Source: Burkholderia pyrrocinia | GTDB taxonomy: Bacteria; Pseudomonadota; Gammaproteobacteria; Burkholderiales; Burkholderiaceae | DNA length: 64,000 bases | Direction of reading: 5' to 3' | NCBI RefSeq assembly: GCF_003330765.1 | Contig: NZ_CP024904.1 | Coordinates: 248,001-312,000 of the forward strand | In this document: piece after piece, positions 1-64,000 of the stretch | How the letters are laid out: every line of letters begins with the position of its first letter | How positions within the stretch are numbered: the first letter of the stretch is position 1 | Translations under genes and position numbers: made by a program | Notes under the pieces: model-generated | The model's database searches: none | The model's input: the letters and a program-made list of their open reading frames with translations, nothing else | What the model was told of the DNA's origin: nothing

Positions 1-2244
1 GCCGTCAACGTCGGGCAACTGAACGGCGGCCTGGCTTCGCTCAGCACCAGCGTGACGAACAACCTCAGCACGACGCTCGGCAACCTGAGCACGTCGATCA
101 CCAGCCAGATCGGCAACGCGACGAAGAACGCCGTGCAGTACGATGACGACGCGCACGGCGGCGTCACGCTCGGCGGCCAGGGCGCGCAGGCGCCGGTCGG
201 CCTGCACAACGTCGCGGACGGCACGGCCGCGAGCGACGCCGTCAACGTGGGTCAGCTCGGCAAGGCGACCGACACGCTCAATCAGTCGATCACGACCGTC
301 GGCAACCAGGTCACGGCGAACACGGGCAACATCGCGGCGCTCCAGCAGGATGCGCTCCAGTGGAATCCGAGCCTCGGCGCCTACGATGCGAGCCATGGCG
401 GCACCGGCCCGCACCTCATCAGCAACGTCGCGGCCGGCAAGAACGGAACCGACGCGGTCAACGTCGACCAGTTGACCACGGCGATCCATGACGGCACGAG
501 CCAGCTCGATGCGCTGGCCGTGAAGTACGACGATGCGAGCAAGCAGCAGGTTTCGCTCGGCGCGGGCAACGGCGGCAGCCCGGTGCGCGTGACCAATGTC
601 GCGGAAGGCAACGTGGCGTCCGGCAGCACGGACGCGGTGAACGGCGCGCAACTGCGCCGCGCGATCGACGGTACCGCGGCCGCGCTGGGCGGCGGCGCGA
701 CGGCGAACCCGGACGGCTCGATCAGCGCGCCGGCCTACAAAGTCGGCGGCGGCTCGTTCAACAACGTCGGCGACGCGCTCACGAACCTCGACGGCCGCGT
801 CGGCAGCAACACGACGACGCTCGAGAATCACGAAACGCGCATCGGCAATGCCGAAACGAACATCGCCGGCAACACGGCCGCGATCGCCGGGCTGCAGCAG
901 GACGCGCTGCAGTTCGACCCGAAACTCGGCGCATACAGCGCGGCGCGCGCCGGTGCCCCGACGAAGCTGACGAACGTGGCCGACGGCAACGTCGCCGCGG
1001 GCAGCACGGATGCGGTGAACGGCGGCCAGCTGTCGGGCGTGAAAACCACGCTCGAGCAGCAGATCACGCAGGTGTCGAACCAGACCGGCGAAGCCGTGAA
1101 GAACGTCGTCAAATACGATGTCGACACGAACGGCAACCGGCTGAATTCGGTATCGCTCGTCGGCGGGGACGCCAATTCGGCGGTCGTGCTCAAGAACGTC
1201 GCCGCAGGCACCAGCGACACGGACGCGGTGAACGTGAAGCAACTGAAGGACGTGCAGTCGAATCTCAACCAACTCGGCGCGCTCGCAGTGCAGTACGACG
1301 ACAGCTCGAAGAGCTCGATCACGCTCGGCGGTGCGGGCGGCACGCGCATCACCAACGTGAAGGCCGGCACGCTCAGTGCAACCAGCACGGATGCGGTGAA
1401 CGGCTCGCAGCTCTACGCGACCAACCAGCAGGTCTCGAAGAACACCACCGATATCGCGAACCTGCAGGGCAACGTGACCAACATCGCGAACGGCAAGGCC
1501 GGCCTCGTGCAGCAGCAGGATCCGAACGGCGCGATCACGGTCGGGAAGGATTCCGGCGGCACCAGCGTGAACTTCTCCGGTACGTCGGGAGACCGCGTGC
1601 TGACCGGTGTCGCGGCCGGCGTGAACGCCAACGACGCGGTCAACATGGGGCAGTTCAACGAAGCAATGAAGAGCGCGGCTGCCAACGACCAGATCCGCGC
1701 GGTGGCGACCGATGCGAACACGTCGTGGATCGCGCGTGCCGATGCAGGCTCGATCGGCTCGACGGCGACCGCGACCGGGAAGAATGCGGTGGCGGTCGGC
1801 CAAGGCTCGGTTGCCGATCGCGACAATTCGTTCTCGGTCGGTGCGAAGGGCAGCGAGCGCCAGATCACGAACGTCGCGGCCGGATCGGCGCCGACCGACG
1901 CGGTGAACGTGCAGCAACTGAACGACAACCTCACGTCGGCTTCGACGCAGGCGAAGAGCTACACCGACCAGCGCATCGGGCAGGTGTACAACTCGTTCAA
2001 CGACCTGAAGAAGGACATGTACGGCGGCGTGGCGTCGGCGATGGCGGTGGCCGGCCTGCCGCAACCGACGGGCGCGGGGCGGTCGATGGTGTCGGCGGCG
2101 ACCTCGAACTATCACGGGCAGCAAGGGTTCGCGGCCGGGTATTCGTACGTGACGGAGAGCAATCGCTGGGTCGTCAAGGCGTCGGTGACGGGCAATGCGC
2201 GGTCGGATTTCGGCGCGGTCGTCGGCGCGGGTTATCAGTTCTGA
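1..2244 (+). CDS. Trimeric autotransporter adhesin (YadA-like), 3' part only
   Basis: The frame is open from base 1, so the 5' part lies outside the window. About 747 codons are visible. The protein is built of repeated stalk/neck units with the motif DAVNVxQL or DAVNGxQL, seen about nine times. A long unit is repeated near residues 110-160 and 300-345 (QxxPxLGAY, then a glycine-rich turn and a neck). A YadA-head-like segment ([16 protein letters not shown]) lies near the C-terminus. The last ~90 residues (from [16 protein letters not shown] to the terminal GAGYQF) are the YadA membrane-anchor domain, which forms a 12-strand trimeric outer-membrane barrel. Family knowledge: surface adhesin exported by type V secretion. 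The ligand is unknown. Confidence 0.95.
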
Positions 2245-2319
2245 CGCAGAGAGCCGTCTGTTGAATGGTCGGCAGCGGCGGGCATGCGGGTGATGCCTGA
2301 CGCCGCCGACGAGTGCGGG

Positions 2320-2358
2320 GCCCGGGGTCGGCATGTCGACCCCGGGCTATTTCGTTTT
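2320..2358. terminator. Rho-independent terminator between convergent genes
   Basis: A perfect 11-bp stem (gcccggggtcg at 2320-2330 pairing with 2337-2347) has a 6-nt loop and is followed by tatttcgtttt. It sits 76 bases after the adhesin stop and before the 3' end of the convergent citrate-synthase gene, so it most likely ends the adhesin transcript. Confidence 0.85.
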
Positions 2359-2419
2359 GCATGACCACGCGGGTCGATGCAACAAGCCGCGTCGCGGTTA
2401 CCTGCCATCGTCGCGATGA

Positions 2420-3667
2420 TCAATCCACAACCTTGAACACCCGATTCTTCTCGATCACGACAGCCTTCGGCAGTTTGCCGTCGTCCCCGTCCGCTGCGTC
2501 GGCGCGTAGATGCCGTTCGTCGAGTGTCGGACCGGTATAGCGACTGCGCGGCCGGATCACCTTGCCAACGCGCAGCTGCTCGATGCAATGCGTGAGCAGC
2601 CCGACGCTGCGTGCGATCGCGAACAGCCCGAAGGCCGCATCGCGCGGCAATCGAAGCTGCACCGACAGCATCGCGAGCGCGACGTCGATGGTCGGCCGCT
2701 GGCCGGTGAGCGTCATTACCTTGTCGATGAAGCGGGCGAGTTCCGGCGGCGGATCGAGCCGCGCGAGCAACGCGGCCGCACGCGGGTCTCCATCGGGGTA
2801 CAGATGATGACCGAAACCGGGAATCGGAATCGCGGACTTCAGGTGATGGTCGACCACGTGCTCGGCGCCGAGCCGTTCCACGTCGTCGAACACCGCGCGC
2901 ACACGACCCGATGCGTCGCCGTGCAGCGGGCCCGACAAGGTCACGAGCCCGGTCAGCAGGCAGCCGGCGAGCGACGCGCCAGTCGACGCGGTGATGCGCG
3001 CGGCGAACGCCGAACTCGTGATCTCGTGATCGGCCACCAGCACCATCGCGCGGCGCAACAGATCCGCGCCACGACTGTCCTGGCCCCAGCCCGCCGCGAG
3101 CCGCTGATGGGTCCATAGCAGGCTGCCATCGTCGTGCGCGCCGAATGCGCGCGACACGATCGCGACGAGCTGGCCCGCCTCGGTGTGCAGCGCACTGTCG
3201 AGCCGGCCGAGCGTCGAGTGGCCGTGGGCGGCCAGTGTCGCGAGCATCGTGAACGCACACTGGCGATCGCGCTCGCCGGGCGGCAAGGCAACCTCGGGCG
3301 CGTCGAACGACACAGGCGTGGTCGCATTCCACAGCAGCGCAGCTGTTTCCTCTAGCGTGGCGCTCTCCGACAGCTGAATGCTGTCCCGGCCGCGATACCA
3401 CGGGCGGCCCTTCGAAAAGGTGGTGATGCTGCTGTAGATACAGGGCTCGGCACCGAAGATCGTGCTCGCCGCCAGCGCCGCACGCTTGCGGCCGACCTGT
3501 TTCTTGCGGCACAGCGCGATCACGTCCTCGGCGCGATACAGGCTCTTGCGCGGATCGTCGGGATCCTGCATCACGGCGATGCTGCCGCGGCTCGCATACG
3601 CGTAGACGGTCTGCGCCCGCACGCCGAGCCGCCGCGCTGCTTCCGTCAGAGTGATCCAGTTGTGCAT
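2420..3667 (-). CDS. Citrate synthase-family protein with N-terminal helix-turn-helix
   Basis: This is a 415-residue protein. Residues ~5-50 form a MerR/excisionase-like helix-turn-helix (LTEAARRLGVRAQTVYAYAS). The rest is a short citrate-synthase fold. The catalytic triad positions are recognisable: His in GPLHGDASG, His in GFGHHLYPDGD and Asp in PTIDVALAML. Family knowledge: such HTH-citrate synthases are annotated as citrate or 2-methylcitrate synthases, but the acyl-CoA used is not settled. It lies first in the reading order away from a VOC protein, an MFS transporter and an SDR on the same strand, so it may belong to that catabolic unit. Whether the HTH binds DNA is unknown. Confidence 0.85.
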   Translation of the reverse strand: MHNWITLTEAARRLGVRAQTVYAYASRGSIAVMQDPDDPRKSLYRAEDVIALCRKKQVGRKRAALAASTIFGAEPCIYSSITTFSKGRPWYRGRDSIQLSESATLEETAALLWNATTPVSFDAPEVALPPGERDRQCAFTMLATLAAHGHSTLGRLDSALHTEAGQLVAIVSRAFGAHDDGSLLWTHQRLAAGWGQDSRGADLLRRAMVLVADHEITSSAFAARITASTGASLAGCLLTGLVTLSGPLHGDASGRVRAVFDDVERLGAEHVVDHHLKSAIPIPGFGHHLYPDGDPRAAALLARLDPPPELARFIDKVMTLTGQRPTIDVALAMLSVQLRLPRDAAFGLFAIARSVGLLTHCIEQLRVGKVIRPRSRYTGPTLDERHLRADAADGDDGKLPKAVVIEKNRVFKVVD

Positions 3668-3727
3668 GAGGAGTCGTGATGAGGACGCGGCCGGTGCCCG
3701 GCCGCTTGCGCCGACTATAGACCGGGT

Positions 3728-4120
3728 TCAGTTGAATGTCATCTCGGCCGGGCGCCGCTCGAGCACCTCGACGAGGATCCCGCCCGGCGCCAGCACGAAA
3801 CAGCCGCGCACGCCGGCGCGAATCCGCGTCACTGGCTGGACAATCTCGGCGCCGTGCTCGACCAGGTGCGCGTATGCGGCATCGAGATCCTCGACCCGTA
3901 CGCCGAAGTGATCGATGCCCTGCACCCGCGGGCCGTCGGGCACGGCGGCCGATCGCGCGTCGGGCAGTGCCGTGATGAACAGGTCGACGGTGCCGATGCG
4001 CAGGTCGACGCGGCCGGGGCGCCGCACGATTTCGGCGTTCAGGCAGCGCGCGAACCACGCTGCGGTGGCCTCGGCGTCAGCGGAGCAGAGTTGCAGGTGA
4101 TCCCATTTGAATTCGATCAT
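3728..4120 (-). CDS. VOC (glyoxalase/bleomycin-resistance fold) family protein
   Basis: This is a 130-residue single-module VOC protein. Typical signatures are the start KWDHLQLCSADAEATAAWF, the central GIDHFGVRVEDLDAAYAHL and the C-terminal FVLAPGGILVEVLE, which supplies the usual metal-ligand Glu. Two beta-alpha-beta-beta-beta units are present, the length expected for a dimeric lyase or isomerase. The start at 4120 leaves 59 bases to the upstream MFS gene. Family members include glyoxalases, methylmalonyl-CoA epimerases and extradiol dioxygenases, and the specific activity cannot be told. Confidence 0.85.
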   Translation of the reverse strand: MIEFKWDHLQLCSADAEATAAWFARCLNAEIVRRPGRVDLRIGTVDLFITALPDARSAAVPDGPRVQGIDHFGVRVEDLDAAYAHLVEHGAEIVQPVTRIRAGVRGCFVLAPGGILVEVLERRPAEMTFN

Positions 4121-4179
4121 GGTCGTGGACTGACTGTATATGAATCGCCGGAGTGGCAGGTGGAGAGGGTCGAACGGGG

Positions 4180-5496
4180 TCAGAGCTCGATGCGCGACAG
4201 CTTGCCGAGCAGCACCGAATACGACAGCGTGCCGACGAGGCAGATCGCGCCCATCAGGTTCAGCGCCCAGAAGAAGCTGCCGGTGTGCTGGGTCACGTAG
4301 CCGATCATCAGCGGCGTGGTGACGGCCGCGATATTGGCTGCGAGACTCGTGATGCTGCTGGTGAGCCCGACATAGCGTTTCGGCGCGATCTCGCATACGG
4401 CGGCCCAGGACATCGAGCCGATTCCCTGCGCGAAGAACGCGACGGTCAGGATCGCGATCACCAGCGCGTTCGAGTGCACGAAGTTGACGAGCACGATCGA
4501 CGCGCCGAGGAAGGTGCCGATCACGAGCGGGGCCTTGCGGGACGACGACATCGACACGCCGCGCCGGATGCAAAGATCGGACAGGTAGCCGGCGATCAGG
4601 ATCCCCAGCGTCGCACCGATGAACGGCATCGCCTGGAAGAAGCCGACCTTGATCATCGACATGTGCCGTTCCTCGACCAGGTAGGTCATGAACCAGGTCG
4701 TGAAGAACACCAGCAGCGTGTTGTTGCAGAACTTGCCGAGACAGATCGCGAGGATCTGCCGGTAGCCGAGCAGGCGCAGCGCCATGCGCCAGTCGAAACG
4801 CTCGCGCGCGGCCGCGACCGGACGTCCTTCGCTGATGTACTGCAGCTCGGCCGCGTTGACGCTGCGATGTCGCGATGGATCGCGATAGAGCCGGTACCAG
4901 ACGATGCTGAACAGGATGCCGAAGCCGCCGGTGGCAAAGAAGACGGCGCGCCAGCCGAACGCCGACGAGATCCAGAGCAGCAGCCCGGTGAAGAGCGGCG
5001 TGCCGACATACTGGCCCATCACGTAGACGCTCGTCGCGAAACCTCGCTCCTGAACCGGGAACCACATCGTCACCGCGCGCGCGTTCGACGGAAAGGCGGG
5101 CGCCTCCAGCGCACCCATCGCAAGACGCGAGCCGAGCAGCATGTGATAGCCGTGCGCAAACCCCTGGGTCAGCGTCGCCAACGACCAGCCGACGAGCGAC
5201 AGCGCATAGGCGACGCGCGAGCCGAGCATGTCGGCAAGCACGCCTGCGGGCAGCAGCGCGATCGAGTACGCGAGGCCGAACACCGCGAACAGCTCGCCCA
5301 TCTGGACGCGAGTGAGCGCGAGATCCCTCGACAGTGCCGGTGCGACGATGCCGAGCGCCGAGCGGTCGACGTAGTTGAGGATGGTCGCTACCAGCAGCAT
5401 CGACAGCACGCCGTAGCGCACCCTCGATCTTCTGGCGACGTCCGCGCGCGTGTCGAACTCGCGCATGACCGATACCTGCTCTTCTGCGGCTTTCAA
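4180..5496 (-). CDS. MFS transporter, anion:cation symporter type
   Basis: This is a 438-residue protein with twelve predicted membrane segments. The family motif after TM2 is present in loose form (LADMLGSR), TM1 has the NYVDRSALGIVAP signature typical of the ACS (hexuronate/galactonate/phthalate) branch, and a long central loop lies near residues 205-235. The start chosen is TTG at 5496, preceded by aggag six bases away. An ATG ten codons downstream (5466) is the alternative. It probably imports an organic acid used by the neighbouring SDR and hydroxyacid dehydrogenase. The substrate is unknown. Confidence 0.9.
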   Translation of the reverse strand: MKAAEEQVSVMREFDTRADVARRSRVRYGVLSMLLVATILNYVDRSALGIVAPALSRDLALTRVQMGELFAVFGLAYSIALLPAGVLADMLGSRVAYALSLVGWSLATLTQGFAHGYHMLLGSRLAMGALEAPAFPSNARAVTMWFPVQERGFATSVYVMGQYVGTPLFTGLLLWISSAFGWRAVFFATGGFGILFSIVWYRLYRDPSRHRSVNAAELQYISEGRPVAAARERFDWRMALRLLGYRQILAICLGKFCNNTLLVFFTTWFMTYLVEERHMSMIKVGFFQAMPFIGATLGILIAGYLSDLCIRRGVSMSSSRKAPLVIGTFLGASIVLVNFVHSNALVIAILTVAFFAQGIGSMSWAAVCEIAPKRYVGLTSSITSLAANIAAVTTPLMIGYVTQHTGSFFWALNLMGAICLVGTLSYSVLLGKLSRIEL

Positions 5497-5554
5497 TGTC
5501 GTCTCCTGATTGTGGGCCGGCGCATGGTTGTTGTGCGCACCGGCGATCGTCCGG

Positions 5555-6313
5555 TCAGCCGCGCCCGACGAAGGGCATCGCGCTCGCCATGATCGTCATG
5601 TTCAGAATGTTGGCTTCGAGCGGGAGGCTCGCCATCTGCACGATTGCGTCCGCAACGTGCGCCACGTCGACGCGCGGCTCGGGTGCGACGCGGCCGTCGG
5701 CCTGCAGCACGCCGCTGTTCATGCGCTCGGTCAGCGACGTGGCGGCGTTGCCGATGTCGATCTGGCCGCATGCGATGTTGAACGGCCGGCCATCGAGCGC
5801 GAGCGAGCGGGTCATGCCGAGGACGGCATGCTTGCTGGCCGTATAGGCGATCGTGTTTGGGCGCGGCGTGTGCGCGGAGATCGAACCGTTGTTGATGATG
5901 CGGCCGCCTTGCGGGGTCTGGCGCTTCATCTGGCGCCACGCGGCGCGTGCGCACAGGAAGACGCCCGTCAGGTTGGTCGCGACCACGTCGTTCCAGAATT
6001 CGAGCGAGTAGTCGTCGAGCGGCACGGCGCCAGCATTGCGACCGGCATTGTTGAACAGCACGTCGAGGCGCCCGAATTCGCGCTCGATCTGCGCGAAGCT
6101 GGCGTCCACCGACGCCTCGTCGGCCACGTCGGTCGGGATCGCCGCGGCCACCCCGCCGGCCTGTTCGATGATCTCCTTCGTCGCCAGCAGCGGTTCGATG
6201 CGCCTGCCGAGCAACGCCACGCTGAATCCGGCTCGCGCCAATGCGGCGGCCGCTGCCTGGCCGATTCCGGTGCCGGCGCCTGTCACTGCCGCGATTTTTT
6301 TCCGTGCCTGCAT
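5555..6313 (-). CDS. Short-chain dehydrogenase/reductase
   Basis: This is a 252-residue classical SDR. The Rossmann motif TGAGTGIG is near residue 12, NNAG near residue 88, and the active-site YTASKH lies near residue 155 with an upstream Ser. The frame stays open further upstream, but the ATG at 6313 fits the family N-terminus and has gagg eight bases before it. It is co-directional with and 58 bases from the MFS gene. It likely oxidises or reduces a hydroxy/keto acid intermediate of this module, using NAD(P). Confidence 0.9.
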
Positions 6314-6382
6314 TTTCACGACCTCGTCTTCAGTCCGTTGAACATGCAAAAAGCATTGCGCGGCGGCGATTCCCCGGCAATC

Positions 6383-6399
6383 TTGATTCTTTGAATCAA
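6383..6399. promoter_or_regulatory. Candidate operator 1 (17-bp palindrome)
   Basis: TTGATTC-TTT-GAATCAA is a perfect inverted repeat with a 3-base centre, 70 bases upstream of the SDR start. It shares its TTGATT/AATCAA arms and overall length with the second palindrome at 6537. No regulator is encoded next to it apart from the HTH-citrate synthase at 2420-3667. Confidence 0.55.
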
Positions 6400-6536
6400 T
6401 ATCAACCGCCCCGTCGCGACGGGGCAGCATCAGGGTTTTCCTGAGTTCGCGGACACGCCGCTCACGAGCCGACACGGCGTGACAAGGCAACCGGAACAGA
6501 CCCTGCAAGCCTGAGGCCGATACCGCGCAGACACGT

Positions 6537-6553
6537 TGATTGAATCAATCAAT
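6537..6553. promoter_or_regulatory. Candidate operator 2 (17-bp palindrome)
   Basis: TTGATTGA-A-TCAATCAA is a perfect inverted repeat, 62 bases upstream of the hydroxyacid dehydrogenase start and just before a possible -35 hexamer. This would place a bound protein over the rightward promoter. Confidence 0.55.
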
Positions 6554-6615
6554 ATTGACCTGCGCGGCGTGCGCTTCGTAGGCTGTGCTCCGTTTTCCGA
6601 CCCAAGGACGAGACC

Positions 6616-7578
6616 ATGCCTGACAACAATCGCACCCGCCTCCTGGTAGCGCGACGGGTTCCTGCGGCCGTGGCCGCACGTGCCGAATCCGAATTCCATG
6701 CCTATGTGACAGACGCCGACATGGACGCGCCGTCCGTCGTCGAGTTTTGCAACCGCTACCACCCGCCCGCGATCCTGGTCGGCAAGAAATCGGGGCTGCA
6801 GGCCGAGCACATCGCGGCATTGCCGCCGAGCGTGAAGATCATCGCGAACGCGAGCGCCGGCTACGACCACATGGATGTGGCCGCCGCGCGCGTACGCGGG
6901 ATCGTGGTCAGTAATGCGCCCGACGCGCTGACCGAGTGCACGGCCGATTTCACGATGCTGCTCATGCTTGCCGCGTGCCGGCGTGCATCGGAGTACGAAC
7001 GCATCGTGCGCGCGGGGTGGGGCAAGTCGTTCGGCATGACCGATCTGCTCGGCACCCGCGTGAACGGCAAGACGCTCGGGATCGTCGGCTTCGGCCGGAT
7101 CGGCCGCGCGGTTGCGCGGCGCGCACGCGGCTTCGGGATGCGGATCGTCTATACGGACAGGCGGCCGGCACCGCCCGAGGTCGAGGCGGGCGCGCGCTAT
7201 TGCGCGGATCTCGACACGCTGCTGCCGCAGTGCGACATCCTCACGCTGCATGTGCCGGGCGGCGGCACGCCGTTGATGACGCGCCGCGAGTTCGGCTTGT
7301 TGCGCGACGGTGCGGTGTTCGTCAATGCGGCGCGCGGCAGTCTCGTCGACGAGGATGCGCTGTACGACGCGTTGACTTCGCATCGGCTGTTCGGCGCCGG
7401 ACTCGACGTCTATCGGAACGAGCCCAATATCGATTCGCGCTTCGCCGCGCTCGACAATGTGTTTCTGTCGCCGCACATGGCCAGCGCGACGATCGAGACG
7501 CGTGACCAGATGGGTTTTACCGCACTCGACAACGTTGCGGCGGTGCTGGACGGGAGGGCGGCACCCAACGCGCTGTGA
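6616..7578 (+). CDS. D-isomer-specific 2-hydroxyacid dehydrogenase
   Basis: This is a 320-residue protein. The NAD-binding domain has GIVGFGRIGRAVARRA near residue 157. The catalytic residues typical of the family are visible: Arg in VNAARGSLVDE, Glu in YRNEPNI and His in LSPHMAS. It is related to glyoxylate/hydroxypyruvate reductases and converts a 2-oxoacid to a D-2-hydroxyacid or the reverse. An aagga ribosome-binding site lies seven bases before the ATG. It is divergent from the SDR/MFS unit and likely co-regulated through the shared palindromes. Confidence 0.93.
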   Translation: MPDNNRTRLLVARRVPAAVAARAESEFHAYVTDADMDAPSVVEFCNRYHPPAILVGKKSGLQAEHIAALPPSVKIIANASAGYDHMDVAAARVRGIVVSNAPDALTECTADFTMLLMLAACRRASEYERIVRAGWGKSFGMTDLLGTRVNGKTLGIVGFGRIGRAVARRARGFGMRIVYTDRRPAPPEVEAGARYCADLDTLLPQCDILTLHVPGGGTPLMTRREFGLLRDGAVFVNAARGSLVDEDALYDALTSHRLFGAGLDVYRNEPNIDSRFAALDNVFLSPHMASATIETRDQMGFTALDNVAAVLDGRAAPNAL

Positions 7579-7649
7579 AGGGCGCGGCGGGACAACTCAT
7601 CCATGCCGGGGTTGCCGATGACCGCAAGCCCCGGCTGACCGCCGATCCC

Positions 7650-7805
7650 TCACTTCACTGCCCCCTCGGCTACCGGCACTTCATTGATGTCGGTCCAGCC
7701 GATGTTCGAGAATCGAACGTTGCGGCATGTTGCATCGTCGCGGGCCGATGCGGCGGCGGGTAGCGAGAATGCGGTCGCAAGCATCCCGGACGCATGGACG
7801 TTCTT
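7650..7805 (-). pseudogene. Remnant of a choline/glycine-betaine-binding protein gene (5' end)
   Basis: In this frame about 45 residues resemble the start of a ChoX/OpuAC-type periplasmic binding protein. They comprise a signal-peptide-like stretch (SGMLATAFSLPAAASA) and then CRNVRFSNIGWTDI, a signature of that family's mature N-terminus. The sequence then diverges and stops at 7650, so about 85 percent of the gene is missing. The right-hand limit is approximate because no convincing start codon remains. It lies inside a zone of broken genes next to the island boundary. Confidence 0.5.
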
Positions 7806-7862
7806 GAGCGCGAAGTACCGCCACTCGACCTTCCGGCGCTCAACACGCCCACACAAGCGCGA

Positions 7863-8840
7863 TCAATTCACCCCGACCGCACGCCACGCGCGCGCGACCG
7901 TTGCGCTCTCGGCCGAGTTCGCGCCATACAGGTCGTTCGCCGCCTGGATCGACGCACGCCGCGCGCTCGGGTAGCTCGAGTTGGCGTTCAGGTACACGGT
8001 CAGCGTCCGGTACCAGATCTTGCCGGCCTTTTCGCGGCCCAGGCCGCTGAAGGTCGTGTCGCCGTTGCAGACCAGCTGCGTCCTCGACAGACCGGTGTCG
8101 GTCGACGGCACCGCCGGGCCTTCCGACAGCAGGTAGAAGAAGCGGTTGCCGACACCCGACGTGAAGTGCGGATCGTGGCGCGGATTCGACCACGAGAAGC
8201 CGCCGGACGGATAGCAGCTGAACGACCGGCCATCGAGGTCCTGCTTGTACATCTTGCGCAGGCCGCCGCTCACCGCGCGCGCGCCGATCACGTAGTTGCC
8301 GGGATCATTCGGGTTGTTCGCAAAGAACTTCACGAGCGTGCCGAACATGTCGGAAGTCGACTCGTTCAGGCCGCCCGCGTCGCCCGAATAGTTCAGGTTG
8401 GCGGTGGCCTCGGTCACGCCGTGGCTCATCTCGTGCCCGGTCTTGATCAGATCCTGCGCGTCGAGCACGGTGCCCGTGCGTGCGTCGACGTAGTACAGCA
8501 CGGCATCGCCGTGCGCATCGGTTGCCTTGCCGTATACGCGCACCGCGTAGGCCAGTGCCGGCGTGCCATCGCGCGCGAATACGACGAGTTCCGCGTCATC
8601 GACGCGGCGCACGTCCGAGTTGAAACGCGCGGCCGCGATGCGCCTGACCCTGGCCGCGCCCACGTCGGGCGCGTTGCGCACCACGAAGCGGTCGCCGACC
8701 TTGCCGATCTTGCCGGCGAGATTGATCGGTGCAGGCTGGGTCAGGCTCGCTTGCTTCAGCTGCCCCTGGTTCGATTTCAGCGCACATTGATTCGTCGCTT
8801 CCGACGATGGGCGCTCCGCGCCTAGCCTTCTAGACTTCAC
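7863..8840 (-). pseudogene. M4 (thermolysin-like) metalloprotease, internally deleted and 5'-truncated
   Basis: The frame is open for 325 codons but the protein is not a normal M4 protease. The propeptide PepSY-like segment (YYVDARTGTVLDAQD, about residue 145) runs straight into the zinc motif GHEMSHGVT. About 135 residues of the N-terminal catalytic lobe, normally between them, are absent. The downstream ligands NESTSD and HFTSG and the C-terminal lobe are intact. There is no signal peptide: the frame begins with a GTG only 31 bases from the island's first gene on the other strand. The closest family is the Burkholderia ZmpA-type secreted protease. It is very probably non-functional. Confidence 0.8.
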
Positions 8841-8871
8841 TGCATTCTGGTCGGTGCCAGTAGGAGTCGTC

Positions 8872-11034
8872 GTGTTTCAAGGGCAAAGCTTGCGTGTTTC
8901 GCCGCTGGGCGATAACGGCATTTTCGAATTGTGCTTCGATCGTCAGGGCGAATCCATCAACAAATTCGACCGCAGGACCATCGATGAATTGCGGCAGGCC
9001 AACCAGTACCTGCTGAATCAGGCGAGCCTGCGCGGTGTCCTGGTGACCAGTGCGAAGGACGTTTTCATCGTCGGTGCGGATATCACCGAATTCGGGGCCA
9101 AGTTCGCGCAGCCAGCGGCCGCTATTGCGGCTGACGTGGCCGGAAGCAACGAAGCATTCATCCAGTTCGAAGACCTGCCGGTTCCTTCCGTGGTGGCAAT
9201 CAATGGCTTCGCATTGGGCGGTGGCCTCGAATTTGCGCTGACCGGCGCAATGCGAGTCATGTCGAGTGAGGCACGGATTGGTGTGCCAGAGGTGAAGTTA
9301 GGTCTGTTCCCCGGATTCGGGGGCACGGTCCGGCTGGTGCGCATTGCAGGGGCTGCGGTGGCGTGCGACTGGGTTGCCGGCGGCAAACCTGCCACGCCGG
9401 CTGCGGCCTTTGCAGCCGGCGTGGTGGACGATATTGCGGCGCCGGACGAACTGCGCTCCCGTGCGATCCATTTGCTTGAGCGGGCGATTGCCAACGAAGT
9501 CGATTGGCAGGCACGACAGGATCGAAAGCGCAAGCCATTGTCGATGGAGGCAGGGCAAGCCGCAGCTGCTTTTGAGCAAGCTCGCGCCATTGCAGGCGAA
9601 CGTGGCTCGCCGCACCAACCTGCTGCGCTGGCAGCAGTCGCCATGATGGCTGAGGGGGCGGCCCTTGACCGTGCTGGCGCCCTGGCTTTGGAAGCGCAGG
9701 TGTTCGGCGAGATCGCTCGTACTCAAGCCGCGTCGTCAATGGTTCAGACCTTTCTGAACGAACAGGCTGTCAAGAAGATCGCGCGCAACCACGCAAAAGG
9801 GGCGGACAAAGTGTCTCGCGCGTTGGTGCTGGGCGCGGGGATCATGGGCGGCGGGATAGCGATTACCCATGCCCTGCGGAAGATCCCGGCCCGTATGTAC
9901 GATCTGCAACAGCGAGCGCTCGACCAAGGCATGGCCGAGGCTCAAAAGCACGTTGCGCGTCAGGTCAAGACCGGGCGCCTGAGCGAATCCGCAAGCCTCG
10001 AGATTCTGTCGGCTGTCCAGCCGCAGCTGGATCTTGCGGGAATCGGCGAGGCGGATGCCGTGGTCGAGGCGATCGTCGAGAATCTGGACATCAAGCGCAA
10101 GGTCCTGGCGAATCTGGAGCCGTCGCTCAAAGAAGGGGCGATCCTGCTGTCCAACACGTCAAGTCTGCGCATCGACGACATTGCGGCGCCGCTCGAGCGT
10201 CCTGAACGGTTTGTCGGCATGCATTTCTTCAATCCGGTACCGATGATGTCGCTCGTGGAAGTCGTGCGCGGCACGCGTACCTCTGATCAGGCCGTGGCGA
10301 CCGCAGTGGGCTACGCAACTGCCCTGGGAAAAACTGCCATTGTCGTGCGTGATTGCCCCGGGTTTCTCGTCAACCGGGTGCTGACCGCATACATGCGTGG
10401 CTTTCTGAGGCTGGTTGCGGACGGCGCGGACTTCGAGCAGGTCGACAAGGTCATGGAGTCCTTCGGCTGGCCGATGGGGCCGGCCTATCTGGAAGACGTG
10501 GTCGGCATGGACACGGGTAGCCATGTCAACAACGTCATTTCAGCTGGCTATGCGGACCGCATGCCCGAGTTCGCTGACGACGCGCTGCGAGTGATGGTGC
10601 GCAACGGTCGGTTCGGTCAAAAGAACGGCCTGGGCTTTTACCACTACGAGGCGAGTGCGACCGGCGGCAAGCCGCGACGTACATCTTCAACGGATGCACA
10701 CGCGTTGCTTGCACAGCTGCAATCCGGGGGACGCCGGGATTTTACTCGCGAACGGATCATCGACCGCATGATGCTCCCGATGGTGCTCGAGGCAGCGCGA
10801 ACATTGCACGAGGGCGTGGTCGGAACTGCGGCGGAAGTGGACCTGGCGATGCAGCTTGGCCTCGGCTTCCCTGCCTATGCCGGTGGCCCCCTCAAATATG
10901 CCGACTGGCTGGGCCTTGCCGAAGTGGTGCGCCGTTGTGACCAACTGAGTGCACTGGGGCCGGCCTACGAGCCCAGCCAGCAACTGCGCGAGATGGCGTC
11001 GGCAAACGAGCGCTTCTATCCGATTACTCAATGA
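8872..11034 (+). CDS. FadB-like enoyl-CoA hydratase/3-hydroxyacyl-CoA dehydrogenase
   Basis: This is a 720-residue multifunctional beta-oxidation protein. The N-terminal hydratase has the CoA-binding GADITEF, the oxyanion and first Glu in ALGGGLEFAL, and the second Glu in VPEVKLGLFPGFGG. The dehydrogenase half has the NAD motif VLGAGIMGGGIAI near residue 320, the catalytic HFFNPVPMM near residue 450 and the C-terminal dimer domain. The start at GTG 8872 is preferred because taggag lies five bases upstream and the N-terminus then matches FadB proteins. A GTG at 8854 is possible. It heads the island operon, with 9 bases to the next gene. Confidence 0.95.
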   Translation: MFQGQSLRVSPLGDNGIFELCFDRQGESINKFDRRTIDELRQANQYLLNQASLRGVLVTSAKDVFIVGADITEFGAKFAQPAAAIAADVAGSNEAFIQFEDLPVPSVVAINGFALGGGLEFALTGAMRVMSSEARIGVPEVKLGLFPGFGGTVRLVRIAGAAVACDWVAGGKPATPAAAFAAGVVDDIAAPDELRSRAIHLLERAIANEVDWQARQDRKRKPLSMEAGQAAAAFEQARAIAGERGSPHQPAALAAVAMMAEGAALDRAGALALEAQVFGEIARTQAASSMVQTFLNEQAVKKIARNHAKGADKVSRALVLGAGIMGGGIAITHALRKIPARMYDLQQRALDQGMAEAQKHVARQVKTGRLSESASLEILSAVQPQLDLAGIGEADAVVEAIVENLDIKRKVLANLEPSLKEGAILLSNTSSLRIDDIAAPLERPERFVGMHFFNPVPMMSLVEVVRGTRTSDQAVATAVGYATALGKTAIVVRDCPGFLVNRVLTAYMRGFLRLVADGADFEQVDKVMESFGWPMGPAYLEDVVGMDTGSHVNNVISAGYADRMPEFADDALRVMVRNGRFGQKNGLGFYHYEASATGGKPRRTSSTDAHALLAQLQSGGRRDFTRERIIDRMMLPMVLEAARTLHEGVVGTAAEVDLAMQLGLGFPAYAGGPLKYADWLGLAEVVRRCDQLSALGPAYEPSQQLREMASANERFYPITQ

Positions 11035-11043
11035 GGGCTTGAC

Positions 11044-12291
11044 GTGCACTTCCAGCTTCCCGAAGACGTTCAGCAAATGCGGCAAACGCTGCGCCGGTTC
11101 GTAGATGAGCGGATACTCCCTCTCGACAACGAGTATCAGCGCATCGCCGATTCCGGCCGCTTTCCGACGGAGGTCGTCGAACCGCTCAAGCAGCAGGCGC
11201 GCGACGCAGGTCTCTGGAATTTGTTTCTTCCGGGTCTGCTCGACAACGAGCCGGGTACTCGCTTGACCAACATGCAGTATGCGCCGCTGGCCGAGATCAT
11301 GGGCCGCGTTCCCTGGGCTTCCGAGGTCTTCAACTGTAACGCGCCGGACACCGGCAACATGGAGTTGCTGCACCTCTTCGCGAATCCCGCACAGCGGGAT
11401 CGATGGCTGGTTCCGCTTCTCGAGGGGACCATCCGCTCCTGCTTCGCCATGACTGAACCGGATGTGGCTTCGTCAGACGCGACCAATATCCAGACGTCCA
11501 TCAGGCGCGAGGGCGACGAGTACGTCATCAACGGGCGAAAATGGTTCACCACGGGCGCGATGCACCCCAATTGCAAGTTGGCTATCGTGATGGGGGTGAC
11601 CGATTTCGATCCGGACGCGGCCAGGCATTGCCGACATTCGATGGTGCTTGTTCCGATGGACACCCCGGGTGTGCGCATCGTCCGCAACGTGCCGATCATG
11701 AGCCACCATCTGCCAGAGGGGCACTGCGAAATCGCGTTCGAGAACGTGCGCGTGCCGGTGTCCAACCTGCTTGGCGAAGAGAACAGCGGGTTCGCATTGG
11801 CGCAAGCCCGCTTGGGACCGGGGCGAGTCCATCATTGCATGCGAACGATCGGTCAGTGTGAAGTCGCGCTGGACTTGATGTGTGAGCGAGCGCTCTCGCG
11901 CCGCGCGTTCGGCAAGACCTTGTCGGACTTCGCCAACATTCAGGACTGGATTGCCTATTCGCGCGTCGAAATCGATCAAGCTCGTCTGTTCGTTCTGCAG
12001 GCGGCCTGGAAGATGGATACCTATGGCAACAAGTCCGCACATCTGGATGTTTCGGCCATCAAGCTCGTGGCGGCACAGCTTCAGACGCGGGTCGTCGATC
12101 GAGCGATTCAGGTATTCGGTGCGATGGGTATCACGCCCGACACGCCGCTGGCTTACCTCTGGTCCTGGGGGCGGGCAATGCGCTTCTTTGATGGCCCGGA
12201 CGAGGTCCACCTGCGCGCCATCGCTCGAGCCGAGTTGGCGAAGGCCAAGGAACAACTCGGGTCAACGGCACCGTACTACCGTCACCACTGA
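11044..12291 (+). CDS. Acyl-CoA dehydrogenase, ACAD10/11 type
   Basis: This is a 415-residue FAD flavoprotein. Family signatures are CFAMTEPDVASSDATNI (FAD/substrate site) near residue 125 and the C-terminal MRFFDGPDEVHLRAIA, which is characteristic of the ACAD10/ACAD11 branch rather than of short- or medium-chain enzymes. In animals the ACAD11 dehydrogenase is fused to an APH-fold kinase that phosphorylates 4-hydroxyacyl-CoA before elimination to 2-enoyl-CoA. Here a stand-alone APH kinase sits in the same island at 36042-37073. The start is GTG at 11044, nine bases after the FadB-like stop. Confidence 0.92.
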   Translation: MHFQLPEDVQQMRQTLRRFVDERILPLDNEYQRIADSGRFPTEVVEPLKQQARDAGLWNLFLPGLLDNEPGTRLTNMQYAPLAEIMGRVPWASEVFNCNAPDTGNMELLHLFANPAQRDRWLVPLLEGTIRSCFAMTEPDVASSDATNIQTSIRREGDEYVINGRKWFTTGAMHPNCKLAIVMGVTDFDPDAARHCRHSMVLVPMDTPGVRIVRNVPIMSHHLPEGHCEIAFENVRVPVSNLLGEENSGFALAQARLGPGRVHHCMRTIGQCEVALDLMCERALSRRAFGKTLSDFANIQDWIAYSRVEIDQARLFVLQAAWKMDTYGNKSAHLDVSAIKLVAAQLQTRVVDRAIQVFGAMGITPDTPLAYLWSWGRAMRFFDGPDEVHLRAIARAELAKAKEQLGSTAPYYRHH

Positions 12292-12510
12292 AGACGCGCT
12301 GTCTGTCATGCCCATGCCATCCCGGGCCACGGTCTGGCTGTGACGGGGCGACGGAACATCGTCCCTCGCCACTCGCCCGTACCGGCCGTACTCGATGTGT
12401 TCGTCGGTGTGGCCAACACTGTCGCTTAGGTACGCGGCAGTGCCGCTGATTCTGAGGGTGGCGTGAATGCCGTCCTCATCAAACGTAACGCCAGCTTTCA
12501 AGGAAGTTGA

Positions 12511-14495
<1,985 letters not shown>

Positions 14496-14556
14496 CCGCA
14501 GGGAGAACTGCGGCGAATTGACCGGCCGGCTGGCGTTCTATTAGGAAATCACATCT

Positions 14557-15705
14557 ATGACGATCCAATTCAACCGCTCGTGGAGTGATCCCGATCTCGA
14601 GCAGTATCGCGACACCGTCGTACGGTTCATCGAAGAGGAAATGCTTCCGCACGACGAGGCGGCTCGCCATCGCGGACACGTCGGGCATGACTTGTGGCGG
14701 AAAGCTGGAGCACTCGGGATCCTGTGTGCCGATCTCCCGGAAGAATGGGGCGGCGCGGGGGGCGACTTCCGGCACGAAGCCGTATTTCATGAAGAGATGG
14801 CTCGACGCGCGCTCTCGGGGATGAATGCCTCCGTGCACGCGATCGTGGCTCACTATCTCTTGAACCACGGCACCGAAGCGCAGAAACGTCGCTACCTGCC
14901 GCGCCTGATATCGGGCGAACTGGTCGGCGCGATTGCGATGACTGAACCGGGCGCCGGATCGGATCTGAAGGGTATTCGTACTCGGGCCCAGCGCGGGCAG
15001 GACGGATGGTGCATCAATGGCGCCAAGACGTTCATTTCGAACGGTTTGCTGGCTGGCCTTGTTTTGGTGGTGGCGAAGACGGAGTCGGGTGAGGGTGCTC
15101 GCGGCATTTCGATCTTCCTGTTGGAGACAGCCGATTGCGCCGGCTTTCGGGTCGGACGGTTGCTGGACAAGATCGGCATGAAGGCGCAAGACACCGCCGA
15201 GCTGTTTTTCGACGACGTGTTTGTCAGTGAGGACCAGATCCTCGGCGGACTGCCTGGACAGGGGTTTTACCAGCTCATGGCGGATCTTCCCTACGAACGG
15301 TTGCTCATCGGCGTGATGGCCCTGGCAGCAATGGAGGGGGCGTATGAGGAAACACTGGCCTATGTGCGTGATCGGCAGGCATTCGGGCAGGTAATTTCCA
15401 CGTTCCAGAACACCCGATTCAAGCTCGCGGAGATCGCCACGGAAATACAGGTCGGACGGGCATTCATCGATCGTTGCGTGCAGGACTTGCTGGTCGGCCG
15501 GCTGGACACGGCAACAGCGTCAATGGCGAAACTCTGGGGTTCAGAAGCACAGGGGCGAGTGGTTGATGCGTGCTTGCAGTTGTTCGGCGGTTACGGCTAC
15601 ATGAACGAATACGTGATTGCCAGGATGTACACCGACGCCCGGGTTCAGCGCATCTACGGTGGCACGAGCGAGATCATGAAGGAAGTGATCGCACGCGCAT
15701 TGTGA
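14557..15705 (+). CDS. Acyl-CoA dehydrogenase, long-chain/branched (ACADL-like) type
   Basis: This is a 382-residue FAD enzyme with AIAMTEPGAGSDL near residue 128 and the C-terminal RIYGGTSEIMKEVIAR. The usual SCAD/MCAD catalytic Glu before GTS is replaced by Gly, as in ACADL-type enzymes. In that type the base is the Glu of the helix-G motif, seen here as YERLLIG near residue 248. ACADL enzymes accept long and methyl-branched acyl-CoAs. It is the last gene of the first rightward operon and is followed by a terminator. Confidence 0.92.
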   Translation: MTIQFNRSWSDPDLEQYRDTVVRFIEEEMLPHDEAARHRGHVGHDLWRKAGALGILCADLPEEWGGAGGDFRHEAVFHEEMARRALSGMNASVHAIVAHYLLNHGTEAQKRRYLPRLISGELVGAIAMTEPGAGSDLKGIRTRAQRGQDGWCINGAKTFISNGLLAGLVLVVAKTESGEGARGISIFLLETADCAGFRVGRLLDKIGMKAQDTAELFFDDVFVSEDQILGGLPGQGFYQLMADLPYERLLIGVMALAAMEGAYEETLAYVRDRQAFGQVISTFQNTRFKLAEIATEIQVGRAFIDRCVQDLLVGRLDTATASMAKLWGSEAQGRVVDACLQLFGGYGYMNEYVIARMYTDARVQRIYGGTSEIMKEVIARAL

Positions 15706-15755
15706 TCGTGCAGGTTGCGTCGAGCGTAAAGCACGGCGTATGAATTGCAAGCGAG

Positions 15756-15789
15756 GCTCTACGAATTGGTCAAGTTCGTAGGGCTTTTT
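15756..15789 (+). terminator. Rho-independent terminator after the first island operon
   Basis: A 10-bp stem (gctctacgaa with ttcgtagggc, one G-U pair) at 15756-15765 and 15775-15784 has a 9-base loop and a run of five T. It lies 51 bases after the acyl-CoA dehydrogenase stop. The next 160 bases hold a 12-bp palindrome (gtgaaatttcac, 15845-15856) and a TATAAT at 15884 but no rightward gene. Confidence 0.8.
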
Positions 15790-15956
15790 GTGTTTCCGAC
15801 TCGCGCTGGAATTTCGGCGGACGCTTTAAGATCAGCATCTGCGCGTGAAATTTCACACCCATAAAAGTATGATGGACTACTAATATAATGGCCTATTTTG
15901 AATCAACGATATTGAGTGAAGCGGGCTAGAGGCCGAGCACGCTCACACGTGTGTCA

Positions 15957-16184
15957 TCAAACACGCATGGTAGGGCGTTTGAGCGAAGGCGGGAATACCC
16001 GCCACACCCGATCGGGGTGGCGGAAGAAGTACATTCTCAAGAGTTCCCCTGGACTGGCGAGCTCGACGTACACGCATCGTCGACTGCCGCGCCCAGCCAA
16101 ACGAACCACTCTGGTTTGCGTGGCTGAGGGCTGTCCCAGCCAGTACTCGACAAGCGCGTGCAGGGATTTTGCTCCTGTACTCAT
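15957..16184 (-). CDS. Hypothetical small protein (75 aa)
   Basis: An open frame encodes 75 residues beginning MSTGAKSLHALVEYWLG and ending in a basic, aromatic-rich segment with FFRHPDRVWRVFPP. The amino-acid pattern (amphipathic N-terminus, then a Trp/Phe/Pro-rich core) looks like a real folded protein rather than a chance frame. It lies 82 bases downstream of the acyl-CoA synthetase on the same strand and could be cotranscribed with it. No known domain is recognised. A weak aaggacgag motif lies ~14 bases before the ATG. Confidence 0.45.
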   Translation of the reverse strand: MSTGAKSLHALVEYWLGQPSATQTRVVRLAGRGSRRCVYVELASPGELLRMYFFRHPDRVWRVFPPSLKRPTMRV

Positions 16185-16266
16185 TTGATCACCAATCTCG
16201 TCCTTGGAGCTCGTCCCGATGCTACTCGAAAAAATACGGGAAGAGGATTCGGGCGCGCCTGGTACA

Positions 16267-17808
16267 TCAGGAGTTTTCGCGAGCGAGATACTGCTTTCGC
16301 AATTCGCCCTTCTGCAGTTTTCCGGTAGGAGTTCGTGGCAACTCGTCGACAAAGTCGACGCTCTTCGGTGCCTTGTATGAGGCAATCCGTGACTTCGCGA
16401 AGTCTATGATCTCCTTCTCGAGCTCCGTCGTTCCCGCATAGCCTTCTGCGAGGGTGACGACAGCCTTTACGCGTTCCCCCATCTCCGGATCGGGGATGCC
16501 GATTACTGCCACGTCCAGAATGGCCGGATGGAGTGCGAGTGCGTTTTCGACTTCCTGCGGATAGATATTGACTCCGCCAGAAATGATCATGAAGCCTTTT
16601 CTGTCGGTGAGGTAAAGGAACCCATCTTCGTCGACATGTCCGATGTCGCCAACCATCGTCCACGTCGAGTGAATCGGGTGTTGGGTCGCACGTGTTTTCT
16701 CCGGATCCTTGTGATACGAGAATGGCATCGTTTCACGCTCGAAATAGACGAGCCCATCCGATCCGGCGGGCAGCTCGTCGCCGCTCTCGTCACAGATGTG
16801 AATTTTGCCGAGTATCGAACGCCCGACAGACCCGGGTTTTTGCAGCCATTCCGATGGGCTGATGGTCGTAATCCCGTTCAACTCCGTGCTCGAATAGAAT
16901 TCGTAGAGTACCGGCCCCCACCAGTCCATCATCTTGCGCTTCACGTCGACAGGGCATGGTGCCGCCGCGTGTATTGCAACCTTCATGCTGCTGACGTCAT
17001 GCGCACCTCTGATGTCGTCCGGGAGTTTCAACATCCGGACGAACATTGTCGGAACCCATTGGCTGACGTTCACGCGATATTTCTCGATTGCCTCGAGTGC
17101 TGCTTCGGCATCGAATTTGTCCATGACGACGACGGTGCCGCCCATGGCCTGAATGGCAGCGCAAGTCCGCAGGGGGGCAGCATGATAGAGCGGAGCCGGG
17201 GAGAGATAAACCGTGTCGGTGCCGCACCCGAAATGTCCGCCAAACATGGCTACCATGCTGTCGCCGGCGTCCGATACTTGACGGTCGGGCAGCGGAAGTC
17301 GAACCCCCTTCGGACGTCCGGTCGTTCCCGACGAATAGAGCATGTCCGCGCCCCGGGGTTCATACTCGGGACGCTCCGAGGACGCCGTTTCCAACACGGA
17401 ACTCAACGAAACCGAACCGGGCAGGGCCACGTCAAAATGCACGACATGCGAAAGAGACGGGAGGTCGGCCCATGCACGCGCGAGATCCTGCCCCACGTCT
17501 CCGACAAAGAGACATTTCGCCCCCGAGTTCTGGAGGATGTACTCGATTTCCTCGCTCTTGAGATGGAAGTTTATCGCCGCGACGTAGAGCCCTGAGCGCT
17601 GGGCTGCCCAGTAGACGTCGAATATACGGTGATCGTTCTCCGAGAGGATGGCGACGACGTCACCTCTGTTCATTCCTTGCGCGCGAAGCCAGTTCGCAAT
17701 CCTGAGAGACCGGCCTTCGAGCTCGGAAAAAGTGACATGCAGCCCTGATGCAGCCATGATCACGGCCGGCTTCGAGGGGTGGGTTTGGGCGTGCGTTCCG
17801 GGGTACAT
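16267..17808 (-). CDS. AMP-forming acyl-CoA synthetase
   Basis: This is a 513-residue ANL-superfamily ligase that activates a carboxylic acid to its CoA thioester through an acyl-adenylate. The P-loop-like YSSGTTGRPKGV is near residue 167, GEFYSSTE-type acyl-site sequence (LYEFYSSTELNG) near residue 303, the hinge GDIGHVDEDGFLYLTDRKG near residue 400, and the catalytic Lys lies in PRTPTGKLQ near the C-terminus. The frame remains open ~95 codons upstream, but the ATG at 17808 matches the family length. It is transcribed leftwards, opposite to most island genes, and is a likely entry step for the island's beta-oxidation enzymes. Confidence 0.92.
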   Translation of the reverse strand: MYPGTHAQTHPSKPAVIMAASGLHVTFSELEGRSLRIANWLRAQGMNRGDVVAILSENDHRIFDVYWAAQRSGLYVAAINFHLKSEEIEYILQNSGAKCLFVGDVGQDLARAWADLPSLSHVVHFDVALPGSVSLSSVLETASSERPEYEPRGADMLYSSGTTGRPKGVRLPLPDRQVSDAGDSMVAMFGGHFGCGTDTVYLSPAPLYHAAPLRTCAAIQAMGGTVVVMDKFDAEAALEAIEKYRVNVSQWVPTMFVRMLKLPDDIRGAHDVSSMKVAIHAAAPCPVDVKRKMMDWWGPVLYEFYSSTELNGITTISPSEWLQKPGSVGRSILGKIHICDESGDELPAGSDGLVYFERETMPFSYHKDPEKTRATQHPIHSTWTMVGDIGHVDEDGFLYLTDRKGFMIISGGVNIYPQEVENALALHPAILDVAVIGIPDPEMGERVKAVVTLAEGYAGTTELEKEIIDFAKSRIASYKAPKSVDFVDELPRTPTGKLQKGELRKQYLARENS

Positions 17809-18573
17809 TGCTTTTAGGGAAGTAGAGTTTCTCTGGAGATGAGATCCAGCCTGGATGGCATTGCGGATCAACAAGAAGGCGGCATCGAGGGCGACTTCCG
17901 GATCACGCAGGAGCGCTCGGCGTTTGCGAAAACGCGAATGAAGCCCGGGAAAACGGGGGGGCGCGTCGCTGCAGGGCAGGCGCCGCAACCGCACCGAAAA
18001 GTTCGTGATGAGTCGACGATTAGCGACTCCATGAGCATGTTGACCTGGCACATCGTCTGTCTCCATCTTGCATCGTTCTACGAACAAGGGCTCCATGCGA
18101 CCGCCGCTCTTTCGGCACTGACGTCAGCGCACCACCGGCCCAAATCCTACTTTGAAGTATATACAATACTTCGACGTAAGAACAATGTCGATTGTGTGTT
18201 TGTGTGTCGCCGGTAGAGACAGCTACTAAAGCGGGCTATCGATATATACCGTGGTGCATCGGTTGATTCATTGCACGTCGGTGACATCTTCACGTGCGAC
18301 CACCGATTTCTCGTACCAACCGCCATAGCAAGGCATTGTGCACGGCGGGTTATGGTCCTTTGTAATGTTGTTCATATGAACTAGTTCGTCATGGAACCGG
18401 TCCTGCGTCACTTCCTGGGCCTTGCCATTGGGGTATCTGCTGAGTCGTTAGTTCTGCGCACTGCGATCTCGTCTATTTCGACGATGGTCTCACCTACGCG
18501 AGTGCGCGCCTAATCCGTGTGCCGGCCGCGGTGCGCAACGTTGGCCGACACACTCAGACAAGGTGGAGACAAC
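17809..18573. promoter_or_regulatory. Divergent intergenic region with two palindromes
   Basis: This 765-base region lies between the leftward acyl-CoA synthetase and the rightward esterase and holds no convincing gene. Two inverted repeats stand out: gaagtat-N5-atacttc at 18154-18172 and the 12-bp gttcatatgaac at 18370-18381. The stretch 18150-18420 is clearly AT-richer than the surroundings, as expected for promoters. These are candidate binding sites for the island's TetR regulator or the LAL protein. Confidence 0.45.
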
Positions 18574-20256
18574 ATGACCGACGAATATCAGACAACCTCG
18601 AGCTTCTACAGAGGGTTGGCCGCGACTAGCATCGTGGGCGCGGTGGTGGCTTTTGGCCTCGCTGCTTGTGGGGGGGAGGTTGACAACGCTGCAGCGCCAA
18701 CGCCGACGCAGACGGCACCGACTACGATGCAAGTGCGGAATGCTGCGAGCGCATGTTCTGCTCTTGCTGGCGCCGGCGTTCCGGCCAGCGCCATTGCACT
18801 GCCGACGCAAGGCGCAACCATCACATCGGCGTCGCTCGTTGCAGCCGACAACACGACGGGCCTTCCGGACTACTGCCAAGTACTGGGCAAGGTGCTGGCC
18901 ACCAATTCCTCGGATCCGGCGATCAACTTCGAAGTCAATCTGCCGACCACCTGGAATTTCAAGGCTTTGCAACTGGGAGGGGCCGGCTTCAACGGGCTGT
19001 TGGTAACTGGCCTGGGTGGGCCGATTGGAGGCATACAAAACTGGCCATCGGACGAAAAACAGCCGCTCGCCATGAATTACGTGACGTTTGGCAGCGATGG
19101 CGGAACGACTCCGGACGGGACATTCGGCCTCAATGCTCAGGCACTGGCGAATTATGGCGGGGAAAGCGTCAAGCGCACGCATGACACGGCGCTTTATATT
19201 CTCAAAGCTTTCTACAAGACCGTGCCGCATCGGATGTACCACATTGGTGGGTCCAAGGGCGGCCACGAAAGCCTGGTCGCCGCGCAGCGGTACGGTAGCG
19301 ATTATGACGGAATCGTCGCCTACTATCCTGCGAACCAGAATCAGGCCATGGTGATGTCATGGTTCCGCATGTGGAATGCCGCGTACGCTACGCCTGGAGG
19401 CGCACTCGATCCGGCCAAGCAGGCTCTGGTGAGAACCAAGGTGCTAGCCGCGTGCGACGGCCTGGATGGTGTGGTGGACGGTATCGTGAGCAACACTGCG
19501 GCTTGCCAGGCCACATTCTCGATCAACAGCTTACGCTGCTCGGGCGGAGCGGATACTGGCGATACCTGCCTTTCCGACGCTCAGATCAACACCTTGATGA
19601 CTGCCGCGACGCCAATGGAATTTGCTTTCCCGCTGGCCAACGGAGTCACGAGCATTGGACCCTACCCAGTGTTCCAAGGTGGTGACGTGGAGAGAGCGCT
19701 GTTCGACCCCTTTGGGACCGACGGTACTCATACCGTGTACTACAGCCTCGACGAACCGGTCATCAAGTACTTCGACCAGCAAAATCCGAATGCCACGAGC
19801 ACCGGTTTTGACTACCGTGCGTGGCAGCCGCGGGTCACGCAGTTGTCCAATGAGCTGGATGCGACAAATCCGGATATCGATGCGTTTCACCTGAAAGGCG
19901 GAAAGCTGATCCTGGTGCAGGGCACCACCGATATGTTGGTGACGCCCAATCAGACGACCGCTTACTTCAATAAGGTCGCAGCGCGTTACGGAGATTCGGC
20001 GAGCAGCTTTGTTCGGTATTACGTCGCACCGGGATTTGGCCACGCGGGCGGCACGTTCGCCTTGCAATGGGACCCGCTGACGGCACTGGACGGCTGGGTG
20101 GAATCGGGGCAAGCGCCCATCAATCCTGTCGTGACGGACGGCAATCCTGCCACCAAAGGACGCACCCGTCCATTGTGCGAGTACCCACAGTTCCCGAAGT
20201 ACAAGGGAGCAGGCGACGCAAATAGTGCGTCCAGCTTCGTGTGCGCCGACAGCTAA
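18574..20256 (+). CDS. Tannase/feruloyl-esterase family lipoprotein
   Basis: This is a 560-residue exported esterase. The N-terminus has a hydrophobic segment ending in the lipobox GLAAC (Cys32), so it is probably a lipid-anchored outer-membrane or surface protein. The alpha/beta-hydrolase nucleophile lies in GGSKGGHE (Ser227), with later Asp in TTDMLVTPNQ and His in GFGHAGGT. The PF07519 family contains tannases, feruloyl esterases and MHETase, all cleaving esters of aromatic acids. The start at 18574 is supported by aggtggag seven bases upstream; a longer frame exists. It is followed by a porin, which suggests extracellular ester cleavage followed by uptake. Confidence 0.88.
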   Translation: MTDEYQTTSSFYRGLAATSIVGAVVAFGLAACGGEVDNAAAPTPTQTAPTTMQVRNAASACSALAGAGVPASAIALPTQGATITSASLVAADNTTGLPDYCQVLGKVLATNSSDPAINFEVNLPTTWNFKALQLGGAGFNGLLVTGLGGPIGGIQNWPSDEKQPLAMNYVTFGSDGGTTPDGTFGLNAQALANYGGESVKRTHDTALYILKAFYKTVPHRMYHIGGSKGGHESLVAAQRYGSDYDGIVAYYPANQNQAMVMSWFRMWNAAYATPGGALDPAKQALVRTKVLAACDGLDGVVDGIVSNTAACQATFSINSLRCSGGADTGDTCLSDAQINTLMTAATPMEFAFPLANGVTSIGPYPVFQGGDVERALFDPFGTDGTHTVYYSLDEPVIKYFDQQNPNATSTGFDYRAWQPRVTQLSNELDATNPDIDAFHLKGGKLILVQGTTDMLVTPNQTTAYFNKVAARYGDSASSFVRYYVAPGFGHAGGTFALQWDPLTALDGWVESGQAPINPVVTDGNPATKGRTRPLCEYPQFPKYKGAGDANSASSFVCADS

Positions 20257-20263
20257 AGGACGC

Positions 20264-20292
20264 GACTCGGCTTCTCCAAAAGAAGCCGAGTC
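20264..20292 (+). terminator. Strong hairpin after the esterase gene
   Basis: A perfect 12-bp stem (gactcggcttct with agaagccgagtc) and a 5-base loop start 8 bases after the esterase stop. There is no T-run after it, so it may act as an mRNA-stabilising or Rho-assisted terminator rather than a classical intrinsic one. Confidence 0.6.
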
Positions 20293-20527
20293 CATGCGAA
20301 TGTCTGGCCAGCTCATCCGGTGAAATGGGTGAGATGACCGGGGCGGGTGTCAGGTCGTGTGGTTGGGGCAAGGTGCTGCAGCGCCGAATCGGAGGAACTC
20401 GCCCTGTCAAGCCTTGCTCGCTTTGCCGGAGATCGAGTAGAGGTATTGGAGCAAGCCAGCTTACTTGATGGTAAACGGCTATCCGGAAACAAAAAAATAT
20501 TCTTATATTTGGTTAGGAGATCTATGT

Positions 20528-21706
20528 ATGAAAAAGCCGTTCTATCGAAACCTTCTCTGCACGGCCCTCTTCGGTGCATTCTCGGTTGCGAGTCATGCGC
20601 AAAGCACCGTTACGTTGTATGGCGTCATCGACGAAGGCGTGGTTTTTCAGAGCAACAGCGGGGCCGGCAAGCGGGTCTCTCTCGACTCGCTGGGCGGCAT
20701 CTTCGGCAGCCGGTGGGGGATGACGGGCAGTGAAGACCTGGGCGGCGGCCTCAAGGCGATCTTCACACTCGAATCAGGCATCAACCTGAACAACGGTGCA
20801 TTCGGACAAGGTGGAACTGCATTCGGCCGCCAGGCATTCGTGGGTCTCAGCAGTGATCGCCTCGGGAGCCTTACCCTCGGGCGGCAATATGACATGATCT
20901 TCTATTTCCCGGAGGCCCTGACCGCCGAAGGGCTGCTCGGAGGCCCGGCCTCGTCGCATCCGGGGGATCTCGATAACGCCGCCAATACTGTTCGCGTGAA
21001 CAACGCGATTCGCTACATGAGCCCGACATTCAACGGGTTGAAATTCGGTGGCGAATACAGCGTCGGCGGTGTTGCCGGCAACTTGACGGCCAATAGCGGC
21101 TACTCGGTCGGCGCATCGTATGAATACGGCCCGTTCAAGGTTGCGGGCGCGTACGAATACTTCAAGAATCCGACTTCGGCGACGGCCGGATCGGGCTTCT
21201 TCACCGACAATGCCAGCGGTGCATCGCCGCTGGCATTGTCACTCAACTCCGGATACAAGAGCGCGCAGTCCTTCCAGAATGCGATCGTGGCGGCCAACTA
21301 CAAGATCGGGGCACTGACGCTGGCGGCGTCATACTCGAATATCCAGTATGGTCATCTCAACGGTGAGTTGCTGGGCGGAACGGCACGCTTCAACAATTTC
21401 GACATCGGTGCGCAGTATCAGTTTTCACCGTTCTTCTTCGCCGGCATCATGTACAACTACTTGAACGGCCGGAGTGTCGGTACTGCCAGTGGCGCGACCA
21501 TTGGTGGTCAGCACTATAACCAGGTCGGGCTGATGGCTGACTACTTCCTTTCCAAGCGTACGGACGTCTACTGGACCATGGGCTGGCAACGTGCGTCCGG
21601 CATCTCGTCGACTGGCGCGCCCGCCGTTGCGGATTTCGCCAACTACGGCGATTCGTCGAACAATCATCAGATTCTGATTCGCGCTGCGCTGCGCCATCGA
21701 TTCTAA
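20528..21706 (+). CDS. Gram-negative porin (general trimeric type)
   Basis: This is a 392-residue outer-membrane porin. The signal peptide ends at ASHAQ, and the mature protein starts STVTLYGVIDEGV, the hallmark of betaproteobacterial porins. It also has the internal GSRWGMTGSEDLGGGLKA and ends in the C-terminal RHRF signature for BAM assembly. Two in-frame start options exist. The ATG at 20528 is preferred, with taggag nine bases upstream and a good signal peptide. It follows the esterase lipoprotein and probably lets the released small acid enter. Confidence 0.95.
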   Translation: MKKPFYRNLLCTALFGAFSVASHAQSTVTLYGVIDEGVVFQSNSGAGKRVSLDSLGGIFGSRWGMTGSEDLGGGLKAIFTLESGINLNNGAFGQGGTAFGRQAFVGLSSDRLGSLTLGRQYDMIFYFPEALTAEGLLGGPASSHPGDLDNAANTVRVNNAIRYMSPTFNGLKFGGEYSVGGVAGNLTANSGYSVGASYEYGPFKVAGAYEYFKNPTSATAGSGFFTDNASGASPLALSLNSGYKSAQSFQNAIVAANYKIGALTLAASYSNIQYGHLNGELLGGTARFNNFDIGAQYQFSPFFFAGIMYNYLNGRSVGTASGATIGGQHYNQVGLMADYFLSKRTDVYWTMGWQRASGISSTGAPAVADFANYGDSSNNHQILIRAALRHRF

Positions 21707-21969
21707 ATCCGAGCGGGGTTGCATGCGGCCGCGTCCACGAGACCGTGCCGCGTGCAACTCTCCGCGATAGTTGTGCTTATCCGGTCGACTGTCTGCATTG
21801 ACGGCGAAGATCGAAGCACCAATGGAGTCTTCGGTGCTTGACAGTGGGAGAACATCGTCCCAATATCTACTCACGAGTAGAGTGAGTACTTTTAAGTATT
21901 TTTTTGATTCGTGACGTTTACCAAGACGCCTGAGAGACGAGTCGTACTTTTATCCGAATGGAGATTGGC

Positions 21970-22731
21970 ATGCATATCGAGGGATTGGCTGCAATTGTGA
22001 CCGGTGGCGCATCCGGACTTGGCGGTGCGGTAGCGCGCTTGCTGGCGGAGAAAGGCGCCAAGGTCACCATTTTCGATCTCAATGAGGAGTTGGGTCGCGC
22101 CTGCGCGAAGCAAGTTGGCGGCAATTTCATCAAGGTCGATGTGTGCGACGAGGTTGCGGTCGATGCTGCGCTCGCAGAGGCGGAGGGACTCTATGGAAAG
22201 GCGCGCTTGCTCGTGAACTGCGCCGGCATCGGGCCGCCGGGAAAGGTCATCAATCGCGATGGATCACCGCTCGCGCTTAACGACTTCGCGCGGATCGTCA
22301 ACATCAACCTGATGGGGACGTTCAACGTCTTGTCAAAATTTGCGGCTCGGTTGCATACGGAGGCGCCGATTGGTGAGGAGCGCGGCGTCATCATCAATAC
22401 TGCGAGCGTGGCAGCGTTCGACGGACAGATCGGTCAGCCCGCTTATGCCGCGTCGAAGGCAGGTATTGTCGGTATGACGCTTCCCATTGCACGCGAGTTT
22501 GCGCGGTACGGGATTCGGGTCATGACGATCGCTCCCGGCATTTTTCTTACCCCGTTGTTGGCCAGCTTGCCGCAGGATGCTCAGGATTCGCTTGGCAAGC
22601 AGGTTCCGTTTCCGAGTCGTCTCGGGCAACCGGACGAATTCGCCAAGCTCGTGCAGTCCATCGTTGAGAACTCGATGCTCAACGGAGAGGTGATTCGGCT
22701 CGACGGCGCAATCCGGATGGGGCCGCGGTGA
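21970..22731 (+). CDS. HSD10-type 3-hydroxyacyl-CoA dehydrogenase (SDR), copy 1
   Basis: This is a 253-residue SDR with TGGASGLG near residue 12, NCAGIGPPGKV near residue 87 and YAASKAG near residue 158. The C-terminal LNGEVIRLDGAIRMGPR is typical of 17beta-HSD type 10/3-hydroxy-2-methylbutyryl-CoA dehydrogenases. Such enzymes oxidise straight and 2-methyl-branched 3-hydroxyacyl-CoAs with NAD. The start at 21970 has ggag six bases upstream; an ATG at 21958 is the alternative. A second, closely related copy lies at 30597-31379. Confidence 0.9.
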   Translation: MHIEGLAAIVTGGASGLGGAVARLLAEKGAKVTIFDLNEELGRACAKQVGGNFIKVDVCDEVAVDAALAEAEGLYGKARLLVNCAGIGPPGKVINRDGSPLALNDFARIVNINLMGTFNVLSKFAARLHTEAPIGEERGVIINTASVAAFDGQIGQPAYAASKAGIVGMTLPIAREFARYGIRVMTIAPGIFLTPLLASLPQDAQDSLGKQVPFPSRLGQPDEFAKLVQSIVENSMLNGEVIRLDGAIRMGPR

Positions 22732-22815
22732 TGTATTGCAGGTGCGGGCGGCGCCTTTAAATTGTGCGCTACAAGCAGTCGCTCTGAAAATATGCTTGTG
22801 ATCGCCATGCGGTAG

Positions 22816-22848
22816 ACGATCGGAAACGTTGTTGAAACGTCCGATCGT
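22816..22848. promoter_or_regulatory. Inverted repeat upstream of the PaaG-like hydratase
   Basis: The arms acgatcgg (22816-22823) and ccgatcgt (22841-22848) are perfect complements separated by 17 bases that contain two aaacgt direct repeats. The element ends 17 bases before the start codon, so it could be an operator or a hairpin over the ribosome-binding site. Confidence 0.45.
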
Positions 22849-22865
22849 GAAATATAGGAACGTGT

Positions 22866-23657
22866 ATGAATGGAGAAAGCTTGCTGGTCGACATTGAGGA
22901 TGGCATTGCAACCCTTGCACTCAATCGACCGGAATCCGGAAATGCAATCGATTTGCCTCTCGCCCAGGCGCTCATGAGGGCAGCAATCCAGTGCGATCAG
23001 GATCCGTCTATCCGATGTGTCGTACTCACGGGCATGGGGCGGCTCTTCTGCACAGGGGGCGATCTGGGCTCGTTCGGGGCGGTCGGTAATGACCTGCCCG
23101 GATTTCTGAGCGAGCTGGCAGGTACGCTTCATCTTGCGCTTTCGCGTTTCATGCGGATGCCCAAACCGCTTCTCGTCTTGGTCAACGGGCCCGCCGCCGG
23201 GGCTGGCTTCAGCCTGGCAATCGCTGGAGACATTGTCATTGCCGGGCGCTCCGCGCATTTCACTCCTGCATATGGCGCGGTTGGACTCAGTCCGGATGGC
23301 GGGATGTCTTGGCAACTTCCCAGGCTGGTGGGATTCAGGCGCGCCCAGGAAATGCTGCTGTTGAACCAGCGTGTTCGGGCCGATGACGCACAGGCCATGG
23401 GGCTGATCAATCGTGTCGTCGATGATGAAGATCTCGTGAGTGAGGGGCGAGCGATCGCGCGTACGCTCGTCGAATCCGCGACGAAGGCAATTGCCGCATG
23501 TCGTGAGCTGCTGCTCGAATCGTTTCACGGGGAGTTCGAGGCTCACCTCGAGCGGGAAGCGCGCTCGATCGCCGCGCTCGGTGCGGGAGACGAGGCTGGC
23601 GAAGGCATTCGAGCTTTCACCGAACGGCGAAAACCTCAATTTCATCGAGGCGTCTGA
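22866..23657 (+). CDS. Enoyl-CoA hydratase/isomerase, PaaG-like
   Basis: This is a 263-residue crotonase-fold protein. The oxyanion-hole signature NGPAAGAGFSLAIAGD is present, but the first catalytic Glu of hydratases is replaced (Ser in GFSLA). The second is Asp (VGLSPDGGMSWQLPRLVG, about residue 143). This pattern matches PaaG and delta3,delta2-enoyl-CoA isomerases, which use a single Asp, so the protein is more likely a double-bond isomerase than a hydratase. It lies in line with the HSD10-type SDR. Confidence 0.88.
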   Translation: MNGESLLVDIEDGIATLALNRPESGNAIDLPLAQALMRAAIQCDQDPSIRCVVLTGMGRLFCTGGDLGSFGAVGNDLPGFLSELAGTLHLALSRFMRMPKPLLVLVNGPAAGAGFSLAIAGDIVIAGRSAHFTPAYGAVGLSPDGGMSWQLPRLVGFRRAQEMLLLNQRVRADDAQAMGLINRVVDDEDLVSEGRAIARTLVESATKAIAACRELLLESFHGEFEAHLEREARSIAALGAGDEAGEGIRAFTERRKPQFHRGV

Positions 23658-23967
23658 ATCGGCTGAAGTGCCATCCCGGCGATCGCCGTGCGGAAACCTG
23701 AGCCATGCCAGTCCGCGGGAGTGGCTCCCGCGGACTTCCGGGCACGCACGGTAGGGCGGCGTCTTGGATTGGCCGGAAACGTGCAGCACGCATGCCCTGA
23801 TACGTGCGCGGCCAACTTGATATCGAGAAGGCATGTTCAGCGCTTTCGCGCAGAAAGAAGGCGAGGCAGCGCTAAATTGTGACGCGGCAACTGACAGCAG
23901 TCGCCGGATGCAGGAGTGGATATGGCGGGATCGGGTCAGGCGCCGCGGTTGCGCACCGACCACGACT
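23658..23967. terminator. Convergent intergenic region with hairpin at 23711-23735
   Basis: This 310-base region lies between the rightward PaaG-like gene and the leftward TetR gene. A perfect 11-bp stem with a 3-base loop (gtccgcgggag/ctcccgcggac) at 23711-23735 is a probable terminator working for one or both directions, although only two T follow. No gene is seen in the remainder. Confidence 0.6.
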
Positions 23968-24585
23968 TCATCGTGCTCGCAGGCCGTTCAACAAGATGGA
24001 GGTGGCCTGGCGAGCGATTTCCTCCGCGGTCATTTGTCCGTCTTCGCGATACCACCGGCCAATCCAGCTCAGCGCGCCCGCGACGACGAAGGCACCGAGC
24101 TTGGGCTCGATCGGGGCGAAGGCTTTCTCCTCGATGGCCTTTTCGAGCAGAATCCGGAACTCATGATCGATGTCTGCCTTGAGCCTGCGAAGCTTGACCC
24201 GGTTCTCCGGAATCAAGGATTCTTCACCGATGCGAATGACGCACATGCCGAAATCCATCGTGACGATCTTCGCGTATTCGAGCATGGCCGCTTCAAATTT
24301 TTCGACTGCGCTGCCACCCGTCACCGTGATATCGCGGATCGCCTGTTGCATCATGTCCAGGCCCATGCGTACGCATTCGAACAGGATTTCGTCCTTGTTC
24401 TTTGCATAGTAGTAGACCGTCGGCTTCGTGATGTGGAGCCGTTCGGCAACCTCGTCCAGAGACGATGCGTGAAACCCCTTTTCATTGAAAAGACGTGCGG
24501 CGGTTCGAAGAACGGCCAGCCGTTTTCGTTCTCTTTCGCTTTCGCGAGCTTCAGCCTTCTTCCACGGTGAAGCGGTAGCGCCCAT
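23968..24585 (-). CDS. TetR/AcrR-family regulator, fatty-acid-catabolism type
   Basis: This is a 205-residue protein. The N-terminal HTH (residues ~25-70) includes GFHASSLDEVAERLHITKPTV. The ligand domain is of the type common in acyl-CoA-responsive repressors (YYYAKNKDEIL, then all-helical). The start at 24585 has ggag six bases upstream. It sits among beta-oxidation genes, so it is probably the local repressor released by an acyl-CoA. Its own promoter lies in 24586-24861, a 276-base gap without a gene. Confidence 0.9.
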   Translation of the reverse strand: MGATASPWKKAEARESERERKRLAVLRTAARLFNEKGFHASSLDEVAERLHITKPTVYYYAKNKDEILFECVRMGLDMMQQAIRDITVTGGSAVEKFEAAMLEYAKIVTMDFGMCVIRIGEESLIPENRVKLRRLKADIDHEFRILLEKAIEEKAFAPIEPKLGAFVVAGALSWIGRWYREDGQMTAEEIARQATSILLNGLRAR

Positions 24586-24861
24586 GAAGACTCCCTCAGA
24601 TTCGTCGTGTCCGCCTCCCGTGAACGTCTGCCTTGCACGAGGCAAGTAACGGATCGACACGCGGCGGCGGTAACCGCAGTATGCGAATGGCGGATACTAC
24701 CATGGCGTCGAATCTATACTTTCGGGTAGTGCTGCGCGTCATTGAGTCTTCCGGGGCGGCGTATTGCCGACCCGGCATCGCGAGGCGCGGGCGTCGGCGC
24801 GATGCCGTTTCAAGAGACGCTCGTTATCCGGGGCACCCGGATAAACGAGCCAGTCGGTGTC

Positions 24862-25545
24862 CTACTCCGTGACGAACGTGGCAACCTGGTCCAGCGGCGC
24901 CCTTTCGGTTCGAAATGCATTCGCGGGATGCGAAGGATCCGCATATCCGAAGGAGATGCCGCAGACGACGCGTCGCTCCGGCGGGATCGACAGGATCTCG
25001 CGCAGGACGTGCGCTTTGGACGCAAGGGCGGCTTGTGCGATCGCCGACACGCCAACGCTCGCTGCAGCGAGCATGAAGTTGTTCACGTACGCGCCGCAAT
25101 CGAGAACACCATAGGTGCCGAGCAGTGCGTCGGTCGTGATGACGGCCACATGCGGCGCGCCAAACAGCCTGAAATTCTCTTCGGCTTGACGAGCGGAAGC
25201 CTCGCGGTCTCCGGCGGTGATGCCCACACTTTCATACAACTGCAAGCCGCAGGTGCGTCTGCGATCGCGGTACACGCCGCGATATTCCGCTGGCGGAGCG
25301 ATTTCCCACTGATCGTTGGGTAGCGCGGATGCCGCCTGTAATGCGGAACGAAGCCGATGCGTGGCAGCGGGCCTGGTGACGATGATTTGCCACGGCTGCG
25401 AATTGCACCAGGAAGGCGAGCGTTGTGCGATCGAGAGAATCGCGTCGATCGTTTCGGCAGGCACCTCCCGGGAGAGATAGCCGCGGCAACTGAATCGAGC
25501 GTCGAGAACGGATCGCAGAGCGTCGAAAAGGGGCGTGTCTGTCAT
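24862..25545 (-). CDS. Nitroreductase-family FMN oxidoreductase
   Basis: This is a 227-residue protein. Signatures are the FMN-binding RFSCRGYLSREVP near residue 17, SWCNSQPWQIIV near residue 45 and ERRVVCGISFGYAD near the C-terminus. The family reduces nitroaromatics, quinones, flavins or enones with NAD(P)H. Its place inside a leftward run with an enoyl-CoA hydratase and a binding protein suggests a redox step on the island's substrate, not detoxification, but this is inference. The ATG at 25545 was chosen over a longer frame because it fits the family N-terminus. Confidence 0.88.
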   Translation of the reverse strand: MTDTPLFDALRSVLDARFSCRGYLSREVPAETIDAILSIAQRSPSWCNSQPWQIIVTRPAATHRLRSALQAASALPNDQWEIAPPAEYRGVYRDRRRTCGLQLYESVGITAGDREASARQAEENFRLFGAPHVAVITTDALLGTYGVLDCGAYVNNFMLAAASVGVSAIAQAALASKAHVLREILSIPPERRVVCGISFGYADPSHPANAFRTERAPLDQVATFVTE

Positions 25546-25588
25546 GGGTCCTGTCGCGCATGCGCGCGCGTGTTCGTGTCGGGGAATC

Positions 25589-26362
25589 TCATTGGTCTTT
25601 GAAGACCGGTCTGCGTTTCTCCAGGAAAGCAGCAATACCTTCTTTCGCGTCGTCGGTTTCGAGCACACGCCGCATCAGTGCGGCTTCCCTGTCCATCCCG
25701 GCCTGGTCGGCAGGGCCGTCGGTCGCGGGAAGGCTGGCGAGGATGCTCCGATACGCGATGGCGCCGAACCCCGCCACCTCGGTACCTAACGCTACCGCAT
25801 GGTCCAGTAGAGCAACACGGTGTTCTTTCACGAAGCTCACGAGCCCCCACATCAGGGCTTCCTGAGCGTTTAGCACTCGTCCGGTCAGCATCAATTCCGC
25901 CGCGCGCGAACGACCGACGACGGCCGGCAGGAATTGAGTTCCGCCGTATGTCGGCATCACGCCCAACCGGATTTCCGGCATCGCGAACGTGGCGTTATTC
26001 ACCGCGGTCCGCACGGTGCACGCGAGCGCGAGCTCCAGTCCTCCGCCAAACGCGGCGCCGTTCATCGCCGCGATCGTGAACAGCGGCGATTGCGAAAGTC
26101 GCAGCAGCAGATTGCGAATGCGGTCGTTTTTCCTGGCTTGCTGATCCCACGTCTCGATGGCGTTGTCTTTCAGATCGCTACCGGCGCTGAACGCACGCTC
26201 TCCTTCGGCCGATATCAGCAGAAATCGCGTGCCGTCCCGTTCCACTGCGTCCAGACAAGACTCCAGTCCGTCCCAGACTGCTCGATTGAGTGCATTCAAC
26301 CGATCGGGACGGGTGATGGTGAAGACGGCACCGGACTCGATGCGCTCAAATCGGAAATCCAA
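25589..26362 (-). CDS. Enoyl-CoA hydratase (classical two-Glu type)
   Basis: This is a 257-residue crotonase. Both catalytic Glu positions are present: GAAFGGGLELALAC near residue 105 and PEIRLGVMPTYGGTQ near residue 128. It should hydrate 2-enoyl-CoA, unlike the PaaG-like protein at 22866. It lies 43 bases upstream of the nitroreductase start and 57 bases downstream of the binding-protein stop, all leftward, consistent with one operon. Confidence 0.92.
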   Translation of the reverse strand: MDFRFERIESGAVFTITRPDRLNALNRAVWDGLESCLDAVERDGTRFLLISAEGERAFSAGSDLKDNAIETWDQQARKNDRIRNLLLRLSQSPLFTIAAMNGAAFGGGLELALACTVRTAVNNATFAMPEIRLGVMPTYGGTQFLPAVVGRSRAAELMLTGRVLNAQEALMWGLVSFVKEHRVALLDHAVALGTEVAGFGAIAYRSILASLPATDGPADQAGMDREAALMRRVLETDDAKEGIAAFLEKRRPVFKDQ

Positions 26363-26419
26363 AGTCGCTCTCCGCGGAGCGGGCGCCGCCCGGACGGCAC
26401 CCGCGAAACACCAGCGACA

Positions 26420-27643
26420 TCACTTGCCGCTGCCGAACACGCCGGCCATGAGCTCGTAGCGCGTGCCGTTGAATTGCATCAACTGCAGCTTTTTGATCGG
26501 ATAGGCATCCGTCGGCGACGTCTGCACGTTGATCCCGGGTTGAAGCATCGGCAGGGTCATGTTCAGGCTCAGCGCCTGCTTCATCACATTCTCTCGCGTG
26601 AGATTGTCGCCCGCCTGCTTCAAGGTTTGCACCAGAGTCTGGGCAATCGAGTAGCCGAGCACGTTCAGCGTGTCCGATACATCACCCGCGGGGTAGTACT
26701 GCTTCATGAAGGCCGCGTAATCCTGGTACTCCTTGGTTGCCTTCGTGGCCAGATCCGTCGGGTCCCTCAGATAGGTCGCGCTGATAACGCCTTTGGACGC
26801 GCCAAAGCCAGCCGGCTTGAGAACCGAGCCCACGGAGCTTGCCGAACTGACGACATACCGAGCCGGTTGCCAGCCGATTTCGGCCGCTTTCTTGATGGCC
26901 ATGGCCGAGAACTTCGGCGTGGTCAGCAGAATCAGCGTATCGGCGCCCAAGCCCTTCATCGACACGATCTGGCTGTCGACCGTCGGGTCGGTGGTCTCGT
27001 ATGTCTGGAACGAGACCACCATCGACTTGGCCTTGCTTCCCAGGCCGTCGACGATGCCTTGGTAATAGTCTTTGCCGAAGTCGTCGTTCTGCATCAAGAT
27101 CGCGACCTTTGCATTCGGCTGGGTTTGCAGGATGTGCTGCGCGTATGCGACGGCCTCGGCGTGGTTGGTGGGCTGCCAGCCAATGGTCCACGGGTTCTGC
27201 TTGACCTCGCCGAAGCGGATGGCACCCGAGCCAACGAAAAGTTGCGGCACCTTCTTGACAGTCAGGTATTTCTGAATTGCGAGATTGTTGGCCGTCCCGA
27301 GCGGCAGGAAGATAGCCAATACTTGATCCTGTTCGACCAGCTTGCGAGCCTGTTCGACCGTTTTGGATGGCGTGTAGGCATCGTCAACCGAGACGAAATT
27401 GATCTTGCGGCCATTGACCCCGCCTTCGGCGTTGATCTTCGCGAAATAGGCTGCAGCCGATTTGCCGATCGTGCCATAGGCCGACACCGGGCCCGAGTAG
27501 GGCAGGATGTTGCCGATCTTGATCTCGGTATCGGTGGCGCCGGGATCGTATTTCTTTTGGGCGTAGGTCTCGGTCGTGACCAGCATCAGGGATGCGGCGG
27601 CCAGGCCTGCGATAAACGCTCTGCGGTCGATTCGGACGGTCAT
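26420..27643 (-). CDS. Branched-chain-type ABC transporter substrate-binding protein
   Basis: This is a 407-residue periplasmic protein. A Tat/Sec-like signal (RRAFIAGLAAASLMLVTTETYAQ) is followed by the mature start ATDTEIKIGNILPYSGP, the LivJ/AmiC family hallmark. An aggag site lies before the ATG. The cognate permeases and ATPases are at 32634-36045, 5 kb away and on the other strand. Family members bind amino acids but also aromatic and aliphatic acids, and in this island the ligand is probably the catabolic substrate. Confidence 0.92.
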   Translation of the reverse strand: MTVRIDRRAFIAGLAAASLMLVTTETYAQKKYDPGATDTEIKIGNILPYSGPVSAYGTIGKSAAAYFAKINAEGGVNGRKINFVSVDDAYTPSKTVEQARKLVEQDQVLAIFLPLGTANNLAIQKYLTVKKVPQLFVGSGAIRFGEVKQNPWTIGWQPTNHAEAVAYAQHILQTQPNAKVAILMQNDDFGKDYYQGIVDGLGSKAKSMVVSFQTYETTDPTVDSQIVSMKGLGADTLILLTTPKFSAMAIKKAAEIGWQPARYVVSSASSVGSVLKPAGFGASKGVISATYLRDPTDLATKATKEYQDYAAFMKQYYPAGDVSDTLNVLGYSIAQTLVQTLKQAGDNLTRENVMKQALSLNMTLPMLQPGINVQTSPTDAYPIKKLQLMQFNGTRYELMAGVFGSGK

Positions 27644-27667
27644 GTTGTCTCCTGGAATGCAGGGTGC

Positions 27668-27710
27668 GGATGCCCCTAGGGTTTTTTTTGCTAGTAGTCC
27701 CTTGGCATCC
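27668..27710. promoter_or_regulatory. Long inverted repeat before the binding-protein gene
   Basis: The arms ggatgcc (27668-27674) and ggcatcc (27704-27710) flank inner complementary ccct/aggg tracts and a run of eight T. The element lies 25 bases upstream of the binding-protein start, between it and the LAL regulator's 3' end. It could be an operator for the neighbouring LAL regulator or a terminator-like structure on the + strand. Confidence 0.4.
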
Positions 27711-27775
27711 TAGGCGCGGCGCAGCCGGCACCCCATCGTCGGAAGCGACGAATTGCACATCGGCAGGCAAGCTGT

Positions 27776-30460
27776 TCAGCGTACGATGCCCAACCGGCGC
27801 GCGATCGCCACAGCCTGGGTGCGGCTGCGGCTGTTGAGCTTGGTGTTGATGTTGCGAAGATGTGTGCGTACGGTACTGTCGGAAATGAACAGCTTTTCGG
27901 CCATCGCGGTGTTGGAGTAGCCCTCCGCGAGCAGTTGGAGAACTCGGATCTCTTTACGCGTAAGCGGTTCCGTGGGCCCCGATACTGCCTGGCCGATGTC
28001 GGCTTCGTCGTCGGCACCGACCGGGCCCAGGCGGTCGGCCAGACGCTGGACGTACTCCTGCAAGATCGGGTCCTGGGCGGAATCCGCCGAACTCGATTGC
28101 ATGCGATGCAGGAGCGGCGCCACGATGGGCCCTTCATCCAGCAGCAAGCGGACGAATCCCTCTCGGCAGGTTTCCTGCAGAAGCGGATTCGCCCAGTTCA
28201 TCGCTCGACCCACGTCACCATTGCGGAAGAAGGCGAGCGCCAGAAACAGGCGGAGTTTGAGGGCGCGATGCTGGCGGCCGGACTGCTGGGCAAGTCGCAA
28301 CTGGGCTTCGAGTGGTTGCACCAAGGAATTGGGATCTCCGGCATGGAGATCAAGTCGCATCTGTGCGATGAATGCATCATCGACGTCTTGTGCGGGCTTC
28401 GTATCGGAATTGAGGGCGTCCAGCGCCAGGGCCCGTCCCAATTCCTCGCGCGCTGCGACAGCGTGACCTTGCAACGTCAGAAGTCTCGAACGTTCCAGCT
28501 TCGCGCTGGCAGTGACGCGTGGCAACTGGCGCTGATGGCCGAGGTATTCGAGCTCTGTCAGCGTTAGCAACGCCGTATCGACTTCTCCGCGCAAGAACGC
28601 AAGACGCGCGCGCAGGCGGTGACTGGAGATCATGTGGTCGGGCAGCCCGACATCCCTTGCCAGGGGCAGGTAGACGTTCAGCAGGCGTTCGGCCGCCACG
28701 AGATCGTCGGCTTCGTAAAGAGCGCCCGCATAGGGTACGCCGGCCCATGCATTGCCATGCGCGTAGTTGTAAGCGGAGGTGCTCGACGTAGCCGTGACCG
28801 CCATACGAAAGCGGGCCGTCGCCTGGCGCAGATGGCCTTCGCGCAGGTCCAGCATGCCCCCGACGGTCTCGGTGTACATGCGGTTGAAGGCTCCGTCTGC
28901 CTGGGCATGGCGTGCGTCCTCGAGGAAGCGGTGCGCCTCCTTGCGCTCGCCGATGACCGACAGGATATGCGCCATCGCATTGAGCAGCACACTGTCGACG
29001 AAGGCATTGCCGGTCGGTAGTCGAGCCAGGCCGCAATGTCCCGCTTCATTGGCCTCTTCGTAGCGATCCATCATCGCCAGCAGCACCGGAAGGAGTGCCC
29101 GGACATGAGCCTGAACCTGCGGATCGTCGCGTTCCTGGCAGCCGGACTCTTCCAGCCACTTCATCGCGGTCCAGGGGCCCTGACTGAAGCAGCGTGCCCA
29201 TACCGCGATCACCTGCAGCCGTGGTCGAGCGCGCAGCAAATCGGGCGTGACCGTGGCAAACCAGCGATCGAGCAGGCGCATGCGGCCTTGTTCGAGGAGC
29301 CCGTGCGCATGGTGCTCGAGCAGTTCCAGCGCATGCGGATAGTCCCCGCCGGCAATAGCGTGGTCGATCGCGGGCACGGGCCGCTGCTGCGACTCGTACC
29401 AGCCGGAGGCGGCCAGATGTAGTCGCGCGGCGTCGTCGGGGCGTTCCCGCTCGAGCTGACGGCGCAGGAAGTCCGCGAACAGGCTGTGGTACCTGAACAG
29501 ATCGGGCGCATCTTCCACCGGGATAAGAAAAACATTGCCGCGGTGCAGCGACTGCAGCATGGCATCGCAATCCACCGGCGGGAGCAACGCTTGGCACACC
29601 GGCGCGCTGAGGTGATGCAGCACGCTCGTGCGCAGCAGAAACTCCCGCACGACGGGCTCTTGCTGCGAGAACACCTCTTCGGTGAGATAGTCCGCCACAT
29701 CGCGGTCCGACGCGGATAGTCGGGCGACGACATCTGCGGACTGGTCTGAACGTTGCAGCGCCAACGACAGCAGCCAAAGGGCCGCTACCCAGCCTTCGGT
29801 CTTTCCAAGGACGCGGTCCAGCGTTTCCAGCGATAGCTCGGCTCCTCGCAGCCTGAAGAATTCAGCGGCCTCCGAGGGCGAGAAACGCAACGAATCCGTT
29901 TCGAGCTCCAGTAGCAGGCCCCGCGCGCGCAGGCGACCGACGCCAAGGTCGGGCAGGTTGCGCGAGCCGATGATCACTTGGCCGTTGCGCGGCAACTGCT
30001 CCAGCAACTCTCGCACCAGGCCGAGCACGCCGCCTTCCCGGATGACCTCGAAATCGTCCAGGAACAACGCGTAGGGGGTTTGTTCCGAAACCAGTTGAGC
30101 CAGCGGATCCTGCGCGGCGGCCCCTCGCTCGAGGCCCATTTGGCCGAGTGCGGCTGACAAGCCGGCCAGAAAACGCGGCACGTCGTTGTCGGCGGCATCC
30201 AGCGTCAGCCAGGCCGTCGCCACCCCGCGATCTTCGAGTGCTTCGCGGATCTGGACCATTGCCATCGTTTTGCCGAATCCGGCGGGGGCACGCACGAGGA
30301 TCAACTTGACCGCGCCGGCGTTGGCGAGTCGGCCGGCGACGCCTGCGCGCTTCACCTCGGCCGCGCGTTGCACCAATGGTGCCAGCTTGGCTAGTGAAAT
30401 CATCGGCGTGGTCTGGTGGGAGGGATGGACGGACACTGGAGGCGCAGAAGTGGATCGCAT
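27776..30460 (-). CDS. LAL-type (MalT-like) LuxR-family ATP-dependent transcriptional regulator
   Basis: This is a large 894-residue regulator. Walker A (RAPAGFGKT) is near residue 57 and Walker B (YALFLDDFEVI) near residue 130. A long TPR-like helical middle follows. The C-terminal LuxR HTH (residues ~830-894) includes LTRKEIRVLQLLAEGYSN and HLRNINTKLNSRSRTQAV. STAND-class ATPases of this kind are activated by an inducer together with ATP. The start could also be the ATG at 30403 (874 residues); neither has a strong ribosome-binding site. It sits between the binding protein and the divergent SDR/thiolase/ABC operon, so it likely activates both. Confidence 0.92.
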   Translation of the reverse strand: MRSTSAPPVSVHPSHQTTPMISLAKLAPLVQRAAEVKRAGVAGRLANAGAVKLILVRAPAGFGKTMAMVQIREALEDRGVATAWLTLDAADNDVPRFLAGLSAALGQMGLERGAAAQDPLAQLVSEQTPYALFLDDFEVIREGGVLGLVRELLEQLPRNGQVIIGSRNLPDLGVGRLRARGLLLELETDSLRFSPSEAAEFFRLRGAELSLETLDRVLGKTEGWVAALWLLSLALQRSDQSADVVARLSASDRDVADYLTEEVFSQQEPVVREFLLRTSVLHHLSAPVCQALLPPVDCDAMLQSLHRGNVFLIPVEDAPDLFRYHSLFADFLRRQLERERPDDAARLHLAASGWYESQQRPVPAIDHAIAGGDYPHALELLEHHAHGLLEQGRMRLLDRWFATVTPDLLRARPRLQVIAVWARCFSQGPWTAMKWLEESGCQERDDPQVQAHVRALLPVLLAMMDRYEEANEAGHCGLARLPTGNAFVDSVLLNAMAHILSVIGERKEAHRFLEDARHAQADGAFNRMYTETVGGMLDLREGHLRQATARFRMAVTATSSTSAYNYAHGNAWAGVPYAGALYEADDLVAAERLLNVYLPLARDVGLPDHMISSHRLRARLAFLRGEVDTALLTLTELEYLGHQRQLPRVTASAKLERSRLLTLQGHAVAAREELGRALALDALNSDTKPAQDVDDAFIAQMRLDLHAGDPNSLVQPLEAQLRLAQQSGRQHRALKLRLFLALAFFRNGDVGRAMNWANPLLQETCREGFVRLLLDEGPIVAPLLHRMQSSSADSAQDPILQEYVQRLADRLGPVGADDEADIGQAVSGPTEPLTRKEIRVLQLLAEGYSNTAMAEKLFISDSTVRTHLRNINTKLNSRSRTQAVAIARRLGIVR

Positions 30461-30596
30461 ACTGGGATGTGTCGAATTGTTGCGTGTGAAGGTCTGGCGT
30501 GCACTCGTCTCTTCCGACGATGGTATCGCACCAGGTGCGTCCCTAGACTACGAATCGCAGTGGACGGATGGCCGTCCAGCAGACATTGCTCTCACT

Positions 30597-31379
30597 ATGC
30601 ATCTCGATTCTTCTATTGCTGCCGTCGTGACCGGTGGCGCGTCCGGCCTCGGGGCTGCAACGGCCCGTCGTCTGGCGACCATCGGTGTCAAAGTCGCCGT
30701 GTTCGATCTCAACGCCCAACTGGGTGAGGCCTTGGCCAACGAAATCGGAGGGATCTACTGCTCCGTGGACGTCACGTCCGAGGAGCAGGTGGATGCTGCT
30801 TTCGCCAGGGCGCGTGCTGCACACGGTCAGGAACGCGTCATGATCAACTGCGCCGGTATCGGCCACCCCGCGAAAACGGCGAGTCGCGACAAGACCACCG
30901 GTACCGGGCGGCATTTTCCGATGAGGGATTTCGAACGGGTCATCCAAATCAACCTGCTCGGGACCTTTCGCTGTGCGGCAAAGTCTGCAGCAGGCATGCT
31001 CGATTTGCCCCCGGGCCCGGACGGAGAGCGCGGCGTCATCGTGAACACCGCGTCGGTCGCCGCGCAGGATGGCCAGATGGGGCAGGTAGCCTACGCGGCG
31101 TCGAAAGCAGCGATCGCAGGTATGACGCTGCCGATCGCCCGTGACCTGATGGACGACGGTATCCGTGTTAACAGCATTCTCCCCGGCATCTTCGACACGC
31201 CGCTGATGCAGGCCGCGCCGGACAAGGTGAAGGAGGCGCTGGCCGCGTCGGTTCCGTTCCCCAAACGGTTCGGTTCGCCGACCGAATTCGCTCAGATGGT
31301 CGAAATCACGATTACCAATGGATACCTCAACGGCGAGTGCATCCGCCTCGACGGCGCGATTCGCATGGCGCCGCGCTGA
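30597..31379 (+). CDS. HSD10-type 3-hydroxyacyl-CoA dehydrogenase (SDR), copy 2
   Basis: This is a 260-residue SDR with TGGASGLG near residue 15, NCAGIGHPAKT near residue 83, YAASKAA near residue 165 and the ending LNGECIRLDGAIRMAPR. It is a clear paralogue of the protein at 21970. It opens the second rightward operon (SDR, thiolase, livGFHM, kinase, racemase) and is divergent from the LAL regulator. The frame is open far upstream, but the ATG at 30597 fits the family N-terminus. The ribosome-binding site is weak. Confidence 0.9.
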   Translation: MHLDSSIAAVVTGGASGLGAATARRLATIGVKVAVFDLNAQLGEALANEIGGIYCSVDVTSEEQVDAAFARARAAHGQERVMINCAGIGHPAKTASRDKTTGTGRHFPMRDFERVIQINLLGTFRCAAKSAAGMLDLPPGPDGERGVIVNTASVAAQDGQMGQVAYAASKAAIAGMTLPIARDLMDDGIRVNSILPGIFDTPLMQAAPDKVKEALAASVPFPKRFGSPTEFAQMVEITITNGYLNGECIRLDGAIRMAPR

Positions 31380-31411
31380 CCAATCCCTTCATTACCGCAG
31401 GAGAAGTATTC

Positions 31412-32590
31412 ATGGCTGAAGCATATATCGTCGCTGCTCGCCGCACTGCTGGCGGCCGTCGCAATGGCCGCCTGTCGGGCTGGCATCCTGCCGACCTGGC
31501 GTCCGTCGTCCTGGACACCCTGGTGGATGACGCCGGGATCGATCCGGCTGCAGTCGAGGACGTGATCATGGGCTGCGTGGGGCAGGCCGGCGAGCAGTCG
31601 ATGAACATCGCCCGCAACGCCGTGCTGGCATCCACGCTGCCGAATTCGGTGCCCGCGACGTCGGTCGACCGGCAGTGCGGTTCATCGCAGCAGGCGCTGC
31701 ATTTCGCGGCGCAGGCCGTGATGTCGGGCACCATGGACTGTGTGATTGCAGCGGGCGTCGAGAGCATGACGCGCGTGCCGATGTTCACGCCCAGCGAACT
31801 TCCGCGCAAGGCGGGCTTGGGCGTATACAACAGCCCGCGCATGGACGAGCGATTCCCCGGCGTCGAGTTCAGCCAGTTCTCCGGCGCCGAGATGATCGCC
31901 CGGAAGTATGAACTGACCAAGCAGCAACTTGACGAGTATTCGCTCGAGAGCCACCGGCGTGCTGCCGTGGCAACGCGAGAGGGGCGTTTCGAGCGCGAGA
32001 TCATCGCGCTGGAAGCCCGTACCAAAGAAAGCGGTGCTACTGGTGAAATGCATGCCGCGGACGAGGGCATCCGCTTCGATGCAACCCTCGAAGCCATCGC
32101 TGGCGTGAAACTGCTGCAGGAAGGCGGCGTCATCACTGCGGCCAATGCCAGCCAGATCTGCGACGGTGCCGCTGGCGTCCTGGTGGTCAGCGAGCGTGCC
32201 CTCAAGACCTTCGGGCTCACACCCATCGCACGCGTGCATCACATGTCGGTGATGGGCCACGATCCGGTCATCATGCTCGAGGCGCCCATTCCCGCGACCG
32301 AGATTGCCTTGCGCAAGGCCGGTCTGAACATTCGGGACATCGATGCCTACGAGGTCAACGAAGCATTTGCTTCGGTGCCTTTGGCCTGGCTGCAAGCGAT
32401 CGGTGCGGATCCCCAGCGGCTGAACGTCAATGGCGGCGCGATCGCCCTGGGCCACCCGTTGGGCGCGTCGGGAACCAAGCTGATGACCACGCTGATCAAC
32501 GTCCTTCAACAGCGCGGTGGTCGCTACGGCCTTCAGACCATGTGCGAAGGCGGTGGCATGGCGAACGTCACGATCGTCGAGCGCCTCTGA
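31412..32590 (+). CDS. Thiolase (acetyl-CoA acyltransferase)
   Basis: This is a 392-residue thiolase. The acyl-accepting Cys89 lies in DRQCGSSQQAL, with His in GGAIALGHPLGASG and the second Cys in MCEGGGMANV near the C-terminus. It cleaves 3-ketoacyl-CoA, the last beta-oxidation step, yielding acetyl-CoA or propionyl-CoA for a methyl-branched substrate. An aggag site lies nine bases before the ATG, and the SDR stop is 32 bases upstream. Confidence 0.95.
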   Translation: MAEAYIVAARRTAGGRRNGRLSGWHPADLASVVLDTLVDDAGIDPAAVEDVIMGCVGQAGEQSMNIARNAVLASTLPNSVPATSVDRQCGSSQQALHFAAQAVMSGTMDCVIAAGVESMTRVPMFTPSELPRKAGLGVYNSPRMDERFPGVEFSQFSGAEMIARKYELTKQQLDEYSLESHRRAAVATREGRFEREIIALEARTKESGATGEMHAADEGIRFDATLEAIAGVKLLQEGGVITAANASQICDGAAGVLVVSERALKTFGLTPIARVHHMSVMGHDPVIMLEAPIPATEIALRKAGLNIRDIDAYEVNEAFASVPLAWLQAIGADPQRLNVNGGAIALGHPLGASGTKLMTTLINVLQQRGGRYGLQTMCEGGGMANVTIVERL

Positions 32591-32633
32591 TACAGCGCCG
32601 CGGGCCAGCCAGGCCCCACCCATGGAGACTGGG

Positions 32634-33437
32634 ATGCAACAAAGACAAGAATGCGCGGAGGCGCCTTTGCTCACGGTGGACAGTGTGTCCGTGCGCTTCG
32701 GTGGGATCGTGGCACTGGACCGTGTCAGTTTCGATGTGCGTCGGGGCGAAGTTCGGGGCTTGATTGGCCCGAACGGCGCAGGCAAGAGCACCTTGTTCAA
32801 CTGCCTGTCCCGACTCTATCGCTGCGACAGCGGCACGATCCACTTCGATGGCCATGTGTTGTCCCGAATGCCGCGACATCGCATTGCGAAGCTGGGCGTG
32901 GGTAGAACCTTCCAGAATCTGGCGTTGTTTCGAACCATGACGGTGCGTGACAACGTACTGGTCGGCGTCCATTCGCATCACCACAACGGCTTCCTTGCGG
33001 ACGCGCTTCGACTGCCGGCGGCTGTCGGCACCGAGCGCGCGGCCCAGGCACGCGTGGATGAAGCACTGGAGCTCGTCGGATTGCAGGCGTTTTCCGACCG
33101 GATCGTCGCCGACCTGCCGTTCGGAACACAAAAGCGGGTCGAACTGGCGCGTGCGCTTGCAAGCGAGCCGTCGTTGCTATTGCTGGACGAGCCGGCATGC
33201 GGCCTGAACCATGAGGAGCTCAGCGGTCTCGGCGAACTGATTCTGGACATTCGCAAGCGCCTGAACCTTACGGTGTTGCTGGTGGAGCACCACATGGGTC
33301 TGATCATGGGTGTGTGCGACCGAATCGTCGCGTTGAACTTCGGTCGCAAGATCGCCGACGGGAGCCCCGAGTATGTGCGCAACCATCCCGATGTGATTCG
33401 GGCCTATCTCGGAGCGGAAGAAGGGGAGACGGCATGA
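32634..33437 (+). CDS. livG: Branched-chain-type ABC transporter ATP-binding protein (LivG)
   Basis: This is a 267-residue ATPase with Walker A GPNGAGKST near residue 47, Walker B LLLLDEPACGLN and the LivG-specific C-terminal region (DRIVALNFGRKIADG). The signature loop is degenerate (DLPFGTQKRVELARAL), as usual in LivG. The ATG at 32634 with ggag five bases upstream is preferred over the ATG at 32622. The next gene overlaps by four bases. Confidence 0.95.
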   Translation: MQQRQECAEAPLLTVDSVSVRFGGIVALDRVSFDVRRGEVRGLIGPNGAGKSTLFNCLSRLYRCDSGTIHFDGHVLSRMPRHRIAKLGVGRTFQNLALFRTMTVRDNVLVGVHSHHHNGFLADALRLPAAVGTERAAQARVDEALELVGLQAFSDRIVADLPFGTQKRVELARALASEPSLLLLDEPACGLNHEELSGLGELILDIRKRLNLTVLLVEHHMGLIMGVCDRIVALNFGRKIADGSPEYVRNHPDVIRAYLGAEEGETA

Positions 33438-34150
33438 CTCGGCTCTTGGAAATCCGCGATCTGCGGGCAAGCTATAACGCATCGCAAGTCTTGCACGGCA
33501 TCGACATGAACGTGGAAGCCGGTCAAGTGACGGCTCTGCTGGGCGCCAACGGAGCTGGCAAGACGACCACATTGCGCGCGATCTGCCGCTTCATGGCGCG
33601 TACAAGCGGCAAGGTCACGTTTCGCGGGCAGCAGATCGAAGACCGTTCGACTGAACAGATCGCTGTGCTCGGCGTCGGGCATGTGCCTGATGGCCGCGGG
33701 ACGTTCCTGGGGCTGACGACCAAGGAAAACCTGTATCTGGGGTGTCATGCGCGCAAGGACCGGCGGGCAGTCGAGGAAGACGTCGAGCGCATGTACGACT
33801 ACTTTCCCCGTTTGAAGGAGCGTCGCGCGCAGCAGGCCGGCACGCTTTCCGGTGGGGAGCAGCAAATGCTGGCGATCGCGCGCGCGCTGATGGCGCGCCC
33901 CGGGTTGCTATTGCTGGATGAGCCTTCCTTCGGCCTGGCGCCGATGATGGTGCGGGACATTTTCGCCATCATGCGCCGCATCCGTGACGAGCAGCAGGTT
34001 GCCATCCTGCTGGTTGAACAGAACGCGCGGATCGCACTGGAGCTGGCAGACACGGCCTATCTGCTCGAGTCGGGCCGCATCGTCAAGCACGGCACCAGCG
34101 AGTCGATGCGCGGCGACGATGCCGTGCGTCGCGCCTACCTCGGAGAGTGA
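33434..34150 (+). CDS. livF: Branched-chain-type ABC transporter ATP-binding protein (LivF)
   Basis: This is a 238-residue ATPase with Walker A GANGAGKTT near residue 38, signature LSGGEQQMLAIARAL and Walker B LLLLDEPSFGLAP. It starts within the livG stop (ATGA), indicating translational coupling. It pairs with LivG to energise the LivHM permease. Confidence 0.95.
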   Translation: MTRLLEIRDLRASYNASQVLHGIDMNVEAGQVTALLGANGAGKTTTLRAICRFMARTSGKVTFRGQQIEDRSTEQIAVLGVGHVPDGRGTFLGLTTKENLYLGCHARKDRRAVEEDVERMYDYFPRLKERRAQQAGTLSGGEQQMLAIARALMARPGLLLLDEPSFGLAPMMVRDIFAIMRRIRDEQQVAILLVEQNARIALELADTAYLLESGRIVKHGTSESMRGDDAVRRAYLGE

Positions 34151-34152
34151 GC

Positions 34153-35025
34153 ATGGAGTCTTTCATTCAACAACTGGTAACCGGATTGTCGACAGGCGGT
34201 ATCTATGCCTGCCTGGCACTCGCGCTCGTCATGATCTACCAGGCGACACATCAAGTGAACTTTGCGCAAGGCGAGATGGCGATGTTCTCGACCTTCATCG
34301 CGTGGGCGTTGATTCAGGCAGGCGTGCCGTACTGGGGTGCGTTCTTCCTCACGATCGTGTTGTCTTTCGCGATGGGGGCGGCATTGGAGTTCGTCGTGAT
34401 ACGGCCGTTGCACAAGGCGCCCGAATTGAGCGTGGTGGTGGTGTTCATCGGTCTGCTGGTGATCTTCCATAGCCTGGCCGGTTGGCTGTTCGGCAGCCAG
34501 ATCAAGGCGTTTCCGAGCCCGTTTCCGAAAGATGCGTGGTTCGGAAGTGCGCTGATGTCGGCTCATCAGGTCGGGACGATCTTCGTTGCGCTGTGCATCG
34601 TCGCCGCACTGTTCACCTTCTTCCGCTTTACCACGCTGGGTCTCGCAATGCGCGCCGCTGCGCAAAACCCAGGCTCGTCTCGTCTACTGGGCATTCGTGT
34701 GGGCCGGATGCTCATGCTCGGATGGGGCTTGGCCGGTGCAATCGGCGCGGTTGCCGGAATGATGGTCGCGCCGGTGGTTTTCCTCGACCCCGGCATGATG
34801 AGCGGCGTCCTGATCTATGCGTTCGCGGGGGCGCTCATCGGGGGCATCGACAACCCGATCGGTGCCGTGATCGGCGGGTTCCTGGTCGGGGTGCTTGAAA
34901 ACTTGATCGGTACCTACGTAGTCGGCACTGAGCTCAAGCTTTCGGTGGCGCTGGTTCTTATCGTCGTCGTCCTCATCGTACGGCCCGCGGGTCTGATGGG
35001 GCGTCGCATCGTGCAACGTGTCTAA
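34153..35025 (+). CDS. livH: Branched-chain-type ABC transporter permease (LivH)
   Basis: This is a 290-residue inner-membrane protein with about eight hydrophobic segments. It has the LivH motifs GLSTGGIYACLALALVMIY at the N-terminus, HQVNFAQGEMAMF near residue 32 and GALIGGIDNPIGAVIGGF near the C-terminus. The ATG at 34153 with ggag seven bases before it is preferred to an overlapping GTG at 34147. Confidence 0.95.
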   Translation: MESFIQQLVTGLSTGGIYACLALALVMIYQATHQVNFAQGEMAMFSTFIAWALIQAGVPYWGAFFLTIVLSFAMGAALEFVVIRPLHKAPELSVVVVFIGLLVIFHSLAGWLFGSQIKAFPSPFPKDAWFGSALMSAHQVGTIFVALCIVAALFTFFRFTTLGLAMRAAAQNPGSSRLLGIRVGRMLMLGWGLAGAIGAVAGMMVAPVVFLDPGMMSGVLIYAFAGALIGGIDNPIGAVIGGFLVGVLENLIGTYVVGTELKLSVALVLIVVVLIVRPAGLMGRRIVQRV

Positions 35026-35028
35026 GCC

Positions 35029-36045
35029 ATGAATCCGAAGTCCATGACCTCTCATCCCGCTCCCTTTTCGGGACCCGCGCGCAGTCAGCGTGCCCGTTTG
35101 CCGCGAAGTCTGATTCTGCTGGCTCTCGCGATCGTCCCCGTGTTCGTCGCTCATGGATATGTCCTGTTCCAGATCACCATGGTGCTTTCCTATGCCGTCG
35201 CACTGGTCGGACTGAACATGCTGACCGGTTACAACGGCCAGATCTCCTTGGGACACGGCGCGTTCTATGCGATCGGCGCCTATACCGTCGCCATCCTGAT
35301 GGACAAGGCCTCGGTTCCCTACTGGTTTTGCATTCCTGCCGCCGGCCTGGTGTGCTTGCTGGTCGGGTACCTGTTCGGTCGCCCGGCGCTGAAGTTGCAG
35401 GGGCTCTACCTGGCGCTCGCGACCTTCGCTCTGGGTGTGGTGACGCCGCAGTTGCTGAAGTACAAGTACCTGGAACCATGGACCGGCGGCGTGGGCGGTA
35501 TCGTCTTGACCAAGCCGGATGCGCCGTTCGGTCTGCCGCTCGATTCCGATCAGTATCTCTACCTCTTCGCGCTCATCGTAGCGGTGGTGGTCTTCGTACT
35601 GGCCCGGAACATGATCGACAGCGGGACGGGGCGTGCCCTGCGCGCCATTCGCGACCACGAGATCGCCGCCGAGTCCATGGGAATTGACAACCGGCACTAC
35701 AAATCCATGACCTTCGGCGTATCCGCTGCATTTACCGGCATCGGCGGGGGGCTGTCTGCGCTGGCCGTTCAATTCGTTTCACCGGATTCTTTCACGATGT
35801 TCCTGTCCATTTCGCTTCTGGTCGGCGTGGTCGTCGGTGGCATCGGTACGCTTTGGGGCGCGCTGTTCGGCGCCGCTTTCATCATGTTCGTGCCGAGCGT
35901 TGCCGAGACGATTTCCAAGGATGCGGCCTGGGGAATCTACGGTCTGGTATTGATCCTCTTTGTCTTTGTTCTGCCAGGCGGCGTGATGGGGCTGATCACA
36001 CGCGTGCGCACGCGTCTGCAGGGGCAAGGGGGGGAGCAAGCATGA
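35029..36045 (+). CDS. livM: Branched-chain-type ABC transporter permease (LivM)
   Basis: This is a 338-residue permease with the LivM motifs LTGYNGQISLGHGAFYAIG near residue 65 and GRALRAIRDHEIAAESMGI near residue 205. The C-terminal part is hydrophobic. It follows livH by 3 bases and overlaps the kinase gene by four. Together with livGFH and the binding protein at 26420 it completes an importer. Confidence 0.95.
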   Translation: MNPKSMTSHPAPFSGPARSQRARLPRSLILLALAIVPVFVAHGYVLFQITMVLSYAVALVGLNMLTGYNGQISLGHGAFYAIGAYTVAILMDKASVPYWFCIPAAGLVCLLVGYLFGRPALKLQGLYLALATFALGVVTPQLLKYKYLEPWTGGVGGIVLTKPDAPFGLPLDSDQYLYLFALIVAVVVFVLARNMIDSGTGRALRAIRDHEIAAESMGIDNRHYKSMTFGVSAAFTGIGGGLSALAVQFVSPDSFTMFLSISLLVGVVVGGIGTLWGALFGAAFIMFVPSVAETISKDAAWGIYGLVLILFVFVLPGGVMGLITRVRTRLQGQGGEQA

Positions 36046-37073
36046 GCTGCAACCTCGAGTTCGATCCGGTTGTCCTTGCCGACTACCTGCAAACTTGCAT
36101 GCCGGAACTGCTTGGCCGGATGGACCTGCAACGCATTGGGGGCGGCCAGTCCAATCCCACGTTTTTCGCCACTTTCGAAAATGGTCCGCGCCTGGTCCTG
36201 CGCAAGCAGCCGCCCGGGGAACTGCTCAAGTCGGCGCATGCGGTAGATCGAGAGTTTCGTATCTTGCGCGCGTTGCATAAGACTGACGTACCGGTACCCC
36301 ATGCACTCCTGTACTGCGAGGACCGCGAAGTCATCGGAACGCCGTTTTATGTGATGGAGCGTCTTGAAGGCCGGGTCATGAGCAACTACGCAATGCCCGA
36401 AATTGACCCGGGACAACGGCGCAGCTATCTGTTCGCCCTGGCCGAAACGCTGGCTCAGCTGCACGCAGTCGATTGGGCCAGCGTCGGTTTGGCCGACTAC
36501 GGAAAGCCGGGCAATTTCTTCGCGCGTCAAATTGATCGCTGGACTCGCCAGTGGCAGGCATCCAAGATCCAGGACAACCCGGATATCGAACGTCTGATTG
36601 AATGGCTGCCGAGTCATATTCCGCCGGGCGACGAAACGACGATTGCCCACGGAGACTTCCGCCTTGGCAACGTGATGTTCCACCCGACCGAGCCGCGCGT
36701 GATCGCGGTGCTGGACTGGGAACTCTCGACACTGGGCCACCCGTTGGCGGACGCGGCGTACAGCAGTTTGCCGTGGCTAACCGAGCCGGACGTGTTCGAA
36801 GGTGTCAAGGGCCTGGATCTGCAGGCATTGCATCTGCCTGCCCAGCAGGAGTACCTCGCAGCCTACTTGGCCGCCAGCGGCCGACGGGACGCTGTTCGCC
36901 CGTTCCATCATGCGTTTTCGCTTTTCCGCTTTGCCGTGATCCTGGAGGGAATCACAGCACGAGCGAAGGCCGGAAACGCCGTCGGCGATGACGCCGTGGC
37001 GGTCGGCCGCTTGTCGTCTCGCTTTGCGCGCTATGCGGCGGAATTGATCGCAATCGATAAGGGAGCGCAATGA
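36042..37073 (+). CDS. APH-fold phosphotransferase (ACAD10/11 kinase-domain type)
   Basis: This is a 343-residue protein of the aminoglycoside-phosphotransferase/choline-kinase fold. The glycine-rich start has [10 protein letters not shown] near residue 29 and the nucleotide Lys in VLRKQPPG. The Brenner motif [11 protein letters not shown] is near residue 202 and the metal Asp lies in [12 protein letters not shown]. This subtype is the one fused to, or neighbouring, ACAD10/11 acyl-CoA dehydrogenases and is related to LvaA of the levulinate pathway. It is therefore a candidate 4-hydroxyacyl-CoA kinase, not an antibiotic-resistance enzyme. It is translationally coupled to livM and to the racemase. 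Confidence 0.88.
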
Positions 37074-38170
37074 TGGCTGGACCCCTTGCAGGATTGAAGG
37101 TTGTGGAATTCGCAGGGATTGGCCCGGGCCCTTTCTGCGCCATGGTGTTGGGCGACCTGGGCGCAGACGTGGTGCGCATCGCACGGCCCGGTCAGTCGCC
37201 TGACGCGCGTGACGTGACTACCCGCAACAGACGCACCGTACAACTGGATCTGCGTACCCCTGGTGCGAGGGAACAGGTCATGTCATTGATCGGCGCGGCC
37301 GATTGCCTGATCGAGGGATTCCGGCCCGGCGTGATGGAGAGGTTGGGTTTGGGGCCACAAGACTGCCTTGAGGCCAACGCTCGGCTGGTCTATGGCCGGA
37401 TGACAGGGTGGGGGCAACATGGGCCTCTGTCACAGTCGGCAGGGCATGACATCAACTATATCGCCCTCTCCGGCGCACTCAACGCGATCGGTCGGCCCGA
37501 CGAGGCACCGCCGCCGCCGTTGAACTACGTGGGCGATTTCGGTGGGGGCGGCATGCTGTTGGCCGTTGGACTGCTGGCGGCATTGCTCGAGGCGAAGGGT
37601 TCCGGCCGCGGTCAGGTTGTCGATGCGGCGATGACGGATGGTACGGCGTTGTTGTCGGCTTTCCTTTACGGACTCCGGGCCATGGGGCAATGGGGTAACC
37701 CGCGCGGTGAAAACCTGCTCGACGGCGGCGCCCATTTCTACGATACGTATGCGTGCGCAGACGGGAAGTTCATCGCGATCGGTGCCATCGAGCCGCAGTT
37801 CTACGCAGAACTGCGTGCACTTTGCGGACTTGATGATCCATTATTCGATGAGCAATTGGACGCCGCACGGTGGCCGCTGTTAAAGCTACGCTTGGCAAAC
37901 GTGTTCCGCACGCGTACTCGACAAGCGTGGTGCAACCTTCTTGAGGGCACCGATGCCTGCTTTGCGCCCGTGCTGGATTGGGATGAGGCACTCGTGCATC
38001 CTCACAACGTTGCGCGGGAGACCTATCTGACTGTAGATGGGGTGGCTCAGCCGGCACCGGCACCGCGATTCTCAAGGACCGTCAATGGGACACCGCAGCC
38101 GACACGGTCCGCGTCGATACAAGAAGCATTGGCGACTTGGAGCGTCAACGCGTTTCCCGGTGCAGCGTGA
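37070..38170 (+). CDS. Alpha-methylacyl-CoA racemase (CaiB/BaiF family)
   Basis: This is a 366-residue type III CoA-transferase-fold protein. The racemase catalytic residues are recognisable: His in [14 protein letters not shown] near residue 126, Asp in [16 protein letters not shown] near residue 155 and Glu in [12 protein letters not shown] near residue 240. It epimerises 2-methyl-branched acyl-CoAs so that only the S form enters acyl-CoA dehydrogenation. The start at 37070 overlaps the kinase stop (ATGATG). It is the last gene of the second rightward operon. Confidence 0.92.
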
Positions 38171-38211
38171 TCTGTGCCGTGCCCGTTTCAACGCATCGCG
38201 TCAAGCGTCTT

Positions 38212-39795
38212 TCACCTGGCTGGCACCATGTCCTGTTTCGCTGGCCGATACGTATTGCGGCTCGGCCCATGATCATCGGGTGAGCCGGCCTTGCCACCGT
38301 CCTCCGTGACGTCGGCGCGGTTCCACCATCCCCCACCCAGAGCCTGAAAGAGCGCGACGACATCCGAATACCGCGTGGCCCTGGCCCGGACCTCGCTGAT
38401 GCGGGCCTGCTGGTAGGTCCGTTCAGCGTCGAGGAGGGCGAAATGGCTGATTGCGCCGCAGCGGAACTGGCGCTGTGATGCGGCGAGGCTATCCGCAGCG
38501 GCGCGTTCGGCCGCGACTTCGGCATTGACCGCGTTCGCGTCCGATTGCAGCGATCGCAATGCGTCCGCCACGTTCTGGAACGCGGTGATGACCGTGTTGC
38601 GATATTGCGCAGCCGTTTCATCGAAAGCGGCAATCGCTGCCCGGCGTCGGTGCAGTAGCGTGCCGCCTTCGAAGAGCGGTTGCATCAACCCTGCGCCGAG
38701 GTTCCAGATCGCGGTTCCCGGTCCAAACAAGGCATTGGCGCTCGCGCTGCCGTACGCGGCGCTGAGCGTCAGTTGCGGCAGCATATTGGCGGTGGCAACC
38801 CCGACCTCGGCGCTCGCTGCATGTAACAGCGCTTCCGATGCGCGAATATCGGGACGCTGCTCGACGAGCTGCGAGGGCAGACTGACGGGCAAGGTATCGG
38901 GCAACTGCAACGACTCGAGATCGAACGTCTCCGTGGGTTCCTCGCTGGGAAAGCGACCGAGATAGGCGGTGAGCTGGTCGCGGGTCTGGGCAAGCTGCTT
39001 TTGCAGCGGCGGCAATTGGGCGCGCGCCTGAGCAAGCGCGGCGGCCTGAGCCAGCACGGCGGTGTTGGCCGTCGCGCCGATCGCGAATTCGCGTTTCAGC
39101 CCTGCGAGTTCCTGTGTTTCGATGTCGATGATCTCCTGCGTCGCGGCAATCTGTGCGCGCAAGGAGGCGTCCTGCATCGCCGTCATCACGACGTTCGAGG
39201 TCAGCGTCAGATAGCTTGCCTCGAGTTCGAATCGCTGGAATTCGGCCTGTGCGGTCAGTGATTCGATCCGTCTGCGTGTCCCGCCCCAAATGTCGAGAAG
39301 ATAGGTGACATTCACGGACGCGGTCTTGAGCGTGAAGACCGGGATCCTGTTGCCCGTGCCGAGCGACGCGGCCGAAATCCGTTCGCGCGTGATCGACGTG
39401 CCGGCGCTCACCGTCGGAAAGAGCGATCCTTCGCCGGCATAGCGTTCTTCGTTCGCCACGCGCAGCGCAGCCTGCGCGGCTTGCAGGCTCGGATTGGCCG
39501 CCAGCACACGTTCGATGATCGCGTTGAGCGCAGGTGAACGGAACAGCGTCCACCACTCGCCCGAAATGTCGCGCCCCTGCACGAAGCGCTGCGCTTCGCC
39601 GCCATGGACATCGGACGCGACGGTCTGCTCCGGCAGCGGCTCACGCGAATAGCCATTGACTTGAGGCGGCGCCGGCCTCACGAAGTCGGGCCCGACGGCG
39701 CACCCGGCAAGCATCGCTGCCGAGAGCGCGACGCACACCATGCCGCTTCCGAATCCAGCACCGGCCCACGGAGGATGATCGTGACGTGATGTCAT
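38212..39795 (-). CDS. RND efflux outer-membrane lipoprotein (NodT/OprM family)
   Basis: This is a 527-residue outer-membrane channel. The signal peptide ends at the lipobox LAGC (residue ~32) and is followed by AVGPDFVRPAPP, typical of NodT. Two OEP repeats follow, with the conserved VNVTYLLDIWGGTRRRIES and, in the second half, LVEQRPDIRASEALLHAA. It carries ~30 extra C-terminal residues compared with most homologues. Its start overlaps the adaptor stop by four bases. Confidence 0.94.
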   Translation of the reverse strand: MTSRHDHPPWAGAGFGSGMVCVALSAAMLAGCAVGPDFVRPAPPQVNGYSREPLPEQTVASDVHGGEAQRFVQGRDISGEWWTLFRSPALNAIIERVLAANPSLQAAQAALRVANEERYAGEGSLFPTVSAGTSITRERISAASLGTGNRIPVFTLKTASVNVTYLLDIWGGTRRRIESLTAQAEFQRFELEASYLTLTSNVVMTAMQDASLRAQIAATQEIIDIETQELAGLKREFAIGATANTAVLAQAAALAQARAQLPPLQKQLAQTRDQLTAYLGRFPSEEPTETFDLESLQLPDTLPVSLPSQLVEQRPDIRASEALLHAASAEVGVATANMLPQLTLSAAYGSASANALFGPGTAIWNLGAGLMQPLFEGGTLLHRRRAAIAAFDETAAQYRNTVITAFQNVADALRSLQSDANAVNAEVAAERAAADSLAASQRQFRCGAISHFALLDAERTYQQARISEVRARATRYSDVVALFQALGGGWWNRADVTEDGGKAGSPDDHGPSRNTYRPAKQDMVPAR

Positions 39796-40964
39796 GGATT
39801 GCGACTCCGTGTGGGCGCTGCCGCTTGCGGCGTCGCGAGCGGAGTCGGCCGCACCACCGCGCCCGGGCCGAGCTTGAGGAGATTGCCGACGACGACCGAT
39901 TCCCCGTTGACGACGCCTTTGAGCACCGCGACGAACGGCGCGTAGTCGGCGCCCAGTGTGACGTAGCGCTGCTCGAGATGGTTGCCGGGGCCGACAATGT
40001 AGACGTACTGACCAAGCTGGTTCGAGCCGACGGCCACCTGCGGCACCAGCAGGGTGTCGGGCTGGTCGGCGACATGCAGTCGCACGTGAATGAATTGCCC
40101 CGGCAGCAGCGTATGGTCGGGGTTCTCGATCGTCGCGCGCGCGGTGATGGTGCCGGTGCCGCGCACGATGCTGTTGTCGAGAAAGGTGAGCCTGCCGTGG
40201 TATTGCAGCGTGCGGGTCTGACCGACGATGACGTCGGCCGGAATCGCACCCTTCGACTGGCGCATTTGGATTTCCGGCAGATCGGTGTCCGGGGGATTGA
40301 AGGTCGCATAGATCGGGTCGAGCTGCACGAGGGTGTTCAGTTGCGTCCCCGCGGTGCTGATGAGCGCGCCTTCATGGACCTGGCTCAGGCCGAGACGGCC
40401 GGCAAAGGGGGCGCGGATCCCGGTGAAGTGCAGGTTGAGCTGCGCCGTTTCGATGAGCGCGCGGTCGGCCGCGACGGCCGCCTTGCCCTGATGCTCGCTG
40501 CTCGCCGATTGCTGAAGCGTATCGGTCGACACATCGCCTGTCTCGCTCAGTACCGCATTGCGGCGATGGCTGGCGGCGGCATATTCGAGCGCAGCCGCAT
40601 CCTTTTCCGCCTGCGCCTTCGCCGCGTCGAGCGTCGCTTGATAGGTGCGCGGGTCGATCTGGTACAGGAGTTCGTTGCTGGTCACGTCGGAGCCGTCCGG
40701 CACCGCTTGCTTCAGCAGATAGCCGGTCACTTGCGCCTGAAGCGTGACGGTGCGAATGGCATCGGTGGTGCCGACATACTCGAGAAAGACCGGTACCGTC
40801 CGCGTGACGACCGGGGTGACGGGCACCTCGAGTATGGCGACCGGCCTGGATGGAGGCGGGTCGCCGGCAGCGCCGTGTGTGCCGCGCGGAATGAACAGCG
40901 GGACGCACAGAGCGACAACCGCCGCAAGGGCTGCGGCAACCAGACTGAACCTGCTGAGTTTCAT
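39792..40964 (-). CDS. RND efflux periplasmic adaptor (membrane-fusion) subunit
   Basis: This is a 390-residue adaptor. An N-terminal membrane anchor/signal (VAAALAAVVALCVPLFI) precedes the lipoyl halves (QAQVTGYLLKQAVPDGSDV and FTGIRAPFAGRLGLSQVHEG) flanking a helical hairpin. Beta-barrel and membrane-proximal domains follow. There is no lipobox, so it is membrane-anchored by the N-terminal helix. It lies 18 bases after the permease stop and is coupled to the outer-membrane gene. Confidence 0.94.
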   Translation of the reverse strand: MKLSRFSLVAAALAAVVALCVPLFIPRGTHGAAGDPPPSRPVAILEVPVTPVVTRTVPVFLEYVGTTDAIRTVTLQAQVTGYLLKQAVPDGSDVTSNELLYQIDPRTYQATLDAAKAQAEKDAAALEYAAASHRRNAVLSETGDVSTDTLQQSASSEHQGKAAVAADRALIETAQLNLHFTGIRAPFAGRLGLSQVHEGALISTAGTQLNTLVQLDPIYATFNPPDTDLPEIQMRQSKGAIPADVIVGQTRTLQYHGRLTFLDNSIVRGTGTITARATIENPDHTLLPGQFIHVRLHVADQPDTLLVPQVAVGSNQLGQYVYIVGPGNHLEQRYVTLGADYAPFVAVLKGVVNGESVVVGNLLKLGPGAVVRPTPLATPQAAAPTRSRNP

Positions 40965-40982
40965 CGTGGCCTCGCTGTCGCA

Positions 40983-43900
40983 TCATTCCCCGGGCGGTGG
41001 CTGGCCGTGATGCTCGCGCGCGTGTCCGAGTCGCTCGAGCAACGCTTCCCGCAGCCGTTCGATGACTGCGTAGAAGATCGGCACGAATGCGAGGGACAGG
41101 AGTGTGGCCGCGAGCATGCCGCCTACCACGGTGGTGCCGATCGATCGTCGGCTCGCGGCGCCGGCGCCGGTCGCGATCATCAATGGGACAGCGCCGAAGA
41201 TGAAAGCGAAGGCCGTCATCAGGATCGGGCGCAGACGCAGGCGTGCCGCCTCGGTCACCGCCTCGACGATATCGAGGCCTGCCGCGCGGCGCCGCTTGGC
41301 GAATTCGACGATGAGGATGGCGTTCTTTGCCGCGAGTCCGATCAGCAGAACGAACCCGATCTGCGCATAGATGTCGACCTGCATGCGGCGCAGCCAGAGC
41401 AGCCCCAACGCGCCGAACAATGCGAGCGGCACCGTGAGGATGATGGTGAAAGGCAACGACCAGCTCTCATACTGCGCCGACAGGAAAAGGAACACGAAGA
41501 CGAGCGCGAGCGCGAACACGATACCGGCGACCGATCCGGCCTTCAGCTCCTGATAGGTGATGCCGGTCCAGTCAATGCCGAAATCCGCGGGCAGCACGCG
41601 GGCGGCGCGCTCCATCGCGGCGATCGCCTGACCCGAGCTGTAGCCGGGCGCTGCGCTGCCGGTGATCTCTGCCGCGCCGTACACGTTGTAACGAGGGACC
41701 GTCTCGGGGCCAACCATCGACTGGAGCTCCCCAAGCGTGCCGAGCGGCACCATGCCTTGCGCGGAATTGCGCACATAGAGGCGCGACAGGTCGCTTCTGT
41801 TTCCTCGTGCGACGCTGTCCGCCTGAAGTATGACCTCGAAATTGCGGCCGAACAGTGTCACATTGTTGACGAAGAGCGAGCCGAGATAGATCTGCATCGT
41901 CTGGAACACGTCGTTCATGTTCAATCCAAGCAGCTTGGCTTTGTCGCGGTCGAGATGGAAATTGAATTGCGGTGTCGACGTGTTGAAGCTGGTCAGGAGC
42001 GTGCGCGCGTCAAGTTCCGGCTGTTTGCGCGCCTCGGCGAGAAAGGCCTTGGCCGCCTCGTCAAGCGCAATGCTGCCGCGGCCTGTCTGATCCTCGATCT
42101 CGAAATCGAAGCCGCCGAAGGTGCCCAGTCCGGAAATGGCCGGTGGGTTCAACGCGAGCGATACGGCCTCGGAAATTCGGGCAAGTTTGGGCTGCACGGT
42201 CGCAATGAGGTTTGCGACACTCTGCTTCTCCCCGCGCTCGTCCCACGGCTTCAGGATCACGAACTGGGCGGCGCTGTTCGACGCGGTGGCCCGCGTGACG
42301 AAATTGAGGCCGCTGATGGACAGCACATTGGCCACGCCGGGCGTCGCCCGGAGAATCTGGCGCGTTTGCTCGACGACGGCTTCGGTGCGTTGCAGCGACG
42401 CACCGTTCGGCAATTGCGTAATCACATAGAAATAGCCCGGGTCCTCGATCGGCAGAAACGCATGCGGAATCGTCGAATAAAGCAGATAGGTGACGCCGAG
42501 GCCACCCGCGAACAGCGCAAGTGCGACCCAGCGCGCGCCGATCAGTTGGCGCACCGAACCGGCGTATCTTTGTCGCGCCCAGTTGAAGCCCCGGTTGAAT
42601 GCGCGGAACAGCACGAACCGACGCCGCTCGTCATGCCGCAGCAGCACGGCGCAGAGGGCGGGGCTGAGTGTCAGCGAATTGAACGCCGAGAGCATCACGG
42701 AGATCGCGATGGTCAGCGCGAACTGATTGTAGAGCCGGCCCGTGATGCCCGGCAGGAAGGCAATCGGCACGAACACCGCACCGAGCACCGCCGAGGTGGC
42801 GACAATCGGCCCTGTCACTTCCCGCATGGCCTGCTTCGCCGCCGCCATGGGCGCAAGCCCACTCTGGAGCTGGCGCTCCACGTTCTCGACCACGACAATG
42901 GCATCGTCGACCACGAGGCCGATCGCGAGAACCATGCCGAGCATGCTGACCGTGTTCAGCGAAAAATGGAGGATCAGCATGATCGCCAGGGTGCCGATGA
43001 GTGCCACTGGAATGGCGATCATCGGTATCACGGTGGTCCGCCAGCTCTGCAGGAACAGATACACCACGCCGAGCACGAGCAGGAGTGCGAAGCCAAGCGT
43101 TTTCATCACTTCGATCATCGACGCGGAGACGAACATGGTCGTGTCGTAGGTGATTCCCCACGCCATGCCTTTGGGGAACCGCCGCGCAAGCGTTTGCATC
43201 GTCGTCTTGACGCGCTTGTCGAGATCCAGCGCATTGGCAGTCGGCAACTGGAAAACGGCGAGCAGCACCGCCGGGTTTTCGTTCACGGATGCACTCGACG
43301 TGTATTGCTGCGCGCCCAGATCGGTGCGCGCCACATCGCGCAGATGCACGGTGGCGTCGTTTGTGGTGCCCGAGCGCAGCACGATGTCGCCGAATTGCCG
43401 CTGGTCCGCAAGCTGGCCCTGCGTGTTGATCTGATACTGGAACGTCGTGCCGGGCGGCGACGGCGCTTCACCGAACTTGCCGGCGGCGACCTGGACGTTC
43501 TGCTCGAGGATCGCATTCCGGACATCGGTCGCTGTCATGCCGAGCGCGGCGAGCTTGTCCGGATCGAGCCAGATGCGCATCGAATAGCGGCGCTCGCCGA
43601 AGATCGTGACGTCACTCACGCCGGGCAGGCGCTTGAGCGAATCGACGACCTGAAGATAGGCGAAGTTGCTGAGCGTGACCGGATCGATCGAGCGATCCGG
43701 CGAATAGAGGTTCACGGCCAGAACGAAGTTCGGGTTCTGTTTCTGGATGGTGATGCCGGTCTGGGTGACGATGCCGGGCAACTGCGCTGTCGCCTGCGAT
43801 ACCCGGTTCTGAACGTCGACAGCGCCGATATTGATGTCATAGCCGACATCGAACGTGACCGTGATCGTCGAACTGCCGTCGTTGGCGCTTACCGACGAGA

Positions 43901-44132
43901 TGTAGCTCATGCCCTCGACACCGTTGATCTGGGCTTCGAGCGGCGTGGTCACGGTATCCGCGACGACCTGTGCGCTTGCGCCCGTATAGGTCGACTTGAC
44001 GAGAACCTGAGGCGGCGTGATTTGCGGAAACCGCTCGACCGGAAGGTTGAACCAGGCAATAAGTCCCGCAAGCACCATGATGATGGCGATCGACGATGCG
44101 AAGACCGGACGCTCAATGAAGAAGTCGACCAT
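40983..44132 (-). CDS. RND multidrug efflux permease (HAE1 family)
   Basis: This is a 1049-residue proton-driven inner-membrane pump. It starts FFIERPVFASSIAIIMVLAG (HAE1 hallmark). The proton-relay motif GLVVDDAIVVVENVER is near residue 405, and two large periplasmic loops contain the porter domains. The frame is open ~31 codons further upstream, but the ATG at 44132 gives the standard N-terminus and follows a purine-rich aagggggg. It is the first gene of its operon, ahead of the adaptor, an unusual order. Substrates probably include hydrophobic or aromatic compounds. Confidence 0.96.
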   Translation of the reverse strand: MVDFFIERPVFASSIAIIMVLAGLIAWFNLPVERFPQITPPQVLVKSTYTGASAQVVADTVTTPLEAQINGVEGMSYISSVSANDGSSTITVTFDVGYDINIGAVDVQNRVSQATAQLPGIVTQTGITIQKQNPNFVLAVNLYSPDRSIDPVTLSNFAYLQVVDSLKRLPGVSDVTIFGERRYSMRIWLDPDKLAALGMTATDVRNAILEQNVQVAAGKFGEAPSPPGTTFQYQINTQGQLADQRQFGDIVLRSGTTNDATVHLRDVARTDLGAQQYTSSASVNENPAVLLAVFQLPTANALDLDKRVKTTMQTLARRFPKGMAWGITYDTTMFVSASMIEVMKTLGFALLLVLGVVYLFLQSWRTTVIPMIAIPVALIGTLAIMLILHFSLNTVSMLGMVLAIGLVVDDAIVVVENVERQLQSGLAPMAAAKQAMREVTGPIVATSAVLGAVFVPIAFLPGITGRLYNQFALTIAISVMLSAFNSLTLSPALCAVLLRHDERRRFVLFRAFNRGFNWARQRYAGSVRQLIGARWVALALFAGGLGVTYLLYSTIPHAFLPIEDPGYFYVITQLPNGASLQRTEAVVEQTRQILRATPGVANVLSISGLNFVTRATASNSAAQFVILKPWDERGEKQSVANLIATVQPKLARISEAVSLALNPPAISGLGTFGGFDFEIEDQTGRGSIALDEAAKAFLAEARKQPELDARTLLTSFNTSTPQFNFHLDRDKAKLLGLNMNDVFQTMQIYLGSLFVNNVTLFGRNFEVILQADSVARGNRSDLSRLYVRNSAQGMVPLGTLGELQSMVGPETVPRYNVYGAAEITGSAAPGYSSGQAIAAMERAARVLPADFGIDWTGITYQELKAGSVAGIVFALALVFVFLFLSAQYESWSLPFTIILTVPLALFGALGLLWLRRMQVDIYAQIGFVLLIGLAAKNAILIVEFAKRRRAAGLDIVEAVTEAARLRLRPILMTAFAFIFGAVPLMIATGAGAASRRSIGTTVVGGMLAATLLSLAFVPIFYAVIERLREALLERLGHAREHHGQPPPGE

Positions 44133-44162
44133 TGACCGCGCCCCCTTGAGAGGGGTAGGTTT

Positions 44163-44175
44163 TTGCGAAACGCAA
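44163..44175. promoter_or_regulatory. Candidate TetR operator half A (ttgcg-N3-cgcaa)
   Basis: A 13-bp inverted repeat, ttgcg-aaa-cgcaa, lies between the divergent permease and TetR starts. Its arms match the inner part of the perfect palindrome at 44213-44226. Two copies of one motif in a 92-base divergent promoter is typical of a local repressor. Confidence 0.55.
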
Positions 44176-44212
44176 CGGTATAGTTTCCACCGCAGCCCCG
44201 GAATGTCAATAG

Positions 44213-44226
44213 ATTGCGATCGCAAT
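44213..44226. promoter_or_regulatory. Candidate TetR operator half B (14-bp perfect palindrome)
   Basis: attgcgatcgcaat is a perfect palindrome that overlaps the first bases of the tetR-like gene's start codon (44225). Binding here would block its own translation start region and transcription, consistent with autorepression. Confidence 0.6.
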
Positions 44227-44875
44227 GCAAACAGCCTTGGTTCCTAAGACGAAATCTGGAGGCCGCCCGACGCGGCAGGAGTCGGAGGACCGCTTGCAGC
44301 GCCTGCTCGACGTTGCCAGGCGGCAATTCCTGACCGCGGGCTATCGCGAGACGAGCCTGGAAGGCATCGCGCGCGAGGCCGGCGTGGCAAAGAAAACCCT
44401 CTATGGCCGATTCGGCAGCAAGGCCGGTTTGTTCGCCACGATCGTCGACACGCTGCGACGCTCATGGGTCGCGGAACTGCAAGGCCTCGTGCTTGAATCG
44501 AATCGTCCCGAAACCGTGCTCGAGACTGTCGCGCTCCACCTGCTGGAGGTGGGCACGCGGCCCGACATGATCGAGTTGTACCGCTTGCTGTTGCTCGATG
44601 CGCACCGCGTTCCCGAACTGATCCGCGGTTATTACGATAAAGGGGGCGGTCTGAGCGGGATGGAACCGCTCTCCGACTACCTTCGCGAGGCGGTTGCGGA
44701 ACGCGTGCTGACAATCGAAGACGTTACCCTTGCTACCGAGCAGTTCGTCTATCTGGTGCTCGGCGGCATCCGGACCAGGATGCTGCTTGGGGCCGCCCGG
44801 CGCCCCAATGCGTCTGCGCGCGCCCGTATCGCGCGACAAGCCGTGCGTATTTTCTTGGCCGGGTGCGCCACGTAG
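44225..44875 (+). CDS. TetR/AcrR-family regulator of the RND operon
   Basis: This is a 216-residue regulator. The HTH (residues ~28-70) includes GYRETSLEGIAREAGVAKKTLYGRF. The C-terminal half is of the AefR/MexR-like helical type (PF14246-like LYRLLLLDAHRVPEL). It is divergent from the permease, with 92 bases between starts that contain two related inverted repeats. It most likely represses the efflux operon and itself until it binds a ligand. Confidence 0.93.
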   Translation: MQTALVPKTKSGGRPTRQESEDRLQRLLDVARRQFLTAGYRETSLEGIAREAGVAKKTLYGRFGSKAGLFATIVDTLRRSWVAELQGLVLESNRPETVLETVALHLLEVGTRPDMIELYRLLLLDAHRVPELIRGYYDKGGGLSGMEPLSDYLREAVAERVLTIEDVTLATEQFVYLVLGGIRTRMLLGAARRPNASARARIARQAVRIFLAGCAT

Positions 44876-45222
44876 TCGTTCCGGCAGGAAACATCGCGAC
44901 GCTGCGTGCTGAGGATGCCGGGAATTTTTGAGCCTGAAGGCGAGTCCAGGGAGCCGGGAAAGGCAGGATTGTCGAGACTGCCGGGACTGTCGTCCCGCGA
45001 GGCGGTGACAGGCCGACGGTACCTGCCAACATCGACAGGTTGTTCCGCTGTACTGCGTGCGACATTATTTGTGTGATCATTGCGAGCCTGCACCTCTTGC
45101 GTTCCGTGCAATCAAGGCGTCGCCGCTGCGCGTCCAATTCCAGCCCGCAGCGGCGTAAAAGGCCAGGAATCGGTTTCTTCGCAATGGTTACCTTCCGCAG
45201 CGCAACGACGAGGCGACGAACC
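44876..45222. other. Intergenic region, no gene seen
   Basis: This 347-base region lies between the TetR gene and the lipase. It contains a short perfect hairpin (cgggac-tgtc-gtcccg, 44982-44997) without a T-run. An upstream in-frame extension of the lipase is open from 45040 but is rich in Arg/Cys codons and looks untranslated. Nothing else was recognised. Confidence 0.5.
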
Positions 45223-46272
45223 ATGACATCCAGCAGACTCGAGCAAATGCAGGTCAATCTCACGTTGGCCTATGTCCTTAACAATGCAGCAACCGATAAG
45301 TTCGGGAACGAGATCCAGCATCCAACTGTCAGGCAGGTCAGGGAGATCATCGTGGATCGCCTGAACGGATCAAAAAAGACCCAGAACAATCGGTTCGAAA
45401 TTGTTTGGGGGCCTGCCATCGTGAATCCGAATGGTTTTGCTGCCAATGTCACAGCCGTCTTGCAATTGGCAGGCACCAACGAGTATTCAGTGGTGACAAG
45501 CGGCACCGATTTCCGATCCTGGCTTGATATTCTGGGCGATTTTTCGTATGGCTCACTTGAACCGTTCAGCGCGTATGTGCCGAACTGCCCGTCGGACGCA
45601 CGCATCTCGGCGGGTACAAACGGAGCGCTGTTTCTCGTATTGGGGCAGGCTGATTCAAGCGAGACAAAGCTCGCCGACTTCCTGAGGACTCTGCAACCGT
45701 CATCGGTAATCAACGTTATCGGGCACAGCCTCGGAGGAGCGCTGGCATCCGCGATCGTGTTGTACCTGAAGAATCAGAGCGGCTTGCAGACTCACACGTA
45801 CCACTGCCAGACGTTTGCCGGCCCGACAGCAGGCAACAAGGCGTTCGCCGACTATTTCAACGAGCAAATGCGAGGCAATGCGGTACGCATATTCAACTCG
45901 CTGGATATCGTGCCGATGGCATGGAATGCGGACGATATTCTGAATGTGAAAACCGTCTACAGTAACGCCGGCATTCTGAACCCCATTCCGACCCCGATTG
46001 ATATGAAGCTTAAGGTCGATGCGGTCAGCCTTGTTACAAGGCCTCTGAATTACAGCCAATGGGGAACGTCCGATCCTTCAGGGCCCGTGACGCCTGTAAT
46101 GCAGTACAAGCTTGACGGGAAGGTGAATAAGGATATCGGAAATAATGATACAGAGGATTCGAAATTCCAGGCGCAAGTTGGCTATCAGCATATCTTCGAA
46201 TACATTACCTGCCTGGATATGGCTTTTGCCGATATAGACATTCCCGGGCCTGGCGTCGGAGATGCGAAGTGA
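45223..46272 (+). CDS. Class 3 lipase (PF01764-type alpha/beta hydrolase)
   Basis: This is a 349-residue protein with no signal peptide or membrane segment. The nucleophile motif NVIGHSLGGALASAIVLYL is centred near residue 165, and the following FAGPTAGNKAF region is typical of fungal-type class 3 lipases. Its base composition is clearly AT-richer than every neighbour, which suggests acquisition from elsewhere. The start at ATG 45223 follows gagg. An ATG at 45184 is the alternative. The substrate is unknown, and possible roles include a secreted effector or an intracellular lipase. Confidence 0.82.
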   Translation: MTSSRLEQMQVNLTLAYVLNNAATDKFGNEIQHPTVRQVREIIVDRLNGSKKTQNNRFEIVWGPAIVNPNGFAANVTAVLQLAGTNEYSVVTSGTDFRSWLDILGDFSYGSLEPFSAYVPNCPSDARISAGTNGALFLVLGQADSSETKLADFLRTLQPSSVINVIGHSLGGALASAIVLYLKNQSGLQTHTYHCQTFAGPTAGNKAFADYFNEQMRGNAVRIFNSLDIVPMAWNADDILNVKTVYSNAGILNPIPTPIDMKLKVDAVSLVTRPLNYSQWGTSDPSGPVTPVMQYKLDGKVNKDIGNNDTEDSKFQAQVGYQHIFEYITCLDMAFADIDIPGPGVGDAK

Positions 46273-46580
46273 GTCTCCAATGAATCGGTGAGGCTGCGTG
46301 TGTCTTAAGCCGCGCAAGAACGCGTGGACAAAGCCCAAACCGAGGGTAAAACGCCAGCGGGAAGTAGTGCGAAGCAAAACACATAAGAAAAAGTTATACG
46401 CAGTGTGAAAGCCCGCTTCGGCGGGTTTTTTTATGCTCGGTTTCTGCTGGACGCGAACCGGACGCATGTAGGCAACCGGGGGAAGCGGGGACCAATGAGG
46501 CAGGTGATCTGGATAGCGTAAGCGGCCTGAGCTGCGGGGCTCAGCGTAGATGACCAGCCGGCGGGGCGCTCGCCTACGAA
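46273..46580. terminator. Intergenic region with a strong intrinsic terminator at 46411-46432
   Basis: This 308-base region has no gene. The hairpin cccgc-ttcg-gcggg (46412-46425), preceded by aaag and followed by seven T, is a classical Rho-independent terminator and should end the lipase transcript. The ultrastable ttcg tetraloop is notable. The remaining ~150 bases to the nuclease chimera show nothing recognisable. Confidence 0.88.
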
Positions 46581-47315
46581 TCATTCAGGGGCATCCGGAA
46601 GATCGGGGCGGAGTTCGGCCTCGATCTGATCGATTGTTGGCAGGCCTGTCTCCAGCGACGCTGGTACCTCCCGCATGAGTTGATACTCGGCCACGCCCAT
46701 CGGTTTGGTCACGCCACGCAGCGCGTATTCTGCGACAAGCCGATTTTTCTCCTTGCACAGAAGCAGGCCGATAGTTGGCTGGTCTTCCGGTGCCTTGACC
46801 TGCGCGTCGAGCGCGGAAAGGTAGAAGTTCAACTGTCCCGCGTATTCCGGCTTGAACGGCGTCGTTTTCAGTTCGACGACGACATAGCAGCGAAGCTTGA
46901 GATGGTAGAAGAGGAGATCGATGAAGAACTCGTCGCCGCCTACCTCCAGTCGGTACCGACGCCCGACGAATGCGAACCCGGCGCCCAACTCGAGAAGGAA
47001 ACGTGTGATGTGCTGCGTGAGCGCACGTTCGATGTCGCGCTCTTGGGCATTCTCGGTCAGTCCGAGGAAGTCGAAGATATAGGGATCCTTGAGCGCGTCA
47101 CGGGCGAGATCCGACTGCGGAGGCAGCAGCCGGTCGGCGAAATTCGTTACGGCGTTGCCGGCGCGCGCATGGGCAGCCGTCTCGATCTGCCGCGTCGTCA
47201 GCTCGAGTCGCTCGGCCGCCCGCCACGGTTGCAGCTTGCCGTCTGCCACGTCCTGAATGACCTTGAACCTGTCCAGCTCGCGCATCGTTATCGTGATCCG
47301 TTCCGTTGCAGCCAT
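46581..47315 (-). CDS. Chimeric protein: IS transposase N-terminus fused to a YhcG/DUF1016 PDDEXK nuclease domain
   Basis: An intact frame encodes 244 residues of two unrelated origins. Residues 1 to ~45 (ITITMRELDRFKVIQDVADG and PWRAAERLELTTRQ) match the N-terminal HTH of ISNCY-type transposases. From about residue 48 (AHARAGNAVTNFADRLLPP) to the end it is the C-terminal domain of YhcG/DUF1016 nucleases. The PD-(D/E)XK site looks complete: Asp in EFFIDLLFYH, then Glu and Lys in VVVELKTT and Gln in AGQLNFYL. The normal DUF1016 N-terminal domain is missing. Whether it is expressed is unknown; the IS end could supply the promoter. Confidence 0.75.
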   Translation of the reverse strand: MAATERITITMRELDRFKVIQDVADGKLQPWRAAERLELTTRQIETAAHARAGNAVTNFADRLLPPQSDLARDALKDPYIFDFLGLTENAQERDIERALTQHITRFLLELGAGFAFVGRRYRLEVGGDEFFIDLLFYHLKLRCYVVVELKTTPFKPEYAGQLNFYLSALDAQVKAPEDQPTIGLLLCKEKNRLVAEYALRGVTKPMGVAEYQLMREVPASLETGLPTIDQIEAELRPDLPDAPE

Positions 47316-47410
47316 CGAAGGCTCCGGCGCTGGACACCCGGCGGCCGAACAGCTTACGCGGCACGAAAGCGGACATTTCTATGTAGCCAGAACACGACAT
47401 TTCTACTTTG
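47181..47410 (-). mobile_element. Left-end remnant of an ISNCY-like insertion sequence
   Basis: The first ~45 codons of a transposase (47181-47315) are followed outward by ~95 bases with two direct copies of gacatttcta (near 47373 and 47395), as found in the terminal repeats of these elements. The rest of the transposase and the other end are absent. The precise outer boundary is uncertain. Confidence 0.55.
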
Positions 47411-47472
47411 CTCTTACAATCAAAAAATTGATCATCAGCATTATGTCAAATAAAAACATCCTAATAATAAAA

Positions 47473-48200
47473 TCCTAAGGCGGAACGCATGCCGCTCTGA
47501 CACCGGACACCGGCGCATTGTGCGCGCTGCAAACCGGCGATCACGCGATGCTCGGCCGGAACCCGATCGATGTGACGCCGGCAGGCCTGCAGTCCGACCT
47601 GCTGCGTCGGGCGATCCGCACGCTCGCCGACAGCCCGTCGTACGATGCCATCGTCGTGATCGAGAGGTGATCGAGAGCTCGTCCAGCATCGGGATGCCGG
47701 ACCTGACGGCCGGCGCTGTCCGCGATGCATTGCCCGGCACCGACAAACCGGTGGTCGCGTTCGTCAGCCCGCATGCGCTGGCCGTCACGCGCGCGATGAA
47801 CCGGCTCGGCGTCCCGGCGTTCGTGTCGCCGGCGAGCGTCGGCAGCGCAATGGTCACCATGCGGGAAACCGGGTGCTGGCACCTGCGCGCGGCTGCGGCC
47901 GAATCAGCCGCCGAAGCGGGCACGGTCGACGTGAACGACCTGCCCTCCGGACTGCTCGACGCAGCACAGGCCAAGGCGCTGTTCGCACGATTCGGCGTGA
48001 CGCCCGCGCGCGAGCGCATCGTCCGGACTTCTACTGATGCCGAGCAGGCTGCGCGCGATTTCGGCGATCGCGTCGCGCTCAATCTGCTGTAAAACCGCAT
48101 CACGCACAATAGCGACGTCGGCGGCGCTGCGGTCGCCCTGACCGCCGACGAGGTCGCCGCGCGGCTCGCGCGCATGCGCTGTGAGGTCGAGACCGCGGCC
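47473..48200 (+). pseudogene. Frameshifted acyl-CoA synthetase (ADP-forming/acetate-CoA ligase-like)
   Basis: Three consecutive pieces in different states read as one protein. A first segment to 47670 (GRNPIDVTPAGLQSDLL) ends in a stop. A frame-shifted second segment to 48092 has GTDKPVVAFVSPHALAVTRA and then LLDAAQAKALFARFGVTPARE, the start of the ATP-grasp region. After a TAA come ~36 more codons (THNSDVGGAAVALTADEV) resembling the HKSDVGG motif of the family. Both ends are missing. It is a decayed gene beside an IS remnant, close to the right edge of the foreign region. Confidence 0.7.
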
Positions 48201-48396
48201 GGCACCGGCACCGGCGATCGACATCCACCTGCGCCGTGTCGATCTTGCCCGGCAACTCGACTTCCCCGAGCCGGGCGAATCCAACCGGCGTTTGATTCGT
48301 CACGGCAGGTCAGCCTTCGCCTCTCGGGACTCGTACCGACTATGCATGGGCAGAATCGTGCAAAATACTCCGCATCTGATATGCCGGGGTTTGCAC

Positions 48397-49332
48397 GTGG
48401 GGATCAACTTCGATTTGACTGACTTGCAGGCGTTTCGCGCGGTGGTGGAGATGGGAAGTTTCCGAAAAGCCGCCGACGCAGTAAGCATTTCCCAGCCTGC
48501 ATTAAGTCGTCGGATCGACAAACTCGAGGCAGCGCTTGGCGTGCGTCTCTTTGAGCGTACCACGCGTAGCGTCACGCTAACCATCGTCGGCCGTGTATTC
48601 GCCCAGAGTGCTGAACAACTGCTGGACGATCTCGACGTCGCCCTGCTTGGCATCCGCGATGTGTCATCGAGCCGCCTTGGTCATGTGACCATCGCATGCG
48701 TGCCGTCGGTGGCCTACTACTTTCTGCCGAACGTGATCGCGAGCTATCATCGCCGCTTCCCGCGCATCAGGGTCAAGCTGCTGGATGCGAGCGCGAACGA
48801 GGTGCTGAGCGCCGTCATCAACGGCGAGGCCGATTTCGGCGTGAGTTTCATGGGCAGCCAGGAGCCCGAGATCGAGTTCAAACTTCTGCTGCAAGAACGG
48901 TTTGTTGCCGCGTGCCGGCGCGACCATCCGCTCGCGCGCAAGAAGCGCGTGACCTGGAACGAGCTTTACGAGTACGAGTATGTGTCGGTGGACAAGACTT
49001 CCGGCAACCGCCTGTTGCTCGACCAGGCCCTGACGACCGTCGCGCCGCGTGCGCCGAGCGTGTGCGAAACGCGCCACGTGACGACCATGCTCGGGTTGAT
49101 CGAAGCGGGGCTCGGCGTCGCCGCGGTACCGTCGATGGCGATGCCCGGACATGACCATCCCGTACTCACGAGCGTGCCCCTCGTCGAACCGGTGGTCAAG
49201 CGCCGGGTGGGCATCGTGAAGCGACGCGGACGCCCGCTCACGCCGGCCGCGGAGGAGTTTCACCGGGCGATCGTCGACGCGAAACGCGCTGGCGCCGCAA
49301 GCAGCGATGCATCGAGGAAGACCGCATCGTGA
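48397..49332 (+). CDS. LysR-family transcriptional regulator
   Basis: This is a 311-residue LysR protein. The HTH (residues ~5-60) includes LQAFRAVVEMGSFRKAADAV and SQPALSRRIDKLEAALGV. The C-terminal part is a periplasmic-binding-like effector domain. The GTG at 48397 gives the standard N-terminus; an ATG at 48346 is possible. It overlaps the downstream dctA-like start (GTGA), so regulator and transporter form one transcript, unlike the usual divergent LysR layout. Confidence 0.93.
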   Translation: MGINFDLTDLQAFRAVVEMGSFRKAADAVSISQPALSRRIDKLEAALGVRLFERTTRSVTLTIVGRVFAQSAEQLLDDLDVALLGIRDVSSSRLGHVTIACVPSVAYYFLPNVIASYHRRFPRIRVKLLDASANEVLSAVINGEADFGVSFMGSQEPEIEFKLLLQERFVAACRRDHPLARKKRVTWNELYEYEYVSVDKTSGNRLLLDQALTTVAPRAPSVCETRHVTTMLGLIEAGLGVAAVPSMAMPGHDHPVLTSVPLVEPVVKRRVGIVKRRGRPLTPAAEEFHRAIVDAKRAGAASSDASRKTAS

Positions 49333-50651
49333 GGCTGGCAAGACCGCTTCATTCGCTCTACGTGCAGGTCCTGATGGCGATGGTGCTCGGCGTGACCGTC
49401 GGCCACTTCTGGCCGTCGGCAGGCGCAATGCTCAAGCCGCTCAGCGATGCATTCGTCGGCCTCGTGCGGATGATGATCACGCCGATCGTGTTTTGCACGA
49501 TCGTCTCCGGCATCACATCGCTGGCGAACGGAAAAACCATTGGGCGCACGATCGTCTGCGCGCTCGTGCTTTTCTATCTGCTGACCGCCGTCGCGCTCGC
49601 ATTCGGGCTCGTCACCGCATTCGTGCTGCGGCCCGGCGCCGGCATGCACGTCGACGTGCACCATCTCGATTCGAGCATCCTTGCGCAATATTCGCAGCAT
49701 GCGCAACCGCACGGGCTCGTCGAGTTCGCGCTGAGTGTGATCCCGGACACGACGCTCGGCGCGTTCCAGAAAGGCGAAGTGCTGCCGGTGCTGCTGCTGT
49801 CGCTGCTTTTCGGTTTTTCGCTGAATGCGTATCCGCAGGCCGGTCGGCCCGTGCTGGTGCTGATCGACGGCGTCGCGCAGATCGTCTTTCGCGTGCTCGC
49901 GATGATCATGCGACTCGCCCCGCTTGGCGCATTCGGCGCGATGGCCTTCACGGTGGGTCGCTTCGGTATCGGCTCGGTCGGCTCGCTCGCGAGGCTGATG
50001 GTGTCGTTCTACGTGGCCTGCGTGCTGTTCGTCGCGCTGGTGCTTGCGCCGCTCGCACGACTGCACGGTTTCGCGTTGTGGCGCCTGTTGCGCTACATGC
50101 GCGAGGAATTGCTCATCGTCCTCGCGACCTCGTCCACGGAGCCGGTGTTGCCGCGGCTGATCGTCAAGCTGGAGTCGCTGGGTTGCGACAAGGGCGTCGT
50201 CGGGCTCGTGCTGCCGGCCGGCTACTCGTTCAACCTGGACGGCACCGCGATCTATCTGACGCTCGCGGCATTGTTCATCGCGCAGGCGTGCGACGTGCCG
50301 CTTTCCGCCCCGCAGATCGCGGCGCTGCTGGCCGTCATGCTGCTGACGTCGAAGGGTGCGGCCGGCGTGTCCGGCAGCGGGCTCGTCGCGCTCGTCGCGA
50401 CACTCGCCGTGATGCCCGACCTGCCGGTTGCCGGCGTCGCGCTTCTGGTGGGCATCGATCGCTTCATGTCCGAAGCGCGTGCGCTGACGAGCGTCATCAG
50501 CAATGCGTGTGCGGTGATCTTCGTTTCGTCGTGGGAAGGGGCATGCGATCGTGCGCGTCTCGCACAGATGCTGAGCGCGGCCGAGCCGGCGTGCCCGAAC
50601 GGCGCCGATGATGCTGCGGCCGACGCCGGGCGCGACGGGAAGGCTGTCTGA
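49329..50651 (+). CDS. Dicarboxylate/amino acid:cation symporter (DctA family)
   Basis: This is a 440-residue inner-membrane carrier. The substrate and ion-binding motifs are present: serine-rich VLATSSTEPVLPRL near residue 260, GYSFNLDGTAIYL near residue 298 and LTSKGAAGVSGSGLVAL near residue 338. The start GTG overlaps the LysR stop and has gagg ten bases before it. It probably imports succinate, fumarate, malate or a related di/tricarboxylate. Confidence 0.93.
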   Translation: MRLARPLHSLYVQVLMAMVLGVTVGHFWPSAGAMLKPLSDAFVGLVRMMITPIVFCTIVSGITSLANGKTIGRTIVCALVLFYLLTAVALAFGLVTAFVLRPGAGMHVDVHHLDSSILAQYSQHAQPHGLVEFALSVIPDTTLGAFQKGEVLPVLLLSLLFGFSLNAYPQAGRPVLVLIDGVAQIVFRVLAMIMRLAPLGAFGAMAFTVGRFGIGSVGSLARLMVSFYVACVLFVALVLAPLARLHGFALWRLLRYMREELLIVLATSSTEPVLPRLIVKLESLGCDKGVVGLVLPAGYSFNLDGTAIYLTLAALFIAQACDVPLSAPQIAALLAVMLLTSKGAAGVSGSGLVALVATLAVMPDLPVAGVALLVGIDRFMSEARALTSVISNACAVIFVSSWEGACDRARLAQMLSAAEPACPNGADDAAADAGRDGKAV

Positions 50652-50675
50652 CGCACGCCTTCCCGTGGTTCGTGC

Positions 50676-51458
50676 TCAATGTGCGGAGACGGAATCCAGC
50701 CCGGTCGATTTCACTTCCGCTTGTACGTCGGGCGACGCGAGAAAGTCGAGGAGCGCCTTCGCTTCCTTCGGGTGCTGCGCGCCGACGGGGATGCCGGCGG
50801 CGAAGCGCGTGACGGACTGCAGCGATTCGGGAATCTTGCCGACGAAGGTCGCGCCCTGGACGGGCAGCAGTTCGCTCACCTGCTGGAAGCCGATTTCGTA
50901 GTCACCGTTCGCGACCACGGACGCGACCGGGATCCGCGGGATCATCTTCGCCTTCGATTTCACCTGGTCCTCGATGCCGAGCTTTTTGAACAACTCCCGT
51001 TCGATGTAGACGCCGCTTGCGCTGTCCGAGTAGGCGATCGACTTCGCATGCAGCAGAACCTGCTTGAGGCCCTCGGTCGAGCTGATGTCGGGTTTCGCCG
51101 TGCCGTCGCGCACGACCATGCCGATGCGCGAATCGGCCAGATCGACGCGCGATCCGGGGATGACCTTGCCTTGCTCGATCAGCTTGTCGAGCGCATAGCC
51201 GACCATGATCACCGCGTCGGCAGGCTCGCCGCGCACGAGCCGGTTCGGGATCGCTTCGGGCGACTTGCCCATCGACGGACCGAGCGCGGTGTCGAGCGTG
51301 TTGCCCGTGCGGGACGCGAACTGCGGGCCGAGCAGCTTGTAGGCGGCGGTGAAGCCGCCCGAGCTCATCACGTGCAGGTCGGCGGCCTGCACATTCGCGG
51401 CGACTGCAGAGGTGGCGACGAGCGCGGTCGCGCACAGTTTCAGGAGCAGGTTTTTCAT
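50676..51458 (-). CDS. ModA-like periplasmic substrate-binding protein (orphan)
   Basis: This is a 260-residue exported protein. The signal peptide ends at NVQA and is followed by ADLHVMSSGGFTAAYKLL and IPNRLVRGEPADAVIM, typical of ModA/sulfate-type binding proteins that coordinate an oxyanion or carboxylate. No ABC permease or ATPase is adjacent. Instead the gene follows the CitA-like symporter by 45 bases on the same strand. It may be a scavenging or sensing partner of that uptake system. The longer frame upstream of 51458 has no signal-peptide logic. Confidence 0.85.
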   Translation of the reverse strand: MKNLLLKLCATALVATSAVAANVQAADLHVMSSGGFTAAYKLLGPQFASRTGNTLDTALGPSMGKSPEAIPNRLVRGEPADAVIMVGYALDKLIEQGKVIPGSRVDLADSRIGMVVRDGTAKPDISSTEGLKQVLLHAKSIAYSDSASGVYIERELFKKLGIEDQVKSKAKMIPRIPVASVVANGDYEIGFQQVSELLPVQGATFVGKIPESLQSVTRFAAGIPVGAQHPKEAKALLDFLASPDVQAEVKSTGLDSVSAH

Positions 51459-51503
51459 GGTCGTGGTCGTGCTGAGTCGGGGTTGGTTGCTCGGCATGGG
51501 GCG

Positions 51504-52799
51504 TCAGTGCGCAGGCGTCAGCGTCACCGTCTGCCGACGATAGATTGCGAACGTCGCAAGCAGCGCACACACCGCGGCGAGGCTCATCCAGTAACCCGGT
51601 GCGGCCTTGTCGCCGGTCATGTGAATGAGCGCCGTCGAGATGGCGGGCGTGAAGCCGCCGAACACGGCCGTCGCGAGGCTGTAGGCCAGCGAGAAGCCTG
51701 CCACGCGCACCTCCACCGGCATCACTTCCGTCAGCGCGACGATCATCGCGCCGTTATAGATCCCGTACATGAACGAGAGCCACAGGAGCACGAGCAGCAT
51801 GTTGACGAACGACGGCGCGTGAGCCAGCAGCGACAGCGCCGGATAGGCGGTCGCGATCGCGAGTACCGTCATGCCGACGAGCAGCGGCCGGCGGCCGATC
51901 CTGTCCGACAGCGCACCGCCGATCGGCAGCCACACGAAATTCGACACGCCGACGCACAGCGTCACGAGCAGGCTGTCCGCGGTGCTCAGATGCAGAACCG
52001 TCTTGCCGAAGGTCGGCGCGTAGACCGTGATCAGGTAGAAGCTCGTGGTCGTCATCGCGACCAGCATCATGCCCGCGAGAACGATGCCCCAGTTCTGGAC
52101 CAGCGTACCGAATACTTCCTTCATGCCGGGACGATGCTGACGCGCCTTGAACTCCTGTGTTTCCTCCAGGTTGCGACGCAGCATGAAGATGAACGGCACG
52201 ATCATGCAGCCGACGAAGAACGGGACGCGCCATCCCCACGCGGCGATGGCCGGTGCGCTTAGCCATTGATTGAGCGCGAAGCCGAGGCCCGCCGCGACGA
52301 CGATCGCGACCTGCTGGCTGGCGGACTGCCAGCTCGTGAAGAAGCCCTTGCGGCCGGGCGTGGCCATCTCGGCGAGATAGACCGATACGCCCCCCAGTTC
52401 GGCGCCTGCCGAAAAGCCCTGCAGCAGTCGTCCGATCAGCACGAGCGCGGGCGCGAGCAGGCCGATCGTCGCATAGCCCGGTACGAACGCGATCAGGATG
52501 GTGCCGCTTGCCATGATGGCCAGCGTGACGATGAGGCCCTTGCGGCGGCCGACGTCGTCAATATACGCGCCAAGCACGATCGCGCCCAGCGGCCGCATCA
52601 GGAAGCCGGCGCCGAAGACGGCGAATGTCATCATCAACGACGCGAACTCGCTTTGCGCGGGAAAGAACACGTTGGCGATTTGCGTGGCATAGAAGCCGAA
52701 CAGAAAGAAGTCGAACTGCTCCAGGAAATTCCCGGCCGTTACGCGGAAAACCGCAGTGGCCTTCGAACGTCCGGTCGAAAGGCTAGATGAGAGGTGCAT
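51504..52799 (-). CDS. Citrate/tricarballylate:H+ symporter (CitA/TcuC-like MFS)
   Basis: This is a 431-residue metabolite:H+ symporter. It matches CitA closely along its length: [19 protein letters not shown] near residue 18, [20 protein letters not shown] near residue 70, [18 protein letters not shown] near residue 122 and [18 protein letters not shown] near residue 345. The ATG at 52799 with ggag nine bases upstream is preferred to a longer frame. It likely takes up citrate or tricarballylate with protons. Confidence 0.92.
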
Positions 52800-53125
52800 C
52801 GGGGGTGTCTCCAGAAATGCGCGGGGGCTGGTCGATTGTCGTTTTGGAAATATTCGCCCAGAGTCGGACAAACGATAAGTGCAATCTTTGGAATGATTGA
52901 TGCGTTTAGATTATCAATCGATGCCCTGACCTGCTCCCGTCATCGAGTCCGGTGACGCCCCCTTTGATCATTGATTTGCAACAGAATTAATTGGGGTCGC
53001 AAAGAAAGACCGGACGGGGGCAAGCGATGCCTAAGCGGAATAAGGCAAAAGCATCAAAGGCCCCCCGATTGCCACCTCGCAATCTCCCGGATACATGCAC
53101 GTCGGCGTAATCGCACACGCCGCCT
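52800..53125. promoter_or_regulatory. Promoter region of the CitA-like gene and 3' flank of the hca operon
   Basis: This 326-base region has no gene. 52840-52990 is AT-rich and should carry the promoter of the leftward symporter gene. No clear terminator for the hca operon was found between 53030 and 53125. Confidence 0.45.
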
Positions 53126-54346
53126 TCACAGCCCCTTCGCCAGCGCGCGCAAGTCCTGGGCAAGATCCGCCAGCACGTGCGGCGCTACCCTCGCGCGCCG
53201 CTCGATCAGCATGCGCACGCTGCGCATGTCCTGTCCGCGAGCGAGCGTCACGCCACCCGTCACGACGCCGTCGCGCAAACCGAACAGCACGCACGCAGAA
53301 CCGGCAAGATCGCCGCGCACAACCCATGCGTCTGCCGCGACATCACCCGCGAACTGCACGTTCACGCCGCATTGGTCGGTCCAGAACCACGGCACATGCG
53401 ACGCATCGTCCGGCACACCGAGCATCGCGGCGGCCGCGCAAGCGGCTTGGCGGTTCGCGTTGTCCCAGGTTTCGCGCCGCACGGCGCGCTCGCCCTGCGC
53501 ATGTTGCTGCGCGACGCTGTCGCCTGCCGCGAACACGTCCGGATGCGACGTCCGGCACGCGGCGTCGACGAGGATCGCGCCGTCGGTGCGCAGGCCCGCC
53601 GCGCGTGCCAGCGCGTCGTCCGGTTCGACGCCGATCCCGTAGACGATCGCATCGCCGTGCAGTTCGGCATCGTCATCGAGCGTCAACACGAATTCACCGG
53701 CATCGCGCGCGGCGCGGACGACCCGCCGCCCGGTCAGCACGTCGACGCCGCGCGCGACATGCAACGCACGCAAATGCTCGCGCACGATCGGTGGAGCACA
53801 TCGTTCCATCACGTCGTGTGCCTGTTCGATCACCGTCGCGCGCACATCCAGATCGACCGCACTGGACGCAAGCTCCATCCCGATCACGCCGCCACCGACA
53901 ATCAACAACCGCCTACCCGCGTGCAACGCGCGGCCGAGCGCACGTGCATCGTCGAGCGTGCGCAACGTGTAGACGCCATCACCGAGCCGATCGAGCATCG
54001 GCAGCCGACGCGCGCGTGCACCGGTCGCCAGCAGCAGTTTGCCGAAATCGAGCGTCGTACCGTCGGCGAGCGTCATTGCGTGCCGATCGGGATCGATGGC
54101 CACGACGCGCGTACCGAGTCGCAATTCGATCCGCTGTTCGTCATAGAACGACGCAGGGAACAGCGCGATGCGCGTGTCGCCGGGCTTTACGAGCACGTCC
54201 TTCGACAACGGCGGCCGCTCATACGGCAGATGGGCCTCGTCGCCGATCAGCACGATGCGCCCGTCGAAGCCGCGTCGCCGCAGTTCAGCTGCTGCGGTCG
54301 TGCCGGCCTGCCCCGCGCCGACGATCACGCAGTCGCGCGTCGTCAT
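53126..54346 (-). CDS. hcaD: Phenylpropionate dioxygenase ferredoxin reductase subunit
   Basis: This is a 406-residue FAD/NADH reductase that passes electrons from NADH to the HcaC ferredoxin. The FAD motif [17 protein letters not shown] is at the N-terminus, ERPPLSKD near residue 43, the NAD motif [15 protein letters not shown] near residue 148 and the second FAD motif [10 protein letters not shown] near residue 272. It is the last gene of hcaEFCBD and overlaps hcaB by four bases. Confidence 0.92.
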
Positions 54347-55152
54347 CGCGCCCCTCCCGACACGTGCCGGATGCCGCGAATGCCGAGTCCCGCGTCGGCC
54401 TGGATCATCACGCCGGACAGCGTCCGGTTGTTCGCACGCGACGCGAGCAACACGAACGGCCCCGTGAAATCAGCCGGTGCCGGAAAGAACTGCAGCGGCA
54501 GAATGCTCGCGATCGCTTCGGGCGTACGCGAATCCATGATGCGCTGCTGGGCCTGACCCAGGGCCGCGGGCCCCCGCAGGTCGCTTGCCATCCCGCATGG
54601 CGCGACGCCGTTCACGCGAACGCGCGGCGCAAGCTCGTACGCGACCTGCCGGATCAGCCCCGTCGCGGCGTGCTTGCTTGCCGTGTACAAGGGCCCGCCG
54701 CCCCCCGGATAGAACGCCGAGTTCGACAGCGTGAAAATCATGCTGCCTTCCGACGCCAAGAGCGCATCGGCCGCGGCCTTCGCGCCGAGCAGATAGCCTT
54801 TGACGTTCACCGCGAACAGCTCGTCGAAGCCGCCTTCGAGACGTTCGGGCGACAGCGACAACAGGCTCGCGCCGTGATCCCACAACGCGGCGTTGCCAAC
54901 GAACACGTCGAGTTTGCCGAAGCGCGCGAGCGTGGTTTCGACTGCGCAGCGGTTGTCCTCATAGCTGCGCACATCGCCTTCGACCACCGCGACATCCGCG
55001 CCGAAGCGTGCGCGCAGCGCTTCGGCCTTCTCCGCCGATTTCTCGAGCACGCCGACCCGCGCGCCTTCGGCGACGAAGCGTTCGACGAGCGCAAGGCCGA
55101 GCCCCGACCCTCCGCCCGTGATCAATGCAACTTCATCCTGCAGCCAGTTCAT
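54343..55152 (-). CDS. hcaB: cis-Dihydrodiol dehydrogenase (3-phenylpropionate-dihydrodiol/cinnamate-dihydrodiol)
   Basis: This is a 269-residue SDR with [15 protein letters not shown] near residue 13, [13 protein letters not shown] near residue 87 and [14 protein letters not shown] near residue 153. It matches the BphB/HcaB branch and rearomatises the cis-dihydrodiol to 2,3-dihydroxyphenylpropionate with NAD. The start at 55152 overlaps the ferredoxin stop (ATGA). A longer open frame upstream belongs to the antisense of neighbouring codons. Confidence 0.92.
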
Positions 55153-55469
55153 GCTGCCTCCGGTTCGTCTACGTACAGCGCGCCCGCGTCGACGACGACC
55201 GCAAACGTCTTCAGCGGTTCGGTCGCGGGCTGGCACAGTGCCGCGCCGGTCTTCAGGCAGAAACGCGCGGCATGCAGCGGGCATTCGACGGTCGCGTCGT
55301 CTTCGACATAGCCGTCCGACATCGAAGCGTTGCCATGACTGCAGCGATCGGACAGCGCATAGAACGCCCCCTGCACGTTGAACACCGCGATCGCTCCGTG
55401 CGCGCCGTTCACCTTGATCGCACCGCCATCGCCGAGCGCATCGGCGGAACCTACGAGAATTCGAGCCAT
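55149..55469 (-). CDS. hcaC: Phenylpropionate dioxygenase ferredoxin subunit
   Basis: This is a 106-residue Rieske-type [2Fe-2S] ferredoxin. The ligands are Cys43 and His45 in RCSHG and Cys63 and His66 in CPLHAARF. It shuttles electrons from HcaD to the HcaEF oxygenase. It lies two bases after hcaF and overlaps hcaB. Confidence 0.95.
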
Positions 55470-55471
55470 GG

Positions 55472-56014
55472 TCAGAAAAGCACACTCAGGTTATGGGAAG
55501 ACAGCACCGCCTGGTCGAGCACGATCTCGCGGCGGCAGACTTGCCAGCCGGCGACGTTGCCCGCCCGGCGCACGCGGTCGCGCCGTGCGCCGACGTAGAA
55601 CGTCTCGTCGCGCTCCTTCTGCGAGCGGTACAGCAGATAGTTGACCTGCACGTCGTATTCGTCCGGCGCGTCGGCAGGCTCGATCCGCACGTTCGCGAGC
55701 AGGTGCCGCGTGCGCGACGGCGGTTCCTCGGCCCACGCCATGCCCGTCTCGAGTCGCGCAATCCGGCGTTCGAGCTGCGCGTTCGAATCGTTGAAGATCC
55801 ACGTCGTCGGCGGTTGCACGCCCTTTCGGCGGTCGCGCGTCTGCGCGTTGACGGTCGTGCGCATCGTGTACCGCACGTCGTCGCTCAGCAGTTCGAGCCA
55901 GTCGCGGAAACGCCAGGCATCGAGGCATTCGGCCTCGCGGTACAGGAACTGCGTGATCTCGTGATGCAGCGCGAGCGTCACCGGTGCGCGTTCAATCGTG
56001 GCGGCCTCGCTCAT
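55472..56014 (-). CDS. hcaF: Phenylpropionate dioxygenase beta subunit
   Basis: This is a 180-residue small oxygenase subunit of the NTF2-like fold. Family signatures are [32 protein letters not shown] and GRRD-type [15 protein letters not shown]. It forms the alpha3beta3 oxygenase with HcaE and has no catalytic metal. It overlaps hcaE by four bases. Confidence 0.95.
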
Positions 56015-57363
56015 TTCATCAGCTCCTGTTCGTATTCCCGGGTGCGCCTCTCGACCTCGTCCCAGGTCTCCGACTGCAGCAGGTCGGCCCAGCGGCGGTA
56101 CATCCCGCGCGCGGCCGTTTCCGAGAAAATGTAGTTCGTGATGCCGGGAATCCCGTCGCCGCGCACGCGCTCGCCGCCGAGCCCCATTTCCATGCAGAGC
56201 CGTGTCTTGCGCGCACGGCTGCCGCGCAGCACTTTCTGCACTTCCACCCAGTTCTCCGAATCGTCCTGTTCGAGGAAGCCGGCCGGCCCGAACGCGCGCG
56301 TTGCGCTGCGCTCGAACGCGGCCTTCACGTCGTCGGACGCTTCCTTGTCGGCGATGCAGAACGCCCACACCTCGACCTGGTTCGGGCCGCGCGGATGCCA
56401 CACGCGCAGCGTCGCGGTGCCGTTCAGCCAGGACATCGTCGGGAACAGGTTGTTGTGGCCCGCGAGCCGTCGAGCACGCACGTCGCCGAGGCGGGCCTTC
56501 GCTTCGTCGTAGGTATCGCGGAAGTATTGCGAGACTTCGCCGTCGACCCATACGTTCGCGTCCGGCTGCTCGGTGAAGAAAAAGCCGCTGCCGTGCCCGG
56601 CCTGACCGTACTGCAACGCATCCTTCGCGGTCTCCCACACCGGGCGCGCAGTCTGTCCGGCGCCGAGCGCCTTGTCGCCGCCCGCCTTCGCGCCGAGCAC
56701 CTCGACCGCTGACGCGTGCGTAAACAGCGCGTGATACTGGTCGCTCGCGAATTGCTCGGCCGGGAATTTCCAGTTGCAGTCGATCACCCACTTGTGCACG
56801 CCGCCGACGATCTCGGTGCCGCCCGCACGGCGATCAAGCACGCCGTCGAGATACCACGCGATGTCACCCATGTACGTGTCGAGATCGGGAGCGGCCGCGT
56901 CCCAGTTGCCGAAGACCAGCCCCTTGTAGATCGCGACCCGCGTCACTTCCTGCAGCCCGAGATGCTGCTTGCAGAGCCCCTGCGGAAACGCGCGTTCCTC
57001 GAGCGGCACGTCGATCAGTGCGCCGTCGGTGCCGTACGACCAGCCGTGATACGGGCATGTGAACGAGCGCGTGTTGCCGGAATCGGCGAAGCTCACGCGC
57101 ATCGAGCGATGCCGGCATTGATTGAGAAACGCCTTCACCGAGCCGTCCTTCTGCCGTACGACGACGATCGGATCCTCGCCCATGTACGTGTTGAAGAAAT
57201 CGCCGGCGTTCGGGATCTGGCTGACGTGCGCGAGGAACAGCCAGCAGCGGCCAAAAATGCGTTCGAGCTCCAGCGCGTAGATCGCCGGGTCGGTATAGAT
57301 CGACGACGTCACGCGACCGTTCTTCGCGTCGACGAGCGCGTCGATATCAAGCTTCTCTGTCAT
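56011..57363 (-). CDS. hcaE: 3-Phenylpropionate/cinnamate dioxygenase alpha subunit
   Basis: This is a 450-residue Rieske oxygenase. The Rieske centre has Cys83-x-His85 (NQCRHR) and Cys103-x2-His106 (CPYHGW). The mononuclear iron site has Asp208, His211 and His216 ([10 protein letters not shown]) plus a later acidic ligand in the DDSENW region. Long stretches match E. coli HcaE (for example [15 protein letters not shown] and [14 protein letters not shown]), so the substrate call is firmer than for most RHOs. The ggaggag site lies eight bases before the ATG. It is the first gene of the operon, divergent from hcaR. Confidence 0.96.
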
Positions 57364-57487
57364 TTGCGTCTCCTCCGTGGCACCATCCGTTCCATACGGA
57401 CAGGCACGCGACGATGATCGTCGGCCACGCATCCGTTGTGAAATAGTTTGTTTGTTTGCCGTTAGACGTTTTGACGATGACAGCCGA
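57364..57487. promoter_or_regulatory. hcaE-hcaR divergent promoter region
   Basis: A 124-base region separates the divergent starts. By family precedent HcaR binds here and activates hcaE with phenylpropionate or cinnamate as inducer. The central part (57435-57475) is AT-rich with repeated gttt units. No perfect LysR box could be fixed by eye. Confidence 0.65.
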
Positions 57488-58381
57488 ATGGAACTCCGAC
57501 ACCTGCGCTATTTCGTGGCCGTCGCCGACGAGCTGAACTTCACACGCGCCGCGCAACGGCTGCATACCGCGCAGCCGTCGCTGAGCCAGCAGATCCGCGA
57601 TCTCGAGGACGAGATCGGCACGCAGTTGCTCGAGCGCTCGAAGCGCAAGGTGGAACTGACGGAAGCGGGCCGCGTGTTCCTGGCGGAAGCACGGCTCGTG
57701 CTCGCGCAAGCCGATCGCGCGGTCGAACGCGCACGGCAGGCAGGCCGCCAGCAGGCGCTGACCGTGAAGATCGGGTTCGTGCCCGCGGCGGAGGTCGCGA
57801 TCTTTCCCGCGATCCTGCCGAAGCTGCGGATGCAGTTCCCGGGCGTGCATGTCGAGCTTCGCAGCCTGCCGACGATGGAGCAGGAAGATGCGCTGTTGCG
57901 CGGCGACATCGATATCGCATTCATGCGCCGGCCGATTCACGCTCCAGGCCTGCACGCGGAAGTCGTGCTGACCGAGCCGCTCGTCGTGCTGATGCCGGCC
58001 GGCCACCCGCTTGCCGCGCACGCACGGGTCGAGCCGGCCATGCTCGACGGTCAGCCGTTCATCCAGACCAACCCTGCGTATGCGGGCCAGCTGTACGACA
58101 TCGTCGGACGGTATTTCGCCGATCATCGGATCGCGCCCGACGTCGTGCAGGTCGCGACGAACATCCTGCTGAACCTGAATCTCGTCGGCATGGGGCTCGG
58201 CGTCGCGTTGCTGCCCGCGTATGTCGACGCGCTCGCGGGCGAATCGATGTGCTGCCGCCCGCTTGCGGACCCCGCGCCCGACATCGACCTGCTGATGGTG
58301 ACGCGCACCGAACCGCATTCGCCGGAGCTCGACGCGCTGATCGACCTGATGCGCCGCGCACCGTTCCGGCGTCACGGCTGA
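57488..58381 (+). CDS. hcaR: LysR-type activator of the hca operon
   Basis: This is a 297-residue LysR protein. The N-terminus [19 protein letters not shown] and the effector-domain segments [19 protein letters not shown] and IGFVPAAEV correspond closely to E. coli HcaR. The ATG at 57488 fits exactly, although the frame is open upstream. It is divergent from hcaE, as in E. coli. Confidence 0.93.
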
Positions 58382-58400
58382 ACGCGGCATACCGACGTGC

Positions 58401-58443
58401 AAAAGCCGCGCCGCATACTGCACGTTGCAGCTCGCGGCGCGGC
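58401..58443 (-). terminator. Terminator for the leftward mhp transcript (bidirectional hairpin)
   Basis: The outer 10-bp stem gccgcgccgc/gcggcgcggc (58405-58414 with 58434-58443) encloses a second perfect stem ctgca-cgt-tgcag (58418-58430). For leftward transcription it is followed by tttt (58404-58401). It lies between the convergent hcaR and mhpC 3' ends. Confidence 0.8.
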
Positions 58444-58483
58444 CCGACAGTCCTGCGCGGCCGTCACACCTGATGCAGGCGCG

Positions 58484-59353
58484 TCAGCCGCCGAGGAATT
58501 CGATCACCATCCGGTTGAACTTCTCCGCATGCTCCCACTGCGCCCAGTGGCCACATCGGCTGAACACGTGCAGTTCGGCGTTCTGCATTCCCCATACGAG
58601 ACGCAGGCCGATGTCGAGCGGCACGAAGCGGTCGTCGCGCCCCCAGATCACGAGCGCAGGCGCCGAAATCTCGCCGAGGCGCGGGCCGTAGTCGGTGAAC
58701 TGCTTCGGATTCGCCGCGAGGCTCTTCACGAAATTCTCGAGATGATCGCGGCGTGCGAGGATGTTCGCGAGGCGCGCCTGCATCAGATCGTCGGTCAGGC
58801 TGCTCGTGTCATACACGAAGATGTTCAGCATCTGCTTCAGGTTGTCGAGCGTCGGCTCGCGATACACCTTCTGCAGCAGCTTGATGCCCTCGGTCGGCAT
58901 CGGCACGAACTGGCTCGGGCCGCCGGTGCCGCCGCCCATCAACACCAGCTTGCCGACCTGCTGCGGATACAGCAGCGCGAACGCGACCGCGCTATGGCCG
59001 CCCATCGAGTTGCCGACGATATGCACGCGCTCGATGTCGAGCGTATCGAGCAGCGCCTTGAGCGCGCGCGCGTTCAGCTCGGAGCGCGAACCCCTGTTGA
59101 CGATCGTGTCGCTCTTGCTCCAGCCCGGGCAGTCGAGCAACACGACGCGATAGCCGGCATCGACGAACGCGCCGACGTTGCGGTGGAAATTCGCCCAGCC
59201 ACTGGCTCCGGGCCCGGAGCCGTGCAGCATCACGACCGTCTCGCGGCCCTGCCCCGCGTCGTTGTAGTGCAGCTTCAGGTCGTGCTCGCCGAGCTTCACC
59301 TGCACGAACCGGCTCGTGCCTTCATCCGTCAATGTGTTTCCCTGCTGCGTCAT
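58484..59353 (-). CDS. mhpC: 2-Hydroxy-6-oxonona-2,4-dienedioate hydrolase
   Basis: This is a 289-residue alpha/beta hydrolase. The nucleophile Ser116 lies in [15 protein letters not shown], Asp in [11 protein letters not shown] and His in [11 protein letters not shown]. Long matches to E. coli MhpC ([17 protein letters not shown]) support the name. It cleaves the meta-ring-fission product of 2,3-dihydroxyphenylpropionate into succinate and 2-hydroxypenta-2,4-dienoate. The start at 59353 has gagg six bases upstream; a longer frame from 59377 is less likely. Confidence 0.95.
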
Positions 59354-59463
59354 GTCGTACCTCGTTCGTTCATGCATCGATCAAGCGAATGCACGCATGC
59401 GCATCCGCCGCTGAAAAACACGAAGCGGCGTGCGGCGGCCGCCTCGTCCCCGAAAAACAACCC

Positions 59464-60693
59464 CTACTCGGCTGAGAGCACGGACACCCCCGCACGATCG
59501 CGAGCGACGACGGTCAACGCCGACAGCGCCGCAACGACGACGAGCGGGATGCTCGACGCCATCAGCATCGTCGTGCTCTCGCCGAGCGCGAGCAGTTGTC
59601 CTGCGACGAACGGACCGAGGATCGAGCCGAGCCGCCCGACCGCGACGGCCGCACCGACGCCCGTGCCGCGCATGCGCGTCGGGTAGATCGCGCTCGCGAG
59701 CGCATACAGCACCGACTGCCCGCCGACCAGGAACATCCCGCACATCAGTGCACCGCCGGCAAGCCACCGGGCATCGCTCGCACCCGTTAGCAGCGCGAGC
59801 GCGCACGCGATACCGACGTACATGCCGACCACCGTACGGCGCCGGCCGATATGATCCATCAGGCTCGCGATGCCGATCGCGCCAAGCCCGCCGCCGACGT
59901 TGAACATCACCTGCACGAAGCTCGATTGCGCATGGGTGAGGCCGCGCGTCATTACCATCGACGGCAGCCAGTTCAGCAGGAAATACAGCACGACGAGCGT
60001 GCCGAGATAGCTGACCCACAACGTGGCCGTCGTCGCCGCGCGGCCTTCACCCCACAACGCGTGCGCCACGCTCGCGTCGGCCGGGCCCGCCGCGTCCGCG
60101 CGCGTCGCGGCGAACTGCGCCGACTCGTTCAGCCATAGCGCGAGTAGCGGCAACACCAGCAGCGGCCCGATCCCGCCGACGTAGAACACGTGCCGCCAGC
60201 CGGCCGGATCGGTGCTGACCACGCCGATCGCGGCGCCGAGCGCCGCGCCGAACGGCATCCCGCAGTACATCGCGCCGACCGCCGTGCTGCGCTGCCGCGG
60301 CGGCACCGCTTCCGAGCACAGTGCGATCAGGTTCGGCATCGCCGCGCCGAGCCCGAGACCGGTCAGGAAACGCGCGGCAAGCAGACTCTCGAAGTTCCAC
60401 ACATGGGTGGTTGCCAGCGAGAACACACCGAACAGCGCGACCGACAGCATCAGCACGCGCTTGCGGCCGAACCGGTCCGCCAGCCGCCCGCCGAGCGCCG
60501 CGCCCGGCAGCAGTCCGAGCGCGCCCATTCCGAATGCCCAGCCCATCTGGGCGGCGCCGAGCGAAAATTCATGCGCCATCCGCGGCGCGGCGATGCCGGC
60601 CGATTGCAGGTCCAGTCCTTCCAGCAACGCGACGAGCAGGCATAAGCCGATCGTGCGTGCACCGCCAGCGCGGCCGTATTCCGACGTGTTCAT
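59464..60693 (-). CDS. mhpT: MFS transporter of the aromatic-acid:H+ symporter family (MhpT-like)
   Basis: This is a 409-residue carrier with twelve predicted membrane segments. AAHS signatures are LLEGLDLQSAGIAAPRM in TM1 and GGRLADRFGRKRVLM after TM2. It sits between mhpC and mhpE with gaps of 110 and 108 bases, and a ggag site precedes the ATG. It likely imports 3-phenylpropionate, cinnamate or hydroxylated forms. MhpT rather than HcaT is chosen from its family, with moderate certainty. Confidence 0.85.
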   Translation of the reverse strand: MNTSEYGRAGGARTIGLCLLVALLEGLDLQSAGIAAPRMAHEFSLGAAQMGWAFGMGALGLLPGAALGGRLADRFGRKRVLMLSVALFGVFSLATTHVWNFESLLAARFLTGLGLGAAMPNLIALCSEAVPPRQRSTAVGAMYCGMPFGAALGAAIGVVSTDPAGWRHVFYVGGIGPLLVLPLLALWLNESAQFAATRADAAGPADASVAHALWGEGRAATTATLWVSYLGTLVVLYFLLNWLPSMVMTRGLTHAQSSFVQVMFNVGGGLGAIGIASLMDHIGRRRTVVGMYVGIACALALLTGASDARWLAGGALMCGMFLVGGQSVLYALASAIYPTRMRGTGVGAAVAVGRLGSILGPFVAGQLLALGESTTMLMASSIPLVVVAALSALTVVARDRAGVSVLSAE

Positions 60694-60801
60694 GAAAAGT
60701 CTCCAATGTGATTGGCATCGCTCTTTGCGGCGATGTCGATGAAGGTGCGGCGGTTGCCGAACACAAACCGAAGGGCCGCGCCGCCACGGCCCCTCGCGGC
60801 G

Positions 60802-61815
60802 TCAACCGTGCGCGCGCTTCAGGTCGAGCGCGACGTCGACGATCATGTCCTCCTGCCCGCCGACCATCCGGCGCTTGCCGAGCTCGACGAGGATGTCGAC
60901 CGTCTTCAGCCCATATTTCTTCGCCGCCGCCTCCGAATGGCGCAGGAAGCTCGAATAGACGCCCGCATAGCCGAGCGCGAGCGTCTCGCGGTCCACGCGA
61001 ACCGGGCGGTCCTGCAGCGGGCGCACGATGTCGTCGGCCGCGTCCATCAGCGTGTAGAGATCCGTGCCGTGGTGCCAGCCCATGCGTTCGGCCGCCGCGA
61101 TGAACACTTCGAGCGGCGCATTGCCGGCGCCGGCGCCCATGCCGGCGAGACTCGCGTCGATCCGGTCGCATCCTTCCTCGACCGCGACGATCGAGTTCGC
61201 GACGCCGAGGCTCAGGTTGTGGTGCGCATGGATGCCCGTCTGCGTGTCCGGCTTCAGCGCGGCCTTGATCGCGCGGAAGCGATCGCGCACGTCGTTCATG
61301 TTCAGCGCGCCGCCGGAATCGACCACGTAGATGCAGGTCGCACCGTAGCTTTCCATCTTCTGCGCCTCGACAGCCAGGTTCTCCGGCGTCGTCATGTGGC
61401 TCATCATCAGGAAGCCGACCGTGTCCATTCCGAGCTCACGCGCGTATTCGATGTGCTGCTTCGAGATGTCCGCTTCCGTGCAATGCGTCGCGACGCGCAC
61501 GACGCGCGCGCCGGCATCGTAGGCGGCCTTCAGGTCGTGGATGGTGCCGATGCCCGGCAGCAGCAGCGTCGCGATCTTCGCGTGCTCGACGACGTCGGCC
61601 ACCGCCTCGATCCATTCGAGATCGCTGTGCGCACCGAAGCCGTAGTTGAAGCTCGATCCTTGCAGGCCGTCGCCGTGCGCGACTTCGATGCTGTCGACTT
61701 TCGCGTGGTCCAGCGCACGCGCAATGTCCTGCACGTTCCGGATCGAGTACTGGTGACGAATCGCGTGGCTGCCGTCGCGCAGCGTGACGTCGGAGATGTA
61801 GAGTTTCTTGCTCAT
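60802..61815 (-). CDS. mhpE: 4-Hydroxy-2-oxovalerate aldolase
   Basis: This is a 337-residue HMGL-like TIM-barrel aldolase, exactly the family length. The N-terminal [15 protein letters not shown] has the metal/substrate Asp and His. [16 protein letters not shown] carries the metal-binding His pair. It splits 4-hydroxy-2-oxovalerate into pyruvate and acetaldehyde and channels acetaldehyde to MhpF, whose gene lies 12 bases upstream. Confidence 0.96.
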
Positions 61816-61827
61816 CGAGAAGCTTCC

Positions 61828-62775
61828 TTACGCACTCAAGCGTTGCAGCGACTGCGCCATGCGCTCGGCGGTCGCGAGTGCGGCGGAGGTCATGATGTCG
61901 AGATTGCCGGCATACGCGGGCAGGTAGTGCGCGGCGCCTTCGACCTCGATGAAGATCGACGTCTTCAGCCCGCTCACGCGGCCGAGGCCCGGGATGTTCA
62001 GCGGCGCGGATGCGGGAATCTCGTCGAACTGCACCGCCTGCTTCAGCCGGTAGCCAGGCACGTACGCCTGCACCGCGCGCGCCATCGCCTCGACGGAGGC
62101 GGCGATCTTCTCCTGATCGGCCGGCTCGGACAGCACGTACACGGTGTCGCGCATCATCACCGGCGGCTCGGCCGGGTTCAGGACGATGATCGCCTTGCCG
62201 TGTGCCGCGCCGCCGACCGCCTCGATCGCCTTCGACGTCGTCTCGGTGAATTCGTCGATGTTTGCGCGCGTGCCGGGCCCGGCCGACTTGCTGCTGATCG
62301 ACGCGACGATCTCCGCGTAGTGGGCCTTCGCGACGCGCGACACGGCCGCGACCATCGGAATCGTCGCCTGCCCGCCGCAGGTGACCATGTTCACGTTCGG
62401 CGCATCGAGGTGCGCGTCGAGGTTGACGACCGGCACGCAGTACGGGCCGATCGCCGCGGGCGTCAGGTCGATGCAGCGGATGCCGGGCTTCAGCGCGCGC
62501 AGGAAGGCGTCGTTCTTCACGTGCGCACCGGCCGACGTCGCGTCGAACACGAAGTCGATGTCGTCGAATACCGGCAGCCGCGCAAGACCTTCGACGCCTT
62601 CATGCGTGGTCGCGATGCCGAGGCGGGCCGCACGAGCGAGGCCGTCGGACGCCGGATCGATGCCGACCATTGCGGCCACTTCGAGATGCTTCGCGTGCCG
62701 CATGATCTTGATCATCAGGTCGGTGCCAATGTTGCCCGAGCCGATGATCGCGGCCTTGAGTTTCTGAACGCTCAT
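61828..62775 (-). CDS. mhpF: Acetaldehyde dehydrogenase (acylating)
   Basis: This is a 315-residue enzyme with the NAD motif [14 protein letters not shown] at the N-terminus and the catalytic Cys133 in [12 protein letters not shown]. It turns acetaldehyde, NAD and CoA into acetyl-CoA in complex with MhpE. The ATG at 62775 is chosen because it gives the family N-terminus [10 protein letters not shown]; the frame is open ~66 codons upstream. It lies eight bases after the mhpD stop. Confidence 0.96.
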
Positions 62776-62783
62776 GGAAATCC

Positions 62784-63563
62784 TCAATCGATGAAGGTGG
62801 CGCGCACGCCGCCGAGGCCGGCGATCTGCGCGGTGAACGTGCCGGGCGACTTGACGGCGACCATCGGCCCGAGCGCGCCGGTCAGGATCACGTCGCCCGC
62901 GCGCAACGGCGTGCCGTGTCGCACCATCCGGTCGGCGAGCCAGACGGCCGCGTTCAGCGGATTGCCGAGGCACGCCGTGCCGCTGCCGCGCGACAGCACC
63001 TCTCCGTCCGACGACAACGTCATCTCGCAGCCCGCGAGATCGACATCCTTCAGCGGCACCGGCCGGCTGCCGAGCACGAACAGCGCGCTCGACGCGTTGT
63101 CCGCGACGGTGTCGACGAAGCGGATATCCCAGTCCTTGATGCGGCTGTCGACCACTTCGATCGCCGCGAGCGCATACGCGGTTGCGCGCTGCAGGTCGGC
63201 GAAGGTGTGCTTCTCGTGCACGAGATCCTGTTCGAGTACGAGCGCGATCTCGGCTTCGACCTTCGGCTGGATCAACCGCGACAGGCGCATCGGTTCGGCA
63301 TCGCCGTAGGCCATCGATGCGAACAGCGTGCCGAAATCGGGCTGGTCGACACCGAGCTGCTTCTGCACCGCGAGCGAGGTCAGGCCGATCTTGCGGCCCA
63401 CCACCCGTTCGCGCCGCAACGCGGCGTTCGCCTGCTGGATCGCGTACGCGGCTTCGGCGCTCTGCTCGCCGATCTCCGCGCGCAGCGGATCGATCGCGGT
63501 TCGTTCTCGTTCGGCGTCGCGCAGGCGGTTTGCCAGCGCGTCGATCTGTTGTTGGGTCAGCAT
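62784..63563 (-). CDS. mhpD: 2-Keto-4-pentenoate (2-hydroxypentadienoate) hydratase
   Basis: This is a 259-residue hydratase of the FAA-hydrolase-related fold. Conserved segments are [18 protein letters not shown] near residue 57, the metal-binding [15 protein letters not shown] near residue 101 and [14 protein letters not shown] near residue 132. The start at 63563 has aaggag eight bases upstream, so the ATG at 63581 is not needed. It lies four bases after mhpB. Confidence 0.95.
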
Positions 63564-63567
63564 GTCG

Positions 63568-64000
63568 TCACTCCTTGTCATTCGATCTCGGCGCGGGGTC
63601 GCCCGCGGACCAGCCGTGCATCGCGGCGAAGCCCGCGATCCATTCCGGAATCGGTCGGTAGAAATCCCGCACCGCGCGATACGGGCCTGCGGCCGCCAGC
63701 GCGGCGAACGCGGCGACCCACGCGCGGATCTCGTGCGCGGACTTGCCGCCGTCGCGTGTGATCGCGTCGTTGGTCATCCCGTCAACGGCCTTCAGTTCGC
63801 CGCGCACAAGCACGTCGAGAAATGCCTGGTCCCATTCGGGATTGAGCGCGTGCAACGGGCTGTCACCCGCGGCGAACGCGCGCGCGGCGGCGACCGTGCG
63901 CGCCTGGCGCGCGGCACGCGCGTCGGCGTCCGGATTGCGGCCGGCGATCAGCCGCTCGGCCATCTCGGGGCTTGCGGTCGCGAGTTCCGGCACCGGCGGC
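63568..64000 (-). CDS. mhpB: 2,3-Dihydroxyphenylpropionate 1,2-dioxygenase, C-terminal part (cut by window end)
   Basis: About 144 codons from the 3' end are visible and the frame runs out of the window. PPVPELATASPEMAERL and the ending SAHEIRAWVAAFAAL and YRPIPEWIAGFAAMHGW match the C-terminal third of E. coli MhpB, an LigB-type extradiol dioxygenase that cleaves the catechol ring using Fe(II). The metal ligands lie in the missing N-terminal part. It is the most upstream mhp gene seen, with mhpD following by four bases. Confidence 0.92.
   Translation of the reverse strand, partial: PPVPELATASPEMAERLIAGRNPDADARAARQARTVAAARAFAAGDSPLHALNPEWDQAFLDVLVRGELKAVDGMTNDAITRDGGKSAHEIRAWVAAFAALAAAGPYRAVRDFYRPIPEWIAGFAAMHGWSAGDPAPRSNDKE

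Follow-up and report, generated by a model that had tools for sequence, protein, structure and literature searches.

Genes and edges of the island

The window, a 64,000-nucleotide stretch of the Burkholderia pyrrocinia contig NZ_CP024904.1, contains a block of catabolic genes with the following features.

8788..38182, no strand: whole island, delimited by the edges of homology to three other Burkholderia genomes
8854..11034, +: FadB-like hydratase/3-hydroxyacyl-CoA dehydrogenase (PRK11730, 929 bits against a cut-off of 870; under the TIGR02437 cut-off)
11044..12291, +: ACAD10/11-type (LvaC-like) dehydrogenase with the HCMR motif, predicted 4-phosphoacyl-CoA eliminase (ACAD11 match)
12514..13500, +: nitronate monooxygenase-family (NMO/NQO-like) flavoprotein (best solved match PA1024, 2gjl, 412 bits)
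13494..14495, +: MDR-family quinone/enoyl reductase-like protein
14557..15705, +: ACADL-like acyl-CoA dehydrogenase, PYERLL glutamate context (solved-structure match)
16267..17808, -: FadD4/PRK13390-like acyl-CoA ligase
18574..20256, +: tannase/MHETase-family esterase (PF07519), predicted lipoprotein (lipobox by eye)
20528..21706, +: porin
21958..22731, +: HSD10-like SDR 1
22866..23657, +: enoyl-CoA hydratase/isomerase 1 (crotonase)
23968..24660, -: TetR-family regulator
24862..25668, -: nitroreductase-family flavoprotein
25589..26362, -: enoyl-CoA hydratase 2 (crotonase)
26420..27643, -: Liv-type periplasmic binding protein
27776..30460, -: MalT-like (LAL) transcriptional regulator with a LuxR HTH at its C terminus and a MalT-like TPR region
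30597..31379, +: HSD10-like SDR 2
31412..32590, +: 3-ketoacyl-CoA thiolase, PRK06504, with FadA5 as its best solved match
32622..36045, +: ABC importer of the Liv (branched-chain amino acid) type, comprising two permeases and two ATPases
36042..37073, +: ACAD11 kinase-domain-like (LvaA-like) phosphotransferase, HGDFRLGN catalytic loop
37070..38170, +: alpha-methylacyl-CoA racemase (AMACR/MCR)

The sequence-only reading had described here a contiguous block of about 29 kb, unlike its flanks in composition, and comparison with other genomes bears this out. The DNA common to three other Burkholderia genomes begins at window positions 8771-8789 and ends at 38154-38182, so that the bounds originally proposed (8872-38170) are close to the edges of homology. 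The adjoining DNA beyond these edges is unlike between the genomes, and at the right edge some extra bases common to the three relatives are missing from the window. The GC content of 8872-38170 is 60.7%, lower than in the flanks (66.5% in 1-8850 and 66.1% in 48200-64000), and trinucleotide distances are mostly raised too; low GC is not exclusive to the island, with 59.8% in 44226-48200. All the gene classes named earlier are present at their assigned places, including the two regulators (TetR and the MalT-like LuxR-type protein). That account had named the ACAD11-like gene and missed its phosphotransferase partner, the NMO/NQO-like flavoprotein (the matching PA1024 is presumably an NADH:quinone reductase), the MDR reductase, the nitroreductase and the common operator described below. 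A role in nitro-compound metabolism was considered for the two flavoproteins, and the data speak neither for nor against it.

There are four island carriers, namely the window genome and the relatives G001, G035 and G040. Only two of them have the island on a single contig: the window genome and G001, the latter with two inserts. In each of G035 and G040, the two halves are on separate contigs, and their joint movement is there only a presumption. A phage-type integrase is found in G035 about 16 kb off the fadB end, the island edges having been inspected by eye only. None of the 72,556 plasmid records searched holds most of window positions 8000-32000, the best places covering 3%. A sharp-edged block in differing settings has the character of a mobile genomic island, and we consider it probable that the block was horizontally acquired, its mode of movement being presumed.

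A candidate operator and the MalT-like regulator

Upstream of three operons, in both halves of the island, lies an 18-bp imperfect palindrome, TTCGTCGCTTCCGACGAT, a candidate operator. All four island carriers retain a weaker site upstream of the esterase gene. A copy was not detected upstream of the CoA ligase gene.

8791..8808, +: exact copy of the predicted operator, preceding the fadB operon
18468..18485, +: weak operator-like site with 4 mismatches, lying 106 bp before the esterase start
27735..27752, -: exact copy of the predicted operator, preceding the binding-protein operon
30504..30521, +: copy of the predicted operator with 2 mismatches, in the gap separating the MalT-like gene from SDR 2

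The 8.0-Mb genome has two exact copies, both inside the island. The MalT-like protein belongs to the MalT/LAL family (PF17874, 84 bits, and PF00196, 64 bits, both over the cut-off) and is a relative of MalT rather than MalT itself, scoring 312 bits against an equivalog cut-off of 537. Among 299 family genomes, sampled from a larger group, 28 carry this regulator at E <= 1e-180, weaker relatives being outside the count and G035 and G049 having been checked separately from it. The exact motif is present in 24 of the 299 genomes, 23 of them regulator carriers; the remaining one (G015) has no regulator match down to 1e-60. The association (Fisher p 1.6e-28, relatedness left in) is inflated, since a single genus accounts for 18 of the 24 motif-bearing genomes, and 14 of these have the site 1.85-1.97 kb away from the regulator, the pattern expected of one inherited cluster. 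In the 23 genomes with both, 20 of 25 exact sites are less than 10 kb from the regulator gene; in G259 and G309, the distance is 36 and 61 kb.

Sites with at most two mismatches number 21 in 382 kb of regulator loci versus none in the 713 kb of regulator-free racemase loci. The former count comprises 20 stretches; L052 and L060, which are beside regulator loci, are outside it and have no such site. The control comprises 37 racemase loci, with the exclusion of L108, a racemase neighborhood that is also a regulator locus, and of L075 and L076, which encode a 39% regulator relative and have no site. For 19 of the 21 sites, a same-strand homolog of an island gene begins 35-193 bp downstream, some of these genes being distant homologs only (29-36% identity); loci in other families have 11 sites, 9 of them likewise placed. 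No site at this threshold was found in 8 of the 21 other regulator loci. The TetR protein was considered as the owner of the operator and is thought unlikely, its homolog being found at none of the 21 other regulator loci. The two halves of the island probably constitute one regulon. Our search of the published literature, mostly outside subscription papers, found no description of such a cluster, switch or operator core.

Predicted enzymes for branched and hydroxylated acyl-CoAs

The racemase was originally credited with all catalytic residues, and this assignment holds as a prediction of activity: the protein matches a solved AMACR with 433 bits, and two alignments show GHDINY, GDFGGG and GAIEPQFY to be identical to the solved AMACR chains 8rmw and 9i2t. 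The H, D and E of these motifs (positions 125, 154 and 238), which we take to be the catalytic residues, are present, placing the protein in the AMACR/MCR family. The window genome is rich in beta-oxidation genes, with 19 CoA-transferase III matches. A mitochondrial long-chain acyl-CoA dehydrogenase is the closest solved match of the ACADL-like protein (E 1e-109), and the PYERLL glutamate presumably has the same role as in LCAD; HSD10 is the best match for both SDRs. In animals, AMACR, ACADL and HSD10 process 2-methyl-branched CoAs, and peroxisomal breakdown of pristanate and C27 acids uses AMACR and branched-chain oxidation. The island resembles that pathway in combining a racemase with HSD10- and ACADL-type enzymes for 2-methylacyl-CoAs and differs in being bacterial, with its own regulator and importer and a predicted substrate.

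Of the other regulator loci, 21 in number, 11 have the racemase (at >= 45% identity), 14 the ACADL-like gene, 10 the HSD10-like gene, 12 the thiolase and 5 a Liv permease relative. All four marker enzymes occur together at six (G042, G305, G370, G662a, G452 and G360), which span three families. This joint recurrence, along with the one operator that ties the halves, supports the suggestion of the sequence-only reading that the substrate is a branched acid. One of these loci, the megaplasmid cluster of Cupriavidus metallidurans CH34 (L041; G305), has the MalT-like regulator and the exact operator, and its proteins are similar to those of the island (AMACR 68%, NMO-like 73%, SDR 2 70%, thiolase 77% and ACADL-like 48% identity); unlike the island, it shows no relative of the esterase, the Liv permease or the phosphotransferase in the 30-40 kb compared.

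The phosphotransferase matches the ACAD11 kinase (8v3v, 225 bits) with the HGDF of its catalytic aspartate loop aligned, as expected of an APH-type kinase partner. The dehydrogenase encoded at 11044-12291 matches the dehydrogenase of ACAD11 (391 bits), and its HHCMR and DGPDEVH, with the HCMR motif and the conserved aspartate, align with ACAD11; a recent paper describes the HCMR motif as essential (PMC12440821). These similarities suggest that the two proteins are a split ACAD10/11 pair predicted to remove the 4-hydroxyl from acyl-CoAs, and therefore a hydroxyl may block the acid in addition to the methyl branch. In the Pseudomonas putida lva operon and in mammalian ACAD10/11, according to PMC11342911 and PMC12440821, a kinase and an HCMR-type dehydrogenase act on 4-hydroxyacyl-CoA, as is predicted here; in contrast to them, the island pair is divided between two operons, each with the operator at its head, and joined with a racemase and a Liv-type importer. 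The three other island carriers have both genes at 92-98% identity, and of the 21 other regulator loci, 3 (G049, G029 and G259) have the two partners side by side in the same locus.

A search for co-occurrence of the racemase with the ACAD11-like and tannase-like genes, proposed with the sequence-only reading, gave a divided result. All are present in the four island carriers. Racemase neighborhoods elsewhere spanned no more than 20 kb each, a number of them being truncated by contig ends, and represent 40 of the 46 places found (3 are the island and 3 are inside loci obtained otherwise); an APH homolog (at least 45% identity) is present in one (L086) and an HCMR-type ACAD in one (L093), and a general racemase-ACAD11 linkage was therefore rejected. 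An esterase relative was found in none of these 40 neighborhoods (at E <= 1e-15) and at none of the 21 other regulator loci; outside the four carriers, the racemase was not seen with an esterase of this kind. Hence the esterase and the racemase are not conserved together across homologous clusters, contrary to what the original proposal depended on, and we rejected the esterase as a member of the core pathway. The esterase does belong to the tannase/feruloyl esterase family, with a PF07519 match and the Ser246-Asp472-His509 triad kept (numbering from the 18517 frame). It differs from the MHETase/tannase group in lacking the two cysteines that flank Ser and His in the CS-D-HC motif, which is named in PMC7936011; GGSKGG and GHAGG replace GCS and HC. 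A GH3 glycosidase gene adjoins the TetR gene in all three relatives: in G001 it lies between the halves, in G040 it is at the two contig ends and in G035 it stands next to one half. It is only partly kept as an island gene, because the window genome has its GH3 gene on a different replicon and in other surroundings, without a nearby operator copy.

Proposed pathway and competing readings

From the gene families, motifs, edges and operator distribution, we predict the activities, operator binding, sense of regulation, movement and substrate class, and propose, with a probability of about 0.6, that this is a catabolic island for alpha-methyl-branched and 4-hydroxyl-bearing acids, jointly controlled by the MalT-like regulator. 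The acid would enter through the porin and then the Liv-type ABC importer and would be activated by the CoA ligase. The racemase would supply the (S)-2-methyl form for ACADL-like dehydrogenation, followed by hydration, HSD10-like dehydrogenation and thiolysis, with propionyl-CoA released at each branch position. The split pair would phosphorylate 4-hydroxyacyl-CoA and eliminate the phosphate, so that chains whose hydroxyl reaches carbon 4 could also pass. The regulator would control the operons jointly by binding the 18-bp operator. The esterase and, in three of the four carriers, the linked GH3 protein would be accessory and may free the acid from esters or glycosides; the ester origin of the acid, raised in the sequence-only reading, is thus an accessory guess.

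A pathway specific for esters or glycosides, for example plant or fungal acyl glycosides, with the esterase and GH3 as essential first steps, is possible, although we consider it the less probable account: the intact triad, the presence of the esterase in all four carriers and the position of GH3 beside TetR in the relatives speak for it, and the confinement of the esterase to the carriers and the separate location of GH3 in the window genome speak against it. It is rather unlikely that the substrate is only an alpha-methyl-branched isoprenoid or similar acid, with the ACAD11-type pair serving a by-product or being a leftover and hydroxyl removal outside the main route. The four marker enzymes are indeed more widespread at the regulator loci than the pair, but the pair is closely conserved in the other carriers, in two operator-headed operons.

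We find it improbable that the racemase, the FadA5-like thiolase and the ligase act on the C27-type side chain of a steroid or bile acid. MCR acts on such side chains, and FadA5 is a steroid thiolase, but ring-degradation genes were not recognized within the island, to which the search was confined, and the ligase is closer to the PRK13390 and FadD4 models (672 and 586 bits) than to the steroid ligase model (234 bits). An ordinary heap of beta-oxidation paralogs with no common purpose would agree with the abundance of such genes in the genome (the CoA-transferase III matches) and with the separate contigs of the halves in two relatives; the sharp edges common to four genomes and the same operator ahead of several operons make it very improbable.

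A broader version of the two-block proposal, which we regard as doubtful, is that the MalT-like regulator and TTCGTCGCTTCCGACGAT represent a dedicated program, across several Burkholderiales families, for acids with both a 2-methyl branch and a carbon-4 hydroxyl, in which the racemase and the split pair are co-regulated. A fitting but hypothetical source would be terpenoid acids of the 2-methyl-6-hydroxy type bound as glycosyl or sugar esters; one oxidation round of such an acid would yield propionyl-CoA and a 4-hydroxyacyl-CoA.

Compared with the sequence-only reading, the split ACAD10/11 pair, the common operator and the recurrent four-enzyme set, all predicted from sequence, are new. Two ACAD10/11 papers, from 2024 and 2025, give levulinate as a bacterial example (PMC11342911, PMC12440821). 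Here, a single predicted regulon combines the pair with an importer, a racemase and hydrolases, and therefore the substrate of the pair should be findable via growth tests, for which, the esterase being accessory, free branched or hydroxy acids would be a better starting point than esters. The operator offers a sequence handle for regulon prediction in several Burkholderiales families and for the search for the inducer.

Extent and content of the putative catabolic island

The window belongs to the third contig of a three-contig, 8.0-Mb genome, and its placement in Burkholderia is supported by same-genus carriers of the island. Within the genus, the esterase (18574-20256) is present at at least 76% identity in 4 of 65 genomes and the racemase at at least 94% identity in 4 of 61, the same four in both cases. 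DNA comparison with three other carriers, G001, G040 (Burkholderia sp. Bp9142) and G035 (B. aenigmatica LMG 13014), places the left edge of the shared block at 8789, 8789 and 8771, and the right edge at 38170, 38154 and 38182, respectively, with 88-94% identity for most pieces and 79% for one short piece. In G001, the block occupies a single contig and is interrupted by two inserts, one of 6 kb near 15.8 kb and one of 3.9 kb between its halves; in G035 and G040, the halves are found on separate contigs. The genome of B. aenigmatica also encodes an additional ACAD at the 15.8-kb junction and a second esterase, 76% identical to that of the window, which adjoins a CoA-transferase III/ACAD pair (stretches L033 and L034).

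The DNA immediately flanking the island differs in each carrier. Farther to the left, an ETF-QO-type gene is common to G001 and G040 and a TetR/SDR pair to G040 and G035; to the right, some bases common to all three are missing from the window. A gene for a GH3 glycosidase adjoins the TetR gene in all three relatives, and the genome under study carries a 92% identical copy in a different context on a separate replicon. Similarity on the left to an island-free B. pyrrocinia record ends at 8774, within an M4 metallopeptidase gene (7863-8840) that is broken at the island edge, lacks its 5' part and, compared with a full-length relative, an internal segment near 8438-8440. The island has a GC content of 60.7% against 66% in both flanks, but low GC is not exclusive to it (59.8% at 44226-48200). 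The latter stretch, separated from the island by RND efflux genes, includes a class 3 lipase (45040-46272), and positions 58497-62999 match, at 91%, part of a B. cenocepacia plasmid whose annotation there includes mhpT and dmpG.

Gene calls based on open reading frames, GC by codon position and searches against families bore out the gene list of the sequence-only reading. Every enzyme family of the island is already known. In searches of solved structures, both SDR1 and SDR2 match HSD10-type enzymes, the thiolase matches FadA5, and the esterase matches MHETase and feruloyl esterases. The esterase and its 38-44% relatives (L044-L047, L040) retain the Ser-Asp-His triad without the cysteine that usually adjoins the serine.

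Island enzymes with matches among solved structures
14557-15705, long-chain acyl-CoA dehydrogenase-like protein (ACADL-like), 370 bits
37070-38170, AMACR/MCR racemase, 433 bits, with identical motifs in the displayed alignments

A predicted operator and its proposed regulator

A scripted search for palindromes common to the intergenic stretches of the island yielded a predicted operator, the 18-bp imperfect palindrome TTCGTCGCTTCCGACGAT.

Predicted operator sites in the island
8791, + strand, exact, before the fadB operon
18468, + strand, operator-like, 4 mismatches, before the esterase
27735, - strand, exact, before the binding-protein operon
30504, + strand, 2 mismatches, before SDR2

Each of the four sites has a counterpart in G001, G040 and G035, with one mismatch in one of the exact sites in G001. 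When up to 2 mismatches are allowed, the whole genome contains 8 sites, and the 3 that fall within the island include both exact ones; the reversed control pattern yields none at the same threshold. The operons of the two island halves probably belong to a single regulon.

Of 299 genomes of the family, 24 contain the exact motif (none contains the reversed control) and 28 encode the MalT-like regulator at a cut-off of E <= 1e-180. The two overlap in 23 genomes, with the regulator alone in 5 and the motif alone in one (G015); the Fisher p of 1.6e-28 overstates independence because 18 of the 24 motif genomes are from a single genus, the one that includes C. metallidurans, and 14 of those 18 have the site at a distance of 1.85-1.97 kb from the regulator, consistent with inheritance of a single cluster. 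The 23 genomes contain 25 exact sites, of which 20 lie no more than 10 kb from the regulator; the other five are located at the far ends of the island in three genomes and at 36 kb (G259) and 61 kb (G309).

At up to 2 mismatches, 20 stretches around other regulators (382 kb in total) contain 21 sites, distributed over 11 of the stretches, compared with none in 37 racemase stretches that lack the regulator (713 kb). All but one of the 21 lie outside matched genes, and 19 are followed on the same strand, 35-193 bp downstream, by an island-gene homologue, some of these distant (29-36%); 8 also or instead have an opposite-strand homologue. An order-level search, on material not used in deriving the motif, covered 399 genomes and detected the regulator in 9, including two from the same family. 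Eight loci from other families (seven genomes, 320 kb) contain 11 sites, 9 of which precede a cluster gene on the same strand by 51-182 bp; three loci (G585, G457, G662b) contain no site.

Recurrent and accessory genes

At the 21 regulator loci outside the island, some represented by shortened stretches, a gene was scored as present at 45% identity across 55% of the query. The ACADL-like gene was detected at 14 loci, the thiolase at 12, the racemase at 11, SDR2 at 10, FadB at 7, the NMO-like gene at 6, and LivH and the phosphotransferase at 5 each; 13 loci have at least one site. The racemase, ACADL-like, SDR2 and thiolase genes occur all together at 6 loci, whereas neither the esterase nor TetR was detected at any of the 21, and the esterase is also missing from 40 racemase neighbourhoods. 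Thus, the racemase set is a recurrent unit of part of the MalT-like regulator family, and the esterase is an addition particular to the island. The sequence-only reading had proposed a pathway for a branched acid, perhaps released from an ester: the branched-acid interpretation gains support from the recurrent linkage and the common putative switch, but the esterase counts lend none to the ester origin. A homologue (at least 30% identity) of the island nitroreductase is linked to the racemase in 14 of the 40 racemase neighbourhoods (L069-L108).

Predicted capacity to pass two blocks of beta-oxidation

The island additionally encodes an ACAD10/11-type pair, of which the sequence-only account mentions an ACAD11-like gene but not the phosphotransferase partner.

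The ACAD10/11-type pair
11044-12291, dehydrogenase, match to the ACAD11 dehydrogenase domain, 391 bits, with the HCMR motif and the aligned aspartate
36042-37073, phosphotransferase, match to the ACAD11 kinase domain, 225 bits

We did not find the island's combination of enzyme families or the operator described in the literature searched. In two relatives, the fadB end of the island has an ETF-ubiquinone oxidoreductase-type gene at a distance of 2-7 kb (L035:18233-19993 and L036:7108-8781, the latter copy recognised by DNA match), and the product of this gene would be well suited to accept electrons from the ACADs.

Kinase/dehydrogenase pairs of this type are reported to convert 4-hydroxyacyl-CoA via 4-phosphoacyl-CoA to 2-enoyl-CoA (PMC11342911, PMC12440821), and the HCMR motif is described as essential in such dehydrogenases (PMC12440821). 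Judging from the domain matches and this reported chemistry, the island is predicted to enable passage of two beta-oxidation blocks, a 2-methyl branch and a C4 hydroxyl.
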